DNA of 64,000 nt from assembly GCF_025699485.1 (NCBI RefSeq), contig NZ_JANUXN010000014.1, positions 1-64,000 on the forward strand, read 5' to 3'. The notes below the pieces were generated by a model. The model searched no databases. It saw nothing but the letters and a program-made list of their open reading frames with translations, and was not told where the DNA came from. A program made the translations under genes and the position numbers. Source of the DNA: Thauera carbonicopians (GTDB lineage Bacteria > Pseudomonadota > Gammaproteobacteria > Burkholderiales > Rhodocyclaceae). Shown piece by piece: positions 1 to 64,000 of the stretch (position 1 is the stretch's first letter; the number at the start of each line of letters is the position of its first letter).

Positions 1-382
1 AAAGTAGGTCATCGTCAGACTAACTACACCACGCCAACGCCCGAGCACCCAAAAACAGGTCTCGGGCGTTCGTGCGTCGACGCAGAGAAAAACGTCGCAA
101 CATCCAACTCCGTACCCGGCCAGAAGTCTCGCTCGTGACCGGCCGACCAAGCTCCGACCGGAACAGCGACTGGAGACCCGCTGACTGATGGGCGTTGAAA
201 TGTCGTGATAATATACAAAGTTGTTTTGCATTCATGGCTCTTGGCGTGGCCTGTGATGCCGTGGATGTGATGGGTTTAACGCGCTTGTAGGGTGTCAGTC
301 GGATAGTCTGTCAGGAAGCTGCTTGCGCTCATGTCGGGTGTGAGGGAGCTCCAAGGTGAATGGGTTCAGTCTGGGGTAAACG
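1..382. other. Intergenic region upstream of the EPS operon
   Basis: No gene is supportable here. The two overlapping minus-strand open frames in the first 235 bases have no recognisable motif and no good ribosome binding site. The stretch around 200-235 is more AT-rich than its surroundings and could carry the promoter for the sugar transferase at 383, but no convincing -35/-10 pair or GG-N10-GC sigma-54 element was found. The preceding gene lies outside the window. Confidence 0.5.
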
Positions 383-1765
383 ATGCTGAAGGTCTTCAGT
401 CACTATCTTCCGTCTCACACGCTGCAACAGGTGCTGTTCGATGCCTTGCTGCTGTTTCTTGTCGTGCTGGGTACGGTCATCTTCCTGGCGCCGCCTGGAG
501 TTCCTGACTGGGCCGTCTTTGCTCCATCTGCCCTGATTTTTGCGGTGTTGATGGTCGGGCTGAATACCGCAATGGGGCTTTATCGTCCTGTACTGCAGCG
601 CTGCAAGCGACAGGCGTTTGCCCGTGTTGCCCTGTCGCTGCTGGTCAGCATCCCCGTGGCCTACGGTGTTTTCGGGCTGCTGCCCTGGGCCGAGATGGCG
701 CCGCATTCGCTGCAATGGACCGTCGTGTTGTTGCTGTCCTCCTTGCTGTTGATGCGGGGCTTGATCAACCAAAGGCAGGCTTCCAGCCTTTTTTCTCCGC
801 GCGTGCTGATCATCGGCACCGGGGCCGATGCCGCTCAGGTCTACCGTGATCTGACTCGTCCGCTGCAGCGTAGCGTCGAAGTGGTCGGCTTCCTGCGGAG
901 CGGTGGGGACGAAAAGCTCGAAGTGGATGCGAGGCAGGTTCTGCCGGCGCAAGGGCTGCTCGATGTCGTCCGCACTTTGAAGGTCAACGAGGTCATCGTT
1001 GCTGTGCGTGAGCGGCGGGGGGGCGTGCTGCCTCTTCGTGAATTGCTCGATTGCAAGCTCGAAGGCGTTCGCATTGTCGATCTGTCGTCCTTTTTTGAAA
1101 GGGTCCAGGGGCAGGTGAAGCTCGATTCGCTCAGGGCGAGTTGGTTGATCTATGGTGACGGTTTCCGGCAGGGCTTGATCCGCACCTTCGTGAAGCGTGT
1201 GTTCGACATTTGTGCAGCATTGTTGTTGCTGATCTTGGCGATGCCGATCATGCTCGTGACGATGCTGTTCATCCTCATCGAGGATGGTGCTCCGGTGTTC
1301 TATCGCCAGGAGAGGGTCGGATTGGGTGGCCGGGTTGTTCGTGTGACCAAGTTTCGCAGCATGCGTCGTGATGCGGAAAAGGACGGCAAGCCGCGTTGGG
1401 CGACGTCGAATGATGATCGCGTGACCAGAGTGGGGCGTGTGATTCGCAAGCTACGGATCGATGAACTTCCTCAACTGTTCAATGTGCTTGTCGGCGACAT
1501 GAGCATGGTTGGACCGCGCCCCGAGCGTCCGTTCTTCGTCGATCAACTGGCGCGGGAAATCCCTTTCTACAATGTTCGACATTGCGTCAAGCCTGGTGTG
1601 ACAGGCTGGGCTCAGGTTCGTTACCAGTATGGCGCCTCTGTCGATGATGCGATGGAGAAGCTTCAGTACGATCTTTACTACGTCAAGAACCATACGCTCG
1701 TTCTCGACATTCTCGTGCTTTTCGAAACGGTTCGCGTCGTGCTGACGGGCGAGGGGGCCCATTGA
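383..1765 (+). CDS. PEP-CTERM-associated polyprenyl-phosphate sugar transferase (EpsB-like)
   Basis: Predicted inner-membrane initiating glycosyltransferase that moves a sugar-1-phosphate from a nucleotide sugar to undecaprenyl phosphate, the first step of exopolysaccharide repeat-unit assembly. The 460-aa protein has an N-terminal half with several membrane segments and a CoA-binding-like fold (IIGTGADA), then another membrane segment and the catalytic bacterial sugar transferase domain (KFRSMRRDAE, RIDELPQL, GDMSMVGPRPE). Length and layout fit the exosortase-linked EpsB_2 subfamily (TIGR03013). It is the first gene of a co-directional block with prsK, prsR and prsT, which supports that assignment. 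The exact sugar cannot be told from sequence. Confidence 0.9.
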   Translation: MLKVFSHYLPSHTLQQVLFDALLLFLVVLGTVIFLAPPGVPDWAVFAPSALIFAVLMVGLNTAMGLYRPVLQRCKRQAFARVALSLLVSIPVAYGVFGLLPWAEMAPHSLQWTVVLLLSSLLLMRGLINQRQASSLFSPRVLIIGTGADAAQVYRDLTRPLQRSVEVVGFLRSGGDEKLEVDARQVLPAQGLLDVVRTLKVNEVIVAVRERRGGVLPLRELLDCKLEGVRIVDLSSFFERVQGQVKLDSLRASWLIYGDGFRQGLIRTFVKRVFDICAALLLLILAMPIMLVTMLFILIEDGAPVFYRQERVGLGGRVVRVTKFRSMRRDAEKDGKPRWATSNDDRVTRVGRVIRKLRIDELPQLFNVLVGDMSMVGPRPERPFFVDQLAREIPFYNVRHCVKPGVTGWAQVRYQYGASVDDAMEKLQYDLYYVKNHTLVLDILVLFETVRVVLTGEGAH

Positions 1766-1837
1766 GATGCACCGGACGTATGTCGGCTGAAGGTGAAGGT
1801 GCATTGGCTGTCGTCGATCTGAAACGAGAGACCTGAA

Positions 1838-3919
1838 GTGCTGGAGCTCGCCTTTTGGGGTTACGGCACTGCGGCGCTGGCCTTTTTCTTCTTCGGGCTC
1901 TACGTCTTCTTCGCATGGCGAGGAGGGCTTCCGGGAGGCGTCCTCCTGGTTGCGGTCGTGCTGTCCTGCCTGTGGGCTGCGACAGAAGCGAGCTCCGTCT
2001 ATTTGACCGGTGCGCCGTGGCCGGTGCTGGGCGTTCTGCTCGACTGCCTTCGCGGTGCGGCATGGTTTGCCTTTCTCATCGTCCTGATGCGCCCCCTGTG
2101 GGGCGCACGCGTGCGATGGCCTGCGTATCTCGCCGCAGGGGTCGTTGGAAGCCAACTGGCATCGCTGGCTTTCGAGGTGTTCGTGCCGGGCATCGTGTTG
2201 CCGATTCGGCCGATCCTGGTTGCTTGGCTTGCGCATGCGGTAGTGGGGCTGATGTTCATCGAGCACCTCTATCGGGCGCTTCCCGATGCCTCCCGATGGG
2301 GCATCAAGCCCCTGTGCATCGGACTTGGAGCTGGCTACATCTTCGAGTTGTACCTGTTTGCCGATGCAGCCTTGTTCAATCGAATCGATCTCGATGTCAT
2401 TGCGGTTCGGGGCGTGGCGCATGCGCTGCTGATACCGCTGATCGCGCTTTCTGGGACACGCAGCCCTACCTGGACACTGCGTATGGCAGTGTCGCGGGAG
2501 GTCGTGTTCCATTCTGCCGCTCTCGCCGCTGCCGGGGTCTATCTGCTGGTGATTGCCGCGGTTGCCTACTACGTACGCTATTTTGGAGAAAGCTGGGGGC
2601 GGGCGTTGCAGATGGCCTTGCTCTTCGGCGGTCTCGTGCTGCTCGGGGCGCTGCTTTTTTCCGGATCGCAGCGGGCTCGCCTGAGGGTTCTCCTCAGCAA
2701 GCACCTTTTCCCGTATCGCTACGACTATCGTACCGAATGGCTGCGATTCACCCAGGCGCTGGCCTCGGCGGACAAGGGGCTCGATCTCGGCCAGTCGGTC
2801 GTCAAGGCATTGTCGGATCTGGTCGAAAGTCCTGGTGGAACATTGTGGCTGCGCGACAGCTACGGCAAATTCGTGCCTTATGCTCGCCTGAACCGTCCGG
2901 CGATCGATGTCGTCGAGTCGATGGATTCCGGACTCTGCCGCTTTCTCGATGAACGCGAGTGGATCATCGATCTCGAGGAATACCGGAGTCGCCCCAAGTA
3001 CTATGAAGGCCTCGTATTGCCGGATTGGCTTTCCAACTTGCCGGATGCGTGGCTCGTCATACCCCTCAGGAGCACGGATTCGCTGCTCGGTTTTGTCGTG
3101 CTGGCAAGGCCTCGTGCGCCGTTCGATGTGGATTGGGAGGTGCTCGATCTGCTGAAGACGGCTCAGCGGCAGGCTGCAGGCTATCTCGAGCGGATGCTTG
3201 CTGCGGAGGCGCTGCTCGAAGCCCGCAAGTTCGACTCCTTCAATCGGATGTCGGCCTTCATCGTGCACGATCTGAAGAACCTCGTCGCGCAGATGTCGCT
3301 GATGCTCAAGAACGCGGAGCGCCACGGACATAAGCCCGAGTTCCAGCAGGATATGCTCGAGACTGTTTCGCACGTCGAGTCGCGGATGAGGGGGCTGATG
3401 ACGCAGTTGCAGGAGAAGCGTCCCATCGATTCGCCCCGCGGCGTCGATATCGTGCAGATCCTGCGCAGTGTCTGCGAGTCGAAGCGTTGTCAGTCGCCCG
3501 TGATCCAGTTGCTCGACCCGCTTCCTCGCCAAGCGATGGTGCTGGCTCATCCCGAGCGCCTGGAGAGAATCATTGGCCATGTCGTGCAAAATGCACTGGA
3601 TGCCACAAATGAGGATGGTAAGGTGACTGCTCAGCTCAGTCTTGCCGGTGACGGCAGGGCGAGTTTGGTGATTGCAGATACGGGGTGCGGCATGTCAGCC
3701 GATTTCCTTCGCGACCGCCTGTCTCGTCCGTTCCAGACGACTAAGGCCAGCGGCATGGGCATAGGCGTGTTCGAGACCCGTCAGTATCTGAACGAGATCG
3801 GTGGCGATCTCCAGTTCGAAAGCGAAATCGGACAGGGGACGCGAGCAACCATCCTGTTGCCATGCTTGTCGGATGGGCGGCAGGATCTACAAGACGGAGC
3901 CAGTGAAATTCATGCCTGA
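1838..3919 (+). CDS. prsK: PEP-CTERM system sensor histidine kinase PrsK
   Basis: Membrane sensor kinase of the PEP-CTERM/exosortase regulatory pair (family TIGR02916). The 693-aa protein begins with about eight hydrophobic helices (residues 1-300), then a GAF-like region, an H-box with FIVHDLKNLVAQ (phosphoacceptor His477), and a C-terminal HATPase with an N-box (VVQNALDATNED), G1 (ADTGCGM) and G2 (GMGIGVF). The start is GTG preceded by a purine-rich GAGAGA. The gene overlaps prsR by 8 bases, so the two are translationally coupled. The signal sensed is unknown. In floc-forming betaproteobacteria PrsK/PrsR act with RpoN on PEP-CTERM genes. A matching sigma-54 promoter is present at about 44.98 kb. 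Confidence 0.92.
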   Translation: MLELAFWGYGTAALAFFFFGLYVFFAWRGGLPGGVLLVAVVLSCLWAATEASSVYLTGAPWPVLGVLLDCLRGAAWFAFLIVLMRPLWGARVRWPAYLAAGVVGSQLASLAFEVFVPGIVLPIRPILVAWLAHAVVGLMFIEHLYRALPDASRWGIKPLCIGLGAGYIFELYLFADAALFNRIDLDVIAVRGVAHALLIPLIALSGTRSPTWTLRMAVSREVVFHSAALAAAGVYLLVIAAVAYYVRYFGESWGRALQMALLFGGLVLLGALLFSGSQRARLRVLLSKHLFPYRYDYRTEWLRFTQALASADKGLDLGQSVVKALSDLVESPGGTLWLRDSYGKFVPYARLNRPAIDVVESMDSGLCRFLDEREWIIDLEEYRSRPKYYEGLVLPDWLSNLPDAWLVIPLRSTDSLLGFVVLARPRAPFDVDWEVLDLLKTAQRQAAGYLERMLAAEALLEARKFDSFNRMSAFIVHDLKNLVAQMSLMLKNAERHGHKPEFQQDMLETVSHVESRMRGLMTQLQEKRPIDSPRGVDIVQILRSVCESKRCQSPVIQLLDPLPRQAMVLAHPERLERIIGHVVQNALDATNEDGKVTAQLSLAGDGRASLVIADTGCGMSADFLRDRLSRPFQTTKASGMGIGVFETRQYLNEIGGDLQFESEIGQGTRATILLPCLSDGRQDLQDGASEIHA

Positions 3920-5276
3920 AAAGCAGCGGACGCTATTGATCGTCGAGGACGATCCTGCGCTGCAGAAGCAGATGCGTTGGGCTTTCGATGCCTGTGAAAC
4001 CGTCGTTGCAGACGACAGGGAAAGTGCGATTACACAGTTGCGCCGCCACGAACCTGCAGTGGTGACCATGGACCTGGGGCTTCCTCCAGCGCCTGACGAT
4101 GTCACCGAGGGGTTTCGGCTGCTGCGCGAAATTCTCGTACTGGCGCCGGACACCAAGGTGATCGTGCTGACTGGCCAGCATGATCGCGAGAACGCGGTCA
4201 AGGCGATTGGGTTGGGGGCGTACGACTTCTTCGCTAAGCCTTTCGAGCCCGAACTGCTGGCGCTCACCATCGAGCGGGCTTTCCGCATGCACGACCTGCA
4301 ACTCGAGAATGCACGCCTGTCGGCAATGGGAGCCAGCCCCCTGTCCGGCCTGCTGACACGCGATCCCGGGATGCTCAAGATCTGCCGCACGATCGAGAAG
4401 CTTGCTTCAGCATCGGTCACCGTAGCCCTGTTGGGCGAGAGTGGGACCGGCAAGGAAGTGCTTGCGCGCGGCCTTCACGCACTGTCGTCGCGTTCCGCGG
4501 AGCGCTTCGTGGCAATCAACTGCGCAGCCATTCCCGAAGCCTTGCTGGAAAGCGAGCTGTTCGGTTACGAGAAGGGCGCATTCACCGGAGCGGTGAAGCA
4601 GACGCTCGGCAAGATCGAGACCGCCAACAAGGGCACCCTGTTCCTCGACGAAATCGGTGATCTGCCGATGCCCCTGCAGGCCAAGCTGCTGCGTTTCCTG
4701 CAGGAACGCGTCATCGAGCGCGTTGGCGGGCGTGACGAGATTCCGGTTGATGTCCGGATCGTGTGTGCCACGCACAGGGATTTGAAAGAGCAGATCAAGA
4801 CGGGTGCGTTCCGCGAGGATCTCTATTACCGCTTGGCGGAAATCGTCGTCGACATCCCTCCGCTGCGTGACCGGGAAGGCGATGCCGTGCTGCTCTCCCA
4901 TGCCTTCGTTCAGCGTTATGCGCGAGAGAACGGGCGTGGTTCGATGACATTGACCGACGATGCGATTAACGCAATCGAGGCACATCCGTGGCCCGGCAAT
5001 GTGCGGGAACTGGAAAACTGCCTCAAGCGCGCAGTCATCATGGCCGACGGCAACCGCATTACCGCGGACGATCTCGGCTTCGAGACGGTCGACGAGGATC
5101 TCGAACGTCTCAACCTGCGTCAGGTTCGGGATGAGGCCGAGCGCCGGGCGGTGCTGCGGGTCCTCGCGCGAACCAACAACAACATTGCCCGGGCGGCCGA
5201 AGTCCTTGGAATCAGCCGCCCTTCACTCTACGACTTGATGAACCGCTTCGGTTTGAAGAAGGAGAACGGATCGTGA
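3912..5276 (+). CDS. prsR: PEP-CTERM system sigma-54-dependent response regulator PrsR
   Basis: Bacterial enhancer-binding protein, 454 aa from the ATG at 3912. The open frame extends further upstream but only inside prsK. Receiver domain with LIVEDDPAL and phosphoacceptor Asp54 (TMDLGLP). AAA+ domain with Walker A GESGTGKE, the sigma-54 contact loop GAFTGA at residues 222-227, and Walker B LFLDEIGD. C-terminal Fis-type helix-turn-helix (NNIARAAEVLGISRPSLYDL). It should bind upstream of sigma-54 promoters and drive open-complex formation by ATP hydrolysis once phosphorylated by PrsK. It overlaps prsK by 8 bases and prsT by 4 (GTGA). Confidence 0.94.
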   Translation: MPEKQRTLLIVEDDPALQKQMRWAFDACETVVADDRESAITQLRRHEPAVVTMDLGLPPAPDDVTEGFRLLREILVLAPDTKVIVLTGQHDRENAVKAIGLGAYDFFAKPFEPELLALTIERAFRMHDLQLENARLSAMGASPLSGLLTRDPGMLKICRTIEKLASASVTVALLGESGTGKEVLARGLHALSSRSAERFVAINCAAIPEALLESELFGYEKGAFTGAVKQTLGKIETANKGTLFLDEIGDLPMPLQAKLLRFLQERVIERVGGRDEIPVDVRIVCATHRDLKEQIKTGAFREDLYYRLAEIVVDIPPLRDREGDAVLLSHAFVQRYARENGRGSMTLTDDAINAIEAHPWPGNVRELENCLKRAVIMADGNRITADDLGFETVDEDLERLNLRQVRDEAERRAVLRVLARTNNNIARAAEVLGISRPSLYDLMNRFGLKKENGS

Positions 5277-8077
5277 ACAACACTGCAGAGGGCCGGCGGC
5301 CTTCGGCCTGGAGAGGGCGTTCCCGGGGCCTGGCTCTGGCGCTGGTTTCCGCCGCCTTGTTGGGTGCCTGCAGCGACAGCCCGGAGCAGATGCTTGCTTC
5401 GGCGAAAGGCTATCTGTCCAACAACGATACCAATGCTGCGGTCATTCAGTTGAAGAATGCCCTGCAGGAGAACGGAAACCTCGCCGAGGCCCGTTTCCTC
5501 CTTGGGCGCATCAACCTGCAGCAAGGCGATACGGCGGGCGCGATCAAGGAACTGCAGCATGCCTTCGATCTCGGCTACGCCAGAATCGACGTCGTCCCTC
5601 TGCTGGCGAGGGCCAGAGTCAGCGCCGGCGAGTTCGATCGAGTACTGACCGATTTCGCCAATGTGAAACTGGAGGACGATGCTGCGCAGGGGCGTCTGCT
5701 GGGGGCCGTGGGTGATGCCCATTTCGGCAAGGCGAATGTTCAGGAGGCCATTCGGTCCTATCAGCAGGCGCTCACGCTGCGTGCGACTGACGTCGAGGCC
5801 GGCATCGGCCTGGCGCGAGCACGTCTTTTCAGCAACGACCCGACTGGCGCAGAGGAGGCCATCAGGGCCGTTGTTGCGCACAGCCCCGATAATGGCGATG
5901 TGTTGGCCGCCTTGTCCGACATTATGCAGGCACAGGGCAAGCAGGAAGAGGCGCTCAAGGCCCTGGAAGAGGCCGTGCGCCTGAGTCCCAACCAAGTTGG
6001 CTACCGCTATGCGCTGGTTTCCCTGCTGTTTCGCGGTGGCCGATACGAAGAAGGGGTGAAGCACTTCGAGGCGATGAAGAAGGCGGCGCCCAATCATCCG
6101 TCGACCCGCTATCTCCAGGCCTTCATCGATGCGCGCGAGGGCCGTCTGACCGAAGCGCGCGATTTGCTGGCACAGGTCCTGAAGCAGACGCCCAACTTCC
6201 TGCCCGCGCAACTGCTCGCCGGCTCGGTGCTGCTGCAACTCAACGACCAGGCCCAGGCCCGCAATCACCTGAACACCGTACTCAGCCGTGCTCCTGGCCA
6301 GCAATTGGCACGTACCTTGTTGATCACGTCCCATCTGTCCTCGGGTGAAGCGGCGCGTGCGCTCGAACTGCTGCAACCGCTGCTCGAGACGCAGCCAAGC
6401 GACGCACGCTTACTGGGATTGGCCGGACAGGTGTTTCTCGCCAACGGCGATCTGGCCAGAGCCGAGGATTACCTGGAGCGGGCGGCCAAGGCTGCCCCGG
6501 AAGATCCTCAGGCCCGTCTGCGTCTTGGTGCGGCCCGTCTGGCCAGCGGCGATGCAGAGGGTGCGCTGGCTGATTTCGAAAGCGCATCGACGATGGACGA
6601 CTCTGCCATCCAGGCGGACCTGGCTCTGGTCGTTGCCTACCTGCGGCGCGGTGACACCGAGAAGGCGCTCAAGGCCCAGGCAGAGTTGGAGCGCAAGCAG
6701 CCGCAGAATCCGCTCGTATATAACCTGCGTGGCGGGGTGATGCAGGCCAGGCAGGACATCCCCGCCGCACGGGCTGCGTTCGAGAAGGCCTTGTCGCTCA
6801 ATGCCGATTTCCTCGCTGCCGCAGTGAATCTTGCACGCCTGGATCTTGGCGAGCGCAAGACGGAGGAAGCGCTGGCGCGGATTCGCGCGATTGCCGATCG
6901 CAACGACAAGAACGTCGAGGCTCGTCTCGCGCTGGCGGAACTGCAGGTCGCAACCGGTGCTGTGCCCGCCGACGTGTTTGCCACGCTCGAGCGCGCGGAA
7001 GCGGCTGCGCCGGGAACCATGGCGCCCGCTCTGGCGATCATCCAGCATCACTTGCGCAACCGGGAGTTCCCGAAAGCGCTCGCTGCTGCACAAAAACTCA
7101 GTGCAGCAAACCCGAACGACGTTCGCGCGGTCGAAGCGCTCGCCCGTGCTCAACTGGCGGCCAATGAAACCCAGCAAGGCATAGCCTCCTTGAACCGGCT
7201 GGCCACGCTGCGTCCGCAATCCGCAGCACCCTTGATCATGGTGGCCGACGTGCATCGGGGGGCGAAGGACAATGCCGCAGCCGAACAGGCTGTGCGCAGG
7301 GCACTGGCGGTGCAGCCGGACTCGATCGATGCTCAGCAGCGGCTCGCAGGTTTGATGCTCGAACGCGGAGCGCGCGAGGACGCACTGAAGGTTGCCAGGG
7401 CGGTGCAGAAGCAGCATGCCGAGAACCCGGCCGGCTACGTGTTGGAGGCGGAGATCGAATCTGCCGGCAATCGCTGGGCCGAGGCGGCGTCGGTGTATCG
7501 CCAGGCCCTCGAGCGCAGAAGCAGTGGCGAGATCGCGATTCGTCTGCATTCCGCGCTGATGCGCGCAGAGCGCAAGGGCGAAGCCGACAAGTTCGCTACC
7601 GACTGGCTGCGGCAGCAGCCGGAAGATCTGGCGATGAGGGGCTATCTGGCCGAGCGTGCACTGGGCGAGACCCGCTATGCGGATGCAGTCGATGGTTTCG
7701 AGGCGATGAGGAAGATATCGCCCGACAACCCGATGGTGCTCAACAACTTGGCCTGGGCTGCCAACCAGGTCAAGGATCCGAAGGCACTCGAATATGCGGA
7801 GCGGGCGCAAAACCTTGCGCCGGACAACCCCGCCATCCTCGATACCCTGGGCGTGATCCAGATCGAGCATGGCCAGGCCGACAAGGGCCTGGCCAACTTG
7901 CAGCGCGCAGTGTCGCTGGCACCGGATCTCGCTCAGTTGCGCCTGAACTTGGCGCGTTCGTATGCAAAGCTGGGGCGCAAGGACGATGCTCGCAAGGAAC
8001 TCGATACGCTGATGCCCAAGCTGCAGGAAAATACGCCCCTGCACAAGGAAGCAAGCGAACTCCTGAATTCGCTTTGA
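5273..8077 (+). CDS. prsT: PEP-CTERM system TPR-repeat lipoprotein PrsT
   Basis: A 934-aa lipoprotein with a signal peptide ending in the lipobox LLGAC (Cys33), followed by more than twenty consecutive tetratricopeptide repeats that fill the rest of the chain (for example FLLGRINLQQGDTAGAIKEL and LDTLGVIQIEHGQADKGLAN). Length and layout match TIGR02917. It probably sits in the periplasm on a membrane as a scaffold for exopolysaccharide assembly or export, or for PEP-CTERM protein handling. The GTG start overlaps the prsR stop. No helical interruption or frameshift is seen. Confidence 0.92.
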   Translation: MNNTAEGRRPSAWRGRSRGLALALVSAALLGACSDSPEQMLASAKGYLSNNDTNAAVIQLKNALQENGNLAEARFLLGRINLQQGDTAGAIKELQHAFDLGYARIDVVPLLARARVSAGEFDRVLTDFANVKLEDDAAQGRLLGAVGDAHFGKANVQEAIRSYQQALTLRATDVEAGIGLARARLFSNDPTGAEEAIRAVVAHSPDNGDVLAALSDIMQAQGKQEEALKALEEAVRLSPNQVGYRYALVSLLFRGGRYEEGVKHFEAMKKAAPNHPSTRYLQAFIDAREGRLTEARDLLAQVLKQTPNFLPAQLLAGSVLLQLNDQAQARNHLNTVLSRAPGQQLARTLLITSHLSSGEAARALELLQPLLETQPSDARLLGLAGQVFLANGDLARAEDYLERAAKAAPEDPQARLRLGAARLASGDAEGALADFESASTMDDSAIQADLALVVAYLRRGDTEKALKAQAELERKQPQNPLVYNLRGGVMQARQDIPAARAAFEKALSLNADFLAAAVNLARLDLGERKTEEALARIRAIADRNDKNVEARLALAELQVATGAVPADVFATLERAEAAAPGTMAPALAIIQHHLRNREFPKALAAAQKLSAANPNDVRAVEALARAQLAANETQQGIASLNRLATLRPQSAAPLIMVADVHRGAKDNAAAEQAVRRALAVQPDSIDAQQRLAGLMLERGAREDALKVARAVQKQHAENPAGYVLEAEIESAGNRWAEAASVYRQALERRSSGEIAIRLHSALMRAERKGEADKFATDWLRQQPEDLAMRGYLAERALGETRYADAVDGFEAMRKISPDNPMVLNNLAWAANQVKDPKALEYAERAQNLAPDNPAILDTLGVIQIEHGQADKGLANLQRAVSLAPDLAQLRLNLARSYAKLGRKDDARKELDTLMPKLQENTPLHKEASELLNSL

Positions 8078-8124
8078 TGATCCTTACCCATTGATTTGAA
8101 TACATTGCAACAAGGAATCTGTTC

Positions 8125-9405
8125 ATGAACACCATTGCAGTCGTCGGTCTGGGCTATGTCGGTTTGCCGCTTGCCGTCGAGTTCGGCAAGAAACAAAAGA
8201 CCTTCGGCTTCGACCTGTCTCCGCAGAAGGTTGCGGCCTACCGTGATTTCATCGATCCGACCGGCGAAGTCGCCACCGAAGATCTGCGTGCGGCGACGCA
8301 TCTGACTTGCCACACTGACCCTTCGGTGCTGAAGGAGGCGGATTTCATCATCGTTGCCGTGCCCACGCCGGTCGATGACGCACATCAGCCGGACCTGACG
8401 CCGCTGGTGAAATCGTCCGAAACCGTCGGTCGCAACATGAAGCGCGGGGCGATCGTGGTCTATGAATCCACGGTCTACCCCGGCGCCACCGAAGAGGTCT
8501 GCATTCCCATCCTCGAACGGGAGTCCGGCCTGAAGTGGAAGGAGGATTTCTTCGTCGGCTACTCGCCCGAGCGCATCAATCCGGGCGACAAGGAACGCAC
8601 GGTGACCAGGATCGTCAAGGTCGTCTCCGGCGACACGCCCCAGACGCTGGAAACGGTGGCGCAGGTATACGGCTCGGTGATCACCGCCGGTGTCTGCCCG
8701 GCCAGTTCGATCAAGGTTGCCGAAGCGGCGAAGGTCATCGAAAACACCCAGCGCGATCTCAACATCGCGTTGATGAACGAGCTGGCCGTCATCTTCCACA
8801 AGATCGGTATCGATACGCTGGAAGTGCTCAAGGCGGCCGGTACCAAATGGAACTTCCTGCCGTTCCGGCCGGGCCTCGTCGGCGGCCACTGCATCGGTGT
8901 CGATCCCTACTATCTGACGCACAAGGCTGAAATGCTCGGCTACCACCCGCAGGTCATCCTTGCCGGCCGCCGGATCAACGACGGCATGGGCAAGTACGTC
9001 GCCGAGCAGACGGTCAAGAACATGATCGCCGCGGGCTCTAGCATCAAGGGTGCCGATGTCGTCGTGCTCGGCCTGACCTTCAAGGAAAACTGCCCCGATC
9101 TGCGCAACAGCAAGGTCATCGACGTCATTCGCGAACTGCAGAGCTACGGCTGCAGGGTCCACGTCCATGATCCGGTGGCCGAATCTGCCGAGGCGGAGCA
9201 TGAGTATGGCGTGAGCCTCAGCGCATGGGATACCCTGCCGCAGGCGCAAGCCATCGTGGCAGCGGTGGCGCACCAGCAGTACCTGGACATGCCCGTTACC
9301 GGGTTATTGCAAAAACTCTCGCCCGGTGGCGTGTTCAGCGACGTAAAATCGGCCTACGATCCGGCGGCGCTCGAGGCCGCAGGGGCAGTTGTCTGGCGCC
9401 TGTAA
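8125..9405 (+). CDS. Nucleotide-sugar 6-dehydrogenase (UDP-HexNAc dehydrogenase type, TviB/WbpO-like)
   Basis: Cytosolic NAD-dependent enzyme that oxidises the C6 hydroxyl of a nucleotide sugar to a uronic acid, supplying acidic sugars for exopolysaccharide. The 426-aa protein has an N-terminal Rossmann motif (VVGLGYVGLP), the conserved YSPERINPGD segment, the catalytic cysteine loop GGHCIGVDPYYL (Cys256) and a C-terminal UDP-binding domain (GLTFKENCPDLRNSK). The YSPERINPGD and HCIGVDPYYL forms resemble the UDP-GlcNAc/GalNAc dehydrogenases of Vi and O-antigen pathways rather than UDP-glucose dehydrogenase, but the substrate is inferred. A 47-bp gap separates it from prsT, and it probably belongs to the same EPS operon. 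Confidence 0.9.
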   Translation: MNTIAVVGLGYVGLPLAVEFGKKQKTFGFDLSPQKVAAYRDFIDPTGEVATEDLRAATHLTCHTDPSVLKEADFIIVAVPTPVDDAHQPDLTPLVKSSETVGRNMKRGAIVVYESTVYPGATEEVCIPILERESGLKWKEDFFVGYSPERINPGDKERTVTRIVKVVSGDTPQTLETVAQVYGSVITAGVCPASSIKVAEAAKVIENTQRDLNIALMNELAVIFHKIGIDTLEVLKAAGTKWNFLPFRPGLVGGHCIGVDPYYLTHKAEMLGYHPQVILAGRRINDGMGKYVAEQTVKNMIAAGSSIKGADVVVLGLTFKENCPDLRNSKVIDVIRELQSYGCRVHVHDPVAESAEAEHEYGVSLSAWDTLPQAQAIVAAVAHQQYLDMPVTGLLQKLSPGGVFSDVKSAYDPAALEAAGAVVWRL

Positions 9406-9430
9406 GGGCCATCGTATCGGTGAGGCAGTG

Positions 9431-10384
9431 ATGACGAAGCAGTCCGTAGCGATCCGTTCCGACTTTGGCCATCCCGGATTTTTCAGGAATGGCATGAAAT
9501 GGATGCTCGGGCTCTTGATCGCGCTGCCGGCGCCGACTGCATTCGCCATCGACAAGCGCCTGGCCGAGCAGGCCCGATATCTGGCGCGGGAAGCCCTGAG
9601 CTACGAGCATGGCGAAGGGGTTCCGCGTGATCAGCCTTACGCGGCCCGGCTCTATTGTGAAGCGGCTCGCCTGGGCGACGTCGAAGCGATGTATTCCCTG
9701 GGCTGGATGTATGCCAATGGCCGGGGCGTCGAGCGCAACGACGCCTATGCCGGTGCCTTGTTTGCCCAGGCTGCCCGCAAGGGCCACGAGCATGCCAGGA
9801 AGATGTTGCGCTACACGGGAGATGACGCTCGCGCGAAGCCCGAATGCCTGCGCAGGCCGGCAGATGTGGTGCGGGAGCGCTGGCCGATCGATGGGCTCAT
9901 CGCCCGTCTGTCGCCGGAACGACGCGAAATCGCCCGCCTGATGTCGGAGCTCTCGCCGAAGTACGGTATCCAGCCTGTGTTGGCGCTGGCCATCGGCCTG
10001 ACCGAGTCGGCACTGAATCCGCAAGCCCTGTCGCCCAAGAACGCGATGGGCGTCATGCAGCTGATTCCGGAGACCGCCGAGCGCTTCAACGTCAGCAAGC
10101 CCTACGATCCCGAACAGAACATTCGGGGCGGTCTGGCCTATCTGCGCTGGTTGCTGGCCTACTTCGAAGGCGATATCGCCCTTGCCGCAGCAGCCTACAA
10201 CGCGGGAGAAGGGGCGGTCGACCGCCATCGCGGCGTACCGCCTTATCGCGAGACGCAGGCCTATGTCGAACGTATCCTTCGCCACGTCGGGCAGGCGCAT
10301 CACCCCTACGACCGCAGTGTCGTCTCACCCAGCCGGATGCTGCGCAACCTGCGCCTGGCCGCACAGGAAGGGAGCGGCACATGA
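9431..10384 (+). CDS. Secreted lytic transglycosylase with Sel1-like repeats
   Basis: 317 aa from the ATG at 9431. The open frame runs further upstream, but this ATG has a GAGG five bases before it and leads straight into a signal peptide (MLGLLIALPAPTAFA). Two Sel1-type repeats follow (YEHGEGVPRDQPYAARLYC; GRGVERNDAYAGALF), then an SLT domain with the catalytic Glu in LTESALNP, then GVMQLIPETA and AAYNAGEGAV. It should cleave peptidoglycan in the periplasm. In this context the likely role is making room in the wall for a polysaccharide or secretion machine. Its last bases overlap the next start (ATGA). Confidence 0.88.
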   Translation: MTKQSVAIRSDFGHPGFFRNGMKWMLGLLIALPAPTAFAIDKRLAEQARYLAREALSYEHGEGVPRDQPYAARLYCEAARLGDVEAMYSLGWMYANGRGVERNDAYAGALFAQAARKGHEHARKMLRYTGDDARAKPECLRRPADVVRERWPIDGLIARLSPERREIARLMSELSPKYGIQPVLALAIGLTESALNPQALSPKNAMGVMQLIPETAERFNVSKPYDPEQNIRGGLAYLRWLLAYFEGDIALAAAAYNAGEGAVDRHRGVPPYRETQAYVERILRHVGQAHHPYDRSVVSPSRMLRNLRLAAQEGSGT

Positions 10385-11190
10385 ATGCTGAACAGCAGCG
10401 CGTAGCGCACGCCGGGATTCGCCGGCGGGTGCTGCAATCGGTTTGTACGTTCGCTGCGCTGACGGCATGTCCTGCGCTTGCGCGGGCGAACCTGGTCGAT
10501 ATCCTGCCCGGCATCAAGCCTTCCGTCGTTGCGGTCGGCACCTATCAGCGTACCCGCAGCCCCGCTTTCCAGTTTCGCGGCACGGGCTTTGTCGTCGGCG
10601 ATGGGCGCATGATTGCGACCAATGCCCATGTGCTTCCGGAAGCGATCGCAAGCGAGAACATGGAAATGCTGGTAATCGTCGTTCCCGGCAAGGACCAGCA
10701 GGGGACGGTTAGGCAGGTCAGCCGCGTTGCCAGCGAACGCAGCCGCGACCTTGCCGTGCTCCGACTCGAAGGCGGGGAGGCCCTGCCTGCCCTGAAGCTG
10801 GCTTCGCGGGAGCGGGTACAGGAAGGGCAGGAGATCGCGTTTACCGGCTTCCCGATCGGTGCCGTGCTGGGCATGACTCCGGTCACGCATCGCGGCATCG
10901 TCTCCGCGATCACGCCGATCGGCATTCCGCAGGGCAATTCACGCGACCTCAATCCCGCCCTCATCCGGCGGCTCGCCAATGACGTGTTCCGCGTCTATCA
11001 ACTCGATGCCACGGCTTATCCCGGCAATAGCGGTAGTCCTGTGTTCGACCCGAAGACAGGCGAGGTCATCGGCGTCATCAACATGGTGTTTGTCAAATCG
11101 ACCAAGGAAAGCGTGCTGTCCGATCCCTCGGGAATCAGTTATGCGATTCCCGTGGAGTACCTTCACAGGCTAATTGGGAACGCTCCCTGA
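10381..11190 (+). CDS. Secreted trypsin-like serine protease
   Basis: 269-aa S1-type protease with a signal peptide (cleavage expected near ALARA) and the full triad: His83 (TNAHV), Asp123 (SRDLAVL) and Ser217 (GNSGSPV). There is no PDZ domain, so it is not a full DegP/DegQ protein. It is translationally coupled to the lytic transglycosylase by an ATGA overlap, which suggests the two act in the same periplasmic process within the EPS block. Its substrate is unknown. It is the last gene before the tRNA-Arg-derived terminator and the integrated element. Confidence 0.85.
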   Translation: MNAEQQRVAHAGIRRRVLQSVCTFAALTACPALARANLVDILPGIKPSVVAVGTYQRTRSPAFQFRGTGFVVGDGRMIATNAHVLPEAIASENMEMLVIVVPGKDQQGTVRQVSRVASERSRDLAVLRLEGGEALPALKLASRERVQEGQEIAFTGFPIGAVLGMTPVTHRGIVSAITPIGIPQGNSRDLNPALIRRLANDVFRVYQLDATAYPGNSGSPVFDPKTGEVIGVINMVFVKSTKESVLSDPSGISYAIPVEYLHRLIGNAP

Positions 11191-11227
11191 ACGACACCGG
11201 ATCGCATCTTCGGATGGCAGGCACGAC

Positions 11228-11263
11228 AAAAAACCCGCAAAGCCTTTAGCAGTGCGGGTTTTT
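11228..11263. terminator. Bidirectional hairpin terminator at the left element junction
   Basis: AAAAAACCCGC (11228-11238) pairs with GCGGGTTTTT (11254-11263) around a 15-base loop. A T run on one strand and an A run on the other make it work in both directions. It would end the EPS operon. Before element integration it probably lay just downstream of tRNA-Arg. An equivalent hairpin lies at 29432-29467. Confidence 0.8.
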
Positions 11264-11302
11264 GGGTCTTGGTGCTACGGGGTGATACGGTGAATTGGCC
11301 TT

Positions 11303-11318
11303 GTCACCAGGAATCGAA
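11303..11318. repeat. Distal attachment-site repeat
   Basis: GTCACCAGGAATCGAA, identical to 29507-29522 inside tRNA-Arg. This is the copy of the tRNA 3' end left at the far side of the integrated element. The flanking bases do not form a tRNA, so the intact tRNA is at the integrase end. Confidence 0.88.
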
Positions 11319-11372
11319 GAAGATGGTAGCCGCCTTATCCTGAAAAGGATTTGAAGCGGTACGGCGAATTCC

Positions 11373-11392
11373 TACCCCCAAATCTACCCCCA
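11373..11392. repeat. Paired TACCCCCA repeats, candidate integrase arm sites (left)
   Basis: TACCCCCA occurs twice in direct orientation at 11373-11380 and 11385-11392, starts 12 bases apart, just inside the left attachment repeat. The same octamer recurs in both orientations inside the right end at 29325-29386. Clustering at both termini of an integrase-mobilised element suggests arm-type binding sites for integrase or its directionality factor. This is inferred from position only. Confidence 0.5.
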
Positions 11393-11457
11393 GCGCGTGA
11401 GGGCTGGGCCGGTGATCGGCCAGCGCCGCGTCGAAAATGCTGTCGCGGGCGGCAACT

Positions 11458-11679
11458 TCAATGAGGGCTTTCATCGCTTCCACTCCTGGTTGTTCCGATG
11501 AGCAGATCGCGCGAATCGTTGACCAGGTCCATGGCCTCGCTGAGGCACCCGGACAGGGAATGCTGGCTCAGGCTGTTGATGTCGCCGGTGACTTCAAGCG
11601 TGTAGATCATGTCGATGAGCGCGGCGGCCGATGACAGCTTGAGGTTGATGGCATCCACATCGATGTTGTCCGTGCTCAT
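11458..11679 (-). CDS. Small element protein of unknown function (73 aa)
   Basis: Starts at the ATG at 11679 with a strong AAGGAAGGTGA upstream and overlaps the preceding gene by ATGA, so translation coupling supports it as real. Acidic and mostly helical (INLKLSSAAALIDMIYTLEV), with no membrane segment and no recognised motif. It is the last gene of the minus-strand element transcript before the left end. The function is not recognised. Confidence 0.6.
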   Translation of the reverse strand: MSTDNIDVDAINLKLSSAAALIDMIYTLEVTGDINSLSQHSLSGCLSEAMDLVNDSRDLLIGTTRSGSDESPH

Positions 11680-12041
11680 GACTTCACCTTCCTTAAATGC
11701 TTCGCCTTCTCGTAGGCTTCGATTTCGTTCCAGCCCATCATTTCAAGCCGGCGCGGTTCTGCGCGTCGTGCCAGGCCAATCAAGGTAGCGACCTGATCGG
11801 AGCCGCATTCGAGCGTACGGAGCAACGCCTGCACTTCTTCACCATTTTGGAAGTTGCCGGCATTGCCGTTCTCGCTGTCTTCCGCGACGAGGGCGGCGAG
11901 GCCGCCGCATACAACGGCCAAGTCTTGCGCCAGATGCTGTGCGTTCTCTATCCCGCCGGAAAACATTGACACCTCGTCGAGCGTCAGACGGTCCTCGGCC
12001 TTTTCCCACAACAGAAAAACTGCATCGCGTAGATTTCTCAT
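11676..12041 (-). CDS. Small element protein of unknown function (121 aa)
   Basis: The ATG at 12041 is preferred over the GTG at 12047 because GGAGG sits eight bases upstream of the ATG. The protein is acidic and helical with no membrane segment. It contains SMFSGGIENAQHLAQDLAVV and ends in a basic tail (KHLRKVKS). The preceding small ORF stops at the start region and the next gene overlaps by ATGA, so it belongs to a tight operon. Such small ORFs are typical of phage and satellite late ends, but no family was recognised. Confidence 0.6.
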   Translation of the reverse strand: MRNLRDAVFLLWEKAEDRLTLDEVSMFSGGIENAQHLAQDLAVVCGGLAALVAEDSENGNAGNFQNGEEVQALLRTLECGSDQVATLIGLARRAEPRRLEMMGWNEIEAYEKAKHLRKVKS

Positions 12042-12043
12042 GG

Positions 12044-12136
12044 TCACTTCCTCCCGAAGGTCAGACGATAGGCCAGCGCCGGGCCGGCGAAGCGGCGCAG
12101 CGCGCGGTACAGGGTGAAGCGGCTGATCGTGGTCAT
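12044..12136 (-). CDS. Very small translationally coupled ORF (30 aa)
   Basis: Codes for a basic, arginine-rich 30-residue peptide starting MTTISRFTLYRALRRF. Its ATG overlaps the TGA of the preceding frame and has GGGAGG eight bases upstream. Its own stop abuts the ribosome binding site of the next gene. The signals are as good as those of its neighbours, so it may be a real microprotein or a coupling leader. No homology is recognised. Confidence 0.45.
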   Translation of the reverse strand: MTTISRFTLYRALRRFAGPALAYRLTFGRK

Positions 12137-12451
12137 GCTGCCGTCCTCCCTTCCACCTTCGCCAGGGCGGCGCGAAGCGACATGAGCACGGCGCCTTCTG
12201 GCGTATGTTCGGAAGGCGCCCACTTCTGTCTGGTCAGCAAGGCTTCCGCTGCACTTGCCCAGGTCCGGGGAACGATAGGGGAGCGGGGTTTCCATCGCCG
12301 CCAGCGCGAGCTGGGCGATGGCTGCGATCTCGGAAAGGTTGAATTGTGCCGTGACTGCCATGTTTTTGATGGCAAGCTGCAGGCGGCGAACTTCGGTGGT
12401 GCTGGCTTCGAGGGTGCTGGACGCGGGCGCGCCGGTGGTGGGGTGTGCCAT
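12133..12451 (-). pseudogene. Element protein read in two frames (frameshifted or recoded)
   Basis: The first part, from the ATG at 12451 (TTGGAG eight bases upstream), reads well as MAHPTTGAP through STLEASTTEVRRLQLAIKNM and QFNLSEIAAIAQLALAAMET. Near 12270-12260 the protein-like sequence moves to the +1 frame and continues as SAAEALLTRQKWAPSEHTPE and MSLRAALAKVEGRTAA, ending at 12133 where the TGA overlaps the next ATG. The span is not a multiple of three. The shift lies close to a TCCCCGG run. It may be a mutation, a sequencing error or programmed frameshifting. The function is unknown. Confidence 0.5.
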
Positions 12452-12719
12452 GGTGGTACTCCAAGTAGCGGTCTTTTTCTCCGCCTTCCCGTCGCCAAAC
12501 GGGTGAGCGGAACCGTGTCGGGTTGGCGAACCGGTACTTGGAAACCGGCAGACCTTGCGGTCTCCCAACACGGCCCGCCCATAGGGCAACACCATGTTGC
12601 GGACGTAAAAAAACCGCGCGGGGCGGTTGTCCGCCCAAGTAAGCCCGGTCGCCAAACCGGTGCCCCGTTGTTTGCGGGGACGTGTGCAGAGTAGGCGGGC
12701 GGGGTGGGGGCTGTCAAGC
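12452..12719 (-). other. Structured, possibly untranslated leader upstream of a small element gene
   Basis: About 270 bases without a convincing gene start but rich in short hairpins: AGACC-TTGC-GGTCT (12550-12563) and GCAACA-CCA-TGTTGC (12586-12600). GTCGCCAAAC(G/C)GGTG is directly repeated with one mismatch at 12491 and 12648. The frame continuing upstream from the gene at 12451 stays open and reads with some protein-like character (ARFFYVRNMVLPYGRAVLGD), as in P4-type ash/icd-like leaders. A longer product or a regulatory leader cannot be excluded. Confidence 0.4.
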
Positions 12720-12760
12720 GTATTAACAGATAGCTTGCTCTTCGTGGTTTCTGTTAATAC
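12720..12760. promoter_or_regulatory. Palindromic operator candidate upstream of brnT
   Basis: A perfect 11-bp inverted repeat, GTATTAACAGA (12720-12730) and TCTGTTAATAC (12750-12760), with a 19-base spacer, ending nine bases before the brnT start. The arms are AT-rich in a GC-rich setting. BrnA antitoxins repress their own operon through a ribbon-helix-helix domain, so this is the expected position of the autoregulatory operator. Confidence 0.65.
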
Positions 12761-12769
12761 AATTTACTC

Positions 12770-13048
12770 ATGAAAATCACCTACGACGAAGCCAAGCGGC
12801 AGGCCAACCTCGTGAAGCACGGCCTTGATCTGGCAGATGCTGCGCTGGTCTACGACTCGCCGAACAAGATCACGCTGGCCTCGACGCGTAAGGATGAGCA
12901 GCGCCTTGTCGATATTGCAATGGTCGAGGTGATGGGCGTGGTGCTGGTTCTGGTCTATGTGGTTCGTGGTGACGCGGTGCGTGCCATTTCACTGCGCCGC
13001 GCGTCGAAGTCTGAAAGGAGGGTCTATGAATCCGCACAGCAAAACTGA
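12770..13048 (+). CDS. brnT: BrnT-family ribonuclease toxin
   Basis: 92-aa protein of the BrnT/DUF497 family, a small RelE-like RNase that arrests translation when not bound by BrnA. Diagnostic segments are YDEAKRQANLVKHGLDLADA near the N-terminus, a central LVYVVRGDAVRAISLRRA strand region and the C-terminal SERRVYE. It is on the plus strand, opposite to nearly all other element genes, and overlaps brnA by 23 bases. It probably stabilises the element in the chromosome. Confidence 0.88.
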   Translation: MKITYDEAKRQANLVKHGLDLADAALVYDSPNKITLASTRKDEQRLVDIAMVEVMGVVLVLVYVVRGDAVRAISLRRASKSERRVYESAQQN

Positions 13049-13328
13049 CTGGGCTCGTGTGAAGCGTGAGGCCGAAGCCGATGCGCCGGTGCCGTTCGAT
13101 GCCGACGGCGATCCGTACGATCCGAACGATGAAGCCGCTGTCGAGGCCTTTGCCGCGCAGGCCCTGATTACCCGTAGGCGCGGCCCGCAGAAAGCCCCCA
13201 CTAAAGTGCCGACCACCATCCGCTTCGACGCGGATGTGCTGGCCGCGCTGAAGGCTACCGGGCCGGGCTGGCAGACACGGGTGAATGCGGCGATGCGCGA
13301 ATGGGTGAGGTCGCATGTCGCGCGTTGA
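13026..13328 (+). CDS. brnA: BrnA-family antitoxin
   Basis: 100-aa antitoxin starting at the ATG at 13026, with AAGGAGGG upstream inside the end of brnT. The N-terminal half is acidic (toxin contact). The C-terminal half contains the family motif KVPTTIRFDADVLAALKATG followed by GWQTRVNAAMREWV, a ribbon-helix-helix DNA-binding fold. It should neutralise BrnT and repress the operon at the inverted repeat at 12720-12760. Confidence 0.87.
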   Translation: MNPHSKTDWARVKREAEADAPVPFDADGDPYDPNDEAAVEAFAAQALITRRRGPQKAPTKVPTTIRFDADVLAALKATGPGWQTRVNAAMREWVRSHVAR

Positions 13329-13345
13329 TGTCGGATTTTCCGACA

Positions 13346-13909
13346 TCAAGATTCATAGCGTGCGCCTGATGGTGTTGCGCCGAACACATTGCCAGAGAGC
13401 TGGCCGAGCAGGTCGCGCAACGGATCGGTCTTCTGGCTGTTGTCTTTCTCGTACAGACCCAGGTGCTTCATCAGCTTTTCCAAAGCGCTGTTCTTGTCCG
13501 CAATCTTGTACTTCTTCAGGTAGCCGACGAATACGCGGTCTTTGCCCGATCCCTCGAACTGCTCCAGCACCTCGATGCCGGCCACGGCTGCGGCGGTGTC
13601 GTCGTCGAGATCATGGATTCCCTTCGGGCTGCCGTCTGCATTGAAGAGCCGGCGTGGGTCGAAGAAGGCGACTCGCGCCAGTTCTCGCAAGGTGTCGTCC
13701 TGGCTGATGCCGGTACGCTTCTGGCGCGCCTTGCGCCCTTCTTCAATGGCTCCGCACACCTCAACATTCCTCAACAGGCGTTCGCCCTGCTGGGTGGCCG
13801 TTCGTGGGCTGTACCCCGCTCGGATCGCCGCCTGTGTCGCATTCAGGTCGATCAGGTACTCATCAACGAAGCGAGCCTGCCTTGGTGTCATTCGGTCACG
13901 TTTCGTCAT
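13346..13909 (-). CDS. Phage terminase small subunit
   Basis: 187 aa, Terminase_2-type small subunit. The N-terminal helix-turn-helix contains MTPRQARFVDEYLIDLNATQ followed by AAIRAGYSPRTATQQGERLL, the classic DNA-recognition start of this family. The C-terminal part includes KNSALEKLMKHLGLYEKDN. It should recognise the packaging site and direct a large terminase, but no large subunit gene exists in the window. A lone terS is a hallmark of satellites that redirect helper packaging, and also a common leftover in decayed prophages. It overlaps the upstream gene by 14 bases. Confidence 0.88.
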   Translation of the reverse strand: MTKRDRMTPRQARFVDEYLIDLNATQAAIRAGYSPRTATQQGERLLRNVEVCGAIEEGRKARQKRTGISQDDTLRELARVAFFDPRRLFNADGSPKGIHDLDDDTAAAVAGIEVLEQFEGSGKDRVFVGYLKKYKIADKNSALEKLMKHLGLYEKDNSQKTDPLRDLLGQLSGNVFGATPSGARYES

Positions 13910-14132
13910 GGCGGCGTTCCTGTGCTGAGATGTGGCGCGTCTCCACGACGGCGGGAAGCTTCGCCGGCACGATGATGCGGCGCATACCTTCGAGTCGGCC
14001 GGTATAGGGGAGGCCGTTCCGGGTCATCTTGATCGCCGCGCCGGTCTGGTCTGTGATGACGACGATCGTACCGTCGTTTTCTGGCGGGGTGGCCTGCTCA
14101 AGCTTTGCAAGGCGGGTTTTCAGGTTGGTCAT
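13896..14132 (-). CDS. Small element protein of unknown function (78 aa)
   Basis: Starts at the ATG at 14132, overlapping the TGA of the DUF5681 remnant (ATGA). Begins TNLKTRLAKLEQATPPEND, a short coiled-coil-like helix, then TIVVITDQTGAAIKMTRNGL, a probable beta hairpin. Similar small proteins lie between DUF5681 and terminase genes in phages, but no function is known. It overlaps terS by 14 bases, which supports a packaging-related operon. Confidence 0.6.
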   Translation of the reverse strand: MTNLKTRLAKLEQATPPENDGTIVVITDQTGAAIKMTRNGLPYTGRLEGMRRIIVPAKLPAVVETRHISAQERRHDET

Positions 14133-14357
14133 TTGCGGTTCTCCAGGGCGGTGATACGGGATTCGAGTTCTACGGTCTCCAAGGCCTTGCGACGGCTCTC
14201 CACAATGCCGGAGAGCGTCGCGGCCTCGCTTGGGGTGAGGGAGCCTTCGGCGACGGCTTGCAAGATGATTTGCTGTGCTTCGGACACGCCGGCCGCGGTG
14301 CTTGGTTCCACGCGGCTTGCCTCTCGGGTTGCCGGACTGGCCAGGCTTAAACGCCAT
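14129..14357 (-). pseudogene. Internally deleted DUF5681 gene
   Basis: From the ATG at 14357 the frame gives AFKPGQSGNPRGKPRGTKHR, the signature N-terminus of DUF5681 phage proteins that usually sit next to terminase genes. After about 20 residues the frame loses similarity. A second frame then gives EAQQIILQAVAEGSLTPSEA and a C-terminus ending ESRITALENRK, typical of the DUF5681 C-terminal end. The middle, usually 60 or more residues, is missing. This looks like an in-place deletion with a frame change. A GTG at 14311 could still start the C-terminal piece (60 aa). Confidence 0.65.
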
Positions 14358-14380
14358 TGGCTTGTTCTCCCCTTGAATTT

Positions 14381-14710
14381 TCAGGCTGTCCGCGATCCTT
14401 CACCCCCCAGCCCGAACGTCTGGAAAAGGGCATCGAAGGCCTCGGCCCGTGCCTGCGGTTTCAGTCGGTACAGGTTCGCCGTGTAGCGCTCTCCGGTACG
14501 GGCGGTGCGACGGATCACGGCCGAGCCTTCGATAGCCTCGATGATCCGTTGGCGCCGGAGCCACGAGCACGCAACCCGCACCCGGTACTCGTCGCAACCC
14601 ATGACGCGGGCGATGTCGGACGTGGAGAACACTGTGCGGCCATCGGTGTCGATTTCACCGCGGTAGTCGGTGATGGCCGTGAGCACTGCTTCGGTGGTGA
14701 TTTTCGTCAT
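14381..14710 (-). CDS. Winged-helix-like element protein (109 aa)
   Basis: Starts at the ATG at 14710. The segments FSTSDIARVMGCDEYRVRVA and WLRRQRIIEAIEGSAVIRRT have the look of a winged helix-turn-helix with a beta wing. No enzymatic motif. It lies between the 2018-aa protein and the DUF5681 remnant on the same strand. It may regulate late element genes or help in packaging-site recognition. The assignment rests on fold appearance only. Confidence 0.55.
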   Translation of the reverse strand: MTKITTEAVLTAITDYRGEIDTDGRTVFSTSDIARVMGCDEYRVRVACSWLRRQRIIEAIEGSAVIRRTARTGERYTANLYRLKPQARAEAFDALFQTFGLGGEGSRTA

Positions 14711-14790
14711 GCTTCAATACTCCCTGTCCATTCTCGGAAAGGGTCTGGCTGCACTCCTGCGCGGCTGCCCCGTCATGCATTCATCTGTGG

Positions 14791-17700
14791 TTATTCGAGG
14801 TTCGCGAACGCCCCTTCCTCGCGCAGCCCTTCGCGCTTGGGTGACAGGAAGATGCCGTCCCTGATCTGCGCGGCGTTGCGCAGCTTGGTCCGGTAGGCCT
14901 GCTGGAAGGACAGGGCGTTGAAGGCGAAGGCGGGGTTCTGGCGGCTGAAGCGCTGGGCCAGGGTGATGGCCTCTTGCTGCGTCTCCCGGTCGCCCGCCAT
15001 CGTGGCGGCCACCCACATGTTCAGGATCTCCGAGCGCCGGGCCTGCAGCCTGGCCTCCCGCCCCTTCACCGCGGCACGGCCCTCGTACATCTCGGCCATC
15101 CGTGACGGCTGGAAGCCCATGGCCGTACCCACGATCTCCGCCGGCGTCAGATCGATGCCCAGATCGTCGCCGCGCCACGAGCGCACGCCTTCATCGCTGA
15201 AGCGGTAGGCCTTGAGCGGAGCGCTGATGAACTTCGGCATCATCGACTCCACACCCCGGGCGAACTTGCCTTCCTCGAAGGCCTGCATCGCCGTGCCCAT
15301 CTGCCCGGCGTAGCCTGCCACCGGCCCGAGCAGCGTCAGCATCCAGGCCTCGACCAGATCGCGGCCCTCGGCTTCCTTGTTCGGCGCCCGCAGCCACAGA
15401 TCGCCCAGCCCCACGCGAGAGGCCATATCGACGTTGAGCAGCATGCGCATCGGGCCGTGGGCGATGGCTTCTCCCACCTTCACGCCAAACACGTCGGCCA
15501 GCATCTTCCGGTACTCGGTCTCCCACTCCCACGGATCGTCCTCGTCGCCCATGCCCAGCGCCAGCAGGGACAGCAGCGGCGTGATGCCGAAGATGCCCAG
15601 CGGCAGCCCCAACGTGCCGGCCGCGGTGAAGTGCATCGCCGCCACCCCGAGCAGCATGCGCCGGGCCTCGCGCTTCACCTGCGGGCTCTCGCCCTTGAGC
15701 GCCTGGTAGGCGTTGCGCCACAGCAGGTAGGTCATCTGCTGGCTGTACTGCTTGAACATCGTGATGACGCGGGTGAAGTTGCCCTGCATGAAGCGGGCGC
15801 GGTTCGATGCCGAGTAATCGAAGTGCGTGCGGATCAGGGCATTGCGCGCTGCCTCGACTGCATCGGCATGGGCCTGCCCCTTGTCGCGGGCCAGCCGATA
15901 GGTCGCCAGGGCCGATACCTGCCGGTTGAAGACCTCGGGAACATGGAAGGTCCAGCCGACGATCTTCATCGCCCGGTTGATCGCGAAGGCGCGCTTGCTC
16001 ACCGTGCTGTCGGTGTTGGCGGTACCGGCCAAGTCCTGCGCCTGCGTCAGGTTGATGAGCCCCATGTTCTCCAGCTCGCGGATCGCCTTCTGCTCGTCGG
16101 CCGAGAGATTCGGGTTGCCTTGCATGACGAAGCCGGACCACTTCTCCCACCTGCCGCCGAAGTAGTCCTTGCTCGCCTTCGTCATCGCCGCGCTGGCCTT
16201 GCCGAAGCCGTAGCGGGCACCCAGCCAGGGCAGGGTCACGAACGGCGTCTGCGTCAGATTCACCAAGCCGCTGGCGATCGAGCCGCCCAGCGACATCACG
16301 AAGCCCACCTGGCCGGCCGCGGCGGCGACCGGATGCGTGTTCGGGTTCAGCAGCAGATCGAGCCGGCGCGTCAGTTCATTGACCACCTGCTGCTGTTCGG
16401 TCGTGTCGCCGCCCGCTTCGCGGATATCCTTCTGCATCTCGTCGATCAGCAGCGAGAGCTCGTGTGCGTGCTGGATCTTGGCGATGTGGTGGCCGGCGTG
16501 CTGCATGCTGGCCGCGAAGGCGCGCATCGCATCCGAACTGAAGCCCGGTACGCCCTTGCGGTGGCGGAAGTGCCGGCGGTAGCTCGAATCCGGCAGCGTG
16601 CCGATGGCCAACTGGTTCAGGTTGTCCATCAGGTTGGCTTTCTCGGCCGCAGGCAGGTCCAGGGCGTTGATCCGCTCCAGCACGTCGCCGACGAACTGTC
16701 CGGCCGCACCGTCGCGCGTGGCGGAGTACTGCGCCTTGTGGGTGGCCTTCACCGTCCAGCCGGTGGCGCGCAGCTGGCGCATGCGCATCTCGCGCCTGGC
16801 GCTGGATTCGAAGGTCTCGACCATGCGCTCCTTGCCCTTGTCGGCGATCAGCACCAGGTCGCCGAAGCGGGCCAGCGGGAAGTACGGCCCGTCCTTCAGG
16901 TAGTTGTCGAACTCGAGGCGAATCTGCGCCGCCACCCGGGCGCCGTTCGTGCCGGCCATCTCGGCCCGGTTCGCCAGGCCGTCGCGGATCGAGCTCAGCG
17001 TGTCGCGGTAGGTGTCGCGCACCTCGCGATAGATGTCCTTCGCGGTGTTGGGCAGGCTGTCCCACAGCCGCATCATCTCGGCCTGCTCGGCATTGAACTC
17101 GCCGCCCTGCCGCTGGGCATCCGGATCGAACTGCGCCAGGGTAGCGCGGTGCATCAGGTCGGACATGCGGTCGGAGACTTCCGAGGGCAACTGCCGCCAC
17201 TGCTCGATCAGGTTGTCCGCGCGTTCGGCGGTGCGCTGGCGCACGGTGTCCATCTGCCGCACGACGTCGTCGAAGCGCTTCACGCCCGGCATCGCATCAC
17301 CCCAGATGTCGGTGATCTGGTCGCGGGTCAGCGCCCCCATCGCCCAGCCGCGGTTCGAGCGCAGGGCATGGGCAAGCCATTCGCCCACGGTGAGCCGTTG
17401 CGGAGGCGGCGCGCTGTCGGTGGCGGTGTAGGGCGATGCCTCTTCGCGCATGGCGATGGAGCGCAGGCCGCTGTCCATGAAGTCGCGCGCGGCCTCGACG
17501 CCGGATTCCGACAGCGCCAGCCCGTCGGCCTGCACCACGTCCTTGAAGATGCCCTCGCGCATCAGGAAGTCGAAATGCGCCGCATGGCCGTTCTCGGGCA
17601 GCACCAGGAAGCGGCTGCCGCCGCTGCCGGTTTCTCGTGCGGCCCGGCGGACCACCGCCTTCAGGCGTGCGATCCCGACCTTGCTGCGATCCTTCAGCAG

Positions 17701-20700
17701 CGCCGCCGGCAGGTCGACCAGCAATTGCACACGCAGACGCCGATCGGTGGTGATGATGGTGGCGTGGCCGTTCTGGACCTGCAGGATCTTCCCCATCATC
17801 GCCACGTCCTTCGGGCGCGACAGCTTCACGCCGAGCAGTTCGTGCTCGAGCTCGGGGCGGCTCTTGAAGTCGATGCCCGCCAGCTCCGGCGCCTTGATGG
17901 TCTCGGCACGGCCGCGCGCGTCGATCACCGAATACTCGTTGTGGTCGATCACGACGTGGCCCCGGAAGGCCTCGGGGTGCGTCTCTGCCAGCCGGGTGGT
18001 GATGCTGATGTCGGCCCCGGATGGCGCCGCGTGGCCGCTCGGGTGGTTGTGCAGGATGTAGAAGCCATCAGCGCCGAAGCGCGCCATGTTCTCGCGCAGG
18101 CTGTCATCGAACACATCGACCGGCGGCAGTGCCACGGCGGCGGGCATGCGCGACGTTACCCCGGTCTCGCCGACGATGCGGCCGTCCTTCACGAAGAAGG
18201 TGCGGAAGGTCTCGAAGCGGGGATCGCGATACACCTGTGCCAGGCTGGCCAGGTCGGCCGGGCCGTCGATGCGCAGGCCGGTCAGCTGGTTGGCGCGTCC
18301 GGCGGTGAATCCTTCGTAGAGTGCGGAGCCGAGTACGGTGGGCTGGCTTCCGTCAGGACCACGGCGCCGGGCAGCACTTGCACCGATGATCCGTCGCTGA
18401 AGGTCTGCGAGTGCAGAGCGTCCGGTGCTGCGCTGGGCGTCGGTGGTGTCGGGGCGGGTGTCGATGTGGGGGTAAGGGTCGGGCGTGGCATTCGTGGCCT
18501 CCTGTCGCGGGGTGGCTGCTTCCGGCGCGGTGGTTGTGTCGATGAGTCGGGCATTCGCGCCAGCGCGCCAGAGGGCACCTTCGGCATCCGGGCGATGGGA
18601 GTACTGGCCGAAGAGCGAGCCGTCCGGGCGCAGGACCTGGAAGCGGGGGGCGGGCGCCTGTGCAGTCGCCGGTGCAGTTGCCGGGCTTTCAGCGGGCAGG
18701 GCCGCGGACAGCTTGCCGCGGATGAAATCGTCCAGTTCCTGCCAGGTCTTTCCCGCGTGGCGCTTCGCGATCACGTTCGGGGCGCCGGCCTTCGTTGCCC
18801 AGCCGGCGCGGGCGGCGATCTGCTGGCGCTGTTCCGCAGGCATCGCATTCCAGCGCGCGGCCGGCGAGGTGTGGACCGTCTGATTCGCTGCCGCTGGCTG
18901 CGGATTGGCCTGCATCGCCTGCGTCAGCCGGTTCTGCAGCTCGCCGCTCAACTGCCGCCAGGGTCGGGCCGGCACGTTGCCGCGCTGCACCGGGTTCAGG
19001 CCGGCGAGGTTTGCCACCGCCTGGCGTTCGGCCGGGGCCATCGTGGCCCACAACTCGCCGGCGGCTGTGGTGCTCAGTTCTGCCGGCGTCTGCTGCGTGC
19101 TTGAGGCGGCCGCGGTCAGGGTGTCACCGCTGCCGGATGCTGTTGCGCGGCGTGTCAGTTCGGCCTGTGCGGCTTCCTTCCAGCCGGCTTGCCCGTTGCT
19201 TGCCAAGTACTGCAGTTGGTCGGCGGTGCGTCCGGACACGTCGGGCAGCGCGCTTTGTGTCTGCGTGGCGGTCGTTTCCACAGCCGGCTGCGGCGCGGTA
19301 TCCGCCCAACCCCATCCGGTGTCCGGGCTTTGCGGCTGGAAACGTGCGACGGCGGCGCGCTGCTCAGAGGTCAGGGATTCGGCCGGTGCGATCCCGAAGC
19401 CCGTGCCGTCGGCGTTCGGCACCACCATCACCGCGCTGCCGTCCTCGCTCATCCATCCGGCCAGGCGCTGGGCATTCTCCAGCGGGATGGGGGCTTGCTG
19501 TTGTGTGAAGGCCGCGAACTCGCCGAAGTCGGGCGACGGCAGCATATCGGTATCGCCGCCTTCGCTGTCGGTCTCGATGGCGGCGGCCTGTGACATCGGG
19601 CCGGCTGCCATCGGCGCTTCGGCTGGGAGCGCTGCGCCGCTATCCACGGCCAGCGCCGCCGCAGCGGACATCGGACCGGCGTTCGGATCGAGGCCCATCA
19701 GTTCGGACGGTAGCGGGGCGGGGGTGTCGGGAGTGGGCGCCTGCGGAGTGTCCATCGTATGGACACCCTCGATGGTGGCCTGGCCCGCGCCATCCGGGGC
19801 AACAGCCGGCGCAGTGTTCGCCTGCCTATCCTGCTGTGTCGCCTGTCCGGTGGGCGCGCGTGCCGCCTCAACGTCGAAGATGCCCCCATCGGGCTGGGTA
19901 GCGCGTGCGCCCCGGGTCGGCCCCACGACCGCACCCCCCAGACCGAGGATGCCTTCGGCCGCGGCATTCAGGGCCACGTCTTCCAGCAGGCGCTGATCGG
20001 GCAGGGCGCGGCGGATACCGACGTTCGAGGCCAACTGCTCGACCGCGCCCTGGGTGGCTTCGTCCGCCACGCCGATGGCGGCATTCGCGAGGCGGCCACG
20101 GGCCGGTGCCACGCGCGCCGCCATGCCTTCCAGACCGTACTTGCCACCGACCGCGCCGATTGCACCTGCGGCCAGAATCTCGGGTGCGTTCCGGCTGAAG
20201 CTGCTGCCGATCTGCGCCTTCGCGTCAGCTTCGCTCATCGTCTGCCGCAGGCGGGCATATTCGGGGCTCGATGCCTGCAGCTCGGTATCGGGCGTGCCGT
20301 CGATCTTCTCGTGGATGTTGCCGCGCACTTCACCTGCCGACAGGCCACCGGCCAGGCCCATCGTCGTGCCGGTGCGTACGGCGGCATTTGTTCCCTGCAG
20401 CGCCTTGCCGACGGCGCCGAACGGGCCGAGGTTGCCGGCCACTTCCGCGGCGGTGCCGATCGGGTCTTCGGTGATGGCGTGCTTGAGGTAGATGCCGGCC
20501 TTGTCCAGCTCGCCATCCGCATTCGCGAGATTCCGGCTCAAGTTGGCACGCTGGGCCCTCTTCCAGTCGGATTGCGACTGATGCCCGGACTCGATGAATC
20601 CCTCGATGGCCTTGGACGGTGCGGAGCCGGGCGCGACCAGATCGACGCCAGCTTTCGCCAGCCCGGCGGCCGCATTGGCGGTGTCGATCATGAAGTCGTT

Positions 20701-20847
20701 CGAGTAGGCGAAGGCATTGCGCTTCGGCTCGGGCGGGGCGAGGTCGGCGAACAGCGAATCGGCACTGCTGCTGCTCGTCCCGCTGGTGCCGCCCGAGGCC
20801 TGCCGGGCCGGTGCCAGATCGGAAAAGAGGTCGTCGGCGTTCATCAC
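14791..20847 (-). CDS. Giant phage polyvalent protein with JAMM (RadC-like) and PLxRFG domains
   Basis: 2018 aa. Residues 1-400 are Ala/Gln/Pro-rich. Around 590-740 there are two copies of a motif, MAPAERQAVANLAG...W..L and MPAEQRQQIAARAG...W..L. A RadC-type MPN domain has an intact metal site: Glu894 (IVGETGVTS) and H933-N-H935...S943..D946 (HNHPSGHAAPSGAD). The family motif PLARFG is at 1324-1329, followed by helical regions, a hydrophobic stretch (LGLPLGIFGITPLLSLLALG) and a basic tail. Such polyvalent proteins are packaged in virions or transferred with DNA and act early in the recipient. The start overlaps the upstream gene by ATGA. No helper-type capsid gene accompanies it. Confidence 0.82.
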   Translation of the reverse strand: MMNADDLFSDLAPARQASGGTSGTSSSSADSLFADLAPPEPKRNAFAYSNDFMIDTANAAAGLAKAGVDLVAPGSAPSKAIEGFIESGHQSQSDWKRAQRANLSRNLANADGELDKAGIYLKHAITEDPIGTAAEVAGNLGPFGAVGKALQGTNAAVRTGTTMGLAGGLSAGEVRGNIHEKIDGTPDTELQASSPEYARLRQTMSEADAKAQIGSSFSRNAPEILAAGAIGAVGGKYGLEGMAARVAPARGRLANAAIGVADEATQGAVEQLASNVGIRRALPDQRLLEDVALNAAAEGILGLGGAVVGPTRGARATQPDGGIFDVEAARAPTGQATQQDRQANTAPAVAPDGAGQATIEGVHTMDTPQAPTPDTPAPLPSELMGLDPNAGPMSAAAALAVDSGAALPAEAPMAAGPMSQAAAIETDSEGGDTDMLPSPDFGEFAAFTQQQAPIPLENAQRLAGWMSEDGSAVMVVPNADGTGFGIAPAESLTSEQRAAVARFQPQSPDTGWGWADTAPQPAVETTATQTQSALPDVSGRTADQLQYLASNGQAGWKEAAQAELTRRATASGSGDTLTAAASSTQQTPAELSTTAAGELWATMAPAERQAVANLAGLNPVQRGNVPARPWRQLSGELQNRLTQAMQANPQPAAANQTVHTSPAARWNAMPAEQRQQIAARAGWATKAGAPNVIAKRHAGKTWQELDDFIRGKLSAALPAESPATAPATAQAPAPRFQVLRPDGSLFGQYSHRPDAEGALWRAGANARLIDTTTAPEAATPRQEATNATPDPYPHIDTRPDTTDAQRSTGRSALADLQRRIIGASAARRRGPDGSQPTVLGSALYEGFTAGRANQLTGLRIDGPADLASLAQVYRDPRFETFRTFFVKDGRIVGETGVTSRMPAAVALPPVDVFDDSLRENMARFGADGFYILHNHPSGHAAPSGADISITTRLAETHPEAFRGHVVIDHNEYSVIDARGRAETIKAPELAGIDFKSRPELEHELLGVKLSRPKDVAMMGKILQVQNGHATIITTDRRLRVQLLVDLPAALLKDRSKVGIARLKAVVRRAARETGSGGSRFLVLPENGHAAHFDFLMREGIFKDVVQADGLALSESGVEAARDFMDSGLRSIAMREEASPYTATDSAPPPQRLTVGEWLAHALRSNRGWAMGALTRDQITDIWGDAMPGVKRFDDVVRQMDTVRQRTAERADNLIEQWRQLPSEVSDRMSDLMHRATLAQFDPDAQRQGGEFNAEQAEMMRLWDSLPNTAKDIYREVRDTYRDTLSSIRDGLANRAEMAGTNGARVAAQIRLEFDNYLKDGPYFPLARFGDLVLIADKGKERMVETFESSARREMRMRQLRATGWTVKATHKAQYSATRDGAAGQFVGDVLERINALDLPAAEKANLMDNLNQLAIGTLPDSSYRRHFRHRKGVPGFSSDAMRAFAASMQHAGHHIAKIQHAHELSLLIDEMQKDIREAGGDTTEQQQVVNELTRRLDLLLNPNTHPVAAAAGQVGFVMSLGGSIASGLVNLTQTPFVTLPWLGARYGFGKASAAMTKASKDYFGGRWEKWSGFVMQGNPNLSADEQKAIRELENMGLINLTQAQDLAGTANTDSTVSKRAFAINRAMKIVGWTFHVPEVFNRQVSALATYRLARDKGQAHADAVEAARNALIRTHFDYSASNRARFMQGNFTRVITMFKQYSQQMTYLLWRNAYQALKGESPQVKREARRMLLGVAAMHFTAAGTLGLPLGIFGITPLLSLLALGMGDEDDPWEWETEYRKMLADVFGVKVGEAIAHGPMRMLLNVDMASRVGLGDLWLRAPNKEAEGRDLVEAWMLTLLGPVAGYAGQMGTAMQAFEEGKFARGVESMMPKFISAPLKAYRFSDEGVRSWRGDDLGIDLTPAEIVGTAMGFQPSRMAEMYEGRAAVKGREARLQARRSEILNMWVAATMAGDRETQQEAITLAQRFSRQNPAFAFNALSFQQAYRTKLRNAAQIRDGIFLSPKREGLREEGAFANLE

Positions 20848-22364
20848 TTCAGATCCCCGAACGACAGCCCGAACTCACCGAGGCGGGCCATCACCGCATC
20901 GCGGTCGTAGCCCATCTCGATCGCCCGGCGGGCGGATTGGAGGGCGGCGTCGCGGCTCACGCCTTGTGGCAAGCCCCTGGGGGCGGTGCGCGGCTGAACG
21001 ACAGTCGCGGTGCCGTCGCGGTTCAGCACCAGCGGTACGCGGCGGGTGCCGGCCATGGCGTTACCGGGATCAAGCGCTTCCTCGTTGTAGATGACCTTCT
21101 GCTCGGCGTCGCTCTCCGGCTTCAGGATGCCGGCGGCGATCGCCTGTGCGCGTGCTCGGCTGATCGCGGTCTGATCGGTGGATCCTGCCGTGTCGAGTAG
21201 TCCCTGCCGCGCTTGGCGAACGAATGCGGCATCCGTCATTTTTCCGCTGTGTTCGGCCTGGTCCATGCCGAGGCGTTGTTGATCGAAGCCCACGCGTTGC
21301 GCGTCGAGCCCGAGGCGCTGGCGGGATAGATCGGCGTCGGTAACCATGCGCTGCTGATTCAGCGCGTTCTGCTGCTGCCCGGCGATCAACTGTGCCGCCA
21401 CCTGCCGGCCGCTGCGGCTGGGGCCGGTGAGCAGGCTGCGGGTGGTCTCGTCCTGCGACGCCTGGCGCGACAGTGCGCCGCCGGCATTGAAGTTGGCCCC
21501 ATCGCGGATCGCCGTTGTCTCGCCGCGAATCGCGTTCGCCCTGGCCATGCGTTCGTTGGCGAGGTTCAGGTCGACGCCTTGCGTGTAGTTCTGCGGCAGC
21601 GCATTGCTGCCGTCGCCGGAGAATTCCATCACGCCATTGGCGCCGCGTTGGGCGGTGATGCCTGTGCCGCGAACCTGCTGCTCGGCGTTGTAGTAGTCGA
21701 GCGCTGGCCCGTTGGCGCGACGCAAGCCGCCGGGCGCTTCCTGCTGCCACGCCTGCCGATAGGCGTCGCCGGCATCGTTGCGTTGCTGCTGGCTCATATG
21801 GCTGAACGAATTTCCTGCGACTTCCTGTGCTGGCCCGGCTGATGCCGCGCCGGCGGCACCGAAGGTGCGTTCTTGTGCCCCTTGTGCCGAGGGGGGCGAT
21901 ACGGTCCTGGCGAATTTGGCTACCCCCATCTCCCGGCCGGGTTCGGCAAGATCCTGGCCTTGAACTCTGAGCCCCATGCCGGGGGATTGAAGTTCGCCGA
22001 ATCGCCGCGTCACTGCCTCGGGAATCGCAGGTTCAATGGAGCGTGCGAACCGCGGCAATTGTGGCTCTCTGGACGTCACCTGGCCGTAGGTCACGCCCGT
22101 CCAGCTCGATCGTTCCTCCTTTGGCGGGACCGTTCTGCGGAAATTACTAGGCGGCGGGGCGCTGAGCTGAGTTTGGGGCAGGACCATTCTGTGGGAATTG
22201 CCGGGCGGGGGAGCGGTGAGCTGGGGTGTTACGTCCGGGGCGGCGCTGTACGAGCTGCCCATCCGTTGCACCCCGGGCGCGCCGGGCACCGACCGCGGCT
22301 TCGTTGAACTGGCCGCCTCGTTGCGAGGCTTGTCATCCATGGGTTCTTCGTAGTCGCCTAGCAT
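20844..22364 (-). CDS. Gln/Ala-rich phage-type protein, possible internal virion protein (506 aa)
   Basis: Unrecognised 506-aa protein, translationally coupled to the giant polyvalent gene downstream (ATGA). The N-terminal 150 residues are Pro/Ser-rich with a repeated element (TAPPPGNSHRMVLPQ and SAPPPSNFRRTVPPK). The middle and C-terminal parts are helical and Gln/Arg-rich, including heptad-like QRLGLDAQRVGFDQQRLGMD. No signal peptide or membrane segment. Its placement before a giant polyvalent gene parallels podophage internal or ejection proteins, so it may be a companion delivered with the 2018-aa protein. This is an inference from order and composition. Confidence 0.6.
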   Translation of the reverse strand: MLGDYEEPMDDKPRNEAASSTKPRSVPGAPGVQRMGSSYSAAPDVTPQLTAPPPGNSHRMVLPQTQLSAPPPSNFRRTVPPKEERSSWTGVTYGQVTSREPQLPRFARSIEPAIPEAVTRRFGELQSPGMGLRVQGQDLAEPGREMGVAKFARTVSPPSAQGAQERTFGAAGAASAGPAQEVAGNSFSHMSQQQRNDAGDAYRQAWQQEAPGGLRRANGPALDYYNAEQQVRGTGITAQRGANGVMEFSGDGSNALPQNYTQGVDLNLANERMARANAIRGETTAIRDGANFNAGGALSRQASQDETTRSLLTGPSRSGRQVAAQLIAGQQQNALNQQRMVTDADLSRQRLGLDAQRVGFDQQRLGMDQAEHSGKMTDAAFVRQARQGLLDTAGSTDQTAISRARAQAIAAGILKPESDAEQKVIYNEEALDPGNAMAGTRRVPLVLNRDGTATVVQPRTAPRGLPQGVSRDAALQSARRAIEMGYDRDAVMARLGEFGLSFGDLK

Positions 22365-22383
22365 GTAATTCTCCTTGTCGTGG

Positions 22384-22839
22384 TCAGGCGTGGGATTTGT
22401 TCAGCTCTGCACGCGCGGCCAGGATTTCCCGGCGCAGACTGCAGTCATGGGCGGGCGGCTCTTGGGCAGCGATCTTGCGCAAGTCCGCGATGCGAGCGGC
22501 TTCCTGATCGGCAGCTTGCGTGTGCAGAACGCTCGGCTTTGGAGCCGGCGCCTGTTCCAGCTCTGCCGGCTTCAGCTCGATGACTCGGCGCCCAGCGATC
22601 CATTCGATGCGCTTCTCAAGCAGATCAAGCGAGCGGGCATAGACGCGCACCTTCCCATGGCCTTCCAGCGTGGCCGTGAGGCGATGCGTGCCGTCGAGTT
22701 TCTGATCCGAGATGAAGTTGATGTGGCAGTCCTGGGCACTGCTCCATAGGTCGGGGCGCAGCTCGAGGGCGATGCGCCAGTCCATGATCGCGATGCCAGA
22801 AGCGGCAATGCTTTGTGCGGCGTAGGTCTGGGATTTCAT
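22384..22839 (-). CDS. Element protein of unknown function (151 aa)
   Basis: Starts at the ATG at 22839 overlapping the previous stop (ATGA). The N-terminal 80 residues look like a small alpha/beta domain (DWRIALELRPDLWSSAQDCH, DGTHRLTATLEGHGKVRVYA). The remainder is a charged helical tail containing ADQEAARIADLRKIAAQEPP. No catalytic motif is visible. It sits between the replication genes and the putative virion proteins. The function is not recognised. Confidence 0.6.
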   Translation of the reverse strand: MKSQTYAAQSIAASGIAIMDWRIALELRPDLWSSAQDCHINFISDQKLDGTHRLTATLEGHGKVRVYARSLDLLEKRIEWIAGRRVIELKPAELEQAPAPKPSVLHTQAADQEAARIADLRKIAAQEPPAHDCSLRREILAARAELNKSHA

Positions 22840-23438
22840 GCACGCGGCTCCTGTTTGGCATGCAGGCTGGCGACGAATCGAGTTGCATCCGAGTACTCGA
22901 AGAGTCGGGCAATGATTTCGGCGATGAGCCGGGCGGCGAACAGGCGAACCTCGCCGGTGAGCAGGCCGCTCTTGTCGAGGCGTATCAACTGAGCGGGGAA
23001 ATGGCGATCCTCGTAGCGGATGCCCTCGCTTTCTGCGCGGCGGACGAGCTCCATCAGGTGGAGCTCATCGATGCTGGATTCCATGCGTACCTCGCTGCGT
23101 ACCGGGTTGCGTACCTCGTCCGCTGGATCGCCGGCCGGCACCGGGCCGTTCTCCTGCTGGTCGTGTTCGGCGATCAGCAGGGCCAGTTCATCGTCCGGGA
23201 GCAGGGCCATGGCCGCTTCCGCAGTGCGGTACAGCGCGACGGCTTGCGTGCGCAGTGCCTCGACCATTTCCCAGCCGGCAGGGCGTTTGTCGGTGATCGC
23301 CTCCAGGATGCGATCGAGCAGGGCGTTGGTTTCCTCGCTGGGATTGCATTCGGTTGCGACCATCAGGCGGGTGAGCAGGGCGGCTTTGTCGCCGATCCAG
23401 ACCGGGGGCGGAGCTTCGTTGCAGGTGTGGTGAGTCAT
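22836..23438 (-). CDS. Element protein of unknown function (200 aa)
   Basis: The ATG at 23438 is chosen over 23468 because AAGGAA lies seven bases upstream of it. Largely helical and acidic (ALLDRILEAITDKRPAGWEM; ALYRTAEAAMALLPDDELAL), with a C-terminal segment VRLFAARLIAEIIARLFEYS that may pack as amphipathic helices. No catalytic signature. A gap of about 120 bases separates it from dnaB, so a promoter could lie there. No family recognised. Confidence 0.58.
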   Translation of the reverse strand: MTHHTCNEAPPPVWIGDKAALLTRLMVATECNPSEETNALLDRILEAITDKRPAGWEMVEALRTQAVALYRTAEAAMALLPDDELALLIAEHDQQENGPVPAGDPADEVRNPVRSEVRMESSIDELHLMELVRRAESEGIRYEDRHFPAQLIRLDKSGLLTGEVRLFAARLIAEIIARLFEYSDATRFVASLHAKQEPRA

Positions 23439-23561
23439 GGTCAATTCCTTGTGATTCGATGGATTCAAAATCGGGCCTGTAGCGGGTTTTGGGTGGTGCG
23501 GTATGCGTCGATTTCATCGGCACCTACGGCCCGGCAGGCATGTTCCCGGCGACCTTTGCGT

Positions 23562-24953
23562 TCATGCCTCAAACCCTTTATGTCGGGTCGGCTGGTTCTG
23601 GGCGCTTCCGCTCTCGCGCGGCGACACACCGTCGTAGTCGGTGAAGCGCATCAGCGCGCCGTCGATCTCGAGCAGACAGTCACCGGTCGGGCCGTTGCGG
23701 TTCTTGCGCAGCAGCAGCTCGACCTTGCCTCGCCATTCGGGGGCGTCGCGGTACTGGCTTTCGCGGTGGAGCATCAGCACGATGTCTGCGTCCTGCTCGA
23801 TCTCGCCCGAGTCCCGGAGGTCGGCCAGGGTCGGACGCTTGTCCGGGCGGTTCTCGCTGGCGCGGTTGATCTGGGCCAGGGCGATCACCGGCACGCGCAG
23901 TTCCTTCGCCAGCGCCTTCAGGCCGCGCGAGATGCTGCCGACCTCCTGGGTGCGGTTGTCGCCGGTGCCGCGCATGAGCTGCAGGTAGTCGATGACGATC
24001 AGCCCCAGCCCTTCGGTGCGCTGGATGCGGCGGGCCTTCGCGCGGATGTAGGGCACGGTCACGGCCGGGCGGTCATCGACGAACATCGGCCAGGCGGCCG
24101 AGGCGGTGATGGCGTCGGACATCTGGTCCCAGTCGTCGTGGTTGCTGGTGCCGGCGCGCATTGCCTGCACGCTCACATGGCTGCGTGCAGCCAGGATGCG
24201 GGCCGCGATCTCGCGGCGGGTCATCTCCAGCGTGCAGAACAGCGTCGGTGTTCCGGCTGCCGCGGCGTGGGCAGCGATGTTGCAGGCGGCGATCGTCTTG
24301 CCGGCGCCGGGGCGCGCCGCCACGATCACGAGTTGCCCGGGCTCGAAGCCGCCGGTCATCTCGTCCAGGCGGCGGAAGCCCGTCGCCAGGCCGGCGATCT
24401 GCCCGCCACGGCCCCGGCGGTCTTCCACGTCCTGCAGCACTTCAAGCATCGCGTGGTGCAGGCGCACCGGATCGCTCTCGCTGCGGTCGATCAGCTTCAG
24501 CATCCGGGCTTCGAGTTCGGCGGCGATCTCGGCCGGGTCGCGGCTGTCGCCGGCTGCACATGCGCTCTGCAGGTCGGTGGCCAGTTGCTGCAGGCCGCGC
24601 AGCGTCGAGCGCTGGCGGATGATCTCGGCGTAGCGCCGCGCGTTCGCTGCCGACAGGCTGGCATTGGCGAGCTCGGCGAGGTAGGTCAGCCCGCCGGTGC
24701 GCTCGGCTTCTCCGGTGGCGGTGAGCGCATCGGCGACGGTCACCACATCGACCGGCTTGCCGGCATCGTGCTGCGCCTTGGCGGCGGCGAAGATCCGGCG
24801 GTGATCGTCGCGGTAGAAGTCGGCCGGCCGGACAGCGCCTTCGATGCGGTCGAGCACCGCGGAGCCGTGCATCAGGATCGCACCGAGCAGGCCTTGTTCG
24901 GCTTCGAGCGAATGCGGGGGCATGGGCGGGGGCGGCATCATCGGGGCGTTCAT
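23562..24953 (-). CDS. Replicative DNA helicase (DnaB-like)
   Basis: 463-aa hexameric helicase of the DnaB family encoded by the element, expected to load at its own origin with the initiator encoded just upstream. N-terminal DnaB domain (PHSLEAEQGLLGAILMHGSA), then the RecA core with Walker A ARPGAGKT, Walker B LIVIDYLQLM, and SRGLKALAKELRVPVIALAQ with the conserved LADLRDSGEIEQDADIVLML segment. Length and motifs are complete. It overlaps the upstream initiator by ATGA. Its presence shows autonomous replication capacity, at least ancestrally. Confidence 0.93.
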   Translation of the reverse strand: MNAPMMPPPPMPPHSLEAEQGLLGAILMHGSAVLDRIEGAVRPADFYRDDHRRIFAAAKAQHDAGKPVDVVTVADALTATGEAERTGGLTYLAELANASLSAANARRYAEIIRQRSTLRGLQQLATDLQSACAAGDSRDPAEIAAELEARMLKLIDRSESDPVRLHHAMLEVLQDVEDRRGRGGQIAGLATGFRRLDEMTGGFEPGQLVIVAARPGAGKTIAACNIAAHAAAAGTPTLFCTLEMTRREIAARILAARSHVSVQAMRAGTSNHDDWDQMSDAITASAAWPMFVDDRPAVTVPYIRAKARRIQRTEGLGLIVIDYLQLMRGTGDNRTQEVGSISRGLKALAKELRVPVIALAQINRASENRPDKRPTLADLRDSGEIEQDADIVLMLHRESQYRDAPEWRGKVELLLRKNRNGPTGDCLLEIDGALMRFTDYDGVSPRESGSAQNQPTRHKGFEA

Positions 24954-25798
24954 GCGGCCTCCCGGTGGGTGCGCCTATTCGCCTCGGCGGCGCGACGGGC
25001 AAGTTCGCCTTCCGTCGTCAGGGTCAGGGTGCCGTCACCGCCAGCGCGCCAGAGCTTGTACCAGTTGTTCCGCACTGCGTTGCGGAAGGTCTGCGGCCAA
25101 TCGGCATACCGCTTCGCATTGCCCCGGTAGCGGTTTGCGAACTCGATCCAGGCAAGGTGCAACCACTCATCGGGAATGCCGGCGCCTTCTGCCCATCCGA
25201 AAATCGGATCGTCTTCAGCGATGAGCTTTTCCCCGGCGGCCTTCTTGCGTTCGGCGAACGTGTCGAAGGTGATGGGCTGCCTCTTCGACTTCGAAGCCGC
25301 AGGCGGGGGAGTGTGTTCACTTACCTTGGTCTGTTCATTGGTATGTTCACTGGTCTGTTCTTTGCGTGTAGCCGAATAGGCTACGGGTGGGGTAGCCGAA
25401 CGGGCTACGGGCAAGCGTGTAGCCGAAGGGGCAACCGTAGCCGAAGGGGCAACCGTAGCCGAAGGGGCAACGGTAGTAGATTCGGAAACAGTAGCCGGTT
25501 CGGCTACCGTTTCATCGCCCAAAAATTCGGGGACGGTGATGGTGTAGCGGGTGGCTTTCGAATGTCCGCCCTTACCCTCTTTCGATATCCATCCGAGCCG
25601 TTCGAGCGCAGAGGTCGCACTGGAAATATTACTGAGATGCATACCGCAGCGCGCCGCGATTTCACCTCGCGACGGCCACACCACGTCCGTGTTCTTTCCC
25701 CTGAACGAGAACAGCACACCAAGCACCCGGGTCTGCTCCAGGGTCAGGCGCTTGTCACGCCACACCTCGATCGGGACGATGCTGAACACGCTGTTCAT
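24950..25798 (-). CDS. Replication initiator, O-protein/helix-turn-helix type
   Basis: 282 aa from the ATG at 25798, which overlaps the previous stop. The open frame extends upstream without support. The N-terminal winged helix (LTLEQTRVLGVLFSFRGKNT, RGEIAARCGMHLSNISSATS) resembles phage O-type and Rep-type initiators. A low-complexity linker with three VAPSAT units and Glu/Thr-rich repeats follows, then a C-terminal domain (WAEGAGIPDEWLHLAWIEFA; WPQTFRNAVRNNWYKLW) typical of initiators that contact the helicase. It is followed directly by dnaB, as lambda O is by P. The linker DNA contains iteron-like repeats at 25327-25472. Confidence 0.78.
   Translation of the reverse strand: MNSVFSIVPIEVWRDKRLTLEQTRVLGVLFSFRGKNTDVVWPSRGEIAARCGMHLSNISSATSALERLGWISKEGKGGHSKATRYTITVPEFLGDETVAEPATVSESTTVAPSATVAPSATVAPSATRLPVARSATPPVAYSATRKEQTSEHTNEQTKVSEHTPPPAASKSKRQPITFDTFAERKKAAGEKLIAEDDPIFGWAEGAGIPDEWLHLAWIEFANRYRGNAKRYADWPQTFRNAVRNNWYKLWRAGGDGTLTLTTEGELARRAAEANRRTHREAA
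25327..25472. repeat. Iteron-like repeat array inside the initiator gene, candidate replication origin
   Basis: Three tandem 18-bp units GTAGCCGAAGGGGCAACC run at 25419-25436, 25437-25454 and 25455-25472 (the last ends in G). Diverged copies of the same core lie just before and after. Next to them, three 12-bp units TGGTNTGTTCNN start at 25327, 25339 and 25351, with relatively AT-rich sequence between. Lambdoid phages carry their origin as 18-19-bp iterons inside the O gene, and this layout is the same. The repeats also encode VAPSAT, so a purely protein-level explanation remains possible. Confidence 0.55.
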
Positions 25799-26130
25799 GA
25801 GCGAGCTCCGAACGGCCGCCCGGACGCACCGCGCCTGTCTTCGGTGGCATCCCGATAGTCGGCCATGATCTGCAGCATGGACTCGTCGTCGAAGTCGTGC
25901 AGAAAGGCCCAGCAACGGCCGTTCCTGCCCCAGACGACGGCTGGCGCTTCGAGCTGGATCGAGAGGTGGTAAGGGCCGCGGATGTGCCAGTAGCTGACAG
26001 GCTCGTGGAATTGCTTCCGCAGTTCCGGCATGGCCGGGTAAGCACCGCCGACACGATCGAAGTCACGGTCTCCGTGGATCTGTACGTTCGAGCGGCGACG
26101 CGGGCCGCTGTAGGGCGTGCGGTTCATCAT
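25795..26130 (-). CDS. Element protein of unknown function (111 aa)
   Basis: Starts at one of two adjacent ATGs (26130 or 26127) that overlap the preceding stop. Contains EPVSYWHIRGPYHLSIQLEA and VVWGRNGRCWAFLHDFDDES, suggesting a compact beta-rich fold with several aromatic residues. No membrane segment. It directly precedes the replication initiator with an ATGA overlap, so a role in replication or its control is plausible but unproven. Confidence 0.58.
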   Translation of the reverse strand: MMNRTPYSGPRRRSNVQIHGDRDFDRVGGAYPAMPELRKQFHEPVSYWHIRGPYHLSIQLEAPAVVWGRNGRCWAFLHDFDDESMLQIMADYRDATEDRRGASGRPFGARS

Positions 26131-26522
26131 GCTGCACACCTCCTGCCCTTCCGGTACAGGGCCGCGGCAGCGCGTGTCGGGCCGTCCTGCAGGTCGAGCA
26201 GGTATTCGGCCACGGTGCGTCCGTTCTCGATCACCTCGCGGCTGATGATTGCCCAGCCGTCATCACGCAGAAAGCGGACGTACGCGGCCAGGCGCCACGA
26301 AGGTTTGAAACCGGACTGCCGAATGGGGCCGGCGACCAGTGCCAGCAGAGCCGATTCCCGAATGCTGTTCGGCTTCGGGAATACCGGGGCGTGGATGGTG
26401 GTGGTGGTGGCTGAGCCTTTGCGTTGAGCACCAGGGGCGGTAGAATCGACGTGCTCGTTCCGCTTTGCTTTGCCGACTTCGCCCGCCTGCCCGCGGGCGT
26501 TGTCTTTTTCGGGGGGCGCCAT
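26127..26522 (-). CDS. Helix-turn-helix-like element protein (131 aa)
   Basis: The ATG at 26522 is chosen because GGGGGT sits upstream and the preceding gene stops two bases before. The N-terminal 50 residues are charged and disordered. The C-terminal half (ALLALVAGPIRQSGFKPSWR, AYVRFLRDDGWAIISREVIE, GRTVAEYLLD) has the outline of a winged helix, as in phage Rha/Roi-adjacent helix-turn-helix proteins. It overlaps the next gene. The likely role is regulatory or replication-related and is inferred from shape only. Confidence 0.55.
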   Translation of the reverse strand: MAPPEKDNARGQAGEVGKAKRNEHVDSTAPGAQRKGSATTTTIHAPVFPKPNSIRESALLALVAGPIRQSGFKPSWRLAAYVRFLRDDGWAIISREVIENGRTVAEYLLDLQDGPTRAAAALYRKGRRCAA

Positions 26523-26524
26523 GC

Positions 26525-26791
26525 TTACACCCCCTTGGCCATCTGCAGCAGCTTGGCCCTGGCGCGGCGCTCGCGGGCCTTGGCGCTCTCCAGCTCGCGA
26601 TATTCCGGCGCCGTGGCAACCATCATTGCCGCCCACTGCGGGGAGTTCTTTTCGAGGTACGTCCCGGGGCTGGCCTGATGGCGGAACTCCCGATAGGCGT
26701 CACGCAATGCCTCTTTGCAGCGCGCAGTGTGTTCAGCCGCTTCGGCGTACTTGATGGCCTGGATAGCCAGGTCTTTGAGGGAATGGCTCAT
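26525..26791 (-). CDS. Small helical element protein (88 aa)
   Basis: Highly charged helical protein starting SHSLKDLAIQAIKYAEAAEH, with PEYRELESAKARERRARAKL near the C-terminus, probably a coiled coil. It is the first gene after alpA, with an 11-base gap between the two. No recognised family. Alanine/arginine content and codon use match the neighbouring element genes. Confidence 0.55.
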   Translation of the reverse strand: MSHSLKDLAIQAIKYAEAAEHTARCKEALRDAYREFRHQASPGTYLEKNSPQWAAMMVATAPEYRELESAKARERRARAKLLQMAKGV

Positions 26792-26801
26792 CGCTTCCCC
26801 C

Positions 26802-27044
26802 TTACGCAGCAGACTGCTGAGCGGTCAGGCTCGCGAGATACTCACGGATCGCGCCGACCTGCCAGCGGGTGGTCTTAGGGCCGACCTTTACGGGGGAGGG
26901 GAGGTCTCCGGCCTTCGCTTTGCGCCAGATGGTATTGCGGCTGCAGCCAAGGACGCCGGCTACTGTCTTGTCATCTACCAGGCCGGATGCTGGCAGGTTG
27001 TCGAAGTGGGAAACAGATGGTTTGAGAGTGGCAGGGGTTTGCAT
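26802..27044 (-). CDS. AlpA-family regulator / excisionase-type helix-turn-helix protein
   Basis: 80-aa DNA-binding protein of the AlpA/MerR-like excisionase group. The core LVDDKTVAGVLGCSRNTIWR forms the helix-turn-helix, followed by KAKAGDLPSPVKVGPKTTRW and a C-terminal recognition helix (VGAIREYLASL). AlpA proteins activate integrase or excision genes in P4-like satellites and Gram-negative phage-inducible islands. It is positioned before the replication cluster and separated from int by one cargo gene, the usual satellite order of int, cargo, alpA and rep. Confidence 0.82.
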   Translation of the reverse strand: MQTPATLKPSVSHFDNLPASGLVDDKTVAGVLGCSRNTIWRKAKAGDLPSPVKVGPKTTRWQVGAIREYLASLTAQQSAA

Positions 27045-27124
27045 TGTTCGCCTCTAGGTAACGCCGCTCGGGGCGGCATGGGGCGAACGATGCAGGCTGA
27101 GCCATATTTATGGACGGGATGTTT

Positions 27125-28063
27125 TTACCGCGTTTCCTTGGTTTTCTTCCCGGTGGATTTTCGGTAGGGACGTACTGAGTCACGGTCCAGCCCTTGGATG
27201 TTGAGGCATACACCGGTAATCGCTGCCACGCTGTCATCCAGCGGACTGCCGTAATGTTCCTTCATGAACTCGCTGAGTCGGCGGGTCAGGTATGGGCGGA
27301 AGTATTGGCCCCCGCGGGCTGGTTGCTTGATTTCGTCATCGATTGTTTTTTCCGCCTGGATGGCTTCTTCAAACAGATCCAGTAATTCGAGCAGAGACGT
27401 ACGCTCTGCCGTCTCTGCCCAGAAGATCAGACGCTCAATCAGGGGGGCGTCACGTCTTGCAGAGCCCCACGAGTCGGCAGCTCTTCTACCTTCGACGAGA
27501 TCGGAAGACAGAGGAAGAGGTGGGTACATGCGTTCTGATATATCGATTTCATCGTCTAGCATTTCTCGGTGAAGAATCGCCTTCTCACCCAATATGTGAG
27601 CTATAAGATTTTGCTGTACAGCCATTGCTCGCGGTGATGTCTTGATCGCGTTGGCAAGTGTTCGAGTAGCTTGAATGACTTTATCTAGCTCTCTTTTTTT
27701 ATTGGCTGGTGACCGAGCTGAGGCGATTTGTTGAGAAAAATCCAGGCAGGCTTTTGCGATCGTGCGCCACAGTAAAATCGGCATGTCCCCGGTACTGGCC
27801 GCGCTGGAGTGGTCGGTGCTGACTCTTCTCCAGATCTCGCGCATGTTTTCATTAGAAAGCAATCTATTCAGTATTGCAGCCAGTTTGATGTATGTTCTTT
27901 CTTCATCCAAATAGCACTGAGGGTGATTGGTGAAGAATTCATTAAGCCACTTTCCCGGACCGGTGGAGTGATATTCAAATTCGCGTCTAGACCGTGTTGC
28001 TTCCTGACGGAGTTTTTCGAATTCGCAGACCAAGGCTGATGGCGCCCATTTGGGGAAATCCAT
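27125..28063 (-). CDS. Unrecognised cargo protein between integrase and AlpA (312 aa)
   Basis: No family recognised. The protein is soluble, highly charged and predicted mainly helical (SALVCEFEKLRQEATRSRRE; LKLL-poor, Glu/Arg-rich), with FWAETAERTSLLELLDLFEE and a basic C-terminus ending STGKKTKETR. No nuclease, ATPase or membrane motif is obvious. Its base composition is clearly more AT-rich than the flanking genes (for example 27520-27720), a sign of separate acquisition. In satellites this slot next to int often holds anti-phage or other accessory genes, so a defence role is a reasonable but untested idea. Confidence 0.7.
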   Translation of the reverse strand: MDFPKWAPSALVCEFEKLRQEATRSRREFEYHSTGPGKWLNEFFTNHPQCYLDEERTYIKLAAILNRLLSNENMREIWRRVSTDHSSAASTGDMPILLWRTIAKACLDFSQQIASARSPANKKRELDKVIQATRTLANAIKTSPRAMAVQQNLIAHILGEKAILHREMLDDEIDISERMYPPLPLSSDLVEGRRAADSWGSARRDAPLIERLIFWAETAERTSLLELLDLFEEAIQAEKTIDDEIKQPARGGQYFRPYLTRRLSEFMKEHYGSPLDDSVAAITGVCLNIQGLDRDSVRPYRKSTGKKTKETR

Positions 28064-28067
28064 AGCG

Positions 28068-29312
28068 TTACCCGTTCACCACGCTGGGAAACTGAATGAT
28101 CCTCGCGCCCTCCTGCAGCGCATCCAGGTAGTCCGCCCACGCCTGCATCATCGCCCTGCGTTCGGCCATGAACTGCGCGTGATGACTGTATGCAGCGAAG
28201 ACTTGCTTGCGCTCGCGGTGGGCGAGTTGCTTGTCGATGACGTCGGGCCGGTAGCCCAGCTCCAGCAGCGCACCGGTGGCGGTGGCGCGGAAGCCGGCGC
28301 CGGTCACTTCCTGCGCCTGGTAGCCCATGGCGCGCAATGCGCTGTTGATGGTGCCGTCGCTGATCGGGCGGCCTTGGCCGTTGCGGTTGGGGAAGAGCAG
28401 GTCGCGGCCGCCGGAGTGGTCGTGCAGCTCGCGCAGGATCTCCACCGCCTGGCGGGACAGCGGCACGATGTGTTCCTCGCGCATCTTCATGCCAGTGAGT
28501 CCGCGGCTGCGGTCGCGTTCGGCCGGCACGGTCCATACGCCGGCCTCGAGGTCGAATTCGGGCCATTGGGCGCAGCGCAGCTCCCCCGGCCGGACGAAGG
28601 TCAGCACCAGCAGGCGGATGGCCAGCTTGATCGGTTGGGAGATGCGCACGGCGTCCAGGCGGATGAAGAACTCGCGCAGATCGGCCGCGCGAAGGGCAGG
28701 GCGCCGCTGCTCCGTGTGCGTCTTGACCGCCTTGTGCAGGCCTTCGGCGGGGTTGCTCTTGGCGAGGCCATTGGCGATGGCGTAGATGTAGATTTCGCCG
28801 ATGCGGGCGCGAACGCGCTTGAGCATGTCGGTGGCGCCCTTGGCTTCGACCTTGCGCAGCAGCTCCAGGATCTCGACCGGCTGCACGGCGGTGATGGGCT
28901 TGTCGCCAATGTGCGGGAAGACGTGCAGTTCGAGCGCCCGAATGGCTGCGTTCGCGGTGCCTTCCGTGCGATCAGTCTTCCAGCCCTTCCACCAGGCCCG
29001 GGCGACCGCCTCGAACGAATTCTCCGCTGCGACCTTGGCGGCGCGCTTCGCTTCCTTCTTGGCCGCGCCAGGATCGACGCCGGCGGCCAGTTGCTCGCGT
29101 GCGGCCGCCAGTGCCTTGCGTGCCGCCGCCAGGCTCACCTCGGGGTACTTGCCCAGCGCAAGCAGCTTCTCCTTTCCCTGGAAGCGGTACTTGAAGCGCC
29201 AGAGCTTCGAGCCGGCGGGCTGCACGAGCAGGAAGAGGCCGCGCTCGTCGGCGAGCTTGTAGGGCTTTTCCTGTGGTTTTGCCTGCTTGATGGCGGTGTC
29301 GGTCAGGGCCAT
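28068..29312 (-). CDS. int: P4-type tyrosine integrase
   Basis: 414 aa from the ATG at 29312 (GAGG upstream). The open frame runs on to 29420 without support. N-terminal DUF4102 domain (ALTDTAIKQAKPQEKPYKLA, then SKLWRFKYRF and LGKYPEVSLAAAR), a core-binding domain, and a catalytic domain with Arg in TFVRPGELR, LAH at KQLAHRERK and the tyrosine in AAYSHH. The usual HGFR box reads AGFR here, so the catalytic His of HxxR is replaced by Ala. It sits against tRNA-Arg and mediates integration at its 3' end. Activity may be reduced. Confidence 0.92.
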   Translation of the reverse strand: MALTDTAIKQAKPQEKPYKLADERGLFLLVQPAGSKLWRFKYRFQGKEKLLALGKYPEVSLAAARKALAAAREQLAAGVDPGAAKKEAKRAAKVAAENSFEAVARAWWKGWKTDRTEGTANAAIRALELHVFPHIGDKPITAVQPVEILELLRKVEAKGATDMLKRVRARIGEIYIYAIANGLAKSNPAEGLHKAVKTHTEQRRPALRAADLREFFIRLDAVRISQPIKLAIRLLVLTFVRPGELRCAQWPEFDLEAGVWTVPAERDRSRGLTGMKMREEHIVPLSRQAVEILRELHDHSGGRDLLFPNRNGQGRPISDGTINSALRAMGYQAQEVTGAGFRATATGALLELGYRPDVIDKQLAHRERKQVFAAYSHHAQFMAERRAMMQAWADYLDALQEGARIIQFPSVVNG

Positions 29313-29324
29313 ACCGGTGCCTCG

Positions 29325-29386
29325 TGGGGGTATTTTTCTGGGGGTACGGGGGTATGTTCTCGATGTACCCCCACAGATACCCCCCA
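29325..29386. repeat. TACCCCCA/TGGGGGTA repeat cluster, candidate integrase arm and operator sites (right)
   Basis: Upstream of int the octamer occurs inverted at 29325-29332 and 29339-29346, with a near copy CGGGGGTA at 29347-29354. It occurs direct at 29366-29373, and with an extra C at 29378-29386. Together with the two copies near the left end this makes about seven sites at the two element termini. The position over the int promoter suggests integrase arm binding with autoregulation. Confidence 0.5.
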
Positions 29387-29431
29387 AAATCGGGTATTGG
29401 TATGGTGCCGTATGGTGCAAACGGGTGCAAC

Positions 29432-29467
29432 AAAAAACCCGCGAGGCCAGTGGCTACGCGGGTTTCT
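29432..29467. terminator. Hairpin terminator downstream of tRNA-Arg
   Basis: AAAAAACCCGC (29432-29442) pairs with GCGGGTTTCT (29458-29467) around a 15-base loop. On the minus strand it ends transcription from tRNA-Arg. It lies 75 bases from the attachment core, exactly like the hairpin at 11228. The loops differ, so the element appears to bring its own replacement terminator. Confidence 0.7.
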
Positions 29468-29499
29468 GGTGCTTCCGGGTGCTGCTTGGTGCTTTGAAG

Positions 29500-29574
29500 T
29501 GGTCCCGTCACCAGGAATCGAACCTGGATCTGGCGCTTAGGAGGCGCCCGTTCTATCCATTGAACTATGACGAG
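29500..29574 (-). tRNA. tRNA-Arg(CCU)
   Basis: Reads 5' to 3' on the minus strand. The acceptor CTCGTCA pairs with TGACGGG (one T-G wobble), the D arm is GTTC...GAAC, and the anticodon stem GGCGC/GCGCC has loop CTCCTAA, giving anticodon CCU. The T arm is CCAGG-TTCGATT-CCTGG, the discriminator is A and CCA is encoded. All stems are intact, so the gene remains functional after integration of the element at its 3' half. Confidence 0.95.
29507..29522. repeat. Attachment-site core within tRNA-Arg
   Basis: GTCACCAGGAATCGAA, identical to 11303-11318, covering the T arm and part of the 3' acceptor strand of tRNA-Arg. This marks the integrase-proximal boundary of the element. Confidence 0.88.
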
Positions 29575-29591
29575 CCGACGAACCGCGCATT

Positions 29592-31622
29592 CTAGCCGTT
29601 CGGCGGCGGCTCACCAAGAGGGCCGGTCGTTTTGCGCAGTGGCGGCAGCAGGAAGTCCTGCGGGCGGCGAGCGAGGCGCTGCAGCAGCATCCGGCCCAGG
29701 CTGCGGCCCTGGGCGAAGCTGATGCGGCGGGCGCGCATGGCGACGGTCAGGGTCAGCGTGAAACTGACGACCAGGTTGACCAGGCCGATCAGCAGCACGC
29801 CGGACAGCGCCAGCATTGCCATTTGCCAGGACAGCGCGAAGTCGAGCGCTGCCGAAGCGTAGCCCAGGTAGGCCGAGGAAAAGGCGATGTGGCGGATGTC
29901 GAGCGGCAGCCCGAACAGCACACCCAGCGCGGTCGTGCCGCCCAGCAGGAAGCCGAAGAAAAAGTTGCCGGCCAGGGCGCCCAGATTGTTCTCGATGTAG
30001 CCGGCGATTCGCTGCATCCGGGCCTCGCCGAGCAAGTGACGTGGCCATCGCAACTGCAGCAGGCGCTCCGGTATACGGTAGTAGGCGCAGAGATTGTCGT
30101 AGTAGCCCGCGATCAGGCCCGACAGGAACAGGCACACGCCTGCGACGGCGGCAAAGAACAGCGCGCCGCTGCGCGGGTCGATTTCTGCAAGCAGATGATG
30201 CGCCTTGTCCGGATCGACGAAATGCGCACCCGTCGCGTAGTGGATGGCCGTGCCGACCAGGATCGCCATCGGAATGGCGGTGCCGAGGTTGCCAAGGATC
30301 GCGGCAAGCTGGCTGCGAACCGTGCGTGCGATCAGGTCTGCAAGGGCCTCGAGGTCGCGCGTGCTGCCGCGCGCTTCACCGATCGAGGCGGCGATGGCGT
30401 TGGCGGTCATCGCGGGCTGCTTGGTGGCCACGGTGCCGCCAAGGATGTGGATCAGGGCGAAGCCGAGCCCGTAGTTCAGGCAGAAGGCCAGGGCGGCGTT
30501 CAGCGGTGCCAGGCCTTGCGCGCCCAGCACGACCTTCATTCCCGCCATCAAGGCGATGATGACGCCGCCGAGCATGGCCGAACGAAGAATGCCGAAGTAC
30601 TCGCTGCGTGTGCTGGTGATGTATTTCTCGCCGGTCTTGCTGGCGCTTTCGGTCATGCGCAGCGACAGGATCTCGACGTTCTGGCTCCAGTAGTCGGTCA
30701 GGTTGTTCTTGCGGCATTCCGCCCACACCAGGGTCTTGAACAGGCCTACCGCACGCGGTGCGACGTCGGCCAGCATGCGGCGCTTGCGCAATTCGTTCAG
30801 CATCGACACCAGTTCGTCGATGCGGTCGAGGTGCTGGCGCAAGCGCTCGAGCTTGAAGGTCAGTGTCAGGCTGGTACCGAGCTTGGTCGCGCGCTTGCGC
30901 ACCCGCTGCAGCACTTCGTCGCACTGGCCTAGCATCACGGTCAGATGGAGATCGTCGGTGACGAGCGCGCCGGGGGTGGTCCACCAGTCGCTGTAGTGGT
31001 CGATATACACCAACAGTTCGGCGTTCTGCGCCAGGAAGGGCGATTCGTATTCCTCCAGGTTCGGATCGATGCGAACCAGCTCCGGGTCCAGGCCGATGGC
31101 CGACACGTGGTAGGACAGCACCCGGAGCGATTCGAGAATCTCGCCCACTGCCGGCGGCAGCGGGCCTGCATCCTCTTCGGCCATCGGCTGCTCATCGCCG
31201 ACCAGGACCACGATCAGATCCAGCCAGACTTCGTCGCTGACGCCGTTGACCCAGATTTCGTCGTCGCTGCGGTGGAACACGATCGACAGCAGATCCTTGA
31301 GATAGCTCGTGTCGCGTACTTCGGGCAGCAGGCGGTGCGAGATGCGGTTCGCCGTTTCGGTGAAGAAGCCGGTGGAGGGGAGCAGGCCGGAGGAGACGTA
31401 GAGTGACACCTGCTTGCGCTCGGCAAACAGCCGCATGAGCGCCGCGCGTACCTGGGCAAGCAGTTCCGGCCGGCGAGCAAGGCAGTGCGTCAGGGTGCGG
31501 AGATTTTCGGTGGCCTTGTCGATCTGGGTTGCATGCCGTGGCCGTAGACGGTCGACCAATGCTACCCACAGGGCAACCGGATCTCCATCAGTGTTGGCAA
31601 AGCGTTGAAGAATATCTTCCAT
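29592..31622 (-). CDS. SpecificRecomb-family (Gcr-type) membrane protein
   Basis: 676 aa from the ATG at 31622. Belongs to the family named site-specific recombinase (pfam10136), common in betaproteobacteria. The N-terminal 330 residues are soluble and helical. The C-terminal half holds six or more hydrophobic helices (AMLGGVIIALMAGMKVVLGA, LVGTAIHYATGAHF, FFAAVAGVCLFLSGLIAGYY, LAGNFFFGFLLGGTTALGVL). No tyrosine- or serine-recombinase catalytic motif is visible, so the family name is probably misleading and a membrane function is more likely. The tRNA-Arg gene begins just downstream. Confidence 0.82.
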   Translation of the reverse strand: MEDILQRFANTDGDPVALWVALVDRLRPRHATQIDKATENLRTLTHCLARRPELLAQVRAALMRLFAERKQVSLYVSSGLLPSTGFFTETANRISHRLLPEVRDTSYLKDLLSIVFHRSDDEIWVNGVSDEVWLDLIVVLVGDEQPMAEEDAGPLPPAVGEILESLRVLSYHVSAIGLDPELVRIDPNLEEYESPFLAQNAELLVYIDHYSDWWTTPGALVTDDLHLTVMLGQCDEVLQRVRKRATKLGTSLTLTFKLERLRQHLDRIDELVSMLNELRKRRMLADVAPRAVGLFKTLVWAECRKNNLTDYWSQNVEILSLRMTESASKTGEKYITSTRSEYFGILRSAMLGGVIIALMAGMKVVLGAQGLAPLNAALAFCLNYGLGFALIHILGGTVATKQPAMTANAIAASIGEARGSTRDLEALADLIARTVRSQLAAILGNLGTAIPMAILVGTAIHYATGAHFVDPDKAHHLLAEIDPRSGALFFAAVAGVCLFLSGLIAGYYDNLCAYYRIPERLLQLRWPRHLLGEARMQRIAGYIENNLGALAGNFFFGFLLGGTTALGVLFGLPLDIRHIAFSSAYLGYASAALDFALSWQMAMLALSGVLLIGLVNLVVSFTLTLTVAMRARRISFAQGRSLGRMLLQRLARRPQDFLLPPLRKTTGPLGEPPPNG

Positions 31623-31750
31623 CAAGTGTTTCCTGCATGGCGGTCACGGCCGGACGGCGCTGCATTATCGGGCAAAGTGCCCGAACTGCGAGCGGGCGGC
31701 TAGAATCCGGGATTGTCTGCTGCTGGCCGGGACCCGGCCGATTTCACGCC

Positions 31751-33685
31751 ATGCCTCTGTTGTCCGTAGAAAACGCCAGTCTTGCCTTCGGCCATGTCGA
31801 CCTGCTCGACAAGATTTCCTTCCAGCTCGACGCCGGTGAACGTGTGGCGCTGATCGGGCGCAACGGCTCGGGCAAGTCCAGCTTGCTGCGGGCAGTGGCC
31901 GGCCAGGCCGCGCTGGACGACGGCGTCGTGTGGCGTGAAACCGGGCTGGTGACGGCCTATGTGCCACAGGAGGCCGACTTCGATCTCGAGCGCGACGTGT
32001 TTGCGACCGTGGCCGACGGCCTGGGCAACGCCGCCCGCCTGCTGGTCGACTACCATGCCGCGATGATGGCGGTGGCCGAGCACGCGACACCCGAGGCATT
32101 GGCGAGGCTCGATACGCTCCAGCACGAGGTCGAAGCAGCCGACGGCTGGCGTCTCAACCAGCGTGTCGAGCACATGCTCGCCCGGCTCGGACTGGATGCG
32201 GGCGCCAAAGTTTCCAGCCTGTCGGGCGGCGGGGTCAAGCGCGTGTCGCTGGCGCGTGCGCTGGTGGCCGAGCCGGATCTGCTGCTGCTCGACGAGCCGA
32301 CCAACCATCTCGATCTCGACGGCATCCTCTGGCTCGAGGGCCTGATCCGCGAGTTCCGCGGCGCGGTCATCGTCATCACCCACGACCGCGTGTTTCTCGA
32401 CAGCATCGCGACCCGCATCATCGAGCTCGATCGCGGCCGGCTGGCGAGTTATCCGGGGCGCTTTGCCGACTACCAGCGGCGCAAGGCCGAAGAGCTGGAA
32501 GCCGAGGAAAAGGCCGCGGCGCGCTTCGACAAGTTCCTGGCGCAGGAAGAGGTCTGGATCCGCAAGGGCGTGGAGGCGAGGCGCACGCGCAACGAGGGCA
32601 GGGTGCGCCGTCTCGAAACCTTGCGCCGCGAGCGCGCCGTGCGCCGCGACCGATTGGGCGACGTCAGCCTGGCCGTCGACCGCGGCGAAAAGAGCGGCCA
32701 GATGGTGGCCGAGCTGGAACACGTCTCGAAGCGGTATGGCGATCGTGTGGTGGTGCGCGATTTCTCCACCCGCATCATGCGCGGCGACCGGATCGGTTTC
32801 ATCGGCGCCAACGGTGCGGGCAAGACGACCCTGCTCAAGCTGATCCTCGGCGAGATCGAAGCCGACGAAGGTACGGTGCGGCGTGGCACCCGCCAGACCG
32901 TGGCCTATTTCGACCAGTTGCGCGCGCAGCTCGATCCCGAGCTGCCGCTGACCGAGGTCATCAGCCCGGGTTCCGACTTCGTCGAGATCGGCGGCGAGAA
33001 GAAGCACGTCATCGGCTACCTCGGCGACTTCCTGTTCGCGCCGCAGCGTGCGCGCTCCCCGGTCAAGTCGCTGTCCGGCGGCGAGCGCAACCGTCTATTG
33101 CTGGCACGGCTGTTCGCCCGCCCGGCCAACGTCATGGTGCTGGACGAGCCGACCAACGATCTCGACATCGAGACGCTGGATCTGCTCGAGGACCTGCTGG
33201 CCGGCTACGACGGCACGCTCTTTCTCGTCAGCCACGACCGCGCCTTCCTCGACAACGTCGTCACTCAGGTGATCGCTGCGGAAGGCGACGGCCGCTGGGG
33301 CGAATATGCCGGCGGTTATGCCGACTGGCAGCGGGTGCAGGCGGCGCGGGAGGAGGAGCAGGCCCGGCGCGACAGCGCGAAACGGGCGGCGCTTGCCACT
33401 GCCGACAAGCAGCGGGCAGCCGAAGCCAGGCCGGAGGGCGGGGCGGCCAAGCGCCCGGCGAAGATGTCCTTCAACGACAAACGCGAACTGGAGGCGCTGC
33501 CGGACCGGATCGCAGCGCTGGAGGACGAGCAGACGGCCCTGCATGCGCGCATGGCCGATCCCGCGCTGTACCAGCAGGCGCCGCAGGAAGTGGCGCAGAT
33601 CAAGGCCCGCCTCGACGCGCTCGAAGCCGAGATCGAGGTCGCCATGCTGCGTTGGGAAGAACTGGAATCACGTGCCGCATCCTGA
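31751..33685 (+). CDS. uup: ABC-F ATPase, Uup type
   Basis: 644 aa from the ATG at 31751. The longer open frame lacks support. Two ABC ATPase domains are joined by the ABC-F linker: Walker A GRNGSGKS and GANGAGKT, signatures LSGGGVKR and LSGGERNR, Walker B LLLLDEPTNHLDL and VMVLDEPTNDLDI. A Lys/Glu-rich C-terminal coiled coil (RELEALPDRIAALEDEQTAL) is typical of Uup, a ribosome- and DNA-associated factor linked to transposon excision and ribosome assembly. Length matches E. coli Uup (about 635 aa). Divergent from the recombinase-family gene. Confidence 0.93.
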   Translation: MPLLSVENASLAFGHVDLLDKISFQLDAGERVALIGRNGSGKSSLLRAVAGQAALDDGVVWRETGLVTAYVPQEADFDLERDVFATVADGLGNAARLLVDYHAAMMAVAEHATPEALARLDTLQHEVEAADGWRLNQRVEHMLARLGLDAGAKVSSLSGGGVKRVSLARALVAEPDLLLLDEPTNHLDLDGILWLEGLIREFRGAVIVITHDRVFLDSIATRIIELDRGRLASYPGRFADYQRRKAEELEAEEKAAARFDKFLAQEEVWIRKGVEARRTRNEGRVRRLETLRRERAVRRDRLGDVSLAVDRGEKSGQMVAELEHVSKRYGDRVVVRDFSTRIMRGDRIGFIGANGAGKTTLLKLILGEIEADEGTVRRGTRQTVAYFDQLRAQLDPELPLTEVISPGSDFVEIGGEKKHVIGYLGDFLFAPQRARSPVKSLSGGERNRLLLARLFARPANVMVLDEPTNDLDIETLDLLEDLLAGYDGTLFLVSHDRAFLDNVVTQVIAAEGDGRWGEYAGGYADWQRVQAAREEEQARRDSAKRAALATADKQRAAEARPEGGAAKRPAKMSFNDKRELEALPDRIAALEDEQTALHARMADPALYQQAPQEVAQIKARLDALEAEIEVAMLRWEELESRAAS

Positions 33686-33721
33686 CGATCGAGTGCGCTA
33701 CGCGGTGGGCCGCAGGCGCTG

Positions 33722-34624
33722 TCAGAAGTCGCCGGTCTGGCGGAGCCAGGCCGAGGCGCCCACGGCGCCGAGAAACACGGCGGCGTGGAATGCCGCCAGC
33801 CAGCGGTAGCGCCGCGCGATCCGGTCCGGGTCGAGATCCGAAACCAGGTAGAGCCGGCCGTCCGCCGGTTTGCGCATCACATGCGCTTCGGGCGCGGCCA
33901 TCAGTTCCTGCCGTTGGCGCTGGACTTCGCGCTTGGCTGCTTGCCGGGCCAGTGCCCATTCGCGCAGGTCGAGTTCGCCGTTGCCGTCGAGATCGAAGCG
34001 TTGCAGCAGCGTCTTGCGATCCCGTTTCCAACTGGCCAGCAGCTCGCGGATCTGTGTGCGGCTGTCCAGATGCGTGCAGGCTCCGCCGAGGGTGGCGAAG
34101 TCGCCCAGCGCATACACCGTGTCGTGGCGGATCAGCGACCATTGCGTGTAGCGCATGTCGCCGACCGTGCTGACATCCCGGCGCCGCACCAGCATGTCGG
34201 CGCCTTCGGGGTCGATCGCACATGTGCCGCTGCCGTCGTCGAGCAGGAATGAGGTGTCGCTTTCGACCGTGCTGACGATTTGCCATTCGCCCTTGGCCTG
34301 GCGGCGCTCGATCTGCACGCGGTACCACAGCACCGGCAGTCCGTTCACCGGCGAATGGAGAGGGCGGCCGTCGAGCGGCCGGGTCCTGCCGCGCAGTTCG
34401 GCATAGCCTTGCGCCGCCGAGGCGATACGCGATGTCGGTGTATCGGCGATCAACCGCGAATGCCGCAGCGAGCGCGCCCAGCCATACAGGCCGGTCGCGG
34501 CCAGAAAGGCCAGCGCCGCGGTGGCGTGCCATCTGCCATCGGCCTGGAACAGAGCTGCGGCGGCGCCCATCTGGAGCAGCGGCAGCGCAGCGTCCAGCCG
34601 ACTGTGAATGAGTCGAACGAGCAT
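33722..34624 (-). CDS. GIDE-domain membrane protein with an EF-hand
   Basis: 300 aa. N-terminal membrane helix (ATAALAFLAATGLYGWA), then a GIDE-type domain (LRGRTRPLDGRPLHSPVNGL, VLWYRVQIERR), as in bacterial relatives of the MUL1/GIDE E3 ligase region but without a RING finger. A canonical 12-residue EF-hand loop DLDGNGELDLRE (211-222) implies calcium binding. A C-terminal membrane helix (LAAFHAAVFLGAVGASAWL) completes it. It lies 26 bases downstream of lemA, and LemA plus GIDE pairs are a recurring bacterial arrangement. Likely an inner-membrane stress or envelope protein. The precise role is unknown. Confidence 0.78.
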   Translation of the reverse strand: MLVRLIHSRLDAALPLLQMGAAAALFQADGRWHATAALAFLAATGLYGWARSLRHSRLIADTPTSRIASAAQGYAELRGRTRPLDGRPLHSPVNGLPVLWYRVQIERRQAKGEWQIVSTVESDTSFLLDDGSGTCAIDPEGADMLVRRRDVSTVGDMRYTQWSLIRHDTVYALGDFATLGGACTHLDSRTQIRELLASWKRDRKTLLQRFDLDGNGELDLREWALARQAAKREVQRQRQELMAAPEAHVMRKPADGRLYLVSDLDPDRIARRYRWLAAFHAAVFLGAVGASAWLRQTGDF

Positions 34625-34650
34625 GCAAGGATCTGCTGCGTCTGGCCGGT

Positions 34651-35226
34651 TCAGCCCTTGAACAGCGCCTTCAGATCGACGTCGGCTTTTTCGGCGCCGG
34701 AGAACTGCAGCAAGGGCTGGGCACTGAAAGCGAACAGGCGGGCGACGATGAGGTCCGGGAACTGCTCGATGCGGACGTTATGCCGGTTGATCGCCTCGTT
34801 GTACCACTCGCGCCGGTCGGCAATGCCGTTCTCGAGCGTGCTGATGCGACTTTGCAACTGCGCGAAGTGCTCGTTTGCCTTCAGCTCCGGATAGGCTTCG
34901 GCAACGGCGAAAATCTGGCCCAGGCCGGCGCGCAACATGCTCTCCGCCGACCCGAGGGCGTCGACATCGTGCGTTTCGCGTGCCGCGGCCACGCGCGCGC
35001 GGGCTTCGGTGACGCGCGCCAGCGTGGTCTGCTCGAACTGCTTGTACTGGCGGCATACCTCGACGAGCTTGGGCAATTCGTCGTGGCGCTGCTTGAGCAG
35101 CACGTCGATGTTGGCCCAGGCCTTGGTAATGTTGTGCTTGAGATTGACCAGCCCGTTATAGGCGAGCACGCCATAGACCAGCCCGAGGGCGAGGACGCCC
35201 ATTACCAGTGCGCTGAAGGTGTTCAT
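34651..35226 (-). CDS. lemA: LemA family protein
   Basis: 191 aa. An N-terminal membrane helix (ALVMGVLALGLVYGVLAYNG) is followed by the long helical LemA domain with VNLKHNITKAWANIDVLLKQ, RHDELPKLVE and the conserved YNEAINRHNVRIEQFPDLIV. LemA proteins are membrane-anchored helical bundles of poorly known function. It is upstream of, and probably co-transcribed with, the GIDE/EF-hand gene. Confidence 0.9.
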   Translation of the reverse strand: MNTFSALVMGVLALGLVYGVLAYNGLVNLKHNITKAWANIDVLLKQRHDELPKLVEVCRQYKQFEQTTLARVTEARARVAAARETHDVDALGSAESMLRAGLGQIFAVAEAYPELKANEHFAQLQSRISTLENGIADRREWYNEAINRHNVRIEQFPDLIVARLFAFSAQPLLQFSGAEKADVDLKALFKG

Positions 35227-35253
35227 GTGTTCGACTCCAGAAGGATTGTCCGG

Positions 35254-36111
35254 TCAGCGTGTGGCCAGGCGATTCAAGGCCTCCTCAGGGGCGCCGAGGC
35301 GCCTGAGCAGGGTTTCGCGCGGAATCCGCAGCAAAGTGCCGAGTTCGGCGAGATCATCCGGCAGGCCGGGGTCATCCCAGCCGTGGGCGAGATGTCTGGC
35401 GAGGCGCGCTGCCAGGCTCACTGTCCTGACCCGCGGATCGTTTTGCTGGCTGTCGTCGAGCAACTGCGCCAGCAGTGCCGGCAGGCGCCACGCGCGGACC
35501 AGGCCGAGCTGAAGTTCATTGGCCGTGATGCCGAATACCCGCCGCTGGGCATCCGCCGAGCGCAGGTGGCGATCGGCGGTCTGCAGCGCATAGACCTGTT
35601 CGGTCAGCGCCGGCGCATGGATCCAGCAGACGATTTCGGTCGCTTCGTGCAGCGACGCGGCGACCGTGATCTCCTGCACGTCGAGGTCGTGCCGCATGAT
35701 TGCGAACTCCCGTGCCAGCCCGGCGATGCGGCGGGCGCGGGCGATGACCCGCAGCACGCCGACCAGCGCACGCGGATCCTCCTCGAGCGCGTCCTCCACG
35801 GTCGGCAGCGCGTCGAACAGGCGGAGGAATGGCTCGACACCGATCATCATCACGGCGCGTTCGATCGTGGTGATATCGTGATTCTGGGATTGTCGGCGAT
35901 GCGTTTCCAGGTGCGTGAGCAGGCGCATCGTCATCAGCGGGTCGGCCTGCACGATGGAGGCCAACTGGCGGCTCTCGGCATGCTCCGGCTCGCGGTGCAG
36001 TGCCTCCAGTTCGCGTGCCGTTCGGCGCAGCACCGGCAGTGGCCGTTGCGTGAAGTACGCCACGTAGGCGCCCACCGAGGGCAGAGGGGAGTGCAGGGTG
36101 CTCATGGGCAT
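35254..36111 (-). CDS. HDOD-domain protein
   Basis: 285 aa from the ATG at 36111 (36105 is an alternative). The open frame continues far upstream as an antisense shadow. Contains the HDOD fold that resembles HD phosphohydrolases but lacks the full metal ligands: LASIVQADPLMTMRLLTHLE, DITTIERAVMMIGVEPFLRL and VAASLHEATEIVCWIHAP. Such proteins act as signalling adaptors in motility, biofilm or stress control. It is divergent from the response regulator at 36328, so the two may share regulation through the 145-base region between them. Confidence 0.8.
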   Translation of the reverse strand: MPMSTLHSPLPSVGAYVAYFTQRPLPVLRRTARELEALHREPEHAESRQLASIVQADPLMTMRLLTHLETHRRQSQNHDITTIERAVMMIGVEPFLRLFDALPTVEDALEEDPRALVGVLRVIARARRIAGLAREFAIMRHDLDVQEITVAASLHEATEIVCWIHAPALTEQVYALQTADRHLRSADAQRRVFGITANELQLGLVRAWRLPALLAQLLDDSQQNDPRVRTVSLAARLARHLAHGWDDPGLPDDLAELGTLLRIPRETLLRRLGAPEEALNRLATR

Positions 36112-36256
36112 GCTCGGAAACCAGGGTCTCGGGATGGCTAACGGCCGGCGTCGCTCAAACTGAAGCCACCTGCCGGGGCGGCCTTTCCATGGGGCTATAA
36201 TTATGGCGAATCGCACCGAGACGGTCCGTGACATTCCACCGGCAGGAGAAGCCTGA

Positions 36257-36331
36257 GTGAAGCCTTTCAACGCTTTTGTGATCGACCTGGGCGGCAAGCT
36301 CGCTCTCGGGGCGATGGCGTTCCGGGGATGA
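36257..36331 (+). CDS. Possible 24-codon leader ORF of the response regulator
   Basis: GTG at 36257 with AGGAG eight bases upstream, encoding about 24 residues (KPFNAFVIDLGGKLALGAMA within). It ends with a TGA that overlaps the ATG of the next gene (ATGA). The response regulator has no better Shine-Dalgarno of its own, so coupled translation through this ORF is plausible. A TATAAT at 36196-36201 lies upstream but without a good -35. Confidence 0.35.
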   Translation: MKPFNAFVIDLGGKLALGAMAFRG

Positions 36332-37515
36332 CCGTGGACGACAGACTCCCCCGGATCCTCGTGGTGGACGATTCGCGCATGGTGCGGGCCTCCATCCTGA
36401 AGAATGTCCGGGGCCGCTTCGAAGCGCGCGAAGAGGTCGATGGCGAAGCGGGCTGGGAGGCCCTGTTGGTCGACCCCGCGATCGACCTGGTGTTGACCGA
36501 CATCGGCATGCCGCGCCTCGACGGCTTCGGCCTGCTCGAGCGGATCCGCTCCTCCAGAGTGGCGCGGGTGCGCGGCCTGCCGGTCGTGATCATCTCGGGC
36601 GATGAGGACGAGCATGCGCGTGAACGCGCCCTCGCGCTCGGTGCGAACGGTTTCATTGCCAAGGGCGTGGGCAGTGTGGAACTGTTGGCGACGCTCGATT
36701 CGCTGGTACGCCTGTCGCGGACGCAGACCGAGCTCGAGCGCAGCCGCGAAGCGCTCGCGAGCAACAGCCCGAAGGATCCGGAAAGCGGCCTGGTCAGCCG
36801 GGCCTATCTCGAGCACCATGGCGAACAGGTGCTGGCGGAGGCCCAGCGACGGCAGACCGGCATCGCGGTGATGTTGATCGAGCTCGATGACTACGAAACC
36901 TTGCTCGAACGCCATGGCCTGCACGTCGTGCAACTGATCGTGCGCAGGCTGACCAAGATGGTCACGGCACGGATTCGTACCGAAGACAGTGTGTCGCAAC
37001 ATTCGACTACTCAATTCGCGCTGTTGTCGCCCGGCATCGACGTGGTGTCGAGCTGTGCTTTCGCGCTCCGCCTGCGGAGCAGTTTCGAAAAGCTGGTGCT
37101 GGCCTATCGTGAAGAGCACATCCGCGTGACCGTGACGATCGGCGTGGCCAACTCCGCGGTCGATGGCCATGGCAAGGTCAGCGAGTTGCTGGAGATTGCC
37201 CAGGAACGCGTGCAGCGGGGGCATGAGGCGGGCGGCAATTGCGTGTTCGCGGATCACGGCAAGGTCGAGCCCGAATGGGTGGAACGCCAGGCCAGGCGTA
37301 TATGCAGTGTCGATGCCGCGTTGCGCCAACTGCGTGCTGGCGCGATCGGTGAAGTCGAGGCGCGCCTGCCCGACATCATCGGCGCGCTTATGCCGCTATT
37401 CGAATTGATAGAATCTCGACTCCACTGCGGGCTGCCGATCGAGCAGCTCGAACGATACCAATATGGATCGGACGCCGGCAGTGGCAGGATGGATGGCACG
37501 CAAACCACCATCTGA
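36328..37515 (+). CDS. Response regulator with degenerate GGDEF-like domain
   Basis: 395 aa. N-terminal receiver (ILVVDDSRMVRASI, phosphoacceptor Asp in VLTDIGMPRLDG, ISGDEDEHA, FIAKG). A linker helix (LSRTQTELERSREALASN) leads to a fold matching GGDEF domains (GLVSRAYLEHHGEQVLAEAQ; IAVMLIELDDYETLLERHGL; RVTVTIGVANSAVDG). The signature itself is replaced by SHSTTQFALL-like residues, so no diguanylate cyclase activity is expected. It may work as a phospho-switched adaptor or GTP/c-di-GMP sensor. It is divergent from an HDOD protein, another adaptor fold. Confidence 0.82.
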   Translation: MTVDDRLPRILVVDDSRMVRASILKNVRGRFEAREEVDGEAGWEALLVDPAIDLVLTDIGMPRLDGFGLLERIRSSRVARVRGLPVVIISGDEDEHARERALALGANGFIAKGVGSVELLATLDSLVRLSRTQTELERSREALASNSPKDPESGLVSRAYLEHHGEQVLAEAQRRQTGIAVMLIELDDYETLLERHGLHVVQLIVRRLTKMVTARIRTEDSVSQHSTTQFALLSPGIDVVSSCAFALRLRSSFEKLVLAYREEHIRVTVTIGVANSAVDGHGKVSELLEIAQERVQRGHEAGGNCVFADHGKVEPEWVERQARRICSVDAALRQLRAGAIGEVEARLPDIIGALMPLFELIESRLHCGLPIEQLERYQYGSDAGSGRMDGTQTTI

Positions 37516-37611
37516 GTCGTAAATCGCCGCTCGTGGCGAAGGCGCTTTCCCGGCGCGTCGGCATGGGCGGCTTGTCATCCGCCAATGAGGGAATGAGAGG
37601 GAGAGGAAGTA

Positions 37612-39504
37612 ATGACGGATTACCAGCAATTTCACCGCCGCTCGATCGAGGATCGTGATGGGTTCTGGGCCGAGCAGGCCCAGCTCATCCACTGGAACAA
37701 GCCGGCCGAGCAGATCTGCGACTTTTCGAAGCCGCCGTTCGTCAAATGGTTCAAGGGCGGCGAAACCAACCTTTGCTACAACGCGGTGGACCGCCACGCC
37801 GCCACGCGGCCTAACGACCGTGCACTGGTGTATATCTCGACCGAGACCAACGAGGAAAAGGTCTACACCTTTGCCGAGCTGCAGCGCGAAGTCGAGCGCA
37901 TGGCGGCCATCTACAAGGAACTCGGCGTCAAGCGCGGCGACCGCGTGCTGATCTACATGCCGATGATCGCCGAAGCCGCGTTCGCCATGCTGGCTTGCGT
38001 GCGCATCGGTGCCATCCATTCGGTGGTGTTCGGCGGTTTCGCCGCCGGTTCGCTCGCCACCCGCATCGACGATGCCAAGCCGGTGCTGATGGTCAGTTCG
38101 GATGCCGGCATGCGCAACGGCAAGCCGGTGCCTTACAAGCATCTGGTCGACGAGGCTTGCAAGCTGGCCGAGTTCCCGCCGGCCAAGGTGCTGATCGTCG
38201 ATCGTGGCCTGGACAAGGGCTTCCCGCGTGTCGAAGGCCGCGACGTCGATTACGCCGAACTGCGCGCCAAGCACATGGACGACACCGTGCCGGTCGAATG
38301 GGTGGAGTCGTCCGAGCCGAGCTACATCCTCTATACCTCCGGCACCACCGGCAAGCCGAAGGGCGTGCAGCGCGACACCGGCGGCTACACGGTGGCGCTG
38401 GCGGCGTCGATGCAGCACATCTTCACCGGTGAGGCCGGCGAGACCATGTTCTCGACCTCCGACATCGGCTGGGTGGTCGGCCATAGCTACATCGTCTACG
38501 GCCCGCTGATCGCCGGCATGGCCACGATCATGTACGAAGGCACGCCGCTGCGTCCGGATGCCGGCATCTGGTGGCAGATCGTCGAGAAGTACAAGGTCAG
38601 CGTGATGTTCTCCGCGCCGACCGCGGTGCGCGTGCTGAAGAAGCAGGATCCGGCTTTCCTCAAGAAATACGACCTGTCCTCGCTCAAGCACCTGTTCCTG
38701 GCCGGCGAGCCACTGGACGAAACTTCGCACCAGTGGATCATGGAAGAGCTGGGCATTCCGGTCATCGACAACTACTGGCAGACCGAGACTGGCTGGCCGA
38801 TGCTGGCGATCTGCCGTGGTGTCGAGCAAAGCCCGATCAAGCTCGGCTCGCCCGCCTTCCCGGTGTATGGCTACGATCTGCGCATCTTCCGTGAGGATGG
38901 CACCGAATGCGGTGCCAACGAGAAGGGCATCGTCGGCATCATGCCGCCGTTGCCGCCGGGCTGCCTGTCCACCGTGTGGGGCCAGGACGACCGCTTCGTG
39001 TCGACCTACTTCAGCACTTTTGCCGACCCGGTGGTGTATTCCTCGTCCGACTGGGGCATCAAGGACGAGAACGGCTATCACACCATCCTCGGCCGCATGG
39101 ACGACGTCATCAACGTCGCCGGCCACCGCCTCGGCACGCGTGAGATCGAGGAAGCTGTGCAGTCGCACCCGGCGATCGCCGAAGTCGCCGTGGTCGGGGT
39201 GGCGGACGAAGTCAAGGGCCAGATGCCGATGGCCTTCGCGGTGGTGAAGAATGCCGCCGATGTCGATACACCCGAAAAGCGCGTTGCACTGGAGAAGGCC
39301 GTGATGAAGAAGGTCGACGAAAGCCTGGGCGCCATCGCGCGGCCGGCCCGCGTCCACTTCATCGGCGGCCTGCCCAAGACGCGTTCGGGCAAGATGCTGC
39401 GCCGCTCGATCCAGGCACTGGCCGAAGGCCGCGATGCAGGCGACCTGACGACGATCGACGATCCGAGCACGCTGGATCAGATCAAGGAAGCGCTGAAGTC
39501 ATAA
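37612..39504 (+). CDS. prpE: Propionate-CoA ligase
   Basis: 630-aa AMP-forming acyl-CoA synthetase, converting propionate, ATP and CoA to propionyl-CoA (with acetate side activity) in the cytosol. Shows the acetyl-CoA synthetase family motifs YTSGTTGKPKGVQRD, NYWQTETGW and SSDWGIKDENGYHTILGRMD, and the acetylatable lysine in KTRSGKMLRR. Length matches PrpE (628 aa in E. coli). A good Shine-Dalgarno (GAGAGGAAG) precedes the ATG. It is monocistronic and ended by the hairpin at 39551. No other prp genes are near. Confidence 0.9.
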   Translation: MTDYQQFHRRSIEDRDGFWAEQAQLIHWNKPAEQICDFSKPPFVKWFKGGETNLCYNAVDRHAATRPNDRALVYISTETNEEKVYTFAELQREVERMAAIYKELGVKRGDRVLIYMPMIAEAAFAMLACVRIGAIHSVVFGGFAAGSLATRIDDAKPVLMVSSDAGMRNGKPVPYKHLVDEACKLAEFPPAKVLIVDRGLDKGFPRVEGRDVDYAELRAKHMDDTVPVEWVESSEPSYILYTSGTTGKPKGVQRDTGGYTVALAASMQHIFTGEAGETMFSTSDIGWVVGHSYIVYGPLIAGMATIMYEGTPLRPDAGIWWQIVEKYKVSVMFSAPTAVRVLKKQDPAFLKKYDLSSLKHLFLAGEPLDETSHQWIMEELGIPVIDNYWQTETGWPMLAICRGVEQSPIKLGSPAFPVYGYDLRIFREDGTECGANEKGIVGIMPPLPPGCLSTVWGQDDRFVSTYFSTFADPVVYSSSDWGIKDENGYHTILGRMDDVINVAGHRLGTREIEEAVQSHPAIAEVAVVGVADEVKGQMPMAFAVVKNAADVDTPEKRVALEKAVMKKVDESLGAIARPARVHFIGGLPKTRSGKMLRRSIQALAEGRDAGDLTTIDDPSTLDQIKEALKS

Positions 39505-39550
39505 GCAGGTGCGGGCGGGCTTCGGCCCACCTCGATTACAAGCGAGCCTG

Positions 39551-39583
39551 AAGCGGCCCCGGGTACCCATCCCGGGGCCGCTT
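39551..39583. terminator. Strong bidirectional terminator
   Basis: AAGCGGCCCCGGG (39551-39563) and CCCGGGGCCGCTT (39571-39583) form a perfect 13-bp stem with a 7-base loop between the convergent prpE and acyltransferase genes. The T tract is short on both strands. Confidence 0.8.
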
Positions 39584-39590
39584 GTCTTCG

Positions 39591-40334
39591 TCACTGACCG
39601 AGGCTGCGGGCGATTTCCTCGTCGATCGTGCGCCATAGCGGACGCATGATCATGCGCATGTTGCGGACGATGCTCTGCACATCCATGACTGAGGGGACGC
39701 GCGTGCCGCGGTGTTCGATGGGGCCACCGATCTGCTTGATATCGACGCCAAGACGGGCAAAGTGGCTGGCCAGGCGAGGCTCGGTCAGCACGAACAGGGT
39801 ATCGATGTCGTGGCGAATGGCCAGTGAGATGGCGCCCATGTACAAGCCTACCGGGATGTAAGGAAAGCGCGGCTGGCCCTTGTTGCCGAAGTCCTCGTCC
39901 TGGATGTCGGCCGCTTTTCTGGTTTCGCCCTTACGGCGCCGGTATCGCGCGCATACGGCGAGCCGGGAAACTTCCGCGATGCGGCCCCTGGGCAGTTTTG
40001 CGGGGTCGATGATGCTGCGGTCGAGCGTTGCGGCACAGGTGTGCTCGAAGGGCAGCAGCGCATCGGGATCATCCGGATTGGCCAGTACGAGCCGTGTACA
40101 ACCTACCAGCGTGTGTGGTTCGTCGACGCCGCGCAGCAGACAATGGAGGCTGTGGGCATCGTAAGCGTCGATTTCCCGCCGGTCGGGGCGTTCCGGCTCG
40201 AACCTGAGTTCTTCGCAATAGACTTCGTGGCGGACGCGGTAAACCTGGTCACGAAGCGCTTCATCGTGTGCAGCATCGATGCGGAAATATTTTCGGAAGC
40301 CGTAGCCGAGATTGATGCGATCGAGTAGAGACAT
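39591..40334 (-). CDS. PEP-CTERM/exosortase system-associated acyltransferase
   Basis: 247 aa, matching the family found only in genomes with PEP-CTERM/exosortase (TIGR03694), a distant relative of LuxI-type acyl-homoserine lactone synthases and GNAT acyltransferases. Diagnostic segments: RDQVYRVRHEVYCEELRFEP (the LuxI-like RxxVxxxxxxY region), YDAHSLHCLLRG, IAEVSRLAVCARYRRRKGET and IPVGLYMGAISLAIRHDIDT. It should transfer an acyl group to an amine or amino-acid acceptor whose identity is unknown. It ends an operon with two FtsX-type permeases, 20 bases after the second. Confidence 0.88.
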   Translation of the reverse strand: MSLLDRINLGYGFRKYFRIDAAHDEALRDQVYRVRHEVYCEELRFEPERPDRREIDAYDAHSLHCLLRGVDEPHTLVGCTRLVLANPDDPDALLPFEHTCAATLDRSIIDPAKLPRGRIAEVSRLAVCARYRRRKGETRKAADIQDEDFGNKGQPRFPYIPVGLYMGAISLAIRHDIDTLFVLTEPRLASHFARLGVDIKQIGGPIEHRGTRVPSVMDVQSIVRNMRMIMRPLWRTIDEEIARSLGQ

Positions 40335-40354
40335 GTGGTGTCGCTCCCAGGTAG

Positions 40355-41566
40355 TCAGTTGCCTTGTCGCAGTGCATCCACGACGGGAGTGGCGGATATG
40401 CGGATTGCCGGGAACACCGAGGCAAGCACGGTCGCGCCCAGGCCGATCAGGCAGGATACGGCGACGGTGGTCGCATCGATCCGGATGAAAGCGGTATAAC
40501 CCAGATTGGCGTTCGGCGGTGGTGGCATCGGAATTCCGATCGCCGAGATCAGCAGGGCCAGCGCGATGCCGATGGCCGCGCCGAGTAGCGCGCCGATCAG
40601 GCCCAGCACGAGGTTTTCCACCAGAATCAGGCGGAATACCTGGCGCCGGGTATTGCCCAGCGCTTGCAGGGTGCCGAATTCGCCCAGGCGCTCGAAAGCG
40701 CTCATGTTGACGGTGTTGGCGACGGACAGCAGGACCATGATCAGAATGATCAGTTTGAGTACGCCGAACTGCCGGTCGTAAAGCTGCAGCGTCTTGTCGT
40801 AGAAGTCGGATAGTTGGTGCCAGTTGCGGGAATCGGTCCCTGGAGAGAGCGCTTCGTCGATACGAGCCTGAACGGCGTCGGTGTCCTCTGTCTGCTTCAG
40901 CGAGACCACCAGAAGGTTCGCACCTGCAGTCCCGATCAATTCCCGTGCCGCATCGAGCGGGATGCGGACCGCACGCGCGTCGAAATCTTTCGAAAAGCTC
41001 TGGAAAACGCCGATGAGTTCGAAGTCGAACGTGTTCAGGGCGCCGTCTGCGGTGTTCATGACCAGCGTCACGAAGTCACCCGGTTTCAGGCTGAGCGAGT
41101 GCGCGACGCCCTGACCGACGATGATGCCGGTGTGGTCGGCGTCCGTCAGTTGGCGTCCAGCGGTGATGTTTACGTAGGAGCCCAACTCCGCTTCCTTGTC
41201 CGGCTCGACGCCTTCACCGATGATGGCCAGATCACGCTTGCCATTGTTCAGCAAGCCCGAGAAATTCAGCCGCGCAGTCACGTCGGTCACGCCTTGCTGC
41301 TGGAGAATGCTGCGAGTGACAGCATCCGGGTCATCGATGATGAAACGGTCTGGCTGGCGGCTTCCCTTCTCGATGAAATCCTGGCGGAAAACCTGGATAT
41401 GCCCGGTCTGGGAATGGATGATGGCTTCGCCCAACTGGACGAAGATGTCCTGCACGAAGCCGCCGCTGAGGATCAGGCTTGAAACGCCGAAGACGATCGC
41501 CACGAGCGTCATGGCCGTGCGGATCTTCTGGCGGAACACGTTGCGGAAGGCGAGTTTGAAGAGCAT
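40355..41566 (-). CDS. ABC transporter permease, FtsX/MacB type
   Basis: 403 aa. N-terminal membrane helix after FKLAFRNVFRQKIRTAMTLV, a periplasmic MacB_PCD-type domain, then three C-terminal membrane helices of the FtsX domain (LIILIMVLLSVANTVNMSAF, ERLGEFGTLQALG, ISCLIGLGATVLASVF-like). Fits the mechanotransmission or lipoprotein-release (LolCE/MacB) superfamily rather than a classical importer. It is paired with the similar permease upstream (5 bases apart), and both are followed by the acyltransferase. No cognate ATP-binding subunit is encoded nearby, which is unusual. Confidence 0.85.
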   Translation of the reverse strand: MLFKLAFRNVFRQKIRTAMTLVAIVFGVSSLILSGGFVQDIFVQLGEAIIHSQTGHIQVFRQDFIEKGSRQPDRFIIDDPDAVTRSILQQQGVTDVTARLNFSGLLNNGKRDLAIIGEGVEPDKEAELGSYVNITAGRQLTDADHTGIIVGQGVAHSLSLKPGDFVTLVMNTADGALNTFDFELIGVFQSFSKDFDARAVRIPLDAARELIGTAGANLLVVSLKQTEDTDAVQARIDEALSPGTDSRNWHQLSDFYDKTLQLYDRQFGVLKLIILIMVLLSVANTVNMSAFERLGEFGTLQALGNTRRQVFRLILVENLVLGLIGALLGAAIGIALALLISAIGIPMPPPPNANLGYTAFIRIDATTVAVSCLIGLGATVLASVFPAIRISATPVVDALRQGN

Positions 41567-41571
41567 GGCTT

Positions 41572-42804
41572 TTACCGCTGGTGGCGCAGCGCGTCGACAA
41601 TGTTCATGCGCGATGCCTTCCAGGCTGGAAACAGGCTGGCGAGCAAGGTCGTGAAGAAGGCGAGCGCGAAGGCTTCGAGCGCCAGCGCAGGGGAGATCGC
41701 GATTTCTCCCGTGTAGCCTCGCGCCATGCCGGGCGGTGGCGGCATCGGGATGCCGATTGCCGATATCACTTGTGCCAGAAGATAGCCCAGCATGATGCCG
41801 ACCACCCCGCTGATGATGCCGAGCAGGATGCCTTCGGTGACGAAAAGCTTCAGGATCTCGTGCCGGCGCACGCCAAGCGCCATCGAGGTGCCGATCTCTC
41901 CCGTGCGTTCGACGACGGTCATCGACAGGGTGTTCGAAATGCTGAGGATGACGATCAGCGCGATCAGCAATTGCACGACGCCGACCTGGCGCGAAAACAG
42001 CTCGACGGTCTTGTTGTAGAAGTCGGCCAGATCGGTCCAGGGAATGACCTCGAAGCCGGTTGCCGGCAAGCGCTCGCGCAAGGCATGCACAGCCTTGTCG
42101 GTATCGCTTGTCTCGTTCAGCAGCACGACCCAGCTCGTCGCGCCCTCTACACGCATCAGCTTGCGCGCGACATCGATCGGCGCCCGCAGCACGGTATCGT
42201 CGTAGGCCTTGGTGATGGTGGCGAAGAGGCCTGCGACGGTGAGCTCGACCGCATTGATGCCGCCGCTGGCCGTGGTGGCAAGTAGGACGACGCGGTCCCC
42301 CGGCGAGGCATCGAGGTTGGCGGCCAGACCCTCGCCCAGCAACACGGAGTCGGGCGGACTTTCGGTCAGATCCTTGCCGGCGACGATCGTGATCGCGCGC
42401 GCGATCGGTTGTTCCTGCTCCGGCGAAATACCTTCGCCGACGAAGGAGACCGTGGCTTCGTCTTTGCTGAGCAGGCCGCTGAAGGCCAGCCGCGGTGTCA
42501 CCGTGCGAGCCTGCTGCCCGATGATGCCGGTGACGGGCGACGTATCGGCCGGCAGCAGATACTGGTATGGGTCACCCAATCCTTCACGCAAGTATCCTGG
42601 ACGGGTCACCTGGACATGCCCGAGTTGAGAGTGGATCGTCGCTTCCCGCATGTCCTGGAAAATCCAGTTGATGAAGCCGCTGGCGAGCAGAAACGCCACG
42701 ACTCCCCCCGCCACGATGGTCAGGGCCAGCAGGGCGCGCCGCCGTTGCCGAAGCAGGTTCCGTGCGGAAAGGGTCAGGATGTGGCGCATGCCGCGGAAAC
42801 TCAT
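41572..42804 (-). CDS. ABC transporter permease, FtsX/MacB type
   Basis: 410 aa, homologous in plan to the neighbouring 403-aa permease: RNLLRQRRRALLALTIVAGG opening, large periplasmic domain, then LLIALIVILSISNTLSMTVV, ERTGEIGTSMALGVRRHEIL and the last two helices (GILLGIISGVVGIMLGYLLA; LALEAFALAFFTTLLASLFP). Together the two probably form a heterodimer that needs a separate ATPase. First gene of a minus-strand operon that ends with the exosortase-associated acyltransferase. Only about 70 bases separate it from the divergent E1-like gene, so the two operons likely share a control region. Confidence 0.85.
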   Translation of the reverse strand: MSFRGMRHILTLSARNLLRQRRRALLALTIVAGGVVAFLLASGFINWIFQDMREATIHSQLGHVQVTRPGYLREGLGDPYQYLLPADTSPVTGIIGQQARTVTPRLAFSGLLSKDEATVSFVGEGISPEQEQPIARAITIVAGKDLTESPPDSVLLGEGLAANLDASPGDRVVLLATTASGGINAVELTVAGLFATITKAYDDTVLRAPIDVARKLMRVEGATSWVVLLNETSDTDKAVHALRERLPATGFEVIPWTDLADFYNKTVELFSRQVGVVQLLIALIVILSISNTLSMTVVERTGEIGTSMALGVRRHEILKLFVTEGILLGIISGVVGIMLGYLLAQVISAIGIPMPPPPGMARGYTGEIAISPALALEAFALAFFTTLLASLFPAWKASRMNIVDALRHQR

Positions 42805-42874
42805 CAGGGGTTCGCGTATAAGTGTTCTCTCTCTATGATAGCGGCCGTGCCGGCGGAAACTGAAGGGGAAAGGG

Positions 42875-43753
42875 GTGAAAGAGGACTTCGACTACACTGC
42901 TGCGTTCTCGCGAAACATCGGCTGGGTGACGTCTGAAGAACAGGCTGTGTTGCGGGGCAAGCGGGTTGCCATCGCCGGCATGGGAGGGGTGGGTGGCGTC
43001 CATCTGCTCACTCTGGCACGCCTGGGGATCGGGGGCTTCAACATTTCCGATTTCGATGAGTTCGATATCGCCAACTTCAACCGCCAGGCCGGGGCGGTCA
43101 TGGGGTCGTTGGGGCAGCCCAAGGTGGAGGTGCTGGCGAAGATGACGGCGGAGATCAATCCGACGGTGGAAGTCAGGATGTTTCCGCAGGGAGTCTCGGA
43201 TGACAATCTCGATGACTTTCTTTCCGGAGTCGATCTCTACGTCGATGGCCTGGATTTCTTCTCGTTCAAGGCCCGCCGTGCAACCTTTGCAGCCTGCCAT
43301 CGCCTGGGGGTCCCCGCGGTGACCGCTGCCCCCCTGGGGATGGGGACTGCGGTACTGGTATTCCTGCCGGGGCAGATGTCGTTCGAGGAGTATTTCTGCC
43401 TGGACGGATGCGACGAAGACGAGATGGCTGTTCGTTTCCTGCTCGGTTTGTCGCCCGCTATGCTGCAGCGAAGCTATCTGGCGGATCCATCCCGGGTGAA
43501 CCTGACCGAACGCCGCGGCCCTTCCACCATCATGGCATGCCAGTTGTGTGCGGGTGTCGCGGCAACGGAGGCGGCCAAGATACTGCTGGGACGGGGGGAC
43601 GTGATTGCCGCACCGCGCGGATATCAGTTCGATGCCTATCGTAACCGGTTCGTGCGTACATGGCGGCCTGGCGGCAATCGCAATCCCCTGCAGCGGCTCG
43701 GGCTGATGATCGCACGCTGGCAGTTGCGCCGGATGAAATCCACAGGGGCATGA
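42875..43753 (+). CDS. E1-like ThiF/MoeB-family adenylyltransferase
   Basis: 292 aa. Rossmann nucleotide site AGMGGVGGVHLLTLARLGIG, the downstream Asp in ISDFDEFDIANFNRQ with conserved Asn/Arg, and a cysteine motif ACQLCAG resembling half of the ThiF/MoeB zinc site (the other half, FCLDGC, is C-x3-C). E1-like enzymes adenylate a C-terminal carboxylate or amino acid. No ThiS/MoaD-like small protein is encoded nearby, so the substrate may instead be a peptide or small molecule. It is followed after one base by a nitroreductase-like gene, so the two are a unit. Confidence 0.85.
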   Translation: MKEDFDYTAAFSRNIGWVTSEEQAVLRGKRVAIAGMGGVGGVHLLTLARLGIGGFNISDFDEFDIANFNRQAGAVMGSLGQPKVEVLAKMTAEINPTVEVRMFPQGVSDDNLDDFLSGVDLYVDGLDFFSFKARRATFAACHRLGVPAVTAAPLGMGTAVLVFLPGQMSFEEYFCLDGCDEDEMAVRFLLGLSPAMLQRSYLADPSRVNLTERRGPSTIMACQLCAGVAATEAAKILLGRGDVIAAPRGYQFDAYRNRFVRTWRPGGNRNPLQRLGLMIARWQLRRMKSTGA

Positions 43754-43754
43754 A

Positions 43755-44813
43755 GTGAACGATCGCGAAACACTGTTGGAAATTCTCAATCTCGCCCGCT
43801 GGGCGCCCAGCGGCGACAACACCCAGCCCTGGAAATTCGAGATCATTGCCGACGATCATGTCGCCGTGCACGGCCATGACACCCGGGACTGGTGCCTCTA
43901 TGACATGGATGGGCGGGCGAGCCAGATGGCGCACGGCGCCTTGCTCGAAACCCTGAGGATCGCCGCGACCCGATTCGGCTTGCGTGCGGACTGGAACTGG
44001 CGGGCCGAAACCCCCGAGCATGCTCCGATCTATGACGTAAAGCTGGTGCCTGAAGCCGATCTCGCGGTCGATCCGTTACATCCCTTCATCACCACACGCA
44101 CGGTGCAGCGCAGGATGATGCGCCGCACGCCGCTGACGCCGTCCGCCGTGCAGGCACTGCGTCTTGCGCCGGGAGATGGCTATTCGCTCAGGCTCATCGA
44201 GCCCGTCGGAGAGAGGTTGAAAATAGCAAGCCTGCTATGGACGAGCGCCCGTGTCCGCCTGACATGCCCTGAAGCTTTCGAGGTTCACCGGGAGATCATC
44301 GAGTGGGGCGCCACCTTCAGCAAGGATCGCATCCCCGAACGCGCGGTTGGTGTCGATCCGCTCACCGCCCGCCTGATGCAGTGGGCGATGAAGAACTGGA
44401 AGCGCGTCGATGCCCTGAACCGCTACGCCTTCGGCACGGTCGCGCCGCGCCTCATGCTCGATTTCCTGCCAGCCTGGGCCTGCGCCGCGCACGTGCTCGT
44501 CGAGCGTCATGCCTTGCCGGCCAGCTTGCCCGAGTTCGTCGATGCGGGGCGGGCGATGCAGCGGGTGTGGCTGACGGCAGCGTCACAGGGTCTGCACCTG
44601 CAGCCGCAGATGACACCGCTGATCTTTGGCTGGTACGCAAGTGCAGGCAGACCGGTCTCGGCCGACGAGCATGTCAATGCCGCGATGCGTGAAGTGGGGA
44701 CGCAGGTCGACCGGATGCTCGGCGGCAAGGGCGTGTTCTTCTGCCGGGTCGGAGAGTCTAGCGTGCCTGTGTCGCGGTCGATTCGCAAGGAATTGGCGGA
44801 GTTGATGGTTTAG
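43755..44813 (+). CDS. Nitroreductase-family flavoprotein-like protein
   Basis: 352 aa. The N-terminus reads ILNLARWAPSGDNTQPWKFE, the FMN-binding opening of nitroreductase-like proteins, and the C-terminal part has TAASQGLHLQPQMTPLIFGW followed by RVGESSVPVSRS. The protein is longer than classical nitroreductases (about 220 aa), resembling two half-domains in one chain, as in oxidases that act with E1-like enzymes. Start GTG at 43755, one base after the E1-like stop. A redox step (oxidation of a heterocycle or alcohol) on the product of the E1-like enzyme is plausible. Confidence 0.82.
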   Translation: MNDRETLLEILNLARWAPSGDNTQPWKFEIIADDHVAVHGHDTRDWCLYDMDGRASQMAHGALLETLRIAATRFGLRADWNWRAETPEHAPIYDVKLVPEADLAVDPLHPFITTRTVQRRMMRRTPLTPSAVQALRLAPGDGYSLRLIEPVGERLKIASLLWTSARVRLTCPEAFEVHREIIEWGATFSKDRIPERAVGVDPLTARLMQWAMKNWKRVDALNRYAFGTVAPRLMLDFLPAWACAAHVLVERHALPASLPEFVDAGRAMQRVWLTAASQGLHLQPQMTPLIFGWYASAGRPVSADEHVNAAMREVGTQVDRMLGGKGVFFCRVGESSVPVSRSIRKELAELMV

Positions 44814-44980
44814 CGGCCGTTGAATCAGGCCGTGTTGGCAGAAGCAAGAGAGTACATCTCCGCCCGCTTGAGCATAATGGTGTCGATTTTTTTTACATAC
44901 CAGGCTTTGTGCAGACGGCTAGCTTCCTCGGGGGTTGAGATACTTATTTAATTTCATTGACTTAGAGTTTTGTGCGGCTA

Positions 44981-44998
44981 TTGGCACACTACATGCTT
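44981..44998 (+). promoter_or_regulatory. Sigma-54 promoter of the PEP-CTERM gene
   Basis: TTGGCACACTACATGCTT carries GG at 44983-44984 and GC at 44995-44996 separated by exactly 10 bases, with the TGGCAC and TGC(T) bases of the -24/-12 consensus. Transcription would begin near 45008, leaving a leader of about 70 bases before the start at 45078. PrsR, a sigma-54 activator of PEP-CTERM genes, is encoded in the same window. Confidence 0.78.
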
Positions 44999-45077
44999 GA
45001 GTCTCCGTGCGGCACCTGCCAAATTGAACTGCTCTCGGCGAGAGCATGTTTTACTCAAGAAAACCTAGGAGATGGTC

Positions 45078-45887
45078 ATGAAATTCAAGCAAATTGCTCT
45101 TGCCATTGCAGCAGTTGGTGCCACTGTCGCCGCTAGCGGTGCAGCCCAAGCTGCCGTGGTTCTCGATGGCTGGGCGCTCGAGACGGCGAGCGGTACTACC
45201 TCGAACATCGGGCGGTTGAATCTGGTGTCTGGTACTGCCACCGTGGAGCAGGAAACGGATGCCGCCGGAAACGTGTTTGTTGGGGCAGCCTTCCGGGAAC
45301 AGGGCAGCATCTATTCGATCTCCTACACGACTGAAAACACGGTCGGCGCTGGCGACACTGGCGCACCGGGGAATCTGCATACGATGCTGACGATCAGCTT
45401 CAGCAATGTGGCAGGTCAAGTGACTGCCTTGAACTCCGGTGGCGGCTTCGCGTACTCGTTCACCAGCGGCGATTTCACGATTCAATCTGCTGACGGTGCT
45501 AGCGCTTCTGGCAGCATCATCGGGATCGGCGGTAATGCAGCCAGCACTGCCGTCATTGGCGGAACCAATGGTGACTCCACGCTGCTGGCTCAGATTCTGA
45601 GCACTGCTGGCATCATGAATTTTTATGATAACGGGGGTGGATTGTTGAACCCCGGTTTTGCCACTGGTGAGTATCTGTTCGAAGCTGTGACGAACAACAA
45701 CGTGACAGACAGCTTTGGGCTGAGTGAGTGCTCGTTCAAGGCTGGCGCCACCTGCTCGCGGTTCAGCGTTGCATCTGCCGGTGATGCTTATATCGTGCAG
45801 CAGCAGGTTCCGGAACCCGCTATGCTGGGCCTGCTCGGCCTTGGTCTGATGGGCCTGGGTGTCAGCATGCGTCGTCGCAAGGCATGA
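45078..45887 (+). CDS. PEP-CTERM sorted exported protein
   Basis: 269 aa. The second ATG (45078) is chosen because AGGAG ends six bases before it; the ATG at 45072 has no spacing. Signal peptide (QIALAIAAVGATVAASGAAQ), then a beta-rich body without repeats and with one Cys pair (SECSFKAGATCSRF), then the sorting signal VPEPAMLGLLGLGLMG followed by an RRRK tail (residues 244-269). It would be processed by an exosortase encoded elsewhere and retained in the extracellular polysaccharide. Overall it recalls the PepA-type flocculation proteins of Zoogloea, a resemblance not tested here. It has a sigma-54 promoter upstream. Confidence 0.9.
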   Translation: MKFKQIALAIAAVGATVAASGAAQAAVVLDGWALETASGTTSNIGRLNLVSGTATVEQETDAAGNVFVGAAFREQGSIYSISYTTENTVGAGDTGAPGNLHTMLTISFSNVAGQVTALNSGGGFAYSFTSGDFTIQSADGASASGSIIGIGGNAASTAVIGGTNGDSTLLAQILSTAGIMNFYDNGGGLLNPGFATGEYLFEAVTNNNVTDSFGLSECSFKAGATCSRFSVASAGDAYIVQQQVPEPAMLGLLGLGLMGLGVSMRRRKA

Positions 45888-45947
45888 TGCCTCTTACGGA
45901 ACGGCTCGAAATGGTTCGTTGTTAGGGCTGTAATCGAGTGTTCGTTC

Positions 45948-45989
45948 AAATCCCCGTCCAATGTTCGTGTTGGGCGGGGATTTCGTTTT
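45948..45989 (+). terminator. Terminator of the PEP-CTERM gene
   Basis: AAATCCCCGTCCAA (45948-45961) pairs with TTGGGCGGGGATTT (45970-45983) with one G-T pair, followed by CGTTTTA. It ends the sigma-54-driven transcript about 60 bases after the stop. Confidence 0.8.
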
Positions 45990-46444
45990 AGAAGTGCTGA
46001 TAAATGATCAAACAGGTTGCCACGGCGAGGTGACCTGAATCAGTACCTTGAAATTCGGCACGCAGGCGCCTACACCGTCGGAGGATGGGTATCGAGCCAG
46101 TGGCCCAGGGCAGCGTCTCCGTATCTGCCAGTCTTTGCCTGTGGCCTGAAGATTTTCGCTACCTCGACATCGTAACGCATGGTCATGGCATCTTTCTTGG
46201 GCCCACCGAGGCCGAGGATGGCCGAAAGCCGTCTTGGCTTCTTTGAGCGTGACCAACGGGCCGCCGATCAGGCGTCGCTTCCTGAAAAACGCATCGGCGT
46301 ATCGCCCGGATCGGTCCGTTCGGTATGCCTAACCGGCTTGTTTGCGTTCATTTCAGTCGGTCGCAGTGCATCAAGGTGCGCTGAATAATGAAAAAAATGG
46401 CGCCATCAAGCTGCGTTCGTCTCCGTGCCATCAGGGGCTGTTCG
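45990..46444. other. Intergenic region with a possible small minus-strand ORF
   Basis: No secure gene. On the minus strand a frame with protein-like composition ends at 46070 and could start at the ATGs at 46186 or 46180 (about 38 aa, MRYDVEVAKIFRPQAK...LGHWLDTHPPTV). It may be the tail of a decayed gene, since the same frame stays open and coding-like further upstream. No repeats or insertion-sequence ends were seen. Confidence 0.3.
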
Positions 46445-46912
46445 TCAGCGCTGGAGCTCGCGCCCCATTTCCAGCACCTTGAAATTCAGCAGGTGGGTAG
46501 CCAGCACCGTCTCCCACATGAAGCAGCCGAGCGCCACCAGGAAGGACAGCACGCCCATCAGGAAGCACGCCATTGCCACCAGTGGCCATTGTGTTTCCCA
46601 CGCTTGCCCAAGGAACAGGGACACGATGGTGATGCCGATGCAAAAGCCGCACAGCGCCAGGCAGCCGATGGAGAAATTCGCGATGCGTCCTCGCTTGCGC
46701 AGGAGCGCCAGCTCCATCAGCAAGCGCCTGATTAGCTCCTGATCGGTGCTGGTTCGCACGCGCTCGTCCAGTACGCGGGCCCGGTCGATGATGCGGGCCA
46801 GCCGCCCGGCCACGGCTCCGATCATGCCGGCCACTGCCGTTAAAAAGAACACGGGTGCCACCGCCAGCTGGACGCTGTGGGTGACCGAGGCGACATCGAC
46901 GGGTAGGCTCAT
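46445..46912 (-). CDS. DUF2721 membrane protein
   Basis: 155 aa from the ATG at 46912. Longer frames have no better start. Begins SLPVDVASVTHSVQLAVAPV followed by FFLTAVAGMIGAVAGRLARI, the conserved opening of DUF2721. A cytoplasmic charged helix (RARVLDERVRTSTDQELIRR) and two further membrane segments (FSIGCLALCGFCIGITIVSL; ACFLMGVLSFLVALGCFMWE) follow. The function of the family is unknown. Apparently monocistronic. Confidence 0.8.
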   Translation of the reverse strand: MSLPVDVASVTHSVQLAVAPVFFLTAVAGMIGAVAGRLARIIDRARVLDERVRTSTDQELIRRLLMELALLRKRGRIANFSIGCLALCGFCIGITIVSLFLGQAWETQWPLVAMACFLMGVLSFLVALGCFMWETVLATHLLNFKVLEMGRELQR

Positions 46913-47114
46913 AGCAACGGAGGTGATGATGGGAACGCACGCATGGTACGCAAAATCACCCGGTGCTGGACATGCTCGAAAGCCATGGCGTCTCGACCGG
47001 TTTGTTGCGCCAGCGCTTCCGGGATTCGGCATATGAGCTTCGTTGTCGCCGACTGCTTGTTGCGATCATCATCGATTTCTATCCGGTGTGCCGGACGGCG
47101 GAGCCGTAACGGCC

Positions 47115-48260
47115 CTACGGCTTGCGAATCCTGGAAGCTGCAATCCTGTCGAGATAGTAGTCGAGTGCGCGCCGGGCGTACTGATCCGTTCTTTCGCCCG
47201 GGGAGAGCTTGCGTGCCTCAAGCCAGCCCATATAGATGTCATTGCCGAATGCCTGATGGTCCGAGAGGTAGTCCATGTACATCGGAAAGGTCGCCAGCAG
47301 CCGCTTTTGCGGTGCGGGGAGAAACGGGCGCAGCAGGCGGGGCAGGGCGGCAAACCATGCGCTTGGAATGCTCCTGCCGCGGGGGAGTTCCTGGCCGCGC
47401 TCCTGCAGGATCTGGCGCACGAGCTCGACCAGGTCTGCAATGCGCGGGGAGCGTTCGGGGCCTGAGCACAGGTTCAGGATGTGTCCCCGGGGCGACTGCC
47501 CGTGGCTCGATGCCACGATGGCTGCCGCGACATGGTCGACCGGAATGATGTCGAGCTTCGCGTCGCCGAAATCCGGCAGCAGGCCGGATGTCTTGCGCCC
47601 CGACAGGATTTCGCAGATGTAGTAGAAGATCTGGAAGTGGATGATGCGGCCGTCGCGTGAGTCGCCGATCACCATGCTGGGCCGATGGACCGTGATCGGC
47701 AGCCCTTCTTTCTCGATGGCTGCGCGGACCAGGGTTTCGGCTTCGGCCTTGGATTGTTCGTAGGTGTTGTGGAAGGCACGGGCTTCGTCGATCCAGGTTT
47801 CGGGCAGGATGCCCGGTCGTTTGCCGGCGATGCCGACCGTGCTGACGAACTCCATCTTCTGCAGGGTGTTCCGCCTGGCCAGGGTGCGCGCGAACTCGAG
47901 CATGACTTCGGCGGAGCCGACTGCCGAGCGTCGGGCATGGTCCAGCGGATCGTTCATTCTGACGCTGGCGGCCGAATGGATGAGGTGCGTGGTGTCGTCG
48001 CACAAGCGGGCGTAGGCGGCGGCGTCCAGGCCGAGCTGGGCTTGCGTGGCATCGCCACGCAATGCTTCCACGCGCTGGCGAGTGTCGTCGCCGGGCGGGA
48101 GTTGCCAGAAGTCGTGGAGCGCCTCGAGTCGCTGGGCGAGATGCTCATCCGACTCGGCGCGCAGCAGCACGCGGATGCGGGTGTCCCGGTTCTGCAGCAG
48201 CATGGGCACGATGGCGCTGCCGACGGCGCCCGACGCGCCGGTGAGAAGATAGGTGCTCAT
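47115..48260 (-). CDS. NAD(P)-dependent thioester reductase / fatty acyl reductase-like protein
   Basis: 381-aa extended short-chain dehydrogenase of the thioester-reductase (Lys2/CAR C-terminal, male-sterility) type. Rossmann motif LLTGASGAVGSAIVPMLLQN, HSAASV, active-site YEQSKAEAE (YxxxK), then HRPSMVIGDSRDGRI and VDHVAAAIVASS. It should reduce an activated acyl thioester or acyl-CoA to an aldehyde (or alcohol). The start overlaps the stop of the adenylate-forming ligase upstream (ATGA), so the two together resemble a carboxylic acid reductase split into two proteins, without a carrier domain. Confidence 0.82.
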   Translation of the reverse strand: MSTYLLTGASGAVGSAIVPMLLQNRDTRIRVLLRAESDEHLAQRLEALHDFWQLPPGDDTRQRVEALRGDATQAQLGLDAAAYARLCDDTTHLIHSAASVRMNDPLDHARRSAVGSAEVMLEFARTLARRNTLQKMEFVSTVGIAGKRPGILPETWIDEARAFHNTYEQSKAEAETLVRAAIEKEGLPITVHRPSMVIGDSRDGRIIHFQIFYYICEILSGRKTSGLLPDFGDAKLDIIPVDHVAAAIVASSHGQSPRGHILNLCSGPERSPRIADLVELVRQILQERGQELPRGRSIPSAWFAALPRLLRPFLPAPQKRLLATFPMYMDYLSDHQAFGNDIYMGWLEARKLSPGERTDQYARRALDYYLDRIAASRIRKP

Positions 48261-50134
48261 GGCGCGATGATGACGATGGGGGCTGAACTGGGGCCGTGGT
48301 CCGGGATGGCTTCGATGCGGCGGTAGGCTTCTGCAATGCTTTCGGCGAAGTGCTGCGCCACGACCTTGCGGCGCAGCTTCAGGTTTGCGGTGAGTTCGCC
48401 GTTCTCGATGCTGAACGGTGTCGATGTGATGATGACGGCGGCTGGACGCTGGTGACTGGGAAGCGATGCGCAGATGGTCCGGACATCACCGGCGATCTGC
48501 TCCGGGGAAGGCGCGGACGCTGTTTCGGTGCTGCTGGCCTTTCCCTGCATGAGGGTGATGATGACGACAGGGAAGGGGTGGCCTTCGCCGGTGACGACGG
48601 CATGCTCCACGTACTCCAGGCGCTTGATCTCGGCCTCGATCGGGTGAGGCGTGACGCGGCGTCCGGTCGATGTCTTGAAGATTTCGCTTTTCCGGCCGAG
48701 CAGCCAGAGGTAGCCGTCTTCGTCCAGGCGGGCATAGTCTCCGGTATGGAAGAAGCCGTCATTGCTCATATTGAGTGACACTGCCTGCGTGCAGGGTTCG
48801 TAGCGGCTGCAGACACCGGGGCCGCGCACGAGCAGTTCGCCGTCTTCGGCGATGCGCACCTCGTTCTGGGGGTGGGGGCGGCCGACGCTGCCGGCTCGCG
48901 AGGCTTCGAGCGTGTTGAAGGCAATGGGGACGATGTTCTCGCTGACGCCGTAGGCTTCGAGGATCGGCCAGCCAAGTGCGCCGAAGCGTTCGATCAGCCA
49001 GACGGGGAGGGGAGCCGAGCCGCTGACGAGGAAGCGCAGCTTGCTGCCCATCACGCGTCTCAAGGGGCTCAGGGCCCGTTTGGCGAACGGATGGAGCAGG
49101 CGGAGGTGCAGCGGTGTTCCGGTGCCGAGACTGCGAGCCTTGGTGATCCGCTCTTCGATGGCCCAGGCGGCGCGCAGACCCATCCGGATGGGAGCGGGCT
49201 GGGTGTCGATGCGGTCGAGCATGCCGGCATGGAGTTTCTCGAAGAACCTCGGTACCGCCACGAAGAGGCTGGGCTGTATTTCCGGCAGCCGTTGCACGAT
49301 CTGCTCGGGTCGCTCGACGAAATGTGTCTCGGCGCCGAAGAGGATGGCGCACAGGTTGAGAACGCGCTGGAACATGCTAGAGGGCGGGAGCCAGCAGACC
49401 ATGCGATCGCCGACGCCTATCGAGGGGAAGCAGTCACAGGTGGCGCGGCAGGCCAGCAGGATCTGGGCATGGGTGTAGGCGATGCCCTTGGGTTCGCCGG
49501 TGCTGCCCGAGGTGAAGATGACGGTTGCGACATCCGTCGGCAGCGGGAGGACGGGCGCCGACGAGGGAGGCGATGCGTAGAGTGGGCCGAGCGCATGCGT
49601 GCCCGGGGGGGCATCCGGTGCTGCGATGATCCGTATGGCGAAGCCCGTGTATAGGGCATCGAGCCTGTCGAACTGGGCCGCGTCGGCGGTGATGACGATG
49701 CGGGGCCGGGCGATCGCCAGGATGTGTCCGAGGTTGCGTGAAGTGTCGTGAGCGTCGAGCCCGACGATGGCCGCACCGAGTCCTAGTATTGCCAGATGGA
49801 CGAGCTCCCACTCCGGGGTGGTCGGCAGCATGACGGCGACGCGGTCGCCTCGCCCGATGCCCAGATGCTGAAAGCCGTTCTGCAGGGCTCGCACTCTTGC
49901 CTGGATGTCTGCCCAGGTGAATGCCGTGGTCGTGCCGCCGGTGCGATGGACATATCCGATGGCGGACGGGTTCGATTGCGCCCGTGCGTCGAGCAGGGCC
50001 GGTAGCGTCTGGACTTGCCGAAGCTGGGTGCGGACATCGTCGGGGGCATTGATCGCTCCGTCCGGCTGGCGATGGTGTTGCGTGGTTCCAGGGTTCGAAA
50101 CCTGGGCTTCGAAGTTGGTCGACGTCCTCTGCAT
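48257..50134 (-). CDS. AMP-forming acyl-CoA synthetase / long-chain fatty acid ligase-like protein
   Basis: 625 aa from the ATG at 50134. The frame extends upstream but lacks a better start. ANL-superfamily enzyme: P-loop VIFTSGSTGEPKGIAYTHAQ, A5 region LEAYGVSENIVP, A7 TGDYARLDEDGYLWLLGRKS, and FKTSTGRRVTPHPIEAE, which matches the long-chain FadD15-like group. It activates a carboxylic acid as acyl-AMP and then a thioester. The usual C-terminal Lys lies in a segment with GELTANLKLRRK. It is translationally coupled to the thioester reductase downstream, suggesting conversion of a fatty acid to an aldehyde or alcohol. Confidence 0.85.
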   Translation of the reverse strand: MQRTSTNFEAQVSNPGTTQHHRQPDGAINAPDDVRTQLRQVQTLPALLDARAQSNPSAIGYVHRTGGTTTAFTWADIQARVRALQNGFQHLGIGRGDRVAVMLPTTPEWELVHLAILGLGAAIVGLDAHDTSRNLGHILAIARPRIVITADAAQFDRLDALYTGFAIRIIAAPDAPPGTHALGPLYASPPSSAPVLPLPTDVATVIFTSGSTGEPKGIAYTHAQILLACRATCDCFPSIGVGDRMVCWLPPSSMFQRVLNLCAILFGAETHFVERPEQIVQRLPEIQPSLFVAVPRFFEKLHAGMLDRIDTQPAPIRMGLRAAWAIEERITKARSLGTGTPLHLRLLHPFAKRALSPLRRVMGSKLRFLVSGSAPLPVWLIERFGALGWPILEAYGVSENIVPIAFNTLEASRAGSVGRPHPQNEVRIAEDGELLVRGPGVCSRYEPCTQAVSLNMSNDGFFHTGDYARLDEDGYLWLLGRKSEIFKTSTGRRVTPHPIEAEIKRLEYVEHAVVTGEGHPFPVVIITLMQGKASSTETASAPSPEQIAGDVRTICASLPSHQRPAAVIITSTPFSIENGELTANLKLRRKVVAQHFAESIAEAYRRIEAIPDHGPSSAPIVIIAP

Positions 50135-50317
50135 TGCCCTCTCGCTGGCGCTTGTCCACGCGCACGCCGGAGCGTTTGCGCGATATCCGGCCAGGGAATG
50201 CCGGTGTGCTCCCCGAGCCAAAGGGAATATTAGCCGACGATGCGCTATTCAGGGAGGATATCCCGTACGAAAGCGGGCTGGGCGGATTCGCCCGGCTCGA
50301 TGCGTCGGGCGGGGCCC

Positions 50318-51433
50318 TCAGCGGCCGACCATGTTGTCCCGGTGGATCAGCTCGGGTTCGTCGACGTAGCCCAGCAGCTTCTCGATTTCGGCGCTCGGTT
50401 TGCGGGCGATCCTGCGGCATTCGGCGGCGCTGTAGTTCACCAGGCCGCGTGCGATCTCCTCGCCGGCGGCGCTGCGGCAGGCCACGGCGGCACCACGGAC
50501 GAAATCGCCGTGTACTTCGATGACGCCCACCGGCAGCAGGCTGCGGCCGCTCCGGAGCGCGGCGACGGCGCCGTCGTCGATGATCAGGTCGCCGGCCAGT
50601 TGCAGGTGGTCGGCCAGCCATTGCTTGCGGGCCTGCAGCGGCGTGCTGCTGGCGTAGAGCAGGGTACCGACGGCTTCGCCCGCGCCCAGGCGCAGCAGCG
50701 GGTCGTGCTCGCGTCCGCTGGCGATGCAGGTGTGGGCGCCGCTGCGGGCTGCGCGCTGGGCGGCGCGGATCTTGGTGATCATGCCGCCCTTGCTGATGCC
50801 GCTGCCGGCGCCGCCGGCCATGGCTTCGTACTGGCGGTCTTCGGCGCGCCCTTCCGAGATCAGCGTGGCGCCGGGGTCGCGGCGCGGGTCGGCGGTGTAC
50901 AGGCCTTGCTGGTCGGTCAGGATGATCAGCGCGTCGGCTTCGATCAGGTTAGCGACCAGGGCGCCGAGGGTGTCGTTGTCGCCGAACTTGATCTCGTCGG
51001 TGACGACGGTGTCGTTCTCGTTGATGATCGGCACGACGCCGAGTTCGAGCAGCGTCGTCAGCGTGCTGCGGGCGTTGAGATAGCGGGTGCGGTCGGCGAG
51101 GTCTTCGTGCGTCAGCAGGATCTGCGCCGTCTGCAGGCCGTGGCGGGAGAAGGCTTCCTCGTAGGCTTCGACCAGCCCCATCTGGCCGACGGCGGCGGCG
51201 GCCTGGAGCTTGTTCATTTCGTGCGGCCGCCTGCCCCAGCCCAGCCGCTGGATGCCGGCGGCGATGGAGCCGGAGGACACGAGCACGACTTCGCGCCCCT
51301 GGGTGCGCAACGCGGCGATCTGCCGCGCCCAGTCGTCGAGCGCGGTCTTGTCGAGGCCGGCGCCGTTGTTGGTGACGAGGGCACTGCCGACCTTCACCAC
51401 CAGGCGGCGGGCGTTGCGGATCTTGGTTCTCAT
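50318..51433 (-). CDS. proB: Glutamate 5-kinase
   Basis: 371 aa. Catalyses ATP-dependent phosphorylation of glutamate, the first step of proline synthesis. Amino-acid kinase domain with [46 protein letters not shown] and [14 protein letters not shown], then a C-terminal PUA domain ([20 protein letters not shown]). Length is typical. The last gene of the rplU-rpmA-obgE-proB series on the minus strand, a standard betaproteobacterial order. Confidence 0.96.
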
Positions 51434-51502
51434 GGTGTCGCGGCGGAGGGAAGAAGGGTCTGCGGGAAAGATCGGTAGGATGATGAGGCGGCTGGAAGGC
51501 GG

Positions 51503-52684
<1,182 letters not shown>

Positions 52685-52707
52685 TCAACCTTGATCCAAA
52701 AATGAAA

Positions 52708-52732
52708 AAGCCCTACCGCAAGGATAGGGCTT
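52708..52732 (-). terminator. Intercistronic hairpin between rpmA and obgE
   Basis: AAGCCCTA and TAGGGCTT flank CCGCAAGGA. On the minus strand the stem is followed by a T-rich stretch (CTTTTTCATTTTT), so it can act as a partial terminator after rpmA, lowering obgE/proB relative to the ribosomal proteins. Confidence 0.7.
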
Positions 52733-52761
52733 CGATGCTGCAAAGCGCGTACTGCCGTCGA

Positions 52762-53025
52762 TCAGGCCGCTTCGGGCACGATGATCACGGTGCGGCGCCT
52801 GGACGGACCCTTGACCGCGAACTGGACGGTGCCGTTCTTCAGCGCGAACAGGGTGTGGTCCTTGCCGATGCCGACGTTGTCGCCCGGGTGGTATTCGGTG
52901 CCGCGCTGGCGAACGATGATGTTGCCGGCGAGCACGAACTGGCCACCGTAGCGCTTCACGCCGAGGCGTTTCGATTCCGAGTCGCGACCGTTACGCGAAC
53001 TGCCGCCAGCTTTTTTGTGTGCCAT
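52762..53025 (-). CDS. rpmA: 50S ribosomal protein L27
   Basis: 87 aa, near-universal L27 sequence beginning [20 protein letters not shown], with the flexible N-terminus that reaches the peptidyl-transferase centre, then [20 protein letters not shown] and [16 protein letters not shown]. The N-terminus starts directly with the mature residues, with no Firmicutes-type cleavable extension. Follows rplU by 20 bases. Confidence 0.98.
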
Positions 53026-53045
53026 GTCGGATTACCTCCTGCGCC

Positions 53046-53357
53046 TTAGGCCGAGATCGCTTCGATGCGAAGCTCGGTGTAGTTCTGACGATGCCCCTGA
53101 TGCTTCTGGTAGTGCTTGCGCCGGCGCATCTTGAAAATCTTGATCTTGTCGTGACGGCCGTGCGAAACCACGGTCGCCTTGACGGAAGCCCCGGCCACCA
53201 CCGGCGTGCCGATCTTCACGGACTCGCCTTCACCGACCATGAAAACCTGGTCGAGGGTGATTTCGGAACCCACGTCGGCCGGTATCTGTTCTACCTTGAT
53301 CTTTTCGCCAGCGGCAACGCGATACTGCTTGCCACCGGTTTTTATCACCGCGTACAT
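53046..53357 (-). CDS. rplU: 50S ribosomal protein L21
   Basis: 103 aa, full-length L21: [20 protein letters not shown] at the N-terminus, [20 protein letters not shown] and the RNA-binding [20 protein letters not shown] near the C-terminus. First gene of rplU-rpmA-obgE-proB. The about 170-base gap to the divergent PP2C gene probably holds its promoter, but no clear hexamers were picked out. Confidence 0.98.
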
Positions 53358-53528
53358 GGTGCTGCTCCAGTTGATGGGTTTGCAAAGAATCGCGCACTCT
53401 AGCTTTCCGGGCGGGAAAAGTCAATATCGATCAGTGATGTAGGTGAGGGCGTGACCTTTGTCACGCGGCATGCGCCGGCGATGGCCGTTTCCGGTAGAAG
53501 TGCCGCGCGGCGGCGATGAGCCGTTGCT

Positions 53529-54326
53529 ATGATCGGCGCCTCTTCAGCAAGCATGCCCGCAATGCCTTTCTCCGCCGAAACCTGTGTCGCCATGCATATC
53601 GGCGACCGCCTGGAACAGCAGGATCGCGTCGGCCTTTTCGCGCATCCTAAGCGGCCGGGCATCATGTTGGCGGTGCTGGCCGACGGCATGGGTGGGCACA
53701 GCGGAGGCGCGGTGGCCGCCGAACAGGTGATCATGCGCGCCCGGCAGAACCTCGAAACCTACGCGCCGCTGCACGAGACGCCGCGGGATTTGCTGACGAG
53801 CGTGATCGACGAAGCGCATACCGTCATCAAACTCACCCGCTTCACCAGCGAAAAGGACCCGCACAGTACCGCCGTCGCATTTCTGCTGCAGCAAGGCAAG
53901 GCCTATTGGGCGCATTGCGGCGACTCGAGGCTCTACTGGTTCCGCGGCACCGACACGGCGGCGCGCAGTCGCGACCATTCGCTGGTTGCCGAACTGATGC
54001 GCAAAGGGCGGCTCGACGAGGCGGGGGCGCTCAAGCATCCACAACGCAACGTGCTGCTGTCCTGCCTGGGCAGCGAACGCGAGCCGCATATCGAATATGG
54101 CGCGGCGGCGTCGCCCGATGCCGGAGACAGCTTCCTGCTCTGCTCGGATGGACTGTGGGCCTACTTCACCGATTTCGAACTGGCTTCGACCATTCAGGCG
54201 CATCCACCCCGGATCGCTGCCCAACGCCTGATCCAGCTGGCGCGGGAGCGTGCCGGCGGCGCAGGCGACAACATCTCCCTTATCATCGTCAAACTCGTTC
54301 AGCCTGCCGCAGACGCTCCACGGTGA
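53529..54326 (+). CDS. PP2C-type serine/threonine protein phosphatase
   Basis: 265 aa at most. ATGs at 53553 and 53562 are alternatives and none has a clear Shine-Dalgarno. Stp1-like PP2C motifs with metal-binding aspartates: HIGDRLEQQDRVG, VLADGMGGHSGGAVAAEQV, HCGDSRLYWFRG, LLCSDGLWAYFTD and GAGDNISLIIVK. Expected to be a soluble Mn/Mg-dependent phosphatase. No partner kinase is adjacent. Divergent from rplU. Confidence 0.88.
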   Translation: MIGASSASMPAMPFSAETCVAMHIGDRLEQQDRVGLFAHPKRPGIMLAVLADGMGGHSGGAVAAEQVIMRARQNLETYAPLHETPRDLLTSVIDEAHTVIKLTRFTSEKDPHSTAVAFLLQQGKAYWAHCGDSRLYWFRGTDTAARSRDHSLVAELMRKGRLDEAGALKHPQRNVLLSCLGSEREPHIEYGAAASPDAGDSFLLCSDGLWAYFTDFELASTIQAHPPRIAAQRLIQLARERAGGAGDNISLIIVKLVQPAADAPR

Positions 54327-54514
54327 ACGCATGCGGGCGGGTCCCGCACGGCATGTCTCGACGACTTCGGGTTCACCCTTGTTGCTGTGGTGCAGCAAAT
54401 CCGTCTAATGTCCGGGGTTCGCCGGTGTTGCAACGAAAGGTTGCAGGACAAGGATAACGACGGGTGGGGCCGGCGGAACGTGCAACGTGGTCAAACAACA
54501 GGGAGGATCGGCCT

Positions 54515-55639
54515 ATGCCTCTGACGATCGGAGTGCTAGCGGAGACCGCTGCGGGCGAACGACGCTTGTCTGTCGTGCCGGACGTGGTCAAGAGATACCT
54601 GAGCCAGGGTGCTCAGGTAGTGTTGCAGAAAGGGGCGGGGGTGCCTGCGCATTTCCCCGATGAAGTCTTCGCCGACGTGAGCTTCGCCGACACCGCGGCC
54701 GAAGTCTGCGGGCAGGCGGACGTGGTGTTCTGCGTTCAGCCGCCGAGCGAAGAGACGATCGCGGCGATCAAGCCGGGCAGCGTGCTGCTGGGCCTGCTGC
54801 AGCCGTGGTCCAGTGCCGAGCGCGTGCGCCAGCTTCAGGAGAAGCAGATCACCGCATTCGCCCTGGAATTGCTGCCGCGCATCTCGCGTGCGCAGAGCAT
54901 GGACGTGCTGTCCTCGCAGGGCGCGGTGGCCGGCTACGAATGTGCGCTGATCGCCGCCGACCACAGCCCCAAGTTCTTCCCGATGATGACCTATGCCGCC
55001 GGCACGATCCGTCCGGCCAAGGTGCTGGTGATCGGTGCGGGCGTTGCCGGCCTGCAGGCCATCGCCACCGCGCGCCGTATCGGCGCCATGGTCGAGGCCT
55101 ATGACGTGCGTCCCGAGACGCGTGAGCAGATCGAATCGCTCGGCGCCAAGTTCGTCGACACCGGCGTGTCCGCGGCGGGCGCGGGCGGCTATGCCCGCGA
55201 ACTGACCGACGAGGAGAAGGCCAAGCAGGCCGAACGCCTGGCCAAGGCCGTTGCCCAGTGCGATGCGCTGATCACCACCGCCGCGGTGCCCGGCAAGAAG
55301 GCGCCGCGCATCATCACCGCCGACATGGTCGCGCGGATGAAGTCGGGCGCGGTGGTCGTGGACATGGCGGCCGAGACCGGCGGCAACGTCGAAGGCACGG
55401 TGGCGGGCGAGAAGACCTGGGTCGGCGACGTGCTCGTCATCGGCCCCGTCAACATCCCCAGCCGCATGCCGGTGCATGCCTCGGAGATGTACGCCAAGAA
55501 CCTGTTCAACTTCATTTCGCCCTTCATCAAGGACGGCGCGCTGACGCTGGACTGGGAAGACGAGGTGGTGGCCGGCACCTGCCTGACCCATGCGGGCGAA
55601 GTGCGCCACGCCGGGGTGAAGCAGGTCCTGGGTCTGTAA
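54515..55639 (+). CDS. pntAA: Proton-translocating NAD(P) transhydrogenase subunit alpha, part 1
   Basis: 374 aa from the ATG at 54515 (GGGAGG upstream). NAD(H)-binding domain I of transhydrogenase: TIGVLAETAAGERRLSVVPD, VLVIGAGVAGLQAIATARRI, EAYDVRPETREQIESLGAKF, AVPGKKAPRIITADMVARMK and VVDMAAETGGNVEGTV. It transfers hydride between NADH and NADP+ together with PntAB and PntB, coupled to proton flow. Split alpha subunits are usual in Rhodospirillum-like and Rhodocyclales genomes. Confidence 0.96.
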   Translation: MPLTIGVLAETAAGERRLSVVPDVVKRYLSQGAQVVLQKGAGVPAHFPDEVFADVSFADTAAEVCGQADVVFCVQPPSEETIAAIKPGSVLLGLLQPWSSAERVRQLQEKQITAFALELLPRISRAQSMDVLSSQGAVAGYECALIAADHSPKFFPMMTYAAGTIRPAKVLVIGAGVAGLQAIATARRIGAMVEAYDVRPETREQIESLGAKFVDTGVSAAGAGGYARELTDEEKAKQAERLAKAVAQCDALITTAAVPGKKAPRIITADMVARMKSGAVVVDMAAETGGNVEGTVAGEKTWVGDVLVIGPVNIPSRMPVHASEMYAKNLFNFISPFIKDGALTLDWEDEVVAGTCLTHAGEVRHAGVKQVLGL

Positions 55640-55650
55640 GGAGAACCACG

Positions 55651-55953
55651 ATGGAAGGATACGCAGCACTGTACATTTTCATGCTGGCCGCATTCACCGG
55701 GTACGAGGTGATCTCGCGCGTGCCGGTGATCCTGCATACGCCGCTGATGTCGGGCTCCAACTTCGTGCACGGCGTGGTGCTGGTCGGCGCGATGGTGGTG
55801 CTCGGCCACGCCGACCCGGAAGACCCGGTGCAACTGGTGATCGGCTTCATCGCCGTGTTCCTCGGCGCCGCCAACGCGGCCGGCGGCTACGTCGTCACCG
55901 AGCGCATGCTGGCGATGTTCAAGGGTGGCAACAAGAAGGAAGGAGGCGCATAA
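55651..55953 (+). CDS. pntAB: NAD(P) transhydrogenase subunit alpha, part 2
   Basis: 100 aa, membrane part of the alpha subunit. Three or four hydrophobic helices with AALYIFMLAAFTGYEVISRV, TPLMSGSNFVHGVVLVGAMV and VIGFIAVFLGAANAAGGYVV. TAAGGAG precedes the ATG. Its TAA is immediately followed by the pntB ATG. Confidence 0.95.
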   Translation: MEGYAALYIFMLAAFTGYEVISRVPVILHTPLMSGSNFVHGVVLVGAMVVLGHADPEDPVQLVIGFIAVFLGAANAAGGYVVTERMLAMFKGGNKKEGGA

Positions 55954-57333
55954 ATGGCGAACTGGTTCATTCAGGCGTCCTATTTCATCGTTGCCGTGGT
56001 GTTCATCCTCGGCCTGAAGGCGATGAGCTCGCCGGTGACGGCCCGCAAGGGCATCGTATGGGCGGGCTACGCGATGGTTGCGGCCACCGTCGTCACCTTC
56101 TTCACGCCCGATCTGCACAACGTCGGCCTGATGGTGCTCGCCATCGTGTCCGGCGGCGCCGTGGCATGGTGGAGCGGCAAGACGGTCAAGATGACCGACA
56201 TGCCGCAGATGGTCGCCATCTACAACGGTATGGGCGGTGGTGCGGCGGCGGCGATCGCGGCGCTGGAGTTCGCCCGCGGCGAGATCACCGATCCGGTGGT
56301 GGCGACGCTGGCGGTGCTCGGTGCGCTGATCGGCTCGGTGGCCTTCTCCGGTTCGTGCATCGCCTACGCCAAGCTGCAGGGCATCATGAAGAATGCCTTC
56401 CGGCTGCCCAACCAGAACCTGGTCAATATCGGCCTGGCCGTGCTGACCGCGGTGCTGGGGCTGGCGATCATCGTCTCCGACACGCCGTCCTCGACCCTGA
56501 TCGTGCTGTTCTTCGTGCTGGCGCTGGCGCTGGGCGCGATCCTGACCAGCCCGATCGGCGGTGCCGACATGCCGGTGGTGATCTCGCTGCTGAACGCCTT
56601 CACCGGCCTGGCCGTGGGCTTCGAAGGCTACGTGCTGGGCAACCCGGCGCTGATCGTCGCCGGTATCGTCGTCGGTGCCTCGGGCACGCTGCTGACGCAG
56701 CTGATGGCGAAGGCGATGAACCGTCCGATCACCAACGTCATCTTCACCCCGATCAGCGGTGCCGCCGCCGGTGGCGAAGGTGAAGTGATCGAAGGCACGA
56801 TGAAGGAGTTCTCCGCGCTCGATGCCGCCTCGGTGATGCGCTACGCCAGCAAGGTCGCCATCGTGCCGGGCTACGGCATGGCGGTGGCCGGTGCGCAGCA
56901 CAAGGTGTGGGAAATGGCGCAACTGCTCGAAGAGGGCGGCGTCGAGGTGGTGTTTGCGATCCATCCGGTCGCGGGCCGCATGCCTGGCCACATGAACGTG
57001 CTGCTGGCCGAAGCCGGTGTGCCCTACGACAAGATCTTCGACCTCGAGGAGATCAACGCCGACTTCCCGCAGATCGACGTGGCGCTGGTGATCGGTGCCA
57101 ACGACGTGGTCAACCCGGTCGCCCGCACCGACAAGACCAGCCCGATCTACGGCATGCCGATCCTGAACGTCGACATGGCGCAGAACGTCATCGTCGTCAA
57201 GCGCGGCAAGGGCGCAGGCTACTCGGGTATCGAGAACGCGCTGTTCTACAAGGACAACTGCCGCATGCTGTACGGCAGCGCGCAGGAAGCGATCGCCCAG
57301 GTCATCACCCACGTCAAGGCGCTGGAGTCCTGA
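55954..57333 (+). CDS. pntB: NAD(P) transhydrogenase subunit beta
   Basis: 459 aa. About nine membrane helices (for example IQASYFIVAVVFILGLKAMS; LIVLFFVLALALGAILTSPI) followed by the cytosolic NADP(H)-binding domain III with VAIVPGYGMAVAGAQHKVWE, GRMPGHMNVLLAEAGVPYDK and GANDVVNPVARTDKTSPIYG. Forms the proton channel together with PntAB and generates NADPH from the proton gradient. Last gene of the pnt operon. A large perfect hairpin follows. Confidence 0.96.
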   Translation: MANWFIQASYFIVAVVFILGLKAMSSPVTARKGIVWAGYAMVAATVVTFFTPDLHNVGLMVLAIVSGGAVAWWSGKTVKMTDMPQMVAIYNGMGGGAAAAIAALEFARGEITDPVVATLAVLGALIGSVAFSGSCIAYAKLQGIMKNAFRLPNQNLVNIGLAVLTAVLGLAIIVSDTPSSTLIVLFFVLALALGAILTSPIGGADMPVVISLLNAFTGLAVGFEGYVLGNPALIVAGIVVGASGTLLTQLMAKAMNRPITNVIFTPISGAAAGGEGEVIEGTMKEFSALDAASVMRYASKVAIVPGYGMAVAGAQHKVWEMAQLLEEGGVEVVFAIHPVAGRMPGHMNVLLAEAGVPYDKIFDLEEINADFPQIDVALVIGANDVVNPVARTDKTSPIYGMPILNVDMAQNVIVVKRGKGAGYSGIENALFYKDNCRMLYGSAQEAIAQVITHVKALES

Positions 57334-57383
57334 TCCGGGTGGTTTCCGGCCGGCAGGTGCCGGCCGGAGCTAAAGCCTGGCCT

Positions 57384-57428
57384 CATCGGGCCGTAAGCAG
57401 GAGGATCATTCCTGCTTACGGCCCGATG
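57384..57428. repeat. Perfect 19-bp inverted repeat covering a start codon
   Basis: CATCGGGCCGTAAGCAGGA (57384-57402) and its exact complement at 57410-57428 are separated by GGATCAT. There is no T run, so a simple terminator is unlikely. The purine-rich AGGAGG at 57399-57404 lies at the stem/loop edge and the ATG at 57426 is inside the right arm, so the hairpin could block translation of the following gene. Confidence 0.75.
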
Positions 57429-57752
57429 TCCTTCATGCGTGCATTGCTTTTCCTGAGCCTGTTCTCCGTCCTGCTGCCGGCTGCCGCACAGCAGCCGGCG
57501 ACCACGGCCGGCGGCATGCCGGAGCCGGCCGCGGCGAAGCCGGAAGTGCCCGAATGGCGCAAGACCGACGGTTACCGCTTTCCCGCCGTGGCAAAGACGG
57601 TCGAGGACATGCAGAACCTGGCTTATGCGATGCAGTTGCGGGAGTTTTGCGCCAATGCGCGCATCCCCGACGATTTCGTGCGCGAGCGGCTGAACCGTTT
57701 CAGTGCCATGACCGGTCGCGAGGAAGATTGCCGGACGCTGCTCGACTACTGA
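57426..57752 (+). CDS. Small secreted protein of unknown function (108 aa)
   Basis: Signal peptide (MRALLFLSLFSVLLPAAAQQ after the first codons) and a mature part of about 85 residues with VPEWRKTDGYRFPAVAKTVE, LREFCANARIPDDFVRERLN and TGREEDCRTLLDY. Two cysteines could form a disulfide. The start may be the ATG at 57426 or 57435. The same frame also allows an ATT at 57408 near the AGGAGG, which would be unusual. It sits 92 bases after pntB behind a perfect hairpin. No family recognised. Confidence 0.68.
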   Translation: MSFMRALLFLSLFSVLLPAAAQQPATTAGGMPEPAAAKPEVPEWRKTDGYRFPAVAKTVEDMQNLAYAMQLREFCANARIPDDFVRERLNRFSAMTGREEDCRTLLDY

Positions 57753-57797
57753 AGACGCGCGGCCTTCGACGAGCGACATCGGGCGATGTGCGGGAGC

Positions 57798-59099
57798 TCA
57801 GGCCAGGAAGCGCGAAAACGCGTGTGCCGTCATCGGCTGGCCGAACAGGGGGCCTTGCTGCAGGTGGCAGGCCAGGGCGCTGAGGAAATCGCGCTGGGCG
57901 GCAGTTTCCACGCCACGGGCAAGCACTTCGAGTCCGAGCGTGTCTGCCAGGCTGACGATGGCTTCGACGACGGCCTCGCTGTCTTCGCTGTGTCCCACGC
58001 CCTGGACGAGCCCGGGCGTCAGCTTGATGGCGTTCAGCGGATAACGGCGCAACTGCGGAATCGACGACAGGCCGCGGCCGAAATCGTCGATGGCAAGGCG
58101 GATGCCCATTGCCGACAGCGCTTTCAGGGTTGCCAGCAGGCCCGGGCTGTCGCTTTCGAGCACTTTCTCGTCGAGATCGAGCTCCAGCCGTGCCGGCGGC
58201 AGATCGTTGTCCTCCAGCACCAGGCGCACGCATTCGGCGAAATCGCCATGCAGCAACTGCTCGGTGGCGACATTGACGGTCAGCCTGGGCGCCTGGCCCT
58301 CACTGCCGTGCCAGGTGCGGGCGCTGCGGCAGGCTGCATTGAGCGCCCAATCGCCGAGGCGGGCGATCAGTTGCGGGTCGTGGATCGCGTTCCGGAAACG
58401 TCCGAACGGCAGTTGGCCTAGCGTCGGGTGCTGCCAGCGCAGCAGCGCTTCACCGGCGCACAGGTGTTTGCTCCGGGTGTCGATCAGCGGCTGGAAGTCC
58501 AGCGAGAATTCGTCCTGGTCGAGCGCCTGCCACAGCCGGGGTTCGAAGCTGCCGGCGCTGGCGTCGGGCCAGATGGCGGCTTCGAACAGGCTGCCCGGGC
58601 GGCTCAGGACGCGATGACGTGGATCGAGATGGGCGGCGAAATGGGCTGCCGGCTCCATCGCTGTGCGTGAAGACGTACGGGACGGCGCGCGGGTGCGGGA
58701 GCCGGTGGGGCTGAGCACCAGCGCATGGACACCAGGGCGCAGCCGGGGCGCGCAAAGCACCTTGAGTTCGCGGGTGCGTCCGTCCGGCAGGGCGAAGCCG
58801 ACCTGGCTGCGTCGCTCTCCCTGGATCAGGAGCCGGCCGCGTGCTTCGAGAAAACGCTCCTCGTCCGGGAACAGGGTGGCAAGCGGCCGACCCGCGACTT
58901 CCCTGTAGTCGCGTTCCAGCAGCTTGCAGGCCGCCGTGTTGGCGTCGAGGATGAACTCGTCGCCGATGATCAGCAGCCCTTCGTCGATCAGTTCGAGCAG
59001 GGCCAGGTAGACGCCCGTTTCGGCGCCTTCCGAGAGGTCGGCAACAAAAGGTTCGTGCTGCGGCGAAGACGGGCGTCCGGGAAGATTCACGAGGAACAA
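57798..59099 (-). CDS. PAS plus degenerate EAL-domain protein
   Basis: 433 aa. The N-terminal PAS-like sensor contains LIDEGLLIIGDEFILDANTA and LERDYREVAGRPLATLFPDE. The EAL domain follows: GEALLRWQHPTLGQLPFGRF, NVATEQLL, DDFGRGLSS. Several catalytic positions differ from active phosphodiesterases: LELDLDE for the usual ELTE, IKLTP for the KID lysine-aspartate, and ARGVET for AEGVE. It probably binds c-di-GMP or a protein partner rather than hydrolysing it. Monocistronic between the small secreted protein gene and rhlE. Confidence 0.82.
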   Translation of the reverse strand: MFLVNLPGRPSSPQHEPFVADLSEGAETGVYLALLELIDEGLLIIGDEFILDANTAACKLLERDYREVAGRPLATLFPDEERFLEARGRLLIQGERRSQVGFALPDGRTRELKVLCAPRLRPGVHALVLSPTGSRTRAPSRTSSRTAMEPAAHFAAHLDPRHRVLSRPGSLFEAAIWPDASAGSFEPRLWQALDQDEFSLDFQPLIDTRSKHLCAGEALLRWQHPTLGQLPFGRFRNAIHDPQLIARLGDWALNAACRSARTWHGSEGQAPRLTVNVATEQLLHGDFAECVRLVLEDNDLPPARLELDLDEKVLESDSPGLLATLKALSAMGIRLAIDDFGRGLSSIPQLRRYPLNAIKLTPGLVQGVGHSEDSEAVVEAIVSLADTLGLEVLARGVETAAQRDFLSALACHLQQGPLFGQPMTAHAFSRFLA

Positions 59100-59194
59100 G
59101 GCCTGCGGGTGGTGGTGTAGTGATCTACGGCATCGCCGTCAGAATACTTGAACCTCCGTCATCGCCGAGCCGGAAATAGACGCCCGAGTCGCGG

Positions 59195-60646
<1,452 letters not shown>

Positions 60647-60797
60647 GGGCGCCTTTGCGTTGAATGCGGCCGGCAGCCGACCGCCTGATTACGAAACCCC
60701 GGATTATACACCGCACGGAAAATCGTTACGGGACAGGGGCTTCGCTTGCGGCAGGGCCAGGCCGTTCTCGGCCTGGCCCTGCCCGGTCGGGCCGGCG

Positions 60798-61892
60798 TCA
60801 GCGCTTCAGCGTGAGGAAGGCGGTGACTTCCTCGCGGTCGTGGTAGAGATGCTTGATGCGCAGGTCGAAGGGGCCGACGCTGTTGAGCCGCTTGCGGATC
60901 AGTTCGCGGCATTGCTCGACGGCTTCGAGCCGGCGCTTCATCGGCAGCTTGAGGTTGAAGATCGTGTAGCGGCACTTGCCGGTGGCGATCCATTCGGCCA
61001 TCAGCGAGGCGATGCGCGAAGGCTGCTCGACCATGTCGCACACCATCCAGTCGACCGATCGCTGCGGCCGCCAGGTGAAGCCGTCGGCCTTCAGGTGCTC
61101 GACCATCTCGGTCGCCATCACGCTGTCGCGCAGCGGGCCGTTGTCGATCGCGGTCACCCGCAGGCCACGATGGACGAGCTGCCAGGTCCAGCCGCCGGGG
61201 GCGGCGCCCAGATCGACCGCGCGCTGTCCGGCGCGCAGGATGTTTTCCCGCTCGCCTTCTTCCAGCAGCGTCATGAAGGCTTCGGCCAGCTTCATGGTCG
61301 AACGGCTGGGGGCGTTGGAGGGCATCCGCAGCCGCGGAATGCCCATGGTCCAGGGCGCGCACTGGCCGTCCAGGCCGGCCGCCAGCCAAGCGGTGGTGGC
61401 GTCGGTGAACAGCACGTGCAGCACCGGCAGGCCGGTGCGGCTGCTGCGCAGGCAGCCCGCTTTCTCCAATGCCCTGGTCAGCGGTTCGGTGAAGCGCTTG
61501 CAGAAGCCCGAACGCTGCTTGGCCTCGTCGGTGTCCGGCGTCTCCAGCACCACGCCGCAGAAGCGCTGGCCGGAGGCCTTGACCGCGTCGACGATCGGCG
61601 TGGCGCGGTCGCGCTCGGGCAGATCCTCGACGCGGGCGAAATACGGCAGCAACTGGCGCGCGAAGCAGGGCCGCCGCCAGTCGGTGGCTTCGCCGAAGCT
61701 GCCGAGCGGAAGGGGTTCGAAAGTCTCGAAGACGACGTAGCCGGTATCGGGTTGGGCACGAACGAAGCCGATCAGGCCGGCTTCGGCGGCCAGGTCGTCG
61801 ATCTCGCCGGCCAGTTCCTTCTCGAAGCCGGCGCGGCAATAGCCGATCAGGCCGGAACAGGGCAGGCCGGCGGCGGGTGTGTGTTGGGTCAT
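60798..61892 (-). CDS. rlmM: 23S rRNA 2'-O-ribose C2498 methyltransferase
   Basis: 364 aa from the ATG at 61892 (E. coli RlmM is 366). Upstream extensions of the frame lack support. THUMP-like N-terminal region (LIGYCRAGFEKELAGEIDDL), then the Rossmann methyltransferase with SAM loop VDLGAAPGGWTWQLV, AIDNGPL, DWMVCDMVEQPSR and the K-D-K-E type catalytic set including FNLKLPMKRR. Methylates the peptidyl-transferase loop of 23S rRNA. Confidence 0.94.
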   Translation of the reverse strand: MTQHTPAAGLPCSGLIGYCRAGFEKELAGEIDDLAAEAGLIGFVRAQPDTGYVVFETFEPLPLGSFGEATDWRRPCFARQLLPYFARVEDLPERDRATPIVDAVKASGQRFCGVVLETPDTDEAKQRSGFCKRFTEPLTRALEKAGCLRSSRTGLPVLHVLFTDATTAWLAAGLDGQCAPWTMGIPRLRMPSNAPSRSTMKLAEAFMTLLEEGERENILRAGQRAVDLGAAPGGWTWQLVHRGLRVTAIDNGPLRDSVMATEMVEHLKADGFTWRPQRSVDWMVCDMVEQPSRIASLMAEWIATGKCRYTIFNLKLPMKRRLEAVEQCRELIRKRLNSVGPFDLRIKHLYHDREEVTAFLTLKR

Positions 61893-61984
61893 CGATGAAG
61901 GGGGTGCTCCCATCGCGAAATGGGAGCAGATGCGGGGAAAGTGCGGATGATAAGCCCTGCAGCCCGCCAGGGGCAGTGGCGCCG

Positions 61985-62374
61985 CTACTGTGCGGGCGCC
62001 GTGGCGTCGCCCGGGGAGGCGGCCGTGCCGGGCGTGGCCTGCTGCTGGGCACCCGGCACCAGCCTCGATGGAACGGTGTCGAGCTTGTGCTCCATCATGT
62101 AATCGTTCATGTCCCGCCAGCCGGTGAATACCGCTGCCTTCTCGGACGATGGGTTGAGCGCGTAGCAGTCTTCGAGCGAGCGCCCGGCATGGCGGCAGGC
62201 GCTGCCGACCGCACGTCCCTCCGCGTCCTTCGCTGCCTGTTCGCGTGCTGGGTTGGGAATTTCCAGCAACTCGCCCAGGACGTCGCAGCCGGCGGTCATC
62301 GTCAGCGAGGCGGCGAGCAGGAGTCTCGCGAATGTGCGTTTCGCAGGTGCGGAAGGCAGGGCGTGTCGGTGCAT
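61985..62374 (-). CDS. Small lipoprotein of unknown function (129 aa)
   Basis: Signal peptide with lipobox MTAGC (ARLLLAASLTMTAGC), then a mature part with LGELLEIPNPAREQAAKDAE, SACRHAGRSLEDCYALNPSS and AVFTGWRDMNDYMMEHKLDT. A Pro/Ala/Gly-rich tail follows. Two Cys besides the lipobox Cys may pair. Start at the ATG at 62374. No recognised family, probably an outer-membrane or periplasmic lipoprotein. Divergent from the solute-binding gene at 62556. Confidence 0.72.
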   Translation of the reverse strand: MHRHALPSAPAKRTFARLLLAASLTMTAGCDVLGELLEIPNPAREQAAKDAEGRAVGSACRHAGRSLEDCYALNPSSEKAAVFTGWRDMNDYMMEHKLDTVPSRLVPGAQQQATPGTAASPGDATAPAQ

Positions 62375-62555
62375 GGCTGGTCGGAATGGGCACGGGCTAT
62401 GGCAGGGTTTAACGGCATCGTCCGCCATATCTTGAAGGCCTGGGGTGAAGGCGTGCGATGTTCCGTCAACAACATCGAGGAGCGCTCTATAATTCTTCGG
62501 TTGACCGGTTTTTGCCACCCTTCTTTTCCCGCCGTTTTCCTTTTGCGCCAGGTCC

Positions 62556-63827
62556 ATGAATACCAAACGTTTCAAGACGACAGTCATTGCCTTTGCCGCC
62601 CTTCTGTCCGGTGTTGCCATACCTGCGGCGCAAGCGGATGCCGGCGTGCAGATCCAGCTCTTCCATCGGCTGCCCGAAAGCAAGGCAGCGGCGCTGCAGG
62701 AGCTGGTCGAGCGCTTCAACGCACAGGAAAAGAACGCCAGGGTGGTGCTGTCCGATGCGGACTGGCGCAGTGCAGCGCCGCACATGCTGATCCTCGAAGG
62801 CGAGGACGAAGAAGCCTTCGTCTCCGGCAAGCCGCGCTACAAGGCGCTGCACGCGCTGATGAAGGACGCCGGCGTGCCCCTGCAGACGCTGCGTCCGCCC
62901 GCGATGATGACGCGCACCCCGGTCAATGCCAAGGGCCAGCTGCTGGCGCTGCCGGTCGGCTTGTCGACGCCGGTGCTGTTCCTCAACCGCGAGGCCTTGC
63001 GCAAGGCGGGGGTGAACGCGGAAGCGCCTTCGGTGGCGACCTGGTTCGAACTGCAGGAAACGCTCGGCCGCCTGGCCGATACCGGCCATGCCTGCCCTTA
63101 CACCGTGGCCGAGCCGGGCCGCGTGATGGTCGAGAACCTGAGTGCCTGGCACAACCAGCCCGTCGCCAAGGCCCAGGGCAAAGGCAAGGCGCTGACGATG
63201 GCGCCGTCCTTCAACGGCATGTTCCAGGTCAAGCACGTGGCGATGATGGCGAGCTGGTCGCGGGCGCGCTATCTGCATGTCTTCGAGCAGAACAGCGAAG
63301 CCGAGCAGCGCTTCGCGAGCGGCGATTGCGCGGTGATCGCGGCGTCGTCGTCGAGCTGGGCCGATTTCCGTCGCCAGGGCAAGGTCGATGTCGCGGTGTC
63401 GCGCCTGCCGTATTACGACGATTTCCCCGGCGCGCCGCAGAACACCATTGCCGACGGTCCTGCGCTGTGGGCCTCCGCGGGCAAGAAACCGGCCGAATAC
63501 AAGGCGGTCGCGCGTTTCATCGCGTTCTGGCTGGAGCCGCAGAACCAGGTCGCCTGGCAGCGCGAGACCGGCTACCTGCCGCTGAACCGCGCCGGCCTGC
63601 TGGCATCGACCAGCGAACTGCTGGGCGACGACCTCGACAATGTGCGCGTGGCCGTCGAGCAGCTCACCAACAAGCCGGCCACGGCCGAATCCGGCGCCCA
63701 GCCGGTGGTCGAGCGCGAGCGCGTGCGCCGCATCCTCGACGAGGAGCTCGCCGGCGTGTGGGCCGACAGCAAGGCCGCCAAGGAAGCGCTGGACAACGCC
63801 GTGGCGCGCGCCTTGGCCAGCCACTAG
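62556..63827 (+). CDS. ABC transporter extracellular solute-binding protein, family 1 (UgpB-like)
   Basis: 423 aa. Signal peptide (TTVIAFAALLSGVAIPAAQA) then a family-1 binding fold: VQIQLFHRLPESKAAALQEL, VERFNAQEKNARVVL, LLALPVGLSTPVLFLNREAL, ANTHC-free central region with FNGMFQVKHVAMMASWSRAR and a C-terminal AVARFIAFWLEPQNQVAWQR. Resembles glycerol-3-phosphate/glycerophosphodiester binding proteins, but ligand residues are not fully shown. No permease or ATPase follows; the next gene is ispB. A TATAAT at 62488-62493 may be its -10, with a poor -35. Confidence 0.82.
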   Translation: MNTKRFKTTVIAFAALLSGVAIPAAQADAGVQIQLFHRLPESKAAALQELVERFNAQEKNARVVLSDADWRSAAPHMLILEGEDEEAFVSGKPRYKALHALMKDAGVPLQTLRPPAMMTRTPVNAKGQLLALPVGLSTPVLFLNREALRKAGVNAEAPSVATWFELQETLGRLADTGHACPYTVAEPGRVMVENLSAWHNQPVAKAQGKGKALTMAPSFNGMFQVKHVAMMASWSRARYLHVFEQNSEAEQRFASGDCAVIAASSSSWADFRRQGKVDVAVSRLPYYDDFPGAPQNTIADGPALWASAGKKPAEYKAVARFIAFWLEPQNQVAWQRETGYLPLNRAGLLASTSELLGDDLDNVRVAVEQLTNKPATAESGAQPVVERERVRRILDEELAGVWADSKAAKEALDNAVARALASH

Positions 63828-63907
63828 CACGGCGCCGGAAGCAGGTCGCCTGCGCGGCTTGACGCGAGTCGACGCGGGCGCCTACCATCCAGGCTTTTTC
63901 CGCCAGC

Positions 63908-64000
63908 GTGTCCGCCTTGTCCGTCAAGCAGCTTTTTGCGCCGATCGCCGCCGACATGCAGGCGGTGGATGCGGCCATCCGCAGCCGTCTCCATTCAGAC
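63908..64000 (+). CDS. ispB: Octaprenyl diphosphate synthase, N-terminal fragment
   Basis: Cut off by the window end. Reads SALSVKQLFAPIAADMQAVD AAIRSRLHSD (shown in two parts), matching the start of IspB-type polyprenyl synthases, which make the isoprenoid tail of ubiquinone. Start taken as the GTG at 63908. The TTG at 63917 is an alternative. No catalytic DDxxD motif is within the window. Confidence 0.75.
   Translation, partial: MSALSVKQLFAPIAADMQAVDAAIRSRLHSD

Follow-up and report, generated by a model that had tools for sequence, protein, structure and literature searches.

Within the window, the 64,000-nucleotide stretch of DNA analysed here, positions 11303-29522 hold an 18.2-kb element (element A) integrated in a tRNA-Arg(CCT) gene (29500-29574, minus strand), the sole tRNA that ARAGORN found in the window. 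A 16-bp repeat, GTCACCAGGAATCGAA, is present at both ends; the proximal att core lies within the tRNA gene (29507-29522) and the distal core (11303-11318, no strand assigned) at the edge of a displaced tRNA 3' end. By arithmetic, some 60 tRNA positions compared with 2.5 kb would share a 16-mer by chance with a probability of roughly 4e-5. The insertion site was compared with 29 loci of the genus, element A's own locus excluded, and a locus was scored as empty when a left-flank match of at least 650 bp, the tRNA and a right-flank match were found together in one locus of no more than 4.1 kb. Nineteen of the 29 loci carry an empty tRNA-Arg site, all 19 with a gap of less than 1 kb between left-flank match and tRNA; one (L118) has a right-flank match of only 30 bp, and the clearest (L119) is 93-94% identical in both flanks. 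The remaining 10 contained no long left-flank match within the fetched piece and were counted neither way. In four loci (L104, L111, L114 and L117) the tRNA 3' end and the stretch downstream are 86-90% identical to window positions 11222-11318, and this segment is thus the displaced chromosomal end. Element A accordingly has the att repeats that, with an integrase of its own, are looked for in a phage satellite, and the repeat-bounded insertion in tRNA-Arg proposed in the earlier note is borne out by the repeat copies, the ARAGORN call and the empty sites in the genus.

Genes of the element are given here from the tRNA inward, on the minus strand unless stated. The 450-aa tyrosine integrase (28068-29420; Pfam Arm-DNA-bind_3, Phage_int_M and Phage_integrase; PHROG_1) is followed by a 312-aa protein without a match in family searches (27125-28063) and an 80-aa AlpA-like regulator or excisionase (26802-27044). 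The latter matches PHROG_66 at 2e-8, falls just below the Pfam AlpA threshold (20.7 bits against a cut-off of 21) and is 33-39% identical over 44-67 aa to proteins of elements C to F, described below. Three small genes (88, 169 and 114 aa; 25795-26791), of which the 88-aa product weakly matches PHROG_16904, precede an O-like replication initiator of 321 aa (24950-25915; PHROG_391, 2.5e-19; HTH_36) and a DnaB replicative helicase of 463 aa (23562-24953; Pfam DnaB_C, 6e-91). Tandem repeats at 18-bp spacing inside the initiator gene (25419-25508) are possible iterons of an origin. Next come a 210-aa protein (22836-23468), 50 aa of which are 42% identical to a 195-aa protein of element B, and a 151-aa protein assigned to no family in Pfam and PHROG searches (22384-22839).

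A 506-aa protein (20844-22364) then leads into a giant polyvalent protein of 2018 aa (14791-20847), which contains a RadC/JAB domain (aa 888-956), an LPD39 domain (aa 1159-1298) and a conserved C-terminal part of 858 aa. Beyond the giant lie a 109-aa protein (14381-14710) with weak similarity to a transcriptional regulator family (PHROG_2030, E 0.003) and a DUF5681-type gene with a small downstream reading frame (13896-14357); Pfam DUF5681 covers aa 3-25 only, and the gene appears broken, its start and likely continuation being in different frames. The terminase small subunit, TerS, has 187 aa (13346-13909; Pfam Terminase_2, 5e-38). Family searches also identified a BrnT/BrnA toxin-antitoxin pair as cargo on the plus strand (12770-13328), and the element ends with three small genes (203, 123 and 73 aa; 11458-12655) having relatives in element B (52% over 71 aa, 29% over 90 aa and 39% over 54 aa, respectively). 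Two large plus-strand reading frames, 15457-19104 and 22815-25130, were set aside as probably antisense to the giant and dnaB genes. A simple gene caller preferred the reading frame at 22815-25130 over dnaB and rep.

No large-terminase, portal, capsid, tail or lysis family was recognised among the 20 proteins of element A with Pfam and PHROGs at E 0.01, and tblastn with protein queries taken from four prophages and two reference phages revealed no relative of TerL, portal or capsid in any of the six elements considered below. Element A is thus without recognised structural and lysis genes, as is looked for in a phage satellite, with tail and lysis judged by family search. The earlier note had read int, alpA, rep, dnaB and terS from the sequence, together with the lack of head, tail, lysis and large-terminase genes, and both statements agree with these searches, AlpA through its PHROG_66 match.

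Five more elements (B to F), 20-23 kb long and without recognised terL, portal or capsid genes, were found in a genome collection holding one genome per species. Kinship to named genomes places the host of element A in Thauera; of the five other hosts, four belong to Thauera or Pseudothauera and one to another genus of the family. Altogether the six elements span 18.2-23.2 kb in six host species and are inserted at a tRNA-Arg, a tmRNA, a tRNA-Thr, a tRNA-Met and two different tRNA-Ser genes. Att repeats of 14-48 bp are present in five of the six and are imperfect in element B. Integrases differ among the elements and so, mostly, do the replication genes; primases are of VapE type in C, D5_N/DUF5906 in E and DUF927 in F, and none was recognised in A. 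The family was defined by a giant falling inside the group described below, in an 18-23-kb element with no TerL, portal or capsid relatives, and element A has all of these. TerS was not recognised among the scanned proteins of elements C to F, which were part of their total. The int-alpA-rep-terS set listed in the earlier note is accordingly not what marks the family; its hallmark is the giant.

Scans of genomes and viral contigs with an alignment of the giants returned four of the hosts and one phage contig, and scans with single proteins returned no relative; such scans rely on exact short patterns, which diverged members escape. The viral contigs scanned, including with the giants of E and F, yielded no satellite DNA, and the phage contig was the sole relative. 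Three candidates were rejected as members. The stretch read of G169:C2 holds no giant of the group and is a decayed remnant, and the giants of G925 and G951 are only 28-38% matches; two G925 stretches also carry relatives of an internal virion protein, so these matches look like phages.

Giants are common to all six elements, with 1,971-2,815 residues taking up 29-40% of element length. Over their C-terminal 858 residues the six form one group (support 100/100) that adjoins giants from complete phages, most of which are 55-66 kb long; its immediate neighbour is a giant encoded on an IMG/VR contig together with TerL and portal. The C-termini of the other elements are 62-85% identical to that of element A, and identity of the satellite giants to those of phages is 35-39% for three prophage giants and 45% for the nearest phage contig. 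Ratios of dN/dS are 0.27 (A/B), 0.18 (C/D) and 0.28 (C/F), indicating purifying selection; the value of 0.53 for A/C, the most distant pair, includes an N-terminus that aligns poorly. Variable N-terminal and middle regions carry RadC/JAB, ADP-ribosyltransferase (ART), pyrophosphatase (InPase) and LPD domains. AlphaFold2 modelled the C-terminus with low confidence (mean pLDDT 53).

The 506-aa protein of element A has no Pfam or PHROG match. Upstream of the giant, five prophages with structural genes encode a protein that is 45-63% identical to the 506-aa protein over 90-201 aa and directly adjoins the giant in the G139 prophage; identity to the counterpart in element B is 55% over 336 aa. Such a phage-like partner of the giant is found in A, B and E. 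LPD39 and RadC in the giant, and homologues of the 506-aa protein ahead of prophage giants, agree with the giant polyvalent protein and virion-type partner named in the earlier note. In phage JC1, a Bcep22-like podovirus of 61 kb, mass spectrometry is reported to place both a 510-aa protein and the giant following it in virions (PMC9144972). BcepIL02, a relative of JC1, has a DarB-like giant in which no sequence homology to the C-terminal module was detectable, so that the JC1 data bear on the present pair by position and not by descent.

Taken together, we consider it probable that element A is a phage satellite of a six-element family that uses a giant-bearing helper phage, and that its own giant is packaged and injected. 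For integration (int, alpA) and replication the satellite would rely on genes that it carries itself and, since no head, tail, large-terminase or lysis genes are recognised, it would have to use a helper, most likely a phage, mostly of 55-66 kb, with a giant that shares the satellites' C-terminal module. The TerS encoded by A and B themselves may direct the helper's large terminase onto satellite DNA. Because the C-terminal 858 residues are the module found in the giants of those phages, we propose that the satellite giant either replaces the helper's giant in the particle or accompanies it there, to be ejected with the DNA. Its N-terminal and middle domains could then act in the first minutes in the new host, protecting or processing incoming DNA or blunting host defence. 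That satellites in this way rewrite the injected content of the particle with their own polyvalent protein, a counter-defence kit of swappable enzyme domains, and that element B perhaps also took 101 bp of terS DNA as a packaging site, we regard as evenly balanced. The 101 bp in question lie in the partner gene of element B and are 89% identical to helper-type terS DNA.

Satellites known so far take over the shells of their helpers, alter shell size or divert packaging. If the proposal is true, competition by satellites would extend to the earliest minutes of an infection, through an injected protein of their own, and helper particles could be loaded with third-party cargo. With one giant in each small genome, the satellites allow the function of polyvalent proteins to be addressed directly, and the satellite giant group is a sequence handle with which to find more members.

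The giant could instead be a weapon against the helper, made late and competing for the place of the helper's giant, such that helper virions eject badly and satellite particles do without. Its C-terminal module is common to phage giants while the satellite giants have diverged into a group of their own, a pattern that a competing copy would be expected to show, and interference by phage-inducible chromosomal islands (PICIs) is on record (PMC6092414). It is not apparent, however, what the RadC, ART and InPase domains would do for a protein that only competes; a short C-terminal piece would presumably be enough, and we consider this explanation unlikely. Less probable again is an immobile, domesticated island kept for host benefit through toxin-antitoxin, methyltransferase or defence-like genes. 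Cargo of this kind is present, as BrnTA in A and, in C and identically in D, as a cytosine methyltransferase and a ParB-like gene partly matching PD-Lambda-5_A. However, C and D have 13 predicted products in common that are 100% identical, yet their integrases and sites differ and their host species share 84% identity across a 2.6-kb chromosomal locus, which argues for recent mobility. Perfect 48-bp att repeats in C and D and the 19 empty tRNA-Arg sites also speak against an immobile island.

A prophage decaying after deletion of its structural genes would account for gene families that are those of temperate phages and for the one small gene that appears broken, and in G169 fragments of such genes do survive in a decayed remnant. 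The gene order is nevertheless at odds with it. The G130 prophage and phage POI1126 are arranged TerS-TerL-portal-capsid with the giant last, the G139 prophage has the same TerS-first, giant-last order (TerS assigned by position), and in all relatives examined the structural genes are preceded by terS or terL and followed by the giant. Elements A and B have TerS after the giant, and no single deletion in the phages examined gives this order. The earlier note had reasoned that complete relatives with the missing block at one site would make element A a simple deletion product; in G130, POI1126 and G139 the block is not restorable at one site, as it would be for a defective prophage. Five kindred elements at other RNA genes, moreover, indicate that element A is likely not a one-off deletion product. 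Between the new satellite type and the reduced prophage named in that note, six elements at different sites with one group of open giants under purifying selection favour the former, and we hold the latter to be very improbable. Least probable of all is an integrative element moved by conjugation, its polyvalent protein passing the conjugative channel: such proteins also occur in conjugative elements, to which a 2017 survey is reported to confine RadC domains (PMC5512222), but no relaxase or coupling protein was found among the proteins scanned, A and B carry TerS, and the C-terminal module occurs in phages.

Returning to a satellite with a giant-bearing helper, the TerS proteins of A and B belong to two unrelated families. 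That of A is 58% identical to TerS of the G130 prophage, and that of B 50% identical to TerS of a prophage in its own host genome. The prophages closest in TerS (G130 and G198:C22) have giants without the shared C-terminal module, so the donors of TerS and giant need not be the same phage. The host genome of element A, outside the element, gave no match for the giant C-terminus, the 506-aa protein or TerS, and thus no resident helper was identified.

Among known systems, Gram-negative PICIs are similar in having an integrase, an AlpA-type regulator, replication genes, TerS in some, no structural genes and a genome about one third the size of the helper's (PMC6092414). Element A has int-alpA-rep-dnaB, with a weak AlpA, and element B int-alpA-helicase; at 18-23 kb the elements amount to 0.28-0.42 of phages of 55-66 kb, near the PICI third. 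We infer that element A works like a PICI, with a helper presumably mobilising and packaging it. Unlike PICIs, the present family has a polyvalent protein of 1,971-2,815 residues, a phage-like partner in A, B and E, and mosaic replication modules. Exclusive to PICIs are Pri-Rep and an AlpA of PICI type; the primases recognised in C, E and F are those named above. P4-like satellites also have a tyrosine integrase and an AlpA-like gene and lack structural genes, but replication in A relies on an O-like protein and DnaB and in the other elements on other primases or helicases. The P4 core genes are psu, delta, sid and the alpha primase, and neither Sid- or Psu-type nor other P4 core families were named among the family hits of element A. 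Like the family described here, cfPICIs are satellites that took phage virion-type genes and evolved their own group of them; unlike it, they make their own capsids (PMC11389934), whereas the present elements have ejection-type proteins and, in two cases, TerS, with no recognised capsid gene.

AH14b, a satellite of Pseudomonas phage AH14a, is 16.8 kb against a 55-kb phage, carries an integrase, an AlpA-like gene, a primase and a homologue of a tail assembly protein, has no structural set and is packaged in AH14a capsids (PMC4936722). It differs from the present family in having no terminase gene and, as far as the account goes, no giant protein, and all identified virion proteins are those of AH14a (PMC4936722). 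A literature search, its broader results judged from listings, turned up no previously described family of satellites that carries these genes together. Phages with LPD39 or 'DarB-like' giants (POI1126, PBC5, PEp14, F116 and douglas 12A4) have a homologous C-terminal module but are 57-65 kb long, and the satellite giants stand as a separate group. POI1126 and PBC5 carry TerL, portal and capsid genes, and douglas 12A4, like element A, encodes a protein (566 aa) just before its giant.

The earlier note's description of element A (window 11303-29522) as satellite-like holds and can be extended. The finding is real, and what goes beyond the first description is a satellite family of six elements (A to F) whose hallmark is a separate group of giant polyvalent proteins. 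Element A is integrated: tRNA-Arg(CCT) (29500-29574, minus strand) forms its right edge, and on the left it is bounded by a 16-bp duplicate of a portion of that gene. Nineteen of 29 loci from genus mates show the empty site, with a left-flank match, the tRNA and a right-flank match together (left-flank match of at least 650 bp and less than 1 kb from the tRNA, all inside a single locus no longer than 4.1 kb); L118, counted among these, has a right-flank match of just 30 bp. For the remaining 10 loci the fetched piece contained no long match to the left flank, and they were counted neither way. Immediately left of the 16-bp repeat, the sequence matches the natural tRNA end and the stretch beyond it in four mates at 86-90%, and therefore represents the displaced chromosomal end. 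The 16-bp repeat was correctly taken to mark the boundaries.

On the minus strand, element A carries in order int, a 312-aa gene, alpA, three small genes, an O-like rep, dnaB, two small genes, a 506-aa gene (the partner), the gene for the 2,018-aa giant, a 109-aa gene, a DUF5681-type gene, terS and three further small genes. Between terS and the last three small genes, a BrnT/BrnA toxin-antitoxin pair is encoded on the opposite (plus) strand. None of the 20 proteins scanned matched capsid, portal, large terminase, tail or lysis families (E 0.01), in agreement with the satellite-like gene set without structural genes proposed previously. The DUF5681-type gene beside terS (14129-14357, minus strand) looks broken, its start and likely continuation being in different frames. 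Tandem repeats of the GTAGCCGAAGGGGCAACC type with 18-bp spacing are found within rep (25364-25508); they are reminiscent of the iterons contained in the lambda O gene and are a possible replication origin.

Searching 395 genomes of the family with the C-terminal 858 residues of the giant gave matches in 19, six of them at 62-100% identity (the host's own genome included) and the remaining 13 at no more than 38%. Wider samples at order level (399 genomes) and class level (369 genomes), with some overlap with the other sets, added no genome with a match above 38%. The neighbourhoods in the six genomes were read, and each holds an element of 18.2-23.2 kb: A (18.2 kb, tRNA-Arg, 16-bp att repeat); B in Pseudothauera rhizosphaerae (20.5 kb, adjoining tmRNA); C in Thauera sp. 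UBA6194 (23.2 kb, tRNA-Thr, 48 bp); D in Thauera sp. HK-STAS-PROT-107 (22.5 kb, tRNA-Met, 48 bp); E in a genus of the same family (20.5 kb, tRNA-Ser(GCT), 14 bp); and F in Thauera phenylacetica B4P (19.8 kb, tRNA-Ser(CGA), 16 bp). The right edge of B is inferred, as only an imperfect repeat was found there; it agrees at 17 of 28 bases, a score that the top chance matches of that scan also reach, and a terminator-like stretch follows it. With tblastn, protein queries from four prophages and two reference phages revealed no relatives of TerL, portal or capsid protein in any of the six.

All six encode the giant and an integrase, the latter in D only as a partial match (49% over 105 aa). An AlpA-like reading frame is likewise present in each, by PHROG_66 in B and by similarity to that of A in C to F (33-39% over 44-67 aa). 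Replication genes differ: O-like plus DnaB in A, an AAA helicase in B, a VapE-type primase in C with an 80% relative in D, D5_N/DUF5906 in E and DUF927 in F. The small terminase also differs, being Terminase_2 in A and PHROG_309 in B; none was recognised in the part of C to F scanned. Elements C (L062-L063) and D (L064-L065) share 13 predicted products at 100% identity, with giants at 93% and primases at 80%, in hosts that are 84% identical at a 2.6-kb chromosomal locus. Despite this common core their integrases and target tRNAs differ, indicating that the integration module was swapped. The cargo slot of element C (L062 14745-18341) holds candidate defence genes: one for a cytosine methyltransferase, one endonuclease-like, and one ParB-like with a partial match to PD-Lambda-5_A. 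Element E (L067-L068) carries an SRAP gene and a PEP-CTERM protein with a laminin-B-like domain.

Gram-negative PICIs resemble this family in carrying int, alpA, replication genes and, in some members, TerS, and in being near one third the size of the helper (PMC6092414). A 2024 review names P4-like elements, PICI, cfPICI, PLE, PICMI, VEIME and tycheposons as satellite types (PMC11389934), of which PICMIs are described as lacking capsid-remodelling genes and having concatemers packaged (PMC10803314). AH14b, a 16.8-kb satellite of a 55-kb Pseudomonas phage, has no terminase gene, and the available portion of its description mentions no giant (PMC4936722). No published satellite with a polyvalent virion-type protein was found in a literature search reaching few subscription papers.

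The giant of A (14791-20847) combines a RadC-type JAB domain with LPD39. Pfam scans of the giants of A, D, E and F found LPD39 in all four, RadC in A, D and F, an ART domain in D, and a pyrophosphatase plus LPD1 in E. A 2017 survey reported RadC domains solely in polyvalent proteins of conjugative elements (PMC5512222), contrary to its occurrence in the phage-type protein of A. Of 74 phage records matching this giant, the 30 listed (55.6-63.8 kb) match mainly in its C-terminal ~860 residues at 25-35% identity; in a second search of phage records, with the C-terminus alone, the strongly matching ones among the 60 of 80 listed span 43.6-66.4 kb, most being 55-66 kb. The predicted structure of the C-terminus is mostly helical, at low confidence. 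In a midpoint-rooted tree of 16 C-termini, with one long branch (P925b), the six satellite giants form one side of a branch with 100/100 support. Nearest to them is the giant of a 39.3-kb IMG/VR contig, encoded downstream of a TerL and a portal protein 68% and 58% identical to those of a prophage in the host of B; a transposase gene (L088 6294-7274) lies downstream of that portal gene. NG86 dN/dS values were 0.27 (A/B), 0.18 (C/D), 0.28 (C/F) and 0.53 (A/C, whose N-termini align poorly); the satellite giants are accordingly read as a single lineage under purifying selection. In the low-GC genome G925 an integrase directly adjoins a 1,962-aa giant (28% identical; contig 13, L077 1902-9089); this is probably a phage, because an internal virion protein relative lies ~10 kb away.

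The alternative in the earlier note, a prophage reduced by deletion, is not borne out by gene order or by the relatives examined, in which the missing structural block cannot be restored at one site. The G130 prophage and phage POI1126 have TerS, TerL, portal, capsid, further genes and the giant in that order on one strand, as does the G139 prophage, whose TerS was assigned by position and partial similarity; the IMG/VR contig starts within or at TerL and does not show TerS. Removal of a single stretch from the phage order would keep TerS before the giant, whereas A and B have partner, giant, TerS, so a simple deletion product was rejected. Contig 2 of G169 (L013 5000-7500) holds a decayed remnant with a 506-aa-type segment (80% identical over 170 aa); no giant of the satellite group occurs in the stretch read.

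Injection of the giant by the satellite family is a reasoned guess. Purified virions of JC1, a 61-kb Bcep22-like podovirus, contain both a 510-aa protein and the 4,515-aa DarB-like giant encoded after it, with 9 and 51 unique peptides, respectively (PMC9144972). BcepIL02, of the same genus, has the same arrangement and its giant has no detectable homology to the satellite C-terminus, so the JC1 data support an ejection-type role of the giant only through its position. Among phage records carrying the homologous module, some bear the annotation 'structural protein' or 'putative internal virion polymerase'. The 2017 survey made the case that polyvalent proteins of phage types are packaged into particles and become active on entry, and the word 'satellite' is absent from its main text (PMC5512222).

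Mobilisation of the family by a helper phage is likely. TerS of A is 58% identical to that of the G130 prophage. In the genome that carries B, a prophage on G198 contig 22 has a TerS 50% identical to that of B, as well as PHROG matches for large terminase, portal and head protein. The giants of both prophages lack the shared C-terminal module, which counts against a simple helper story, and the host genome of A has no other match to the giant C-terminus, partner or TerS. In the partner of B (L011 8790-10910), 33 residues (101 bp, 89% identical as DNA) agree at 94% with a segment of the protein assigned as TerS in the G139 prophage; the preceding gene matches the one upstream of that terS (72% over 143 aa). 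In some phages the packaging site is located within terS, so the terS-like segment in B may be a captured packaging site.
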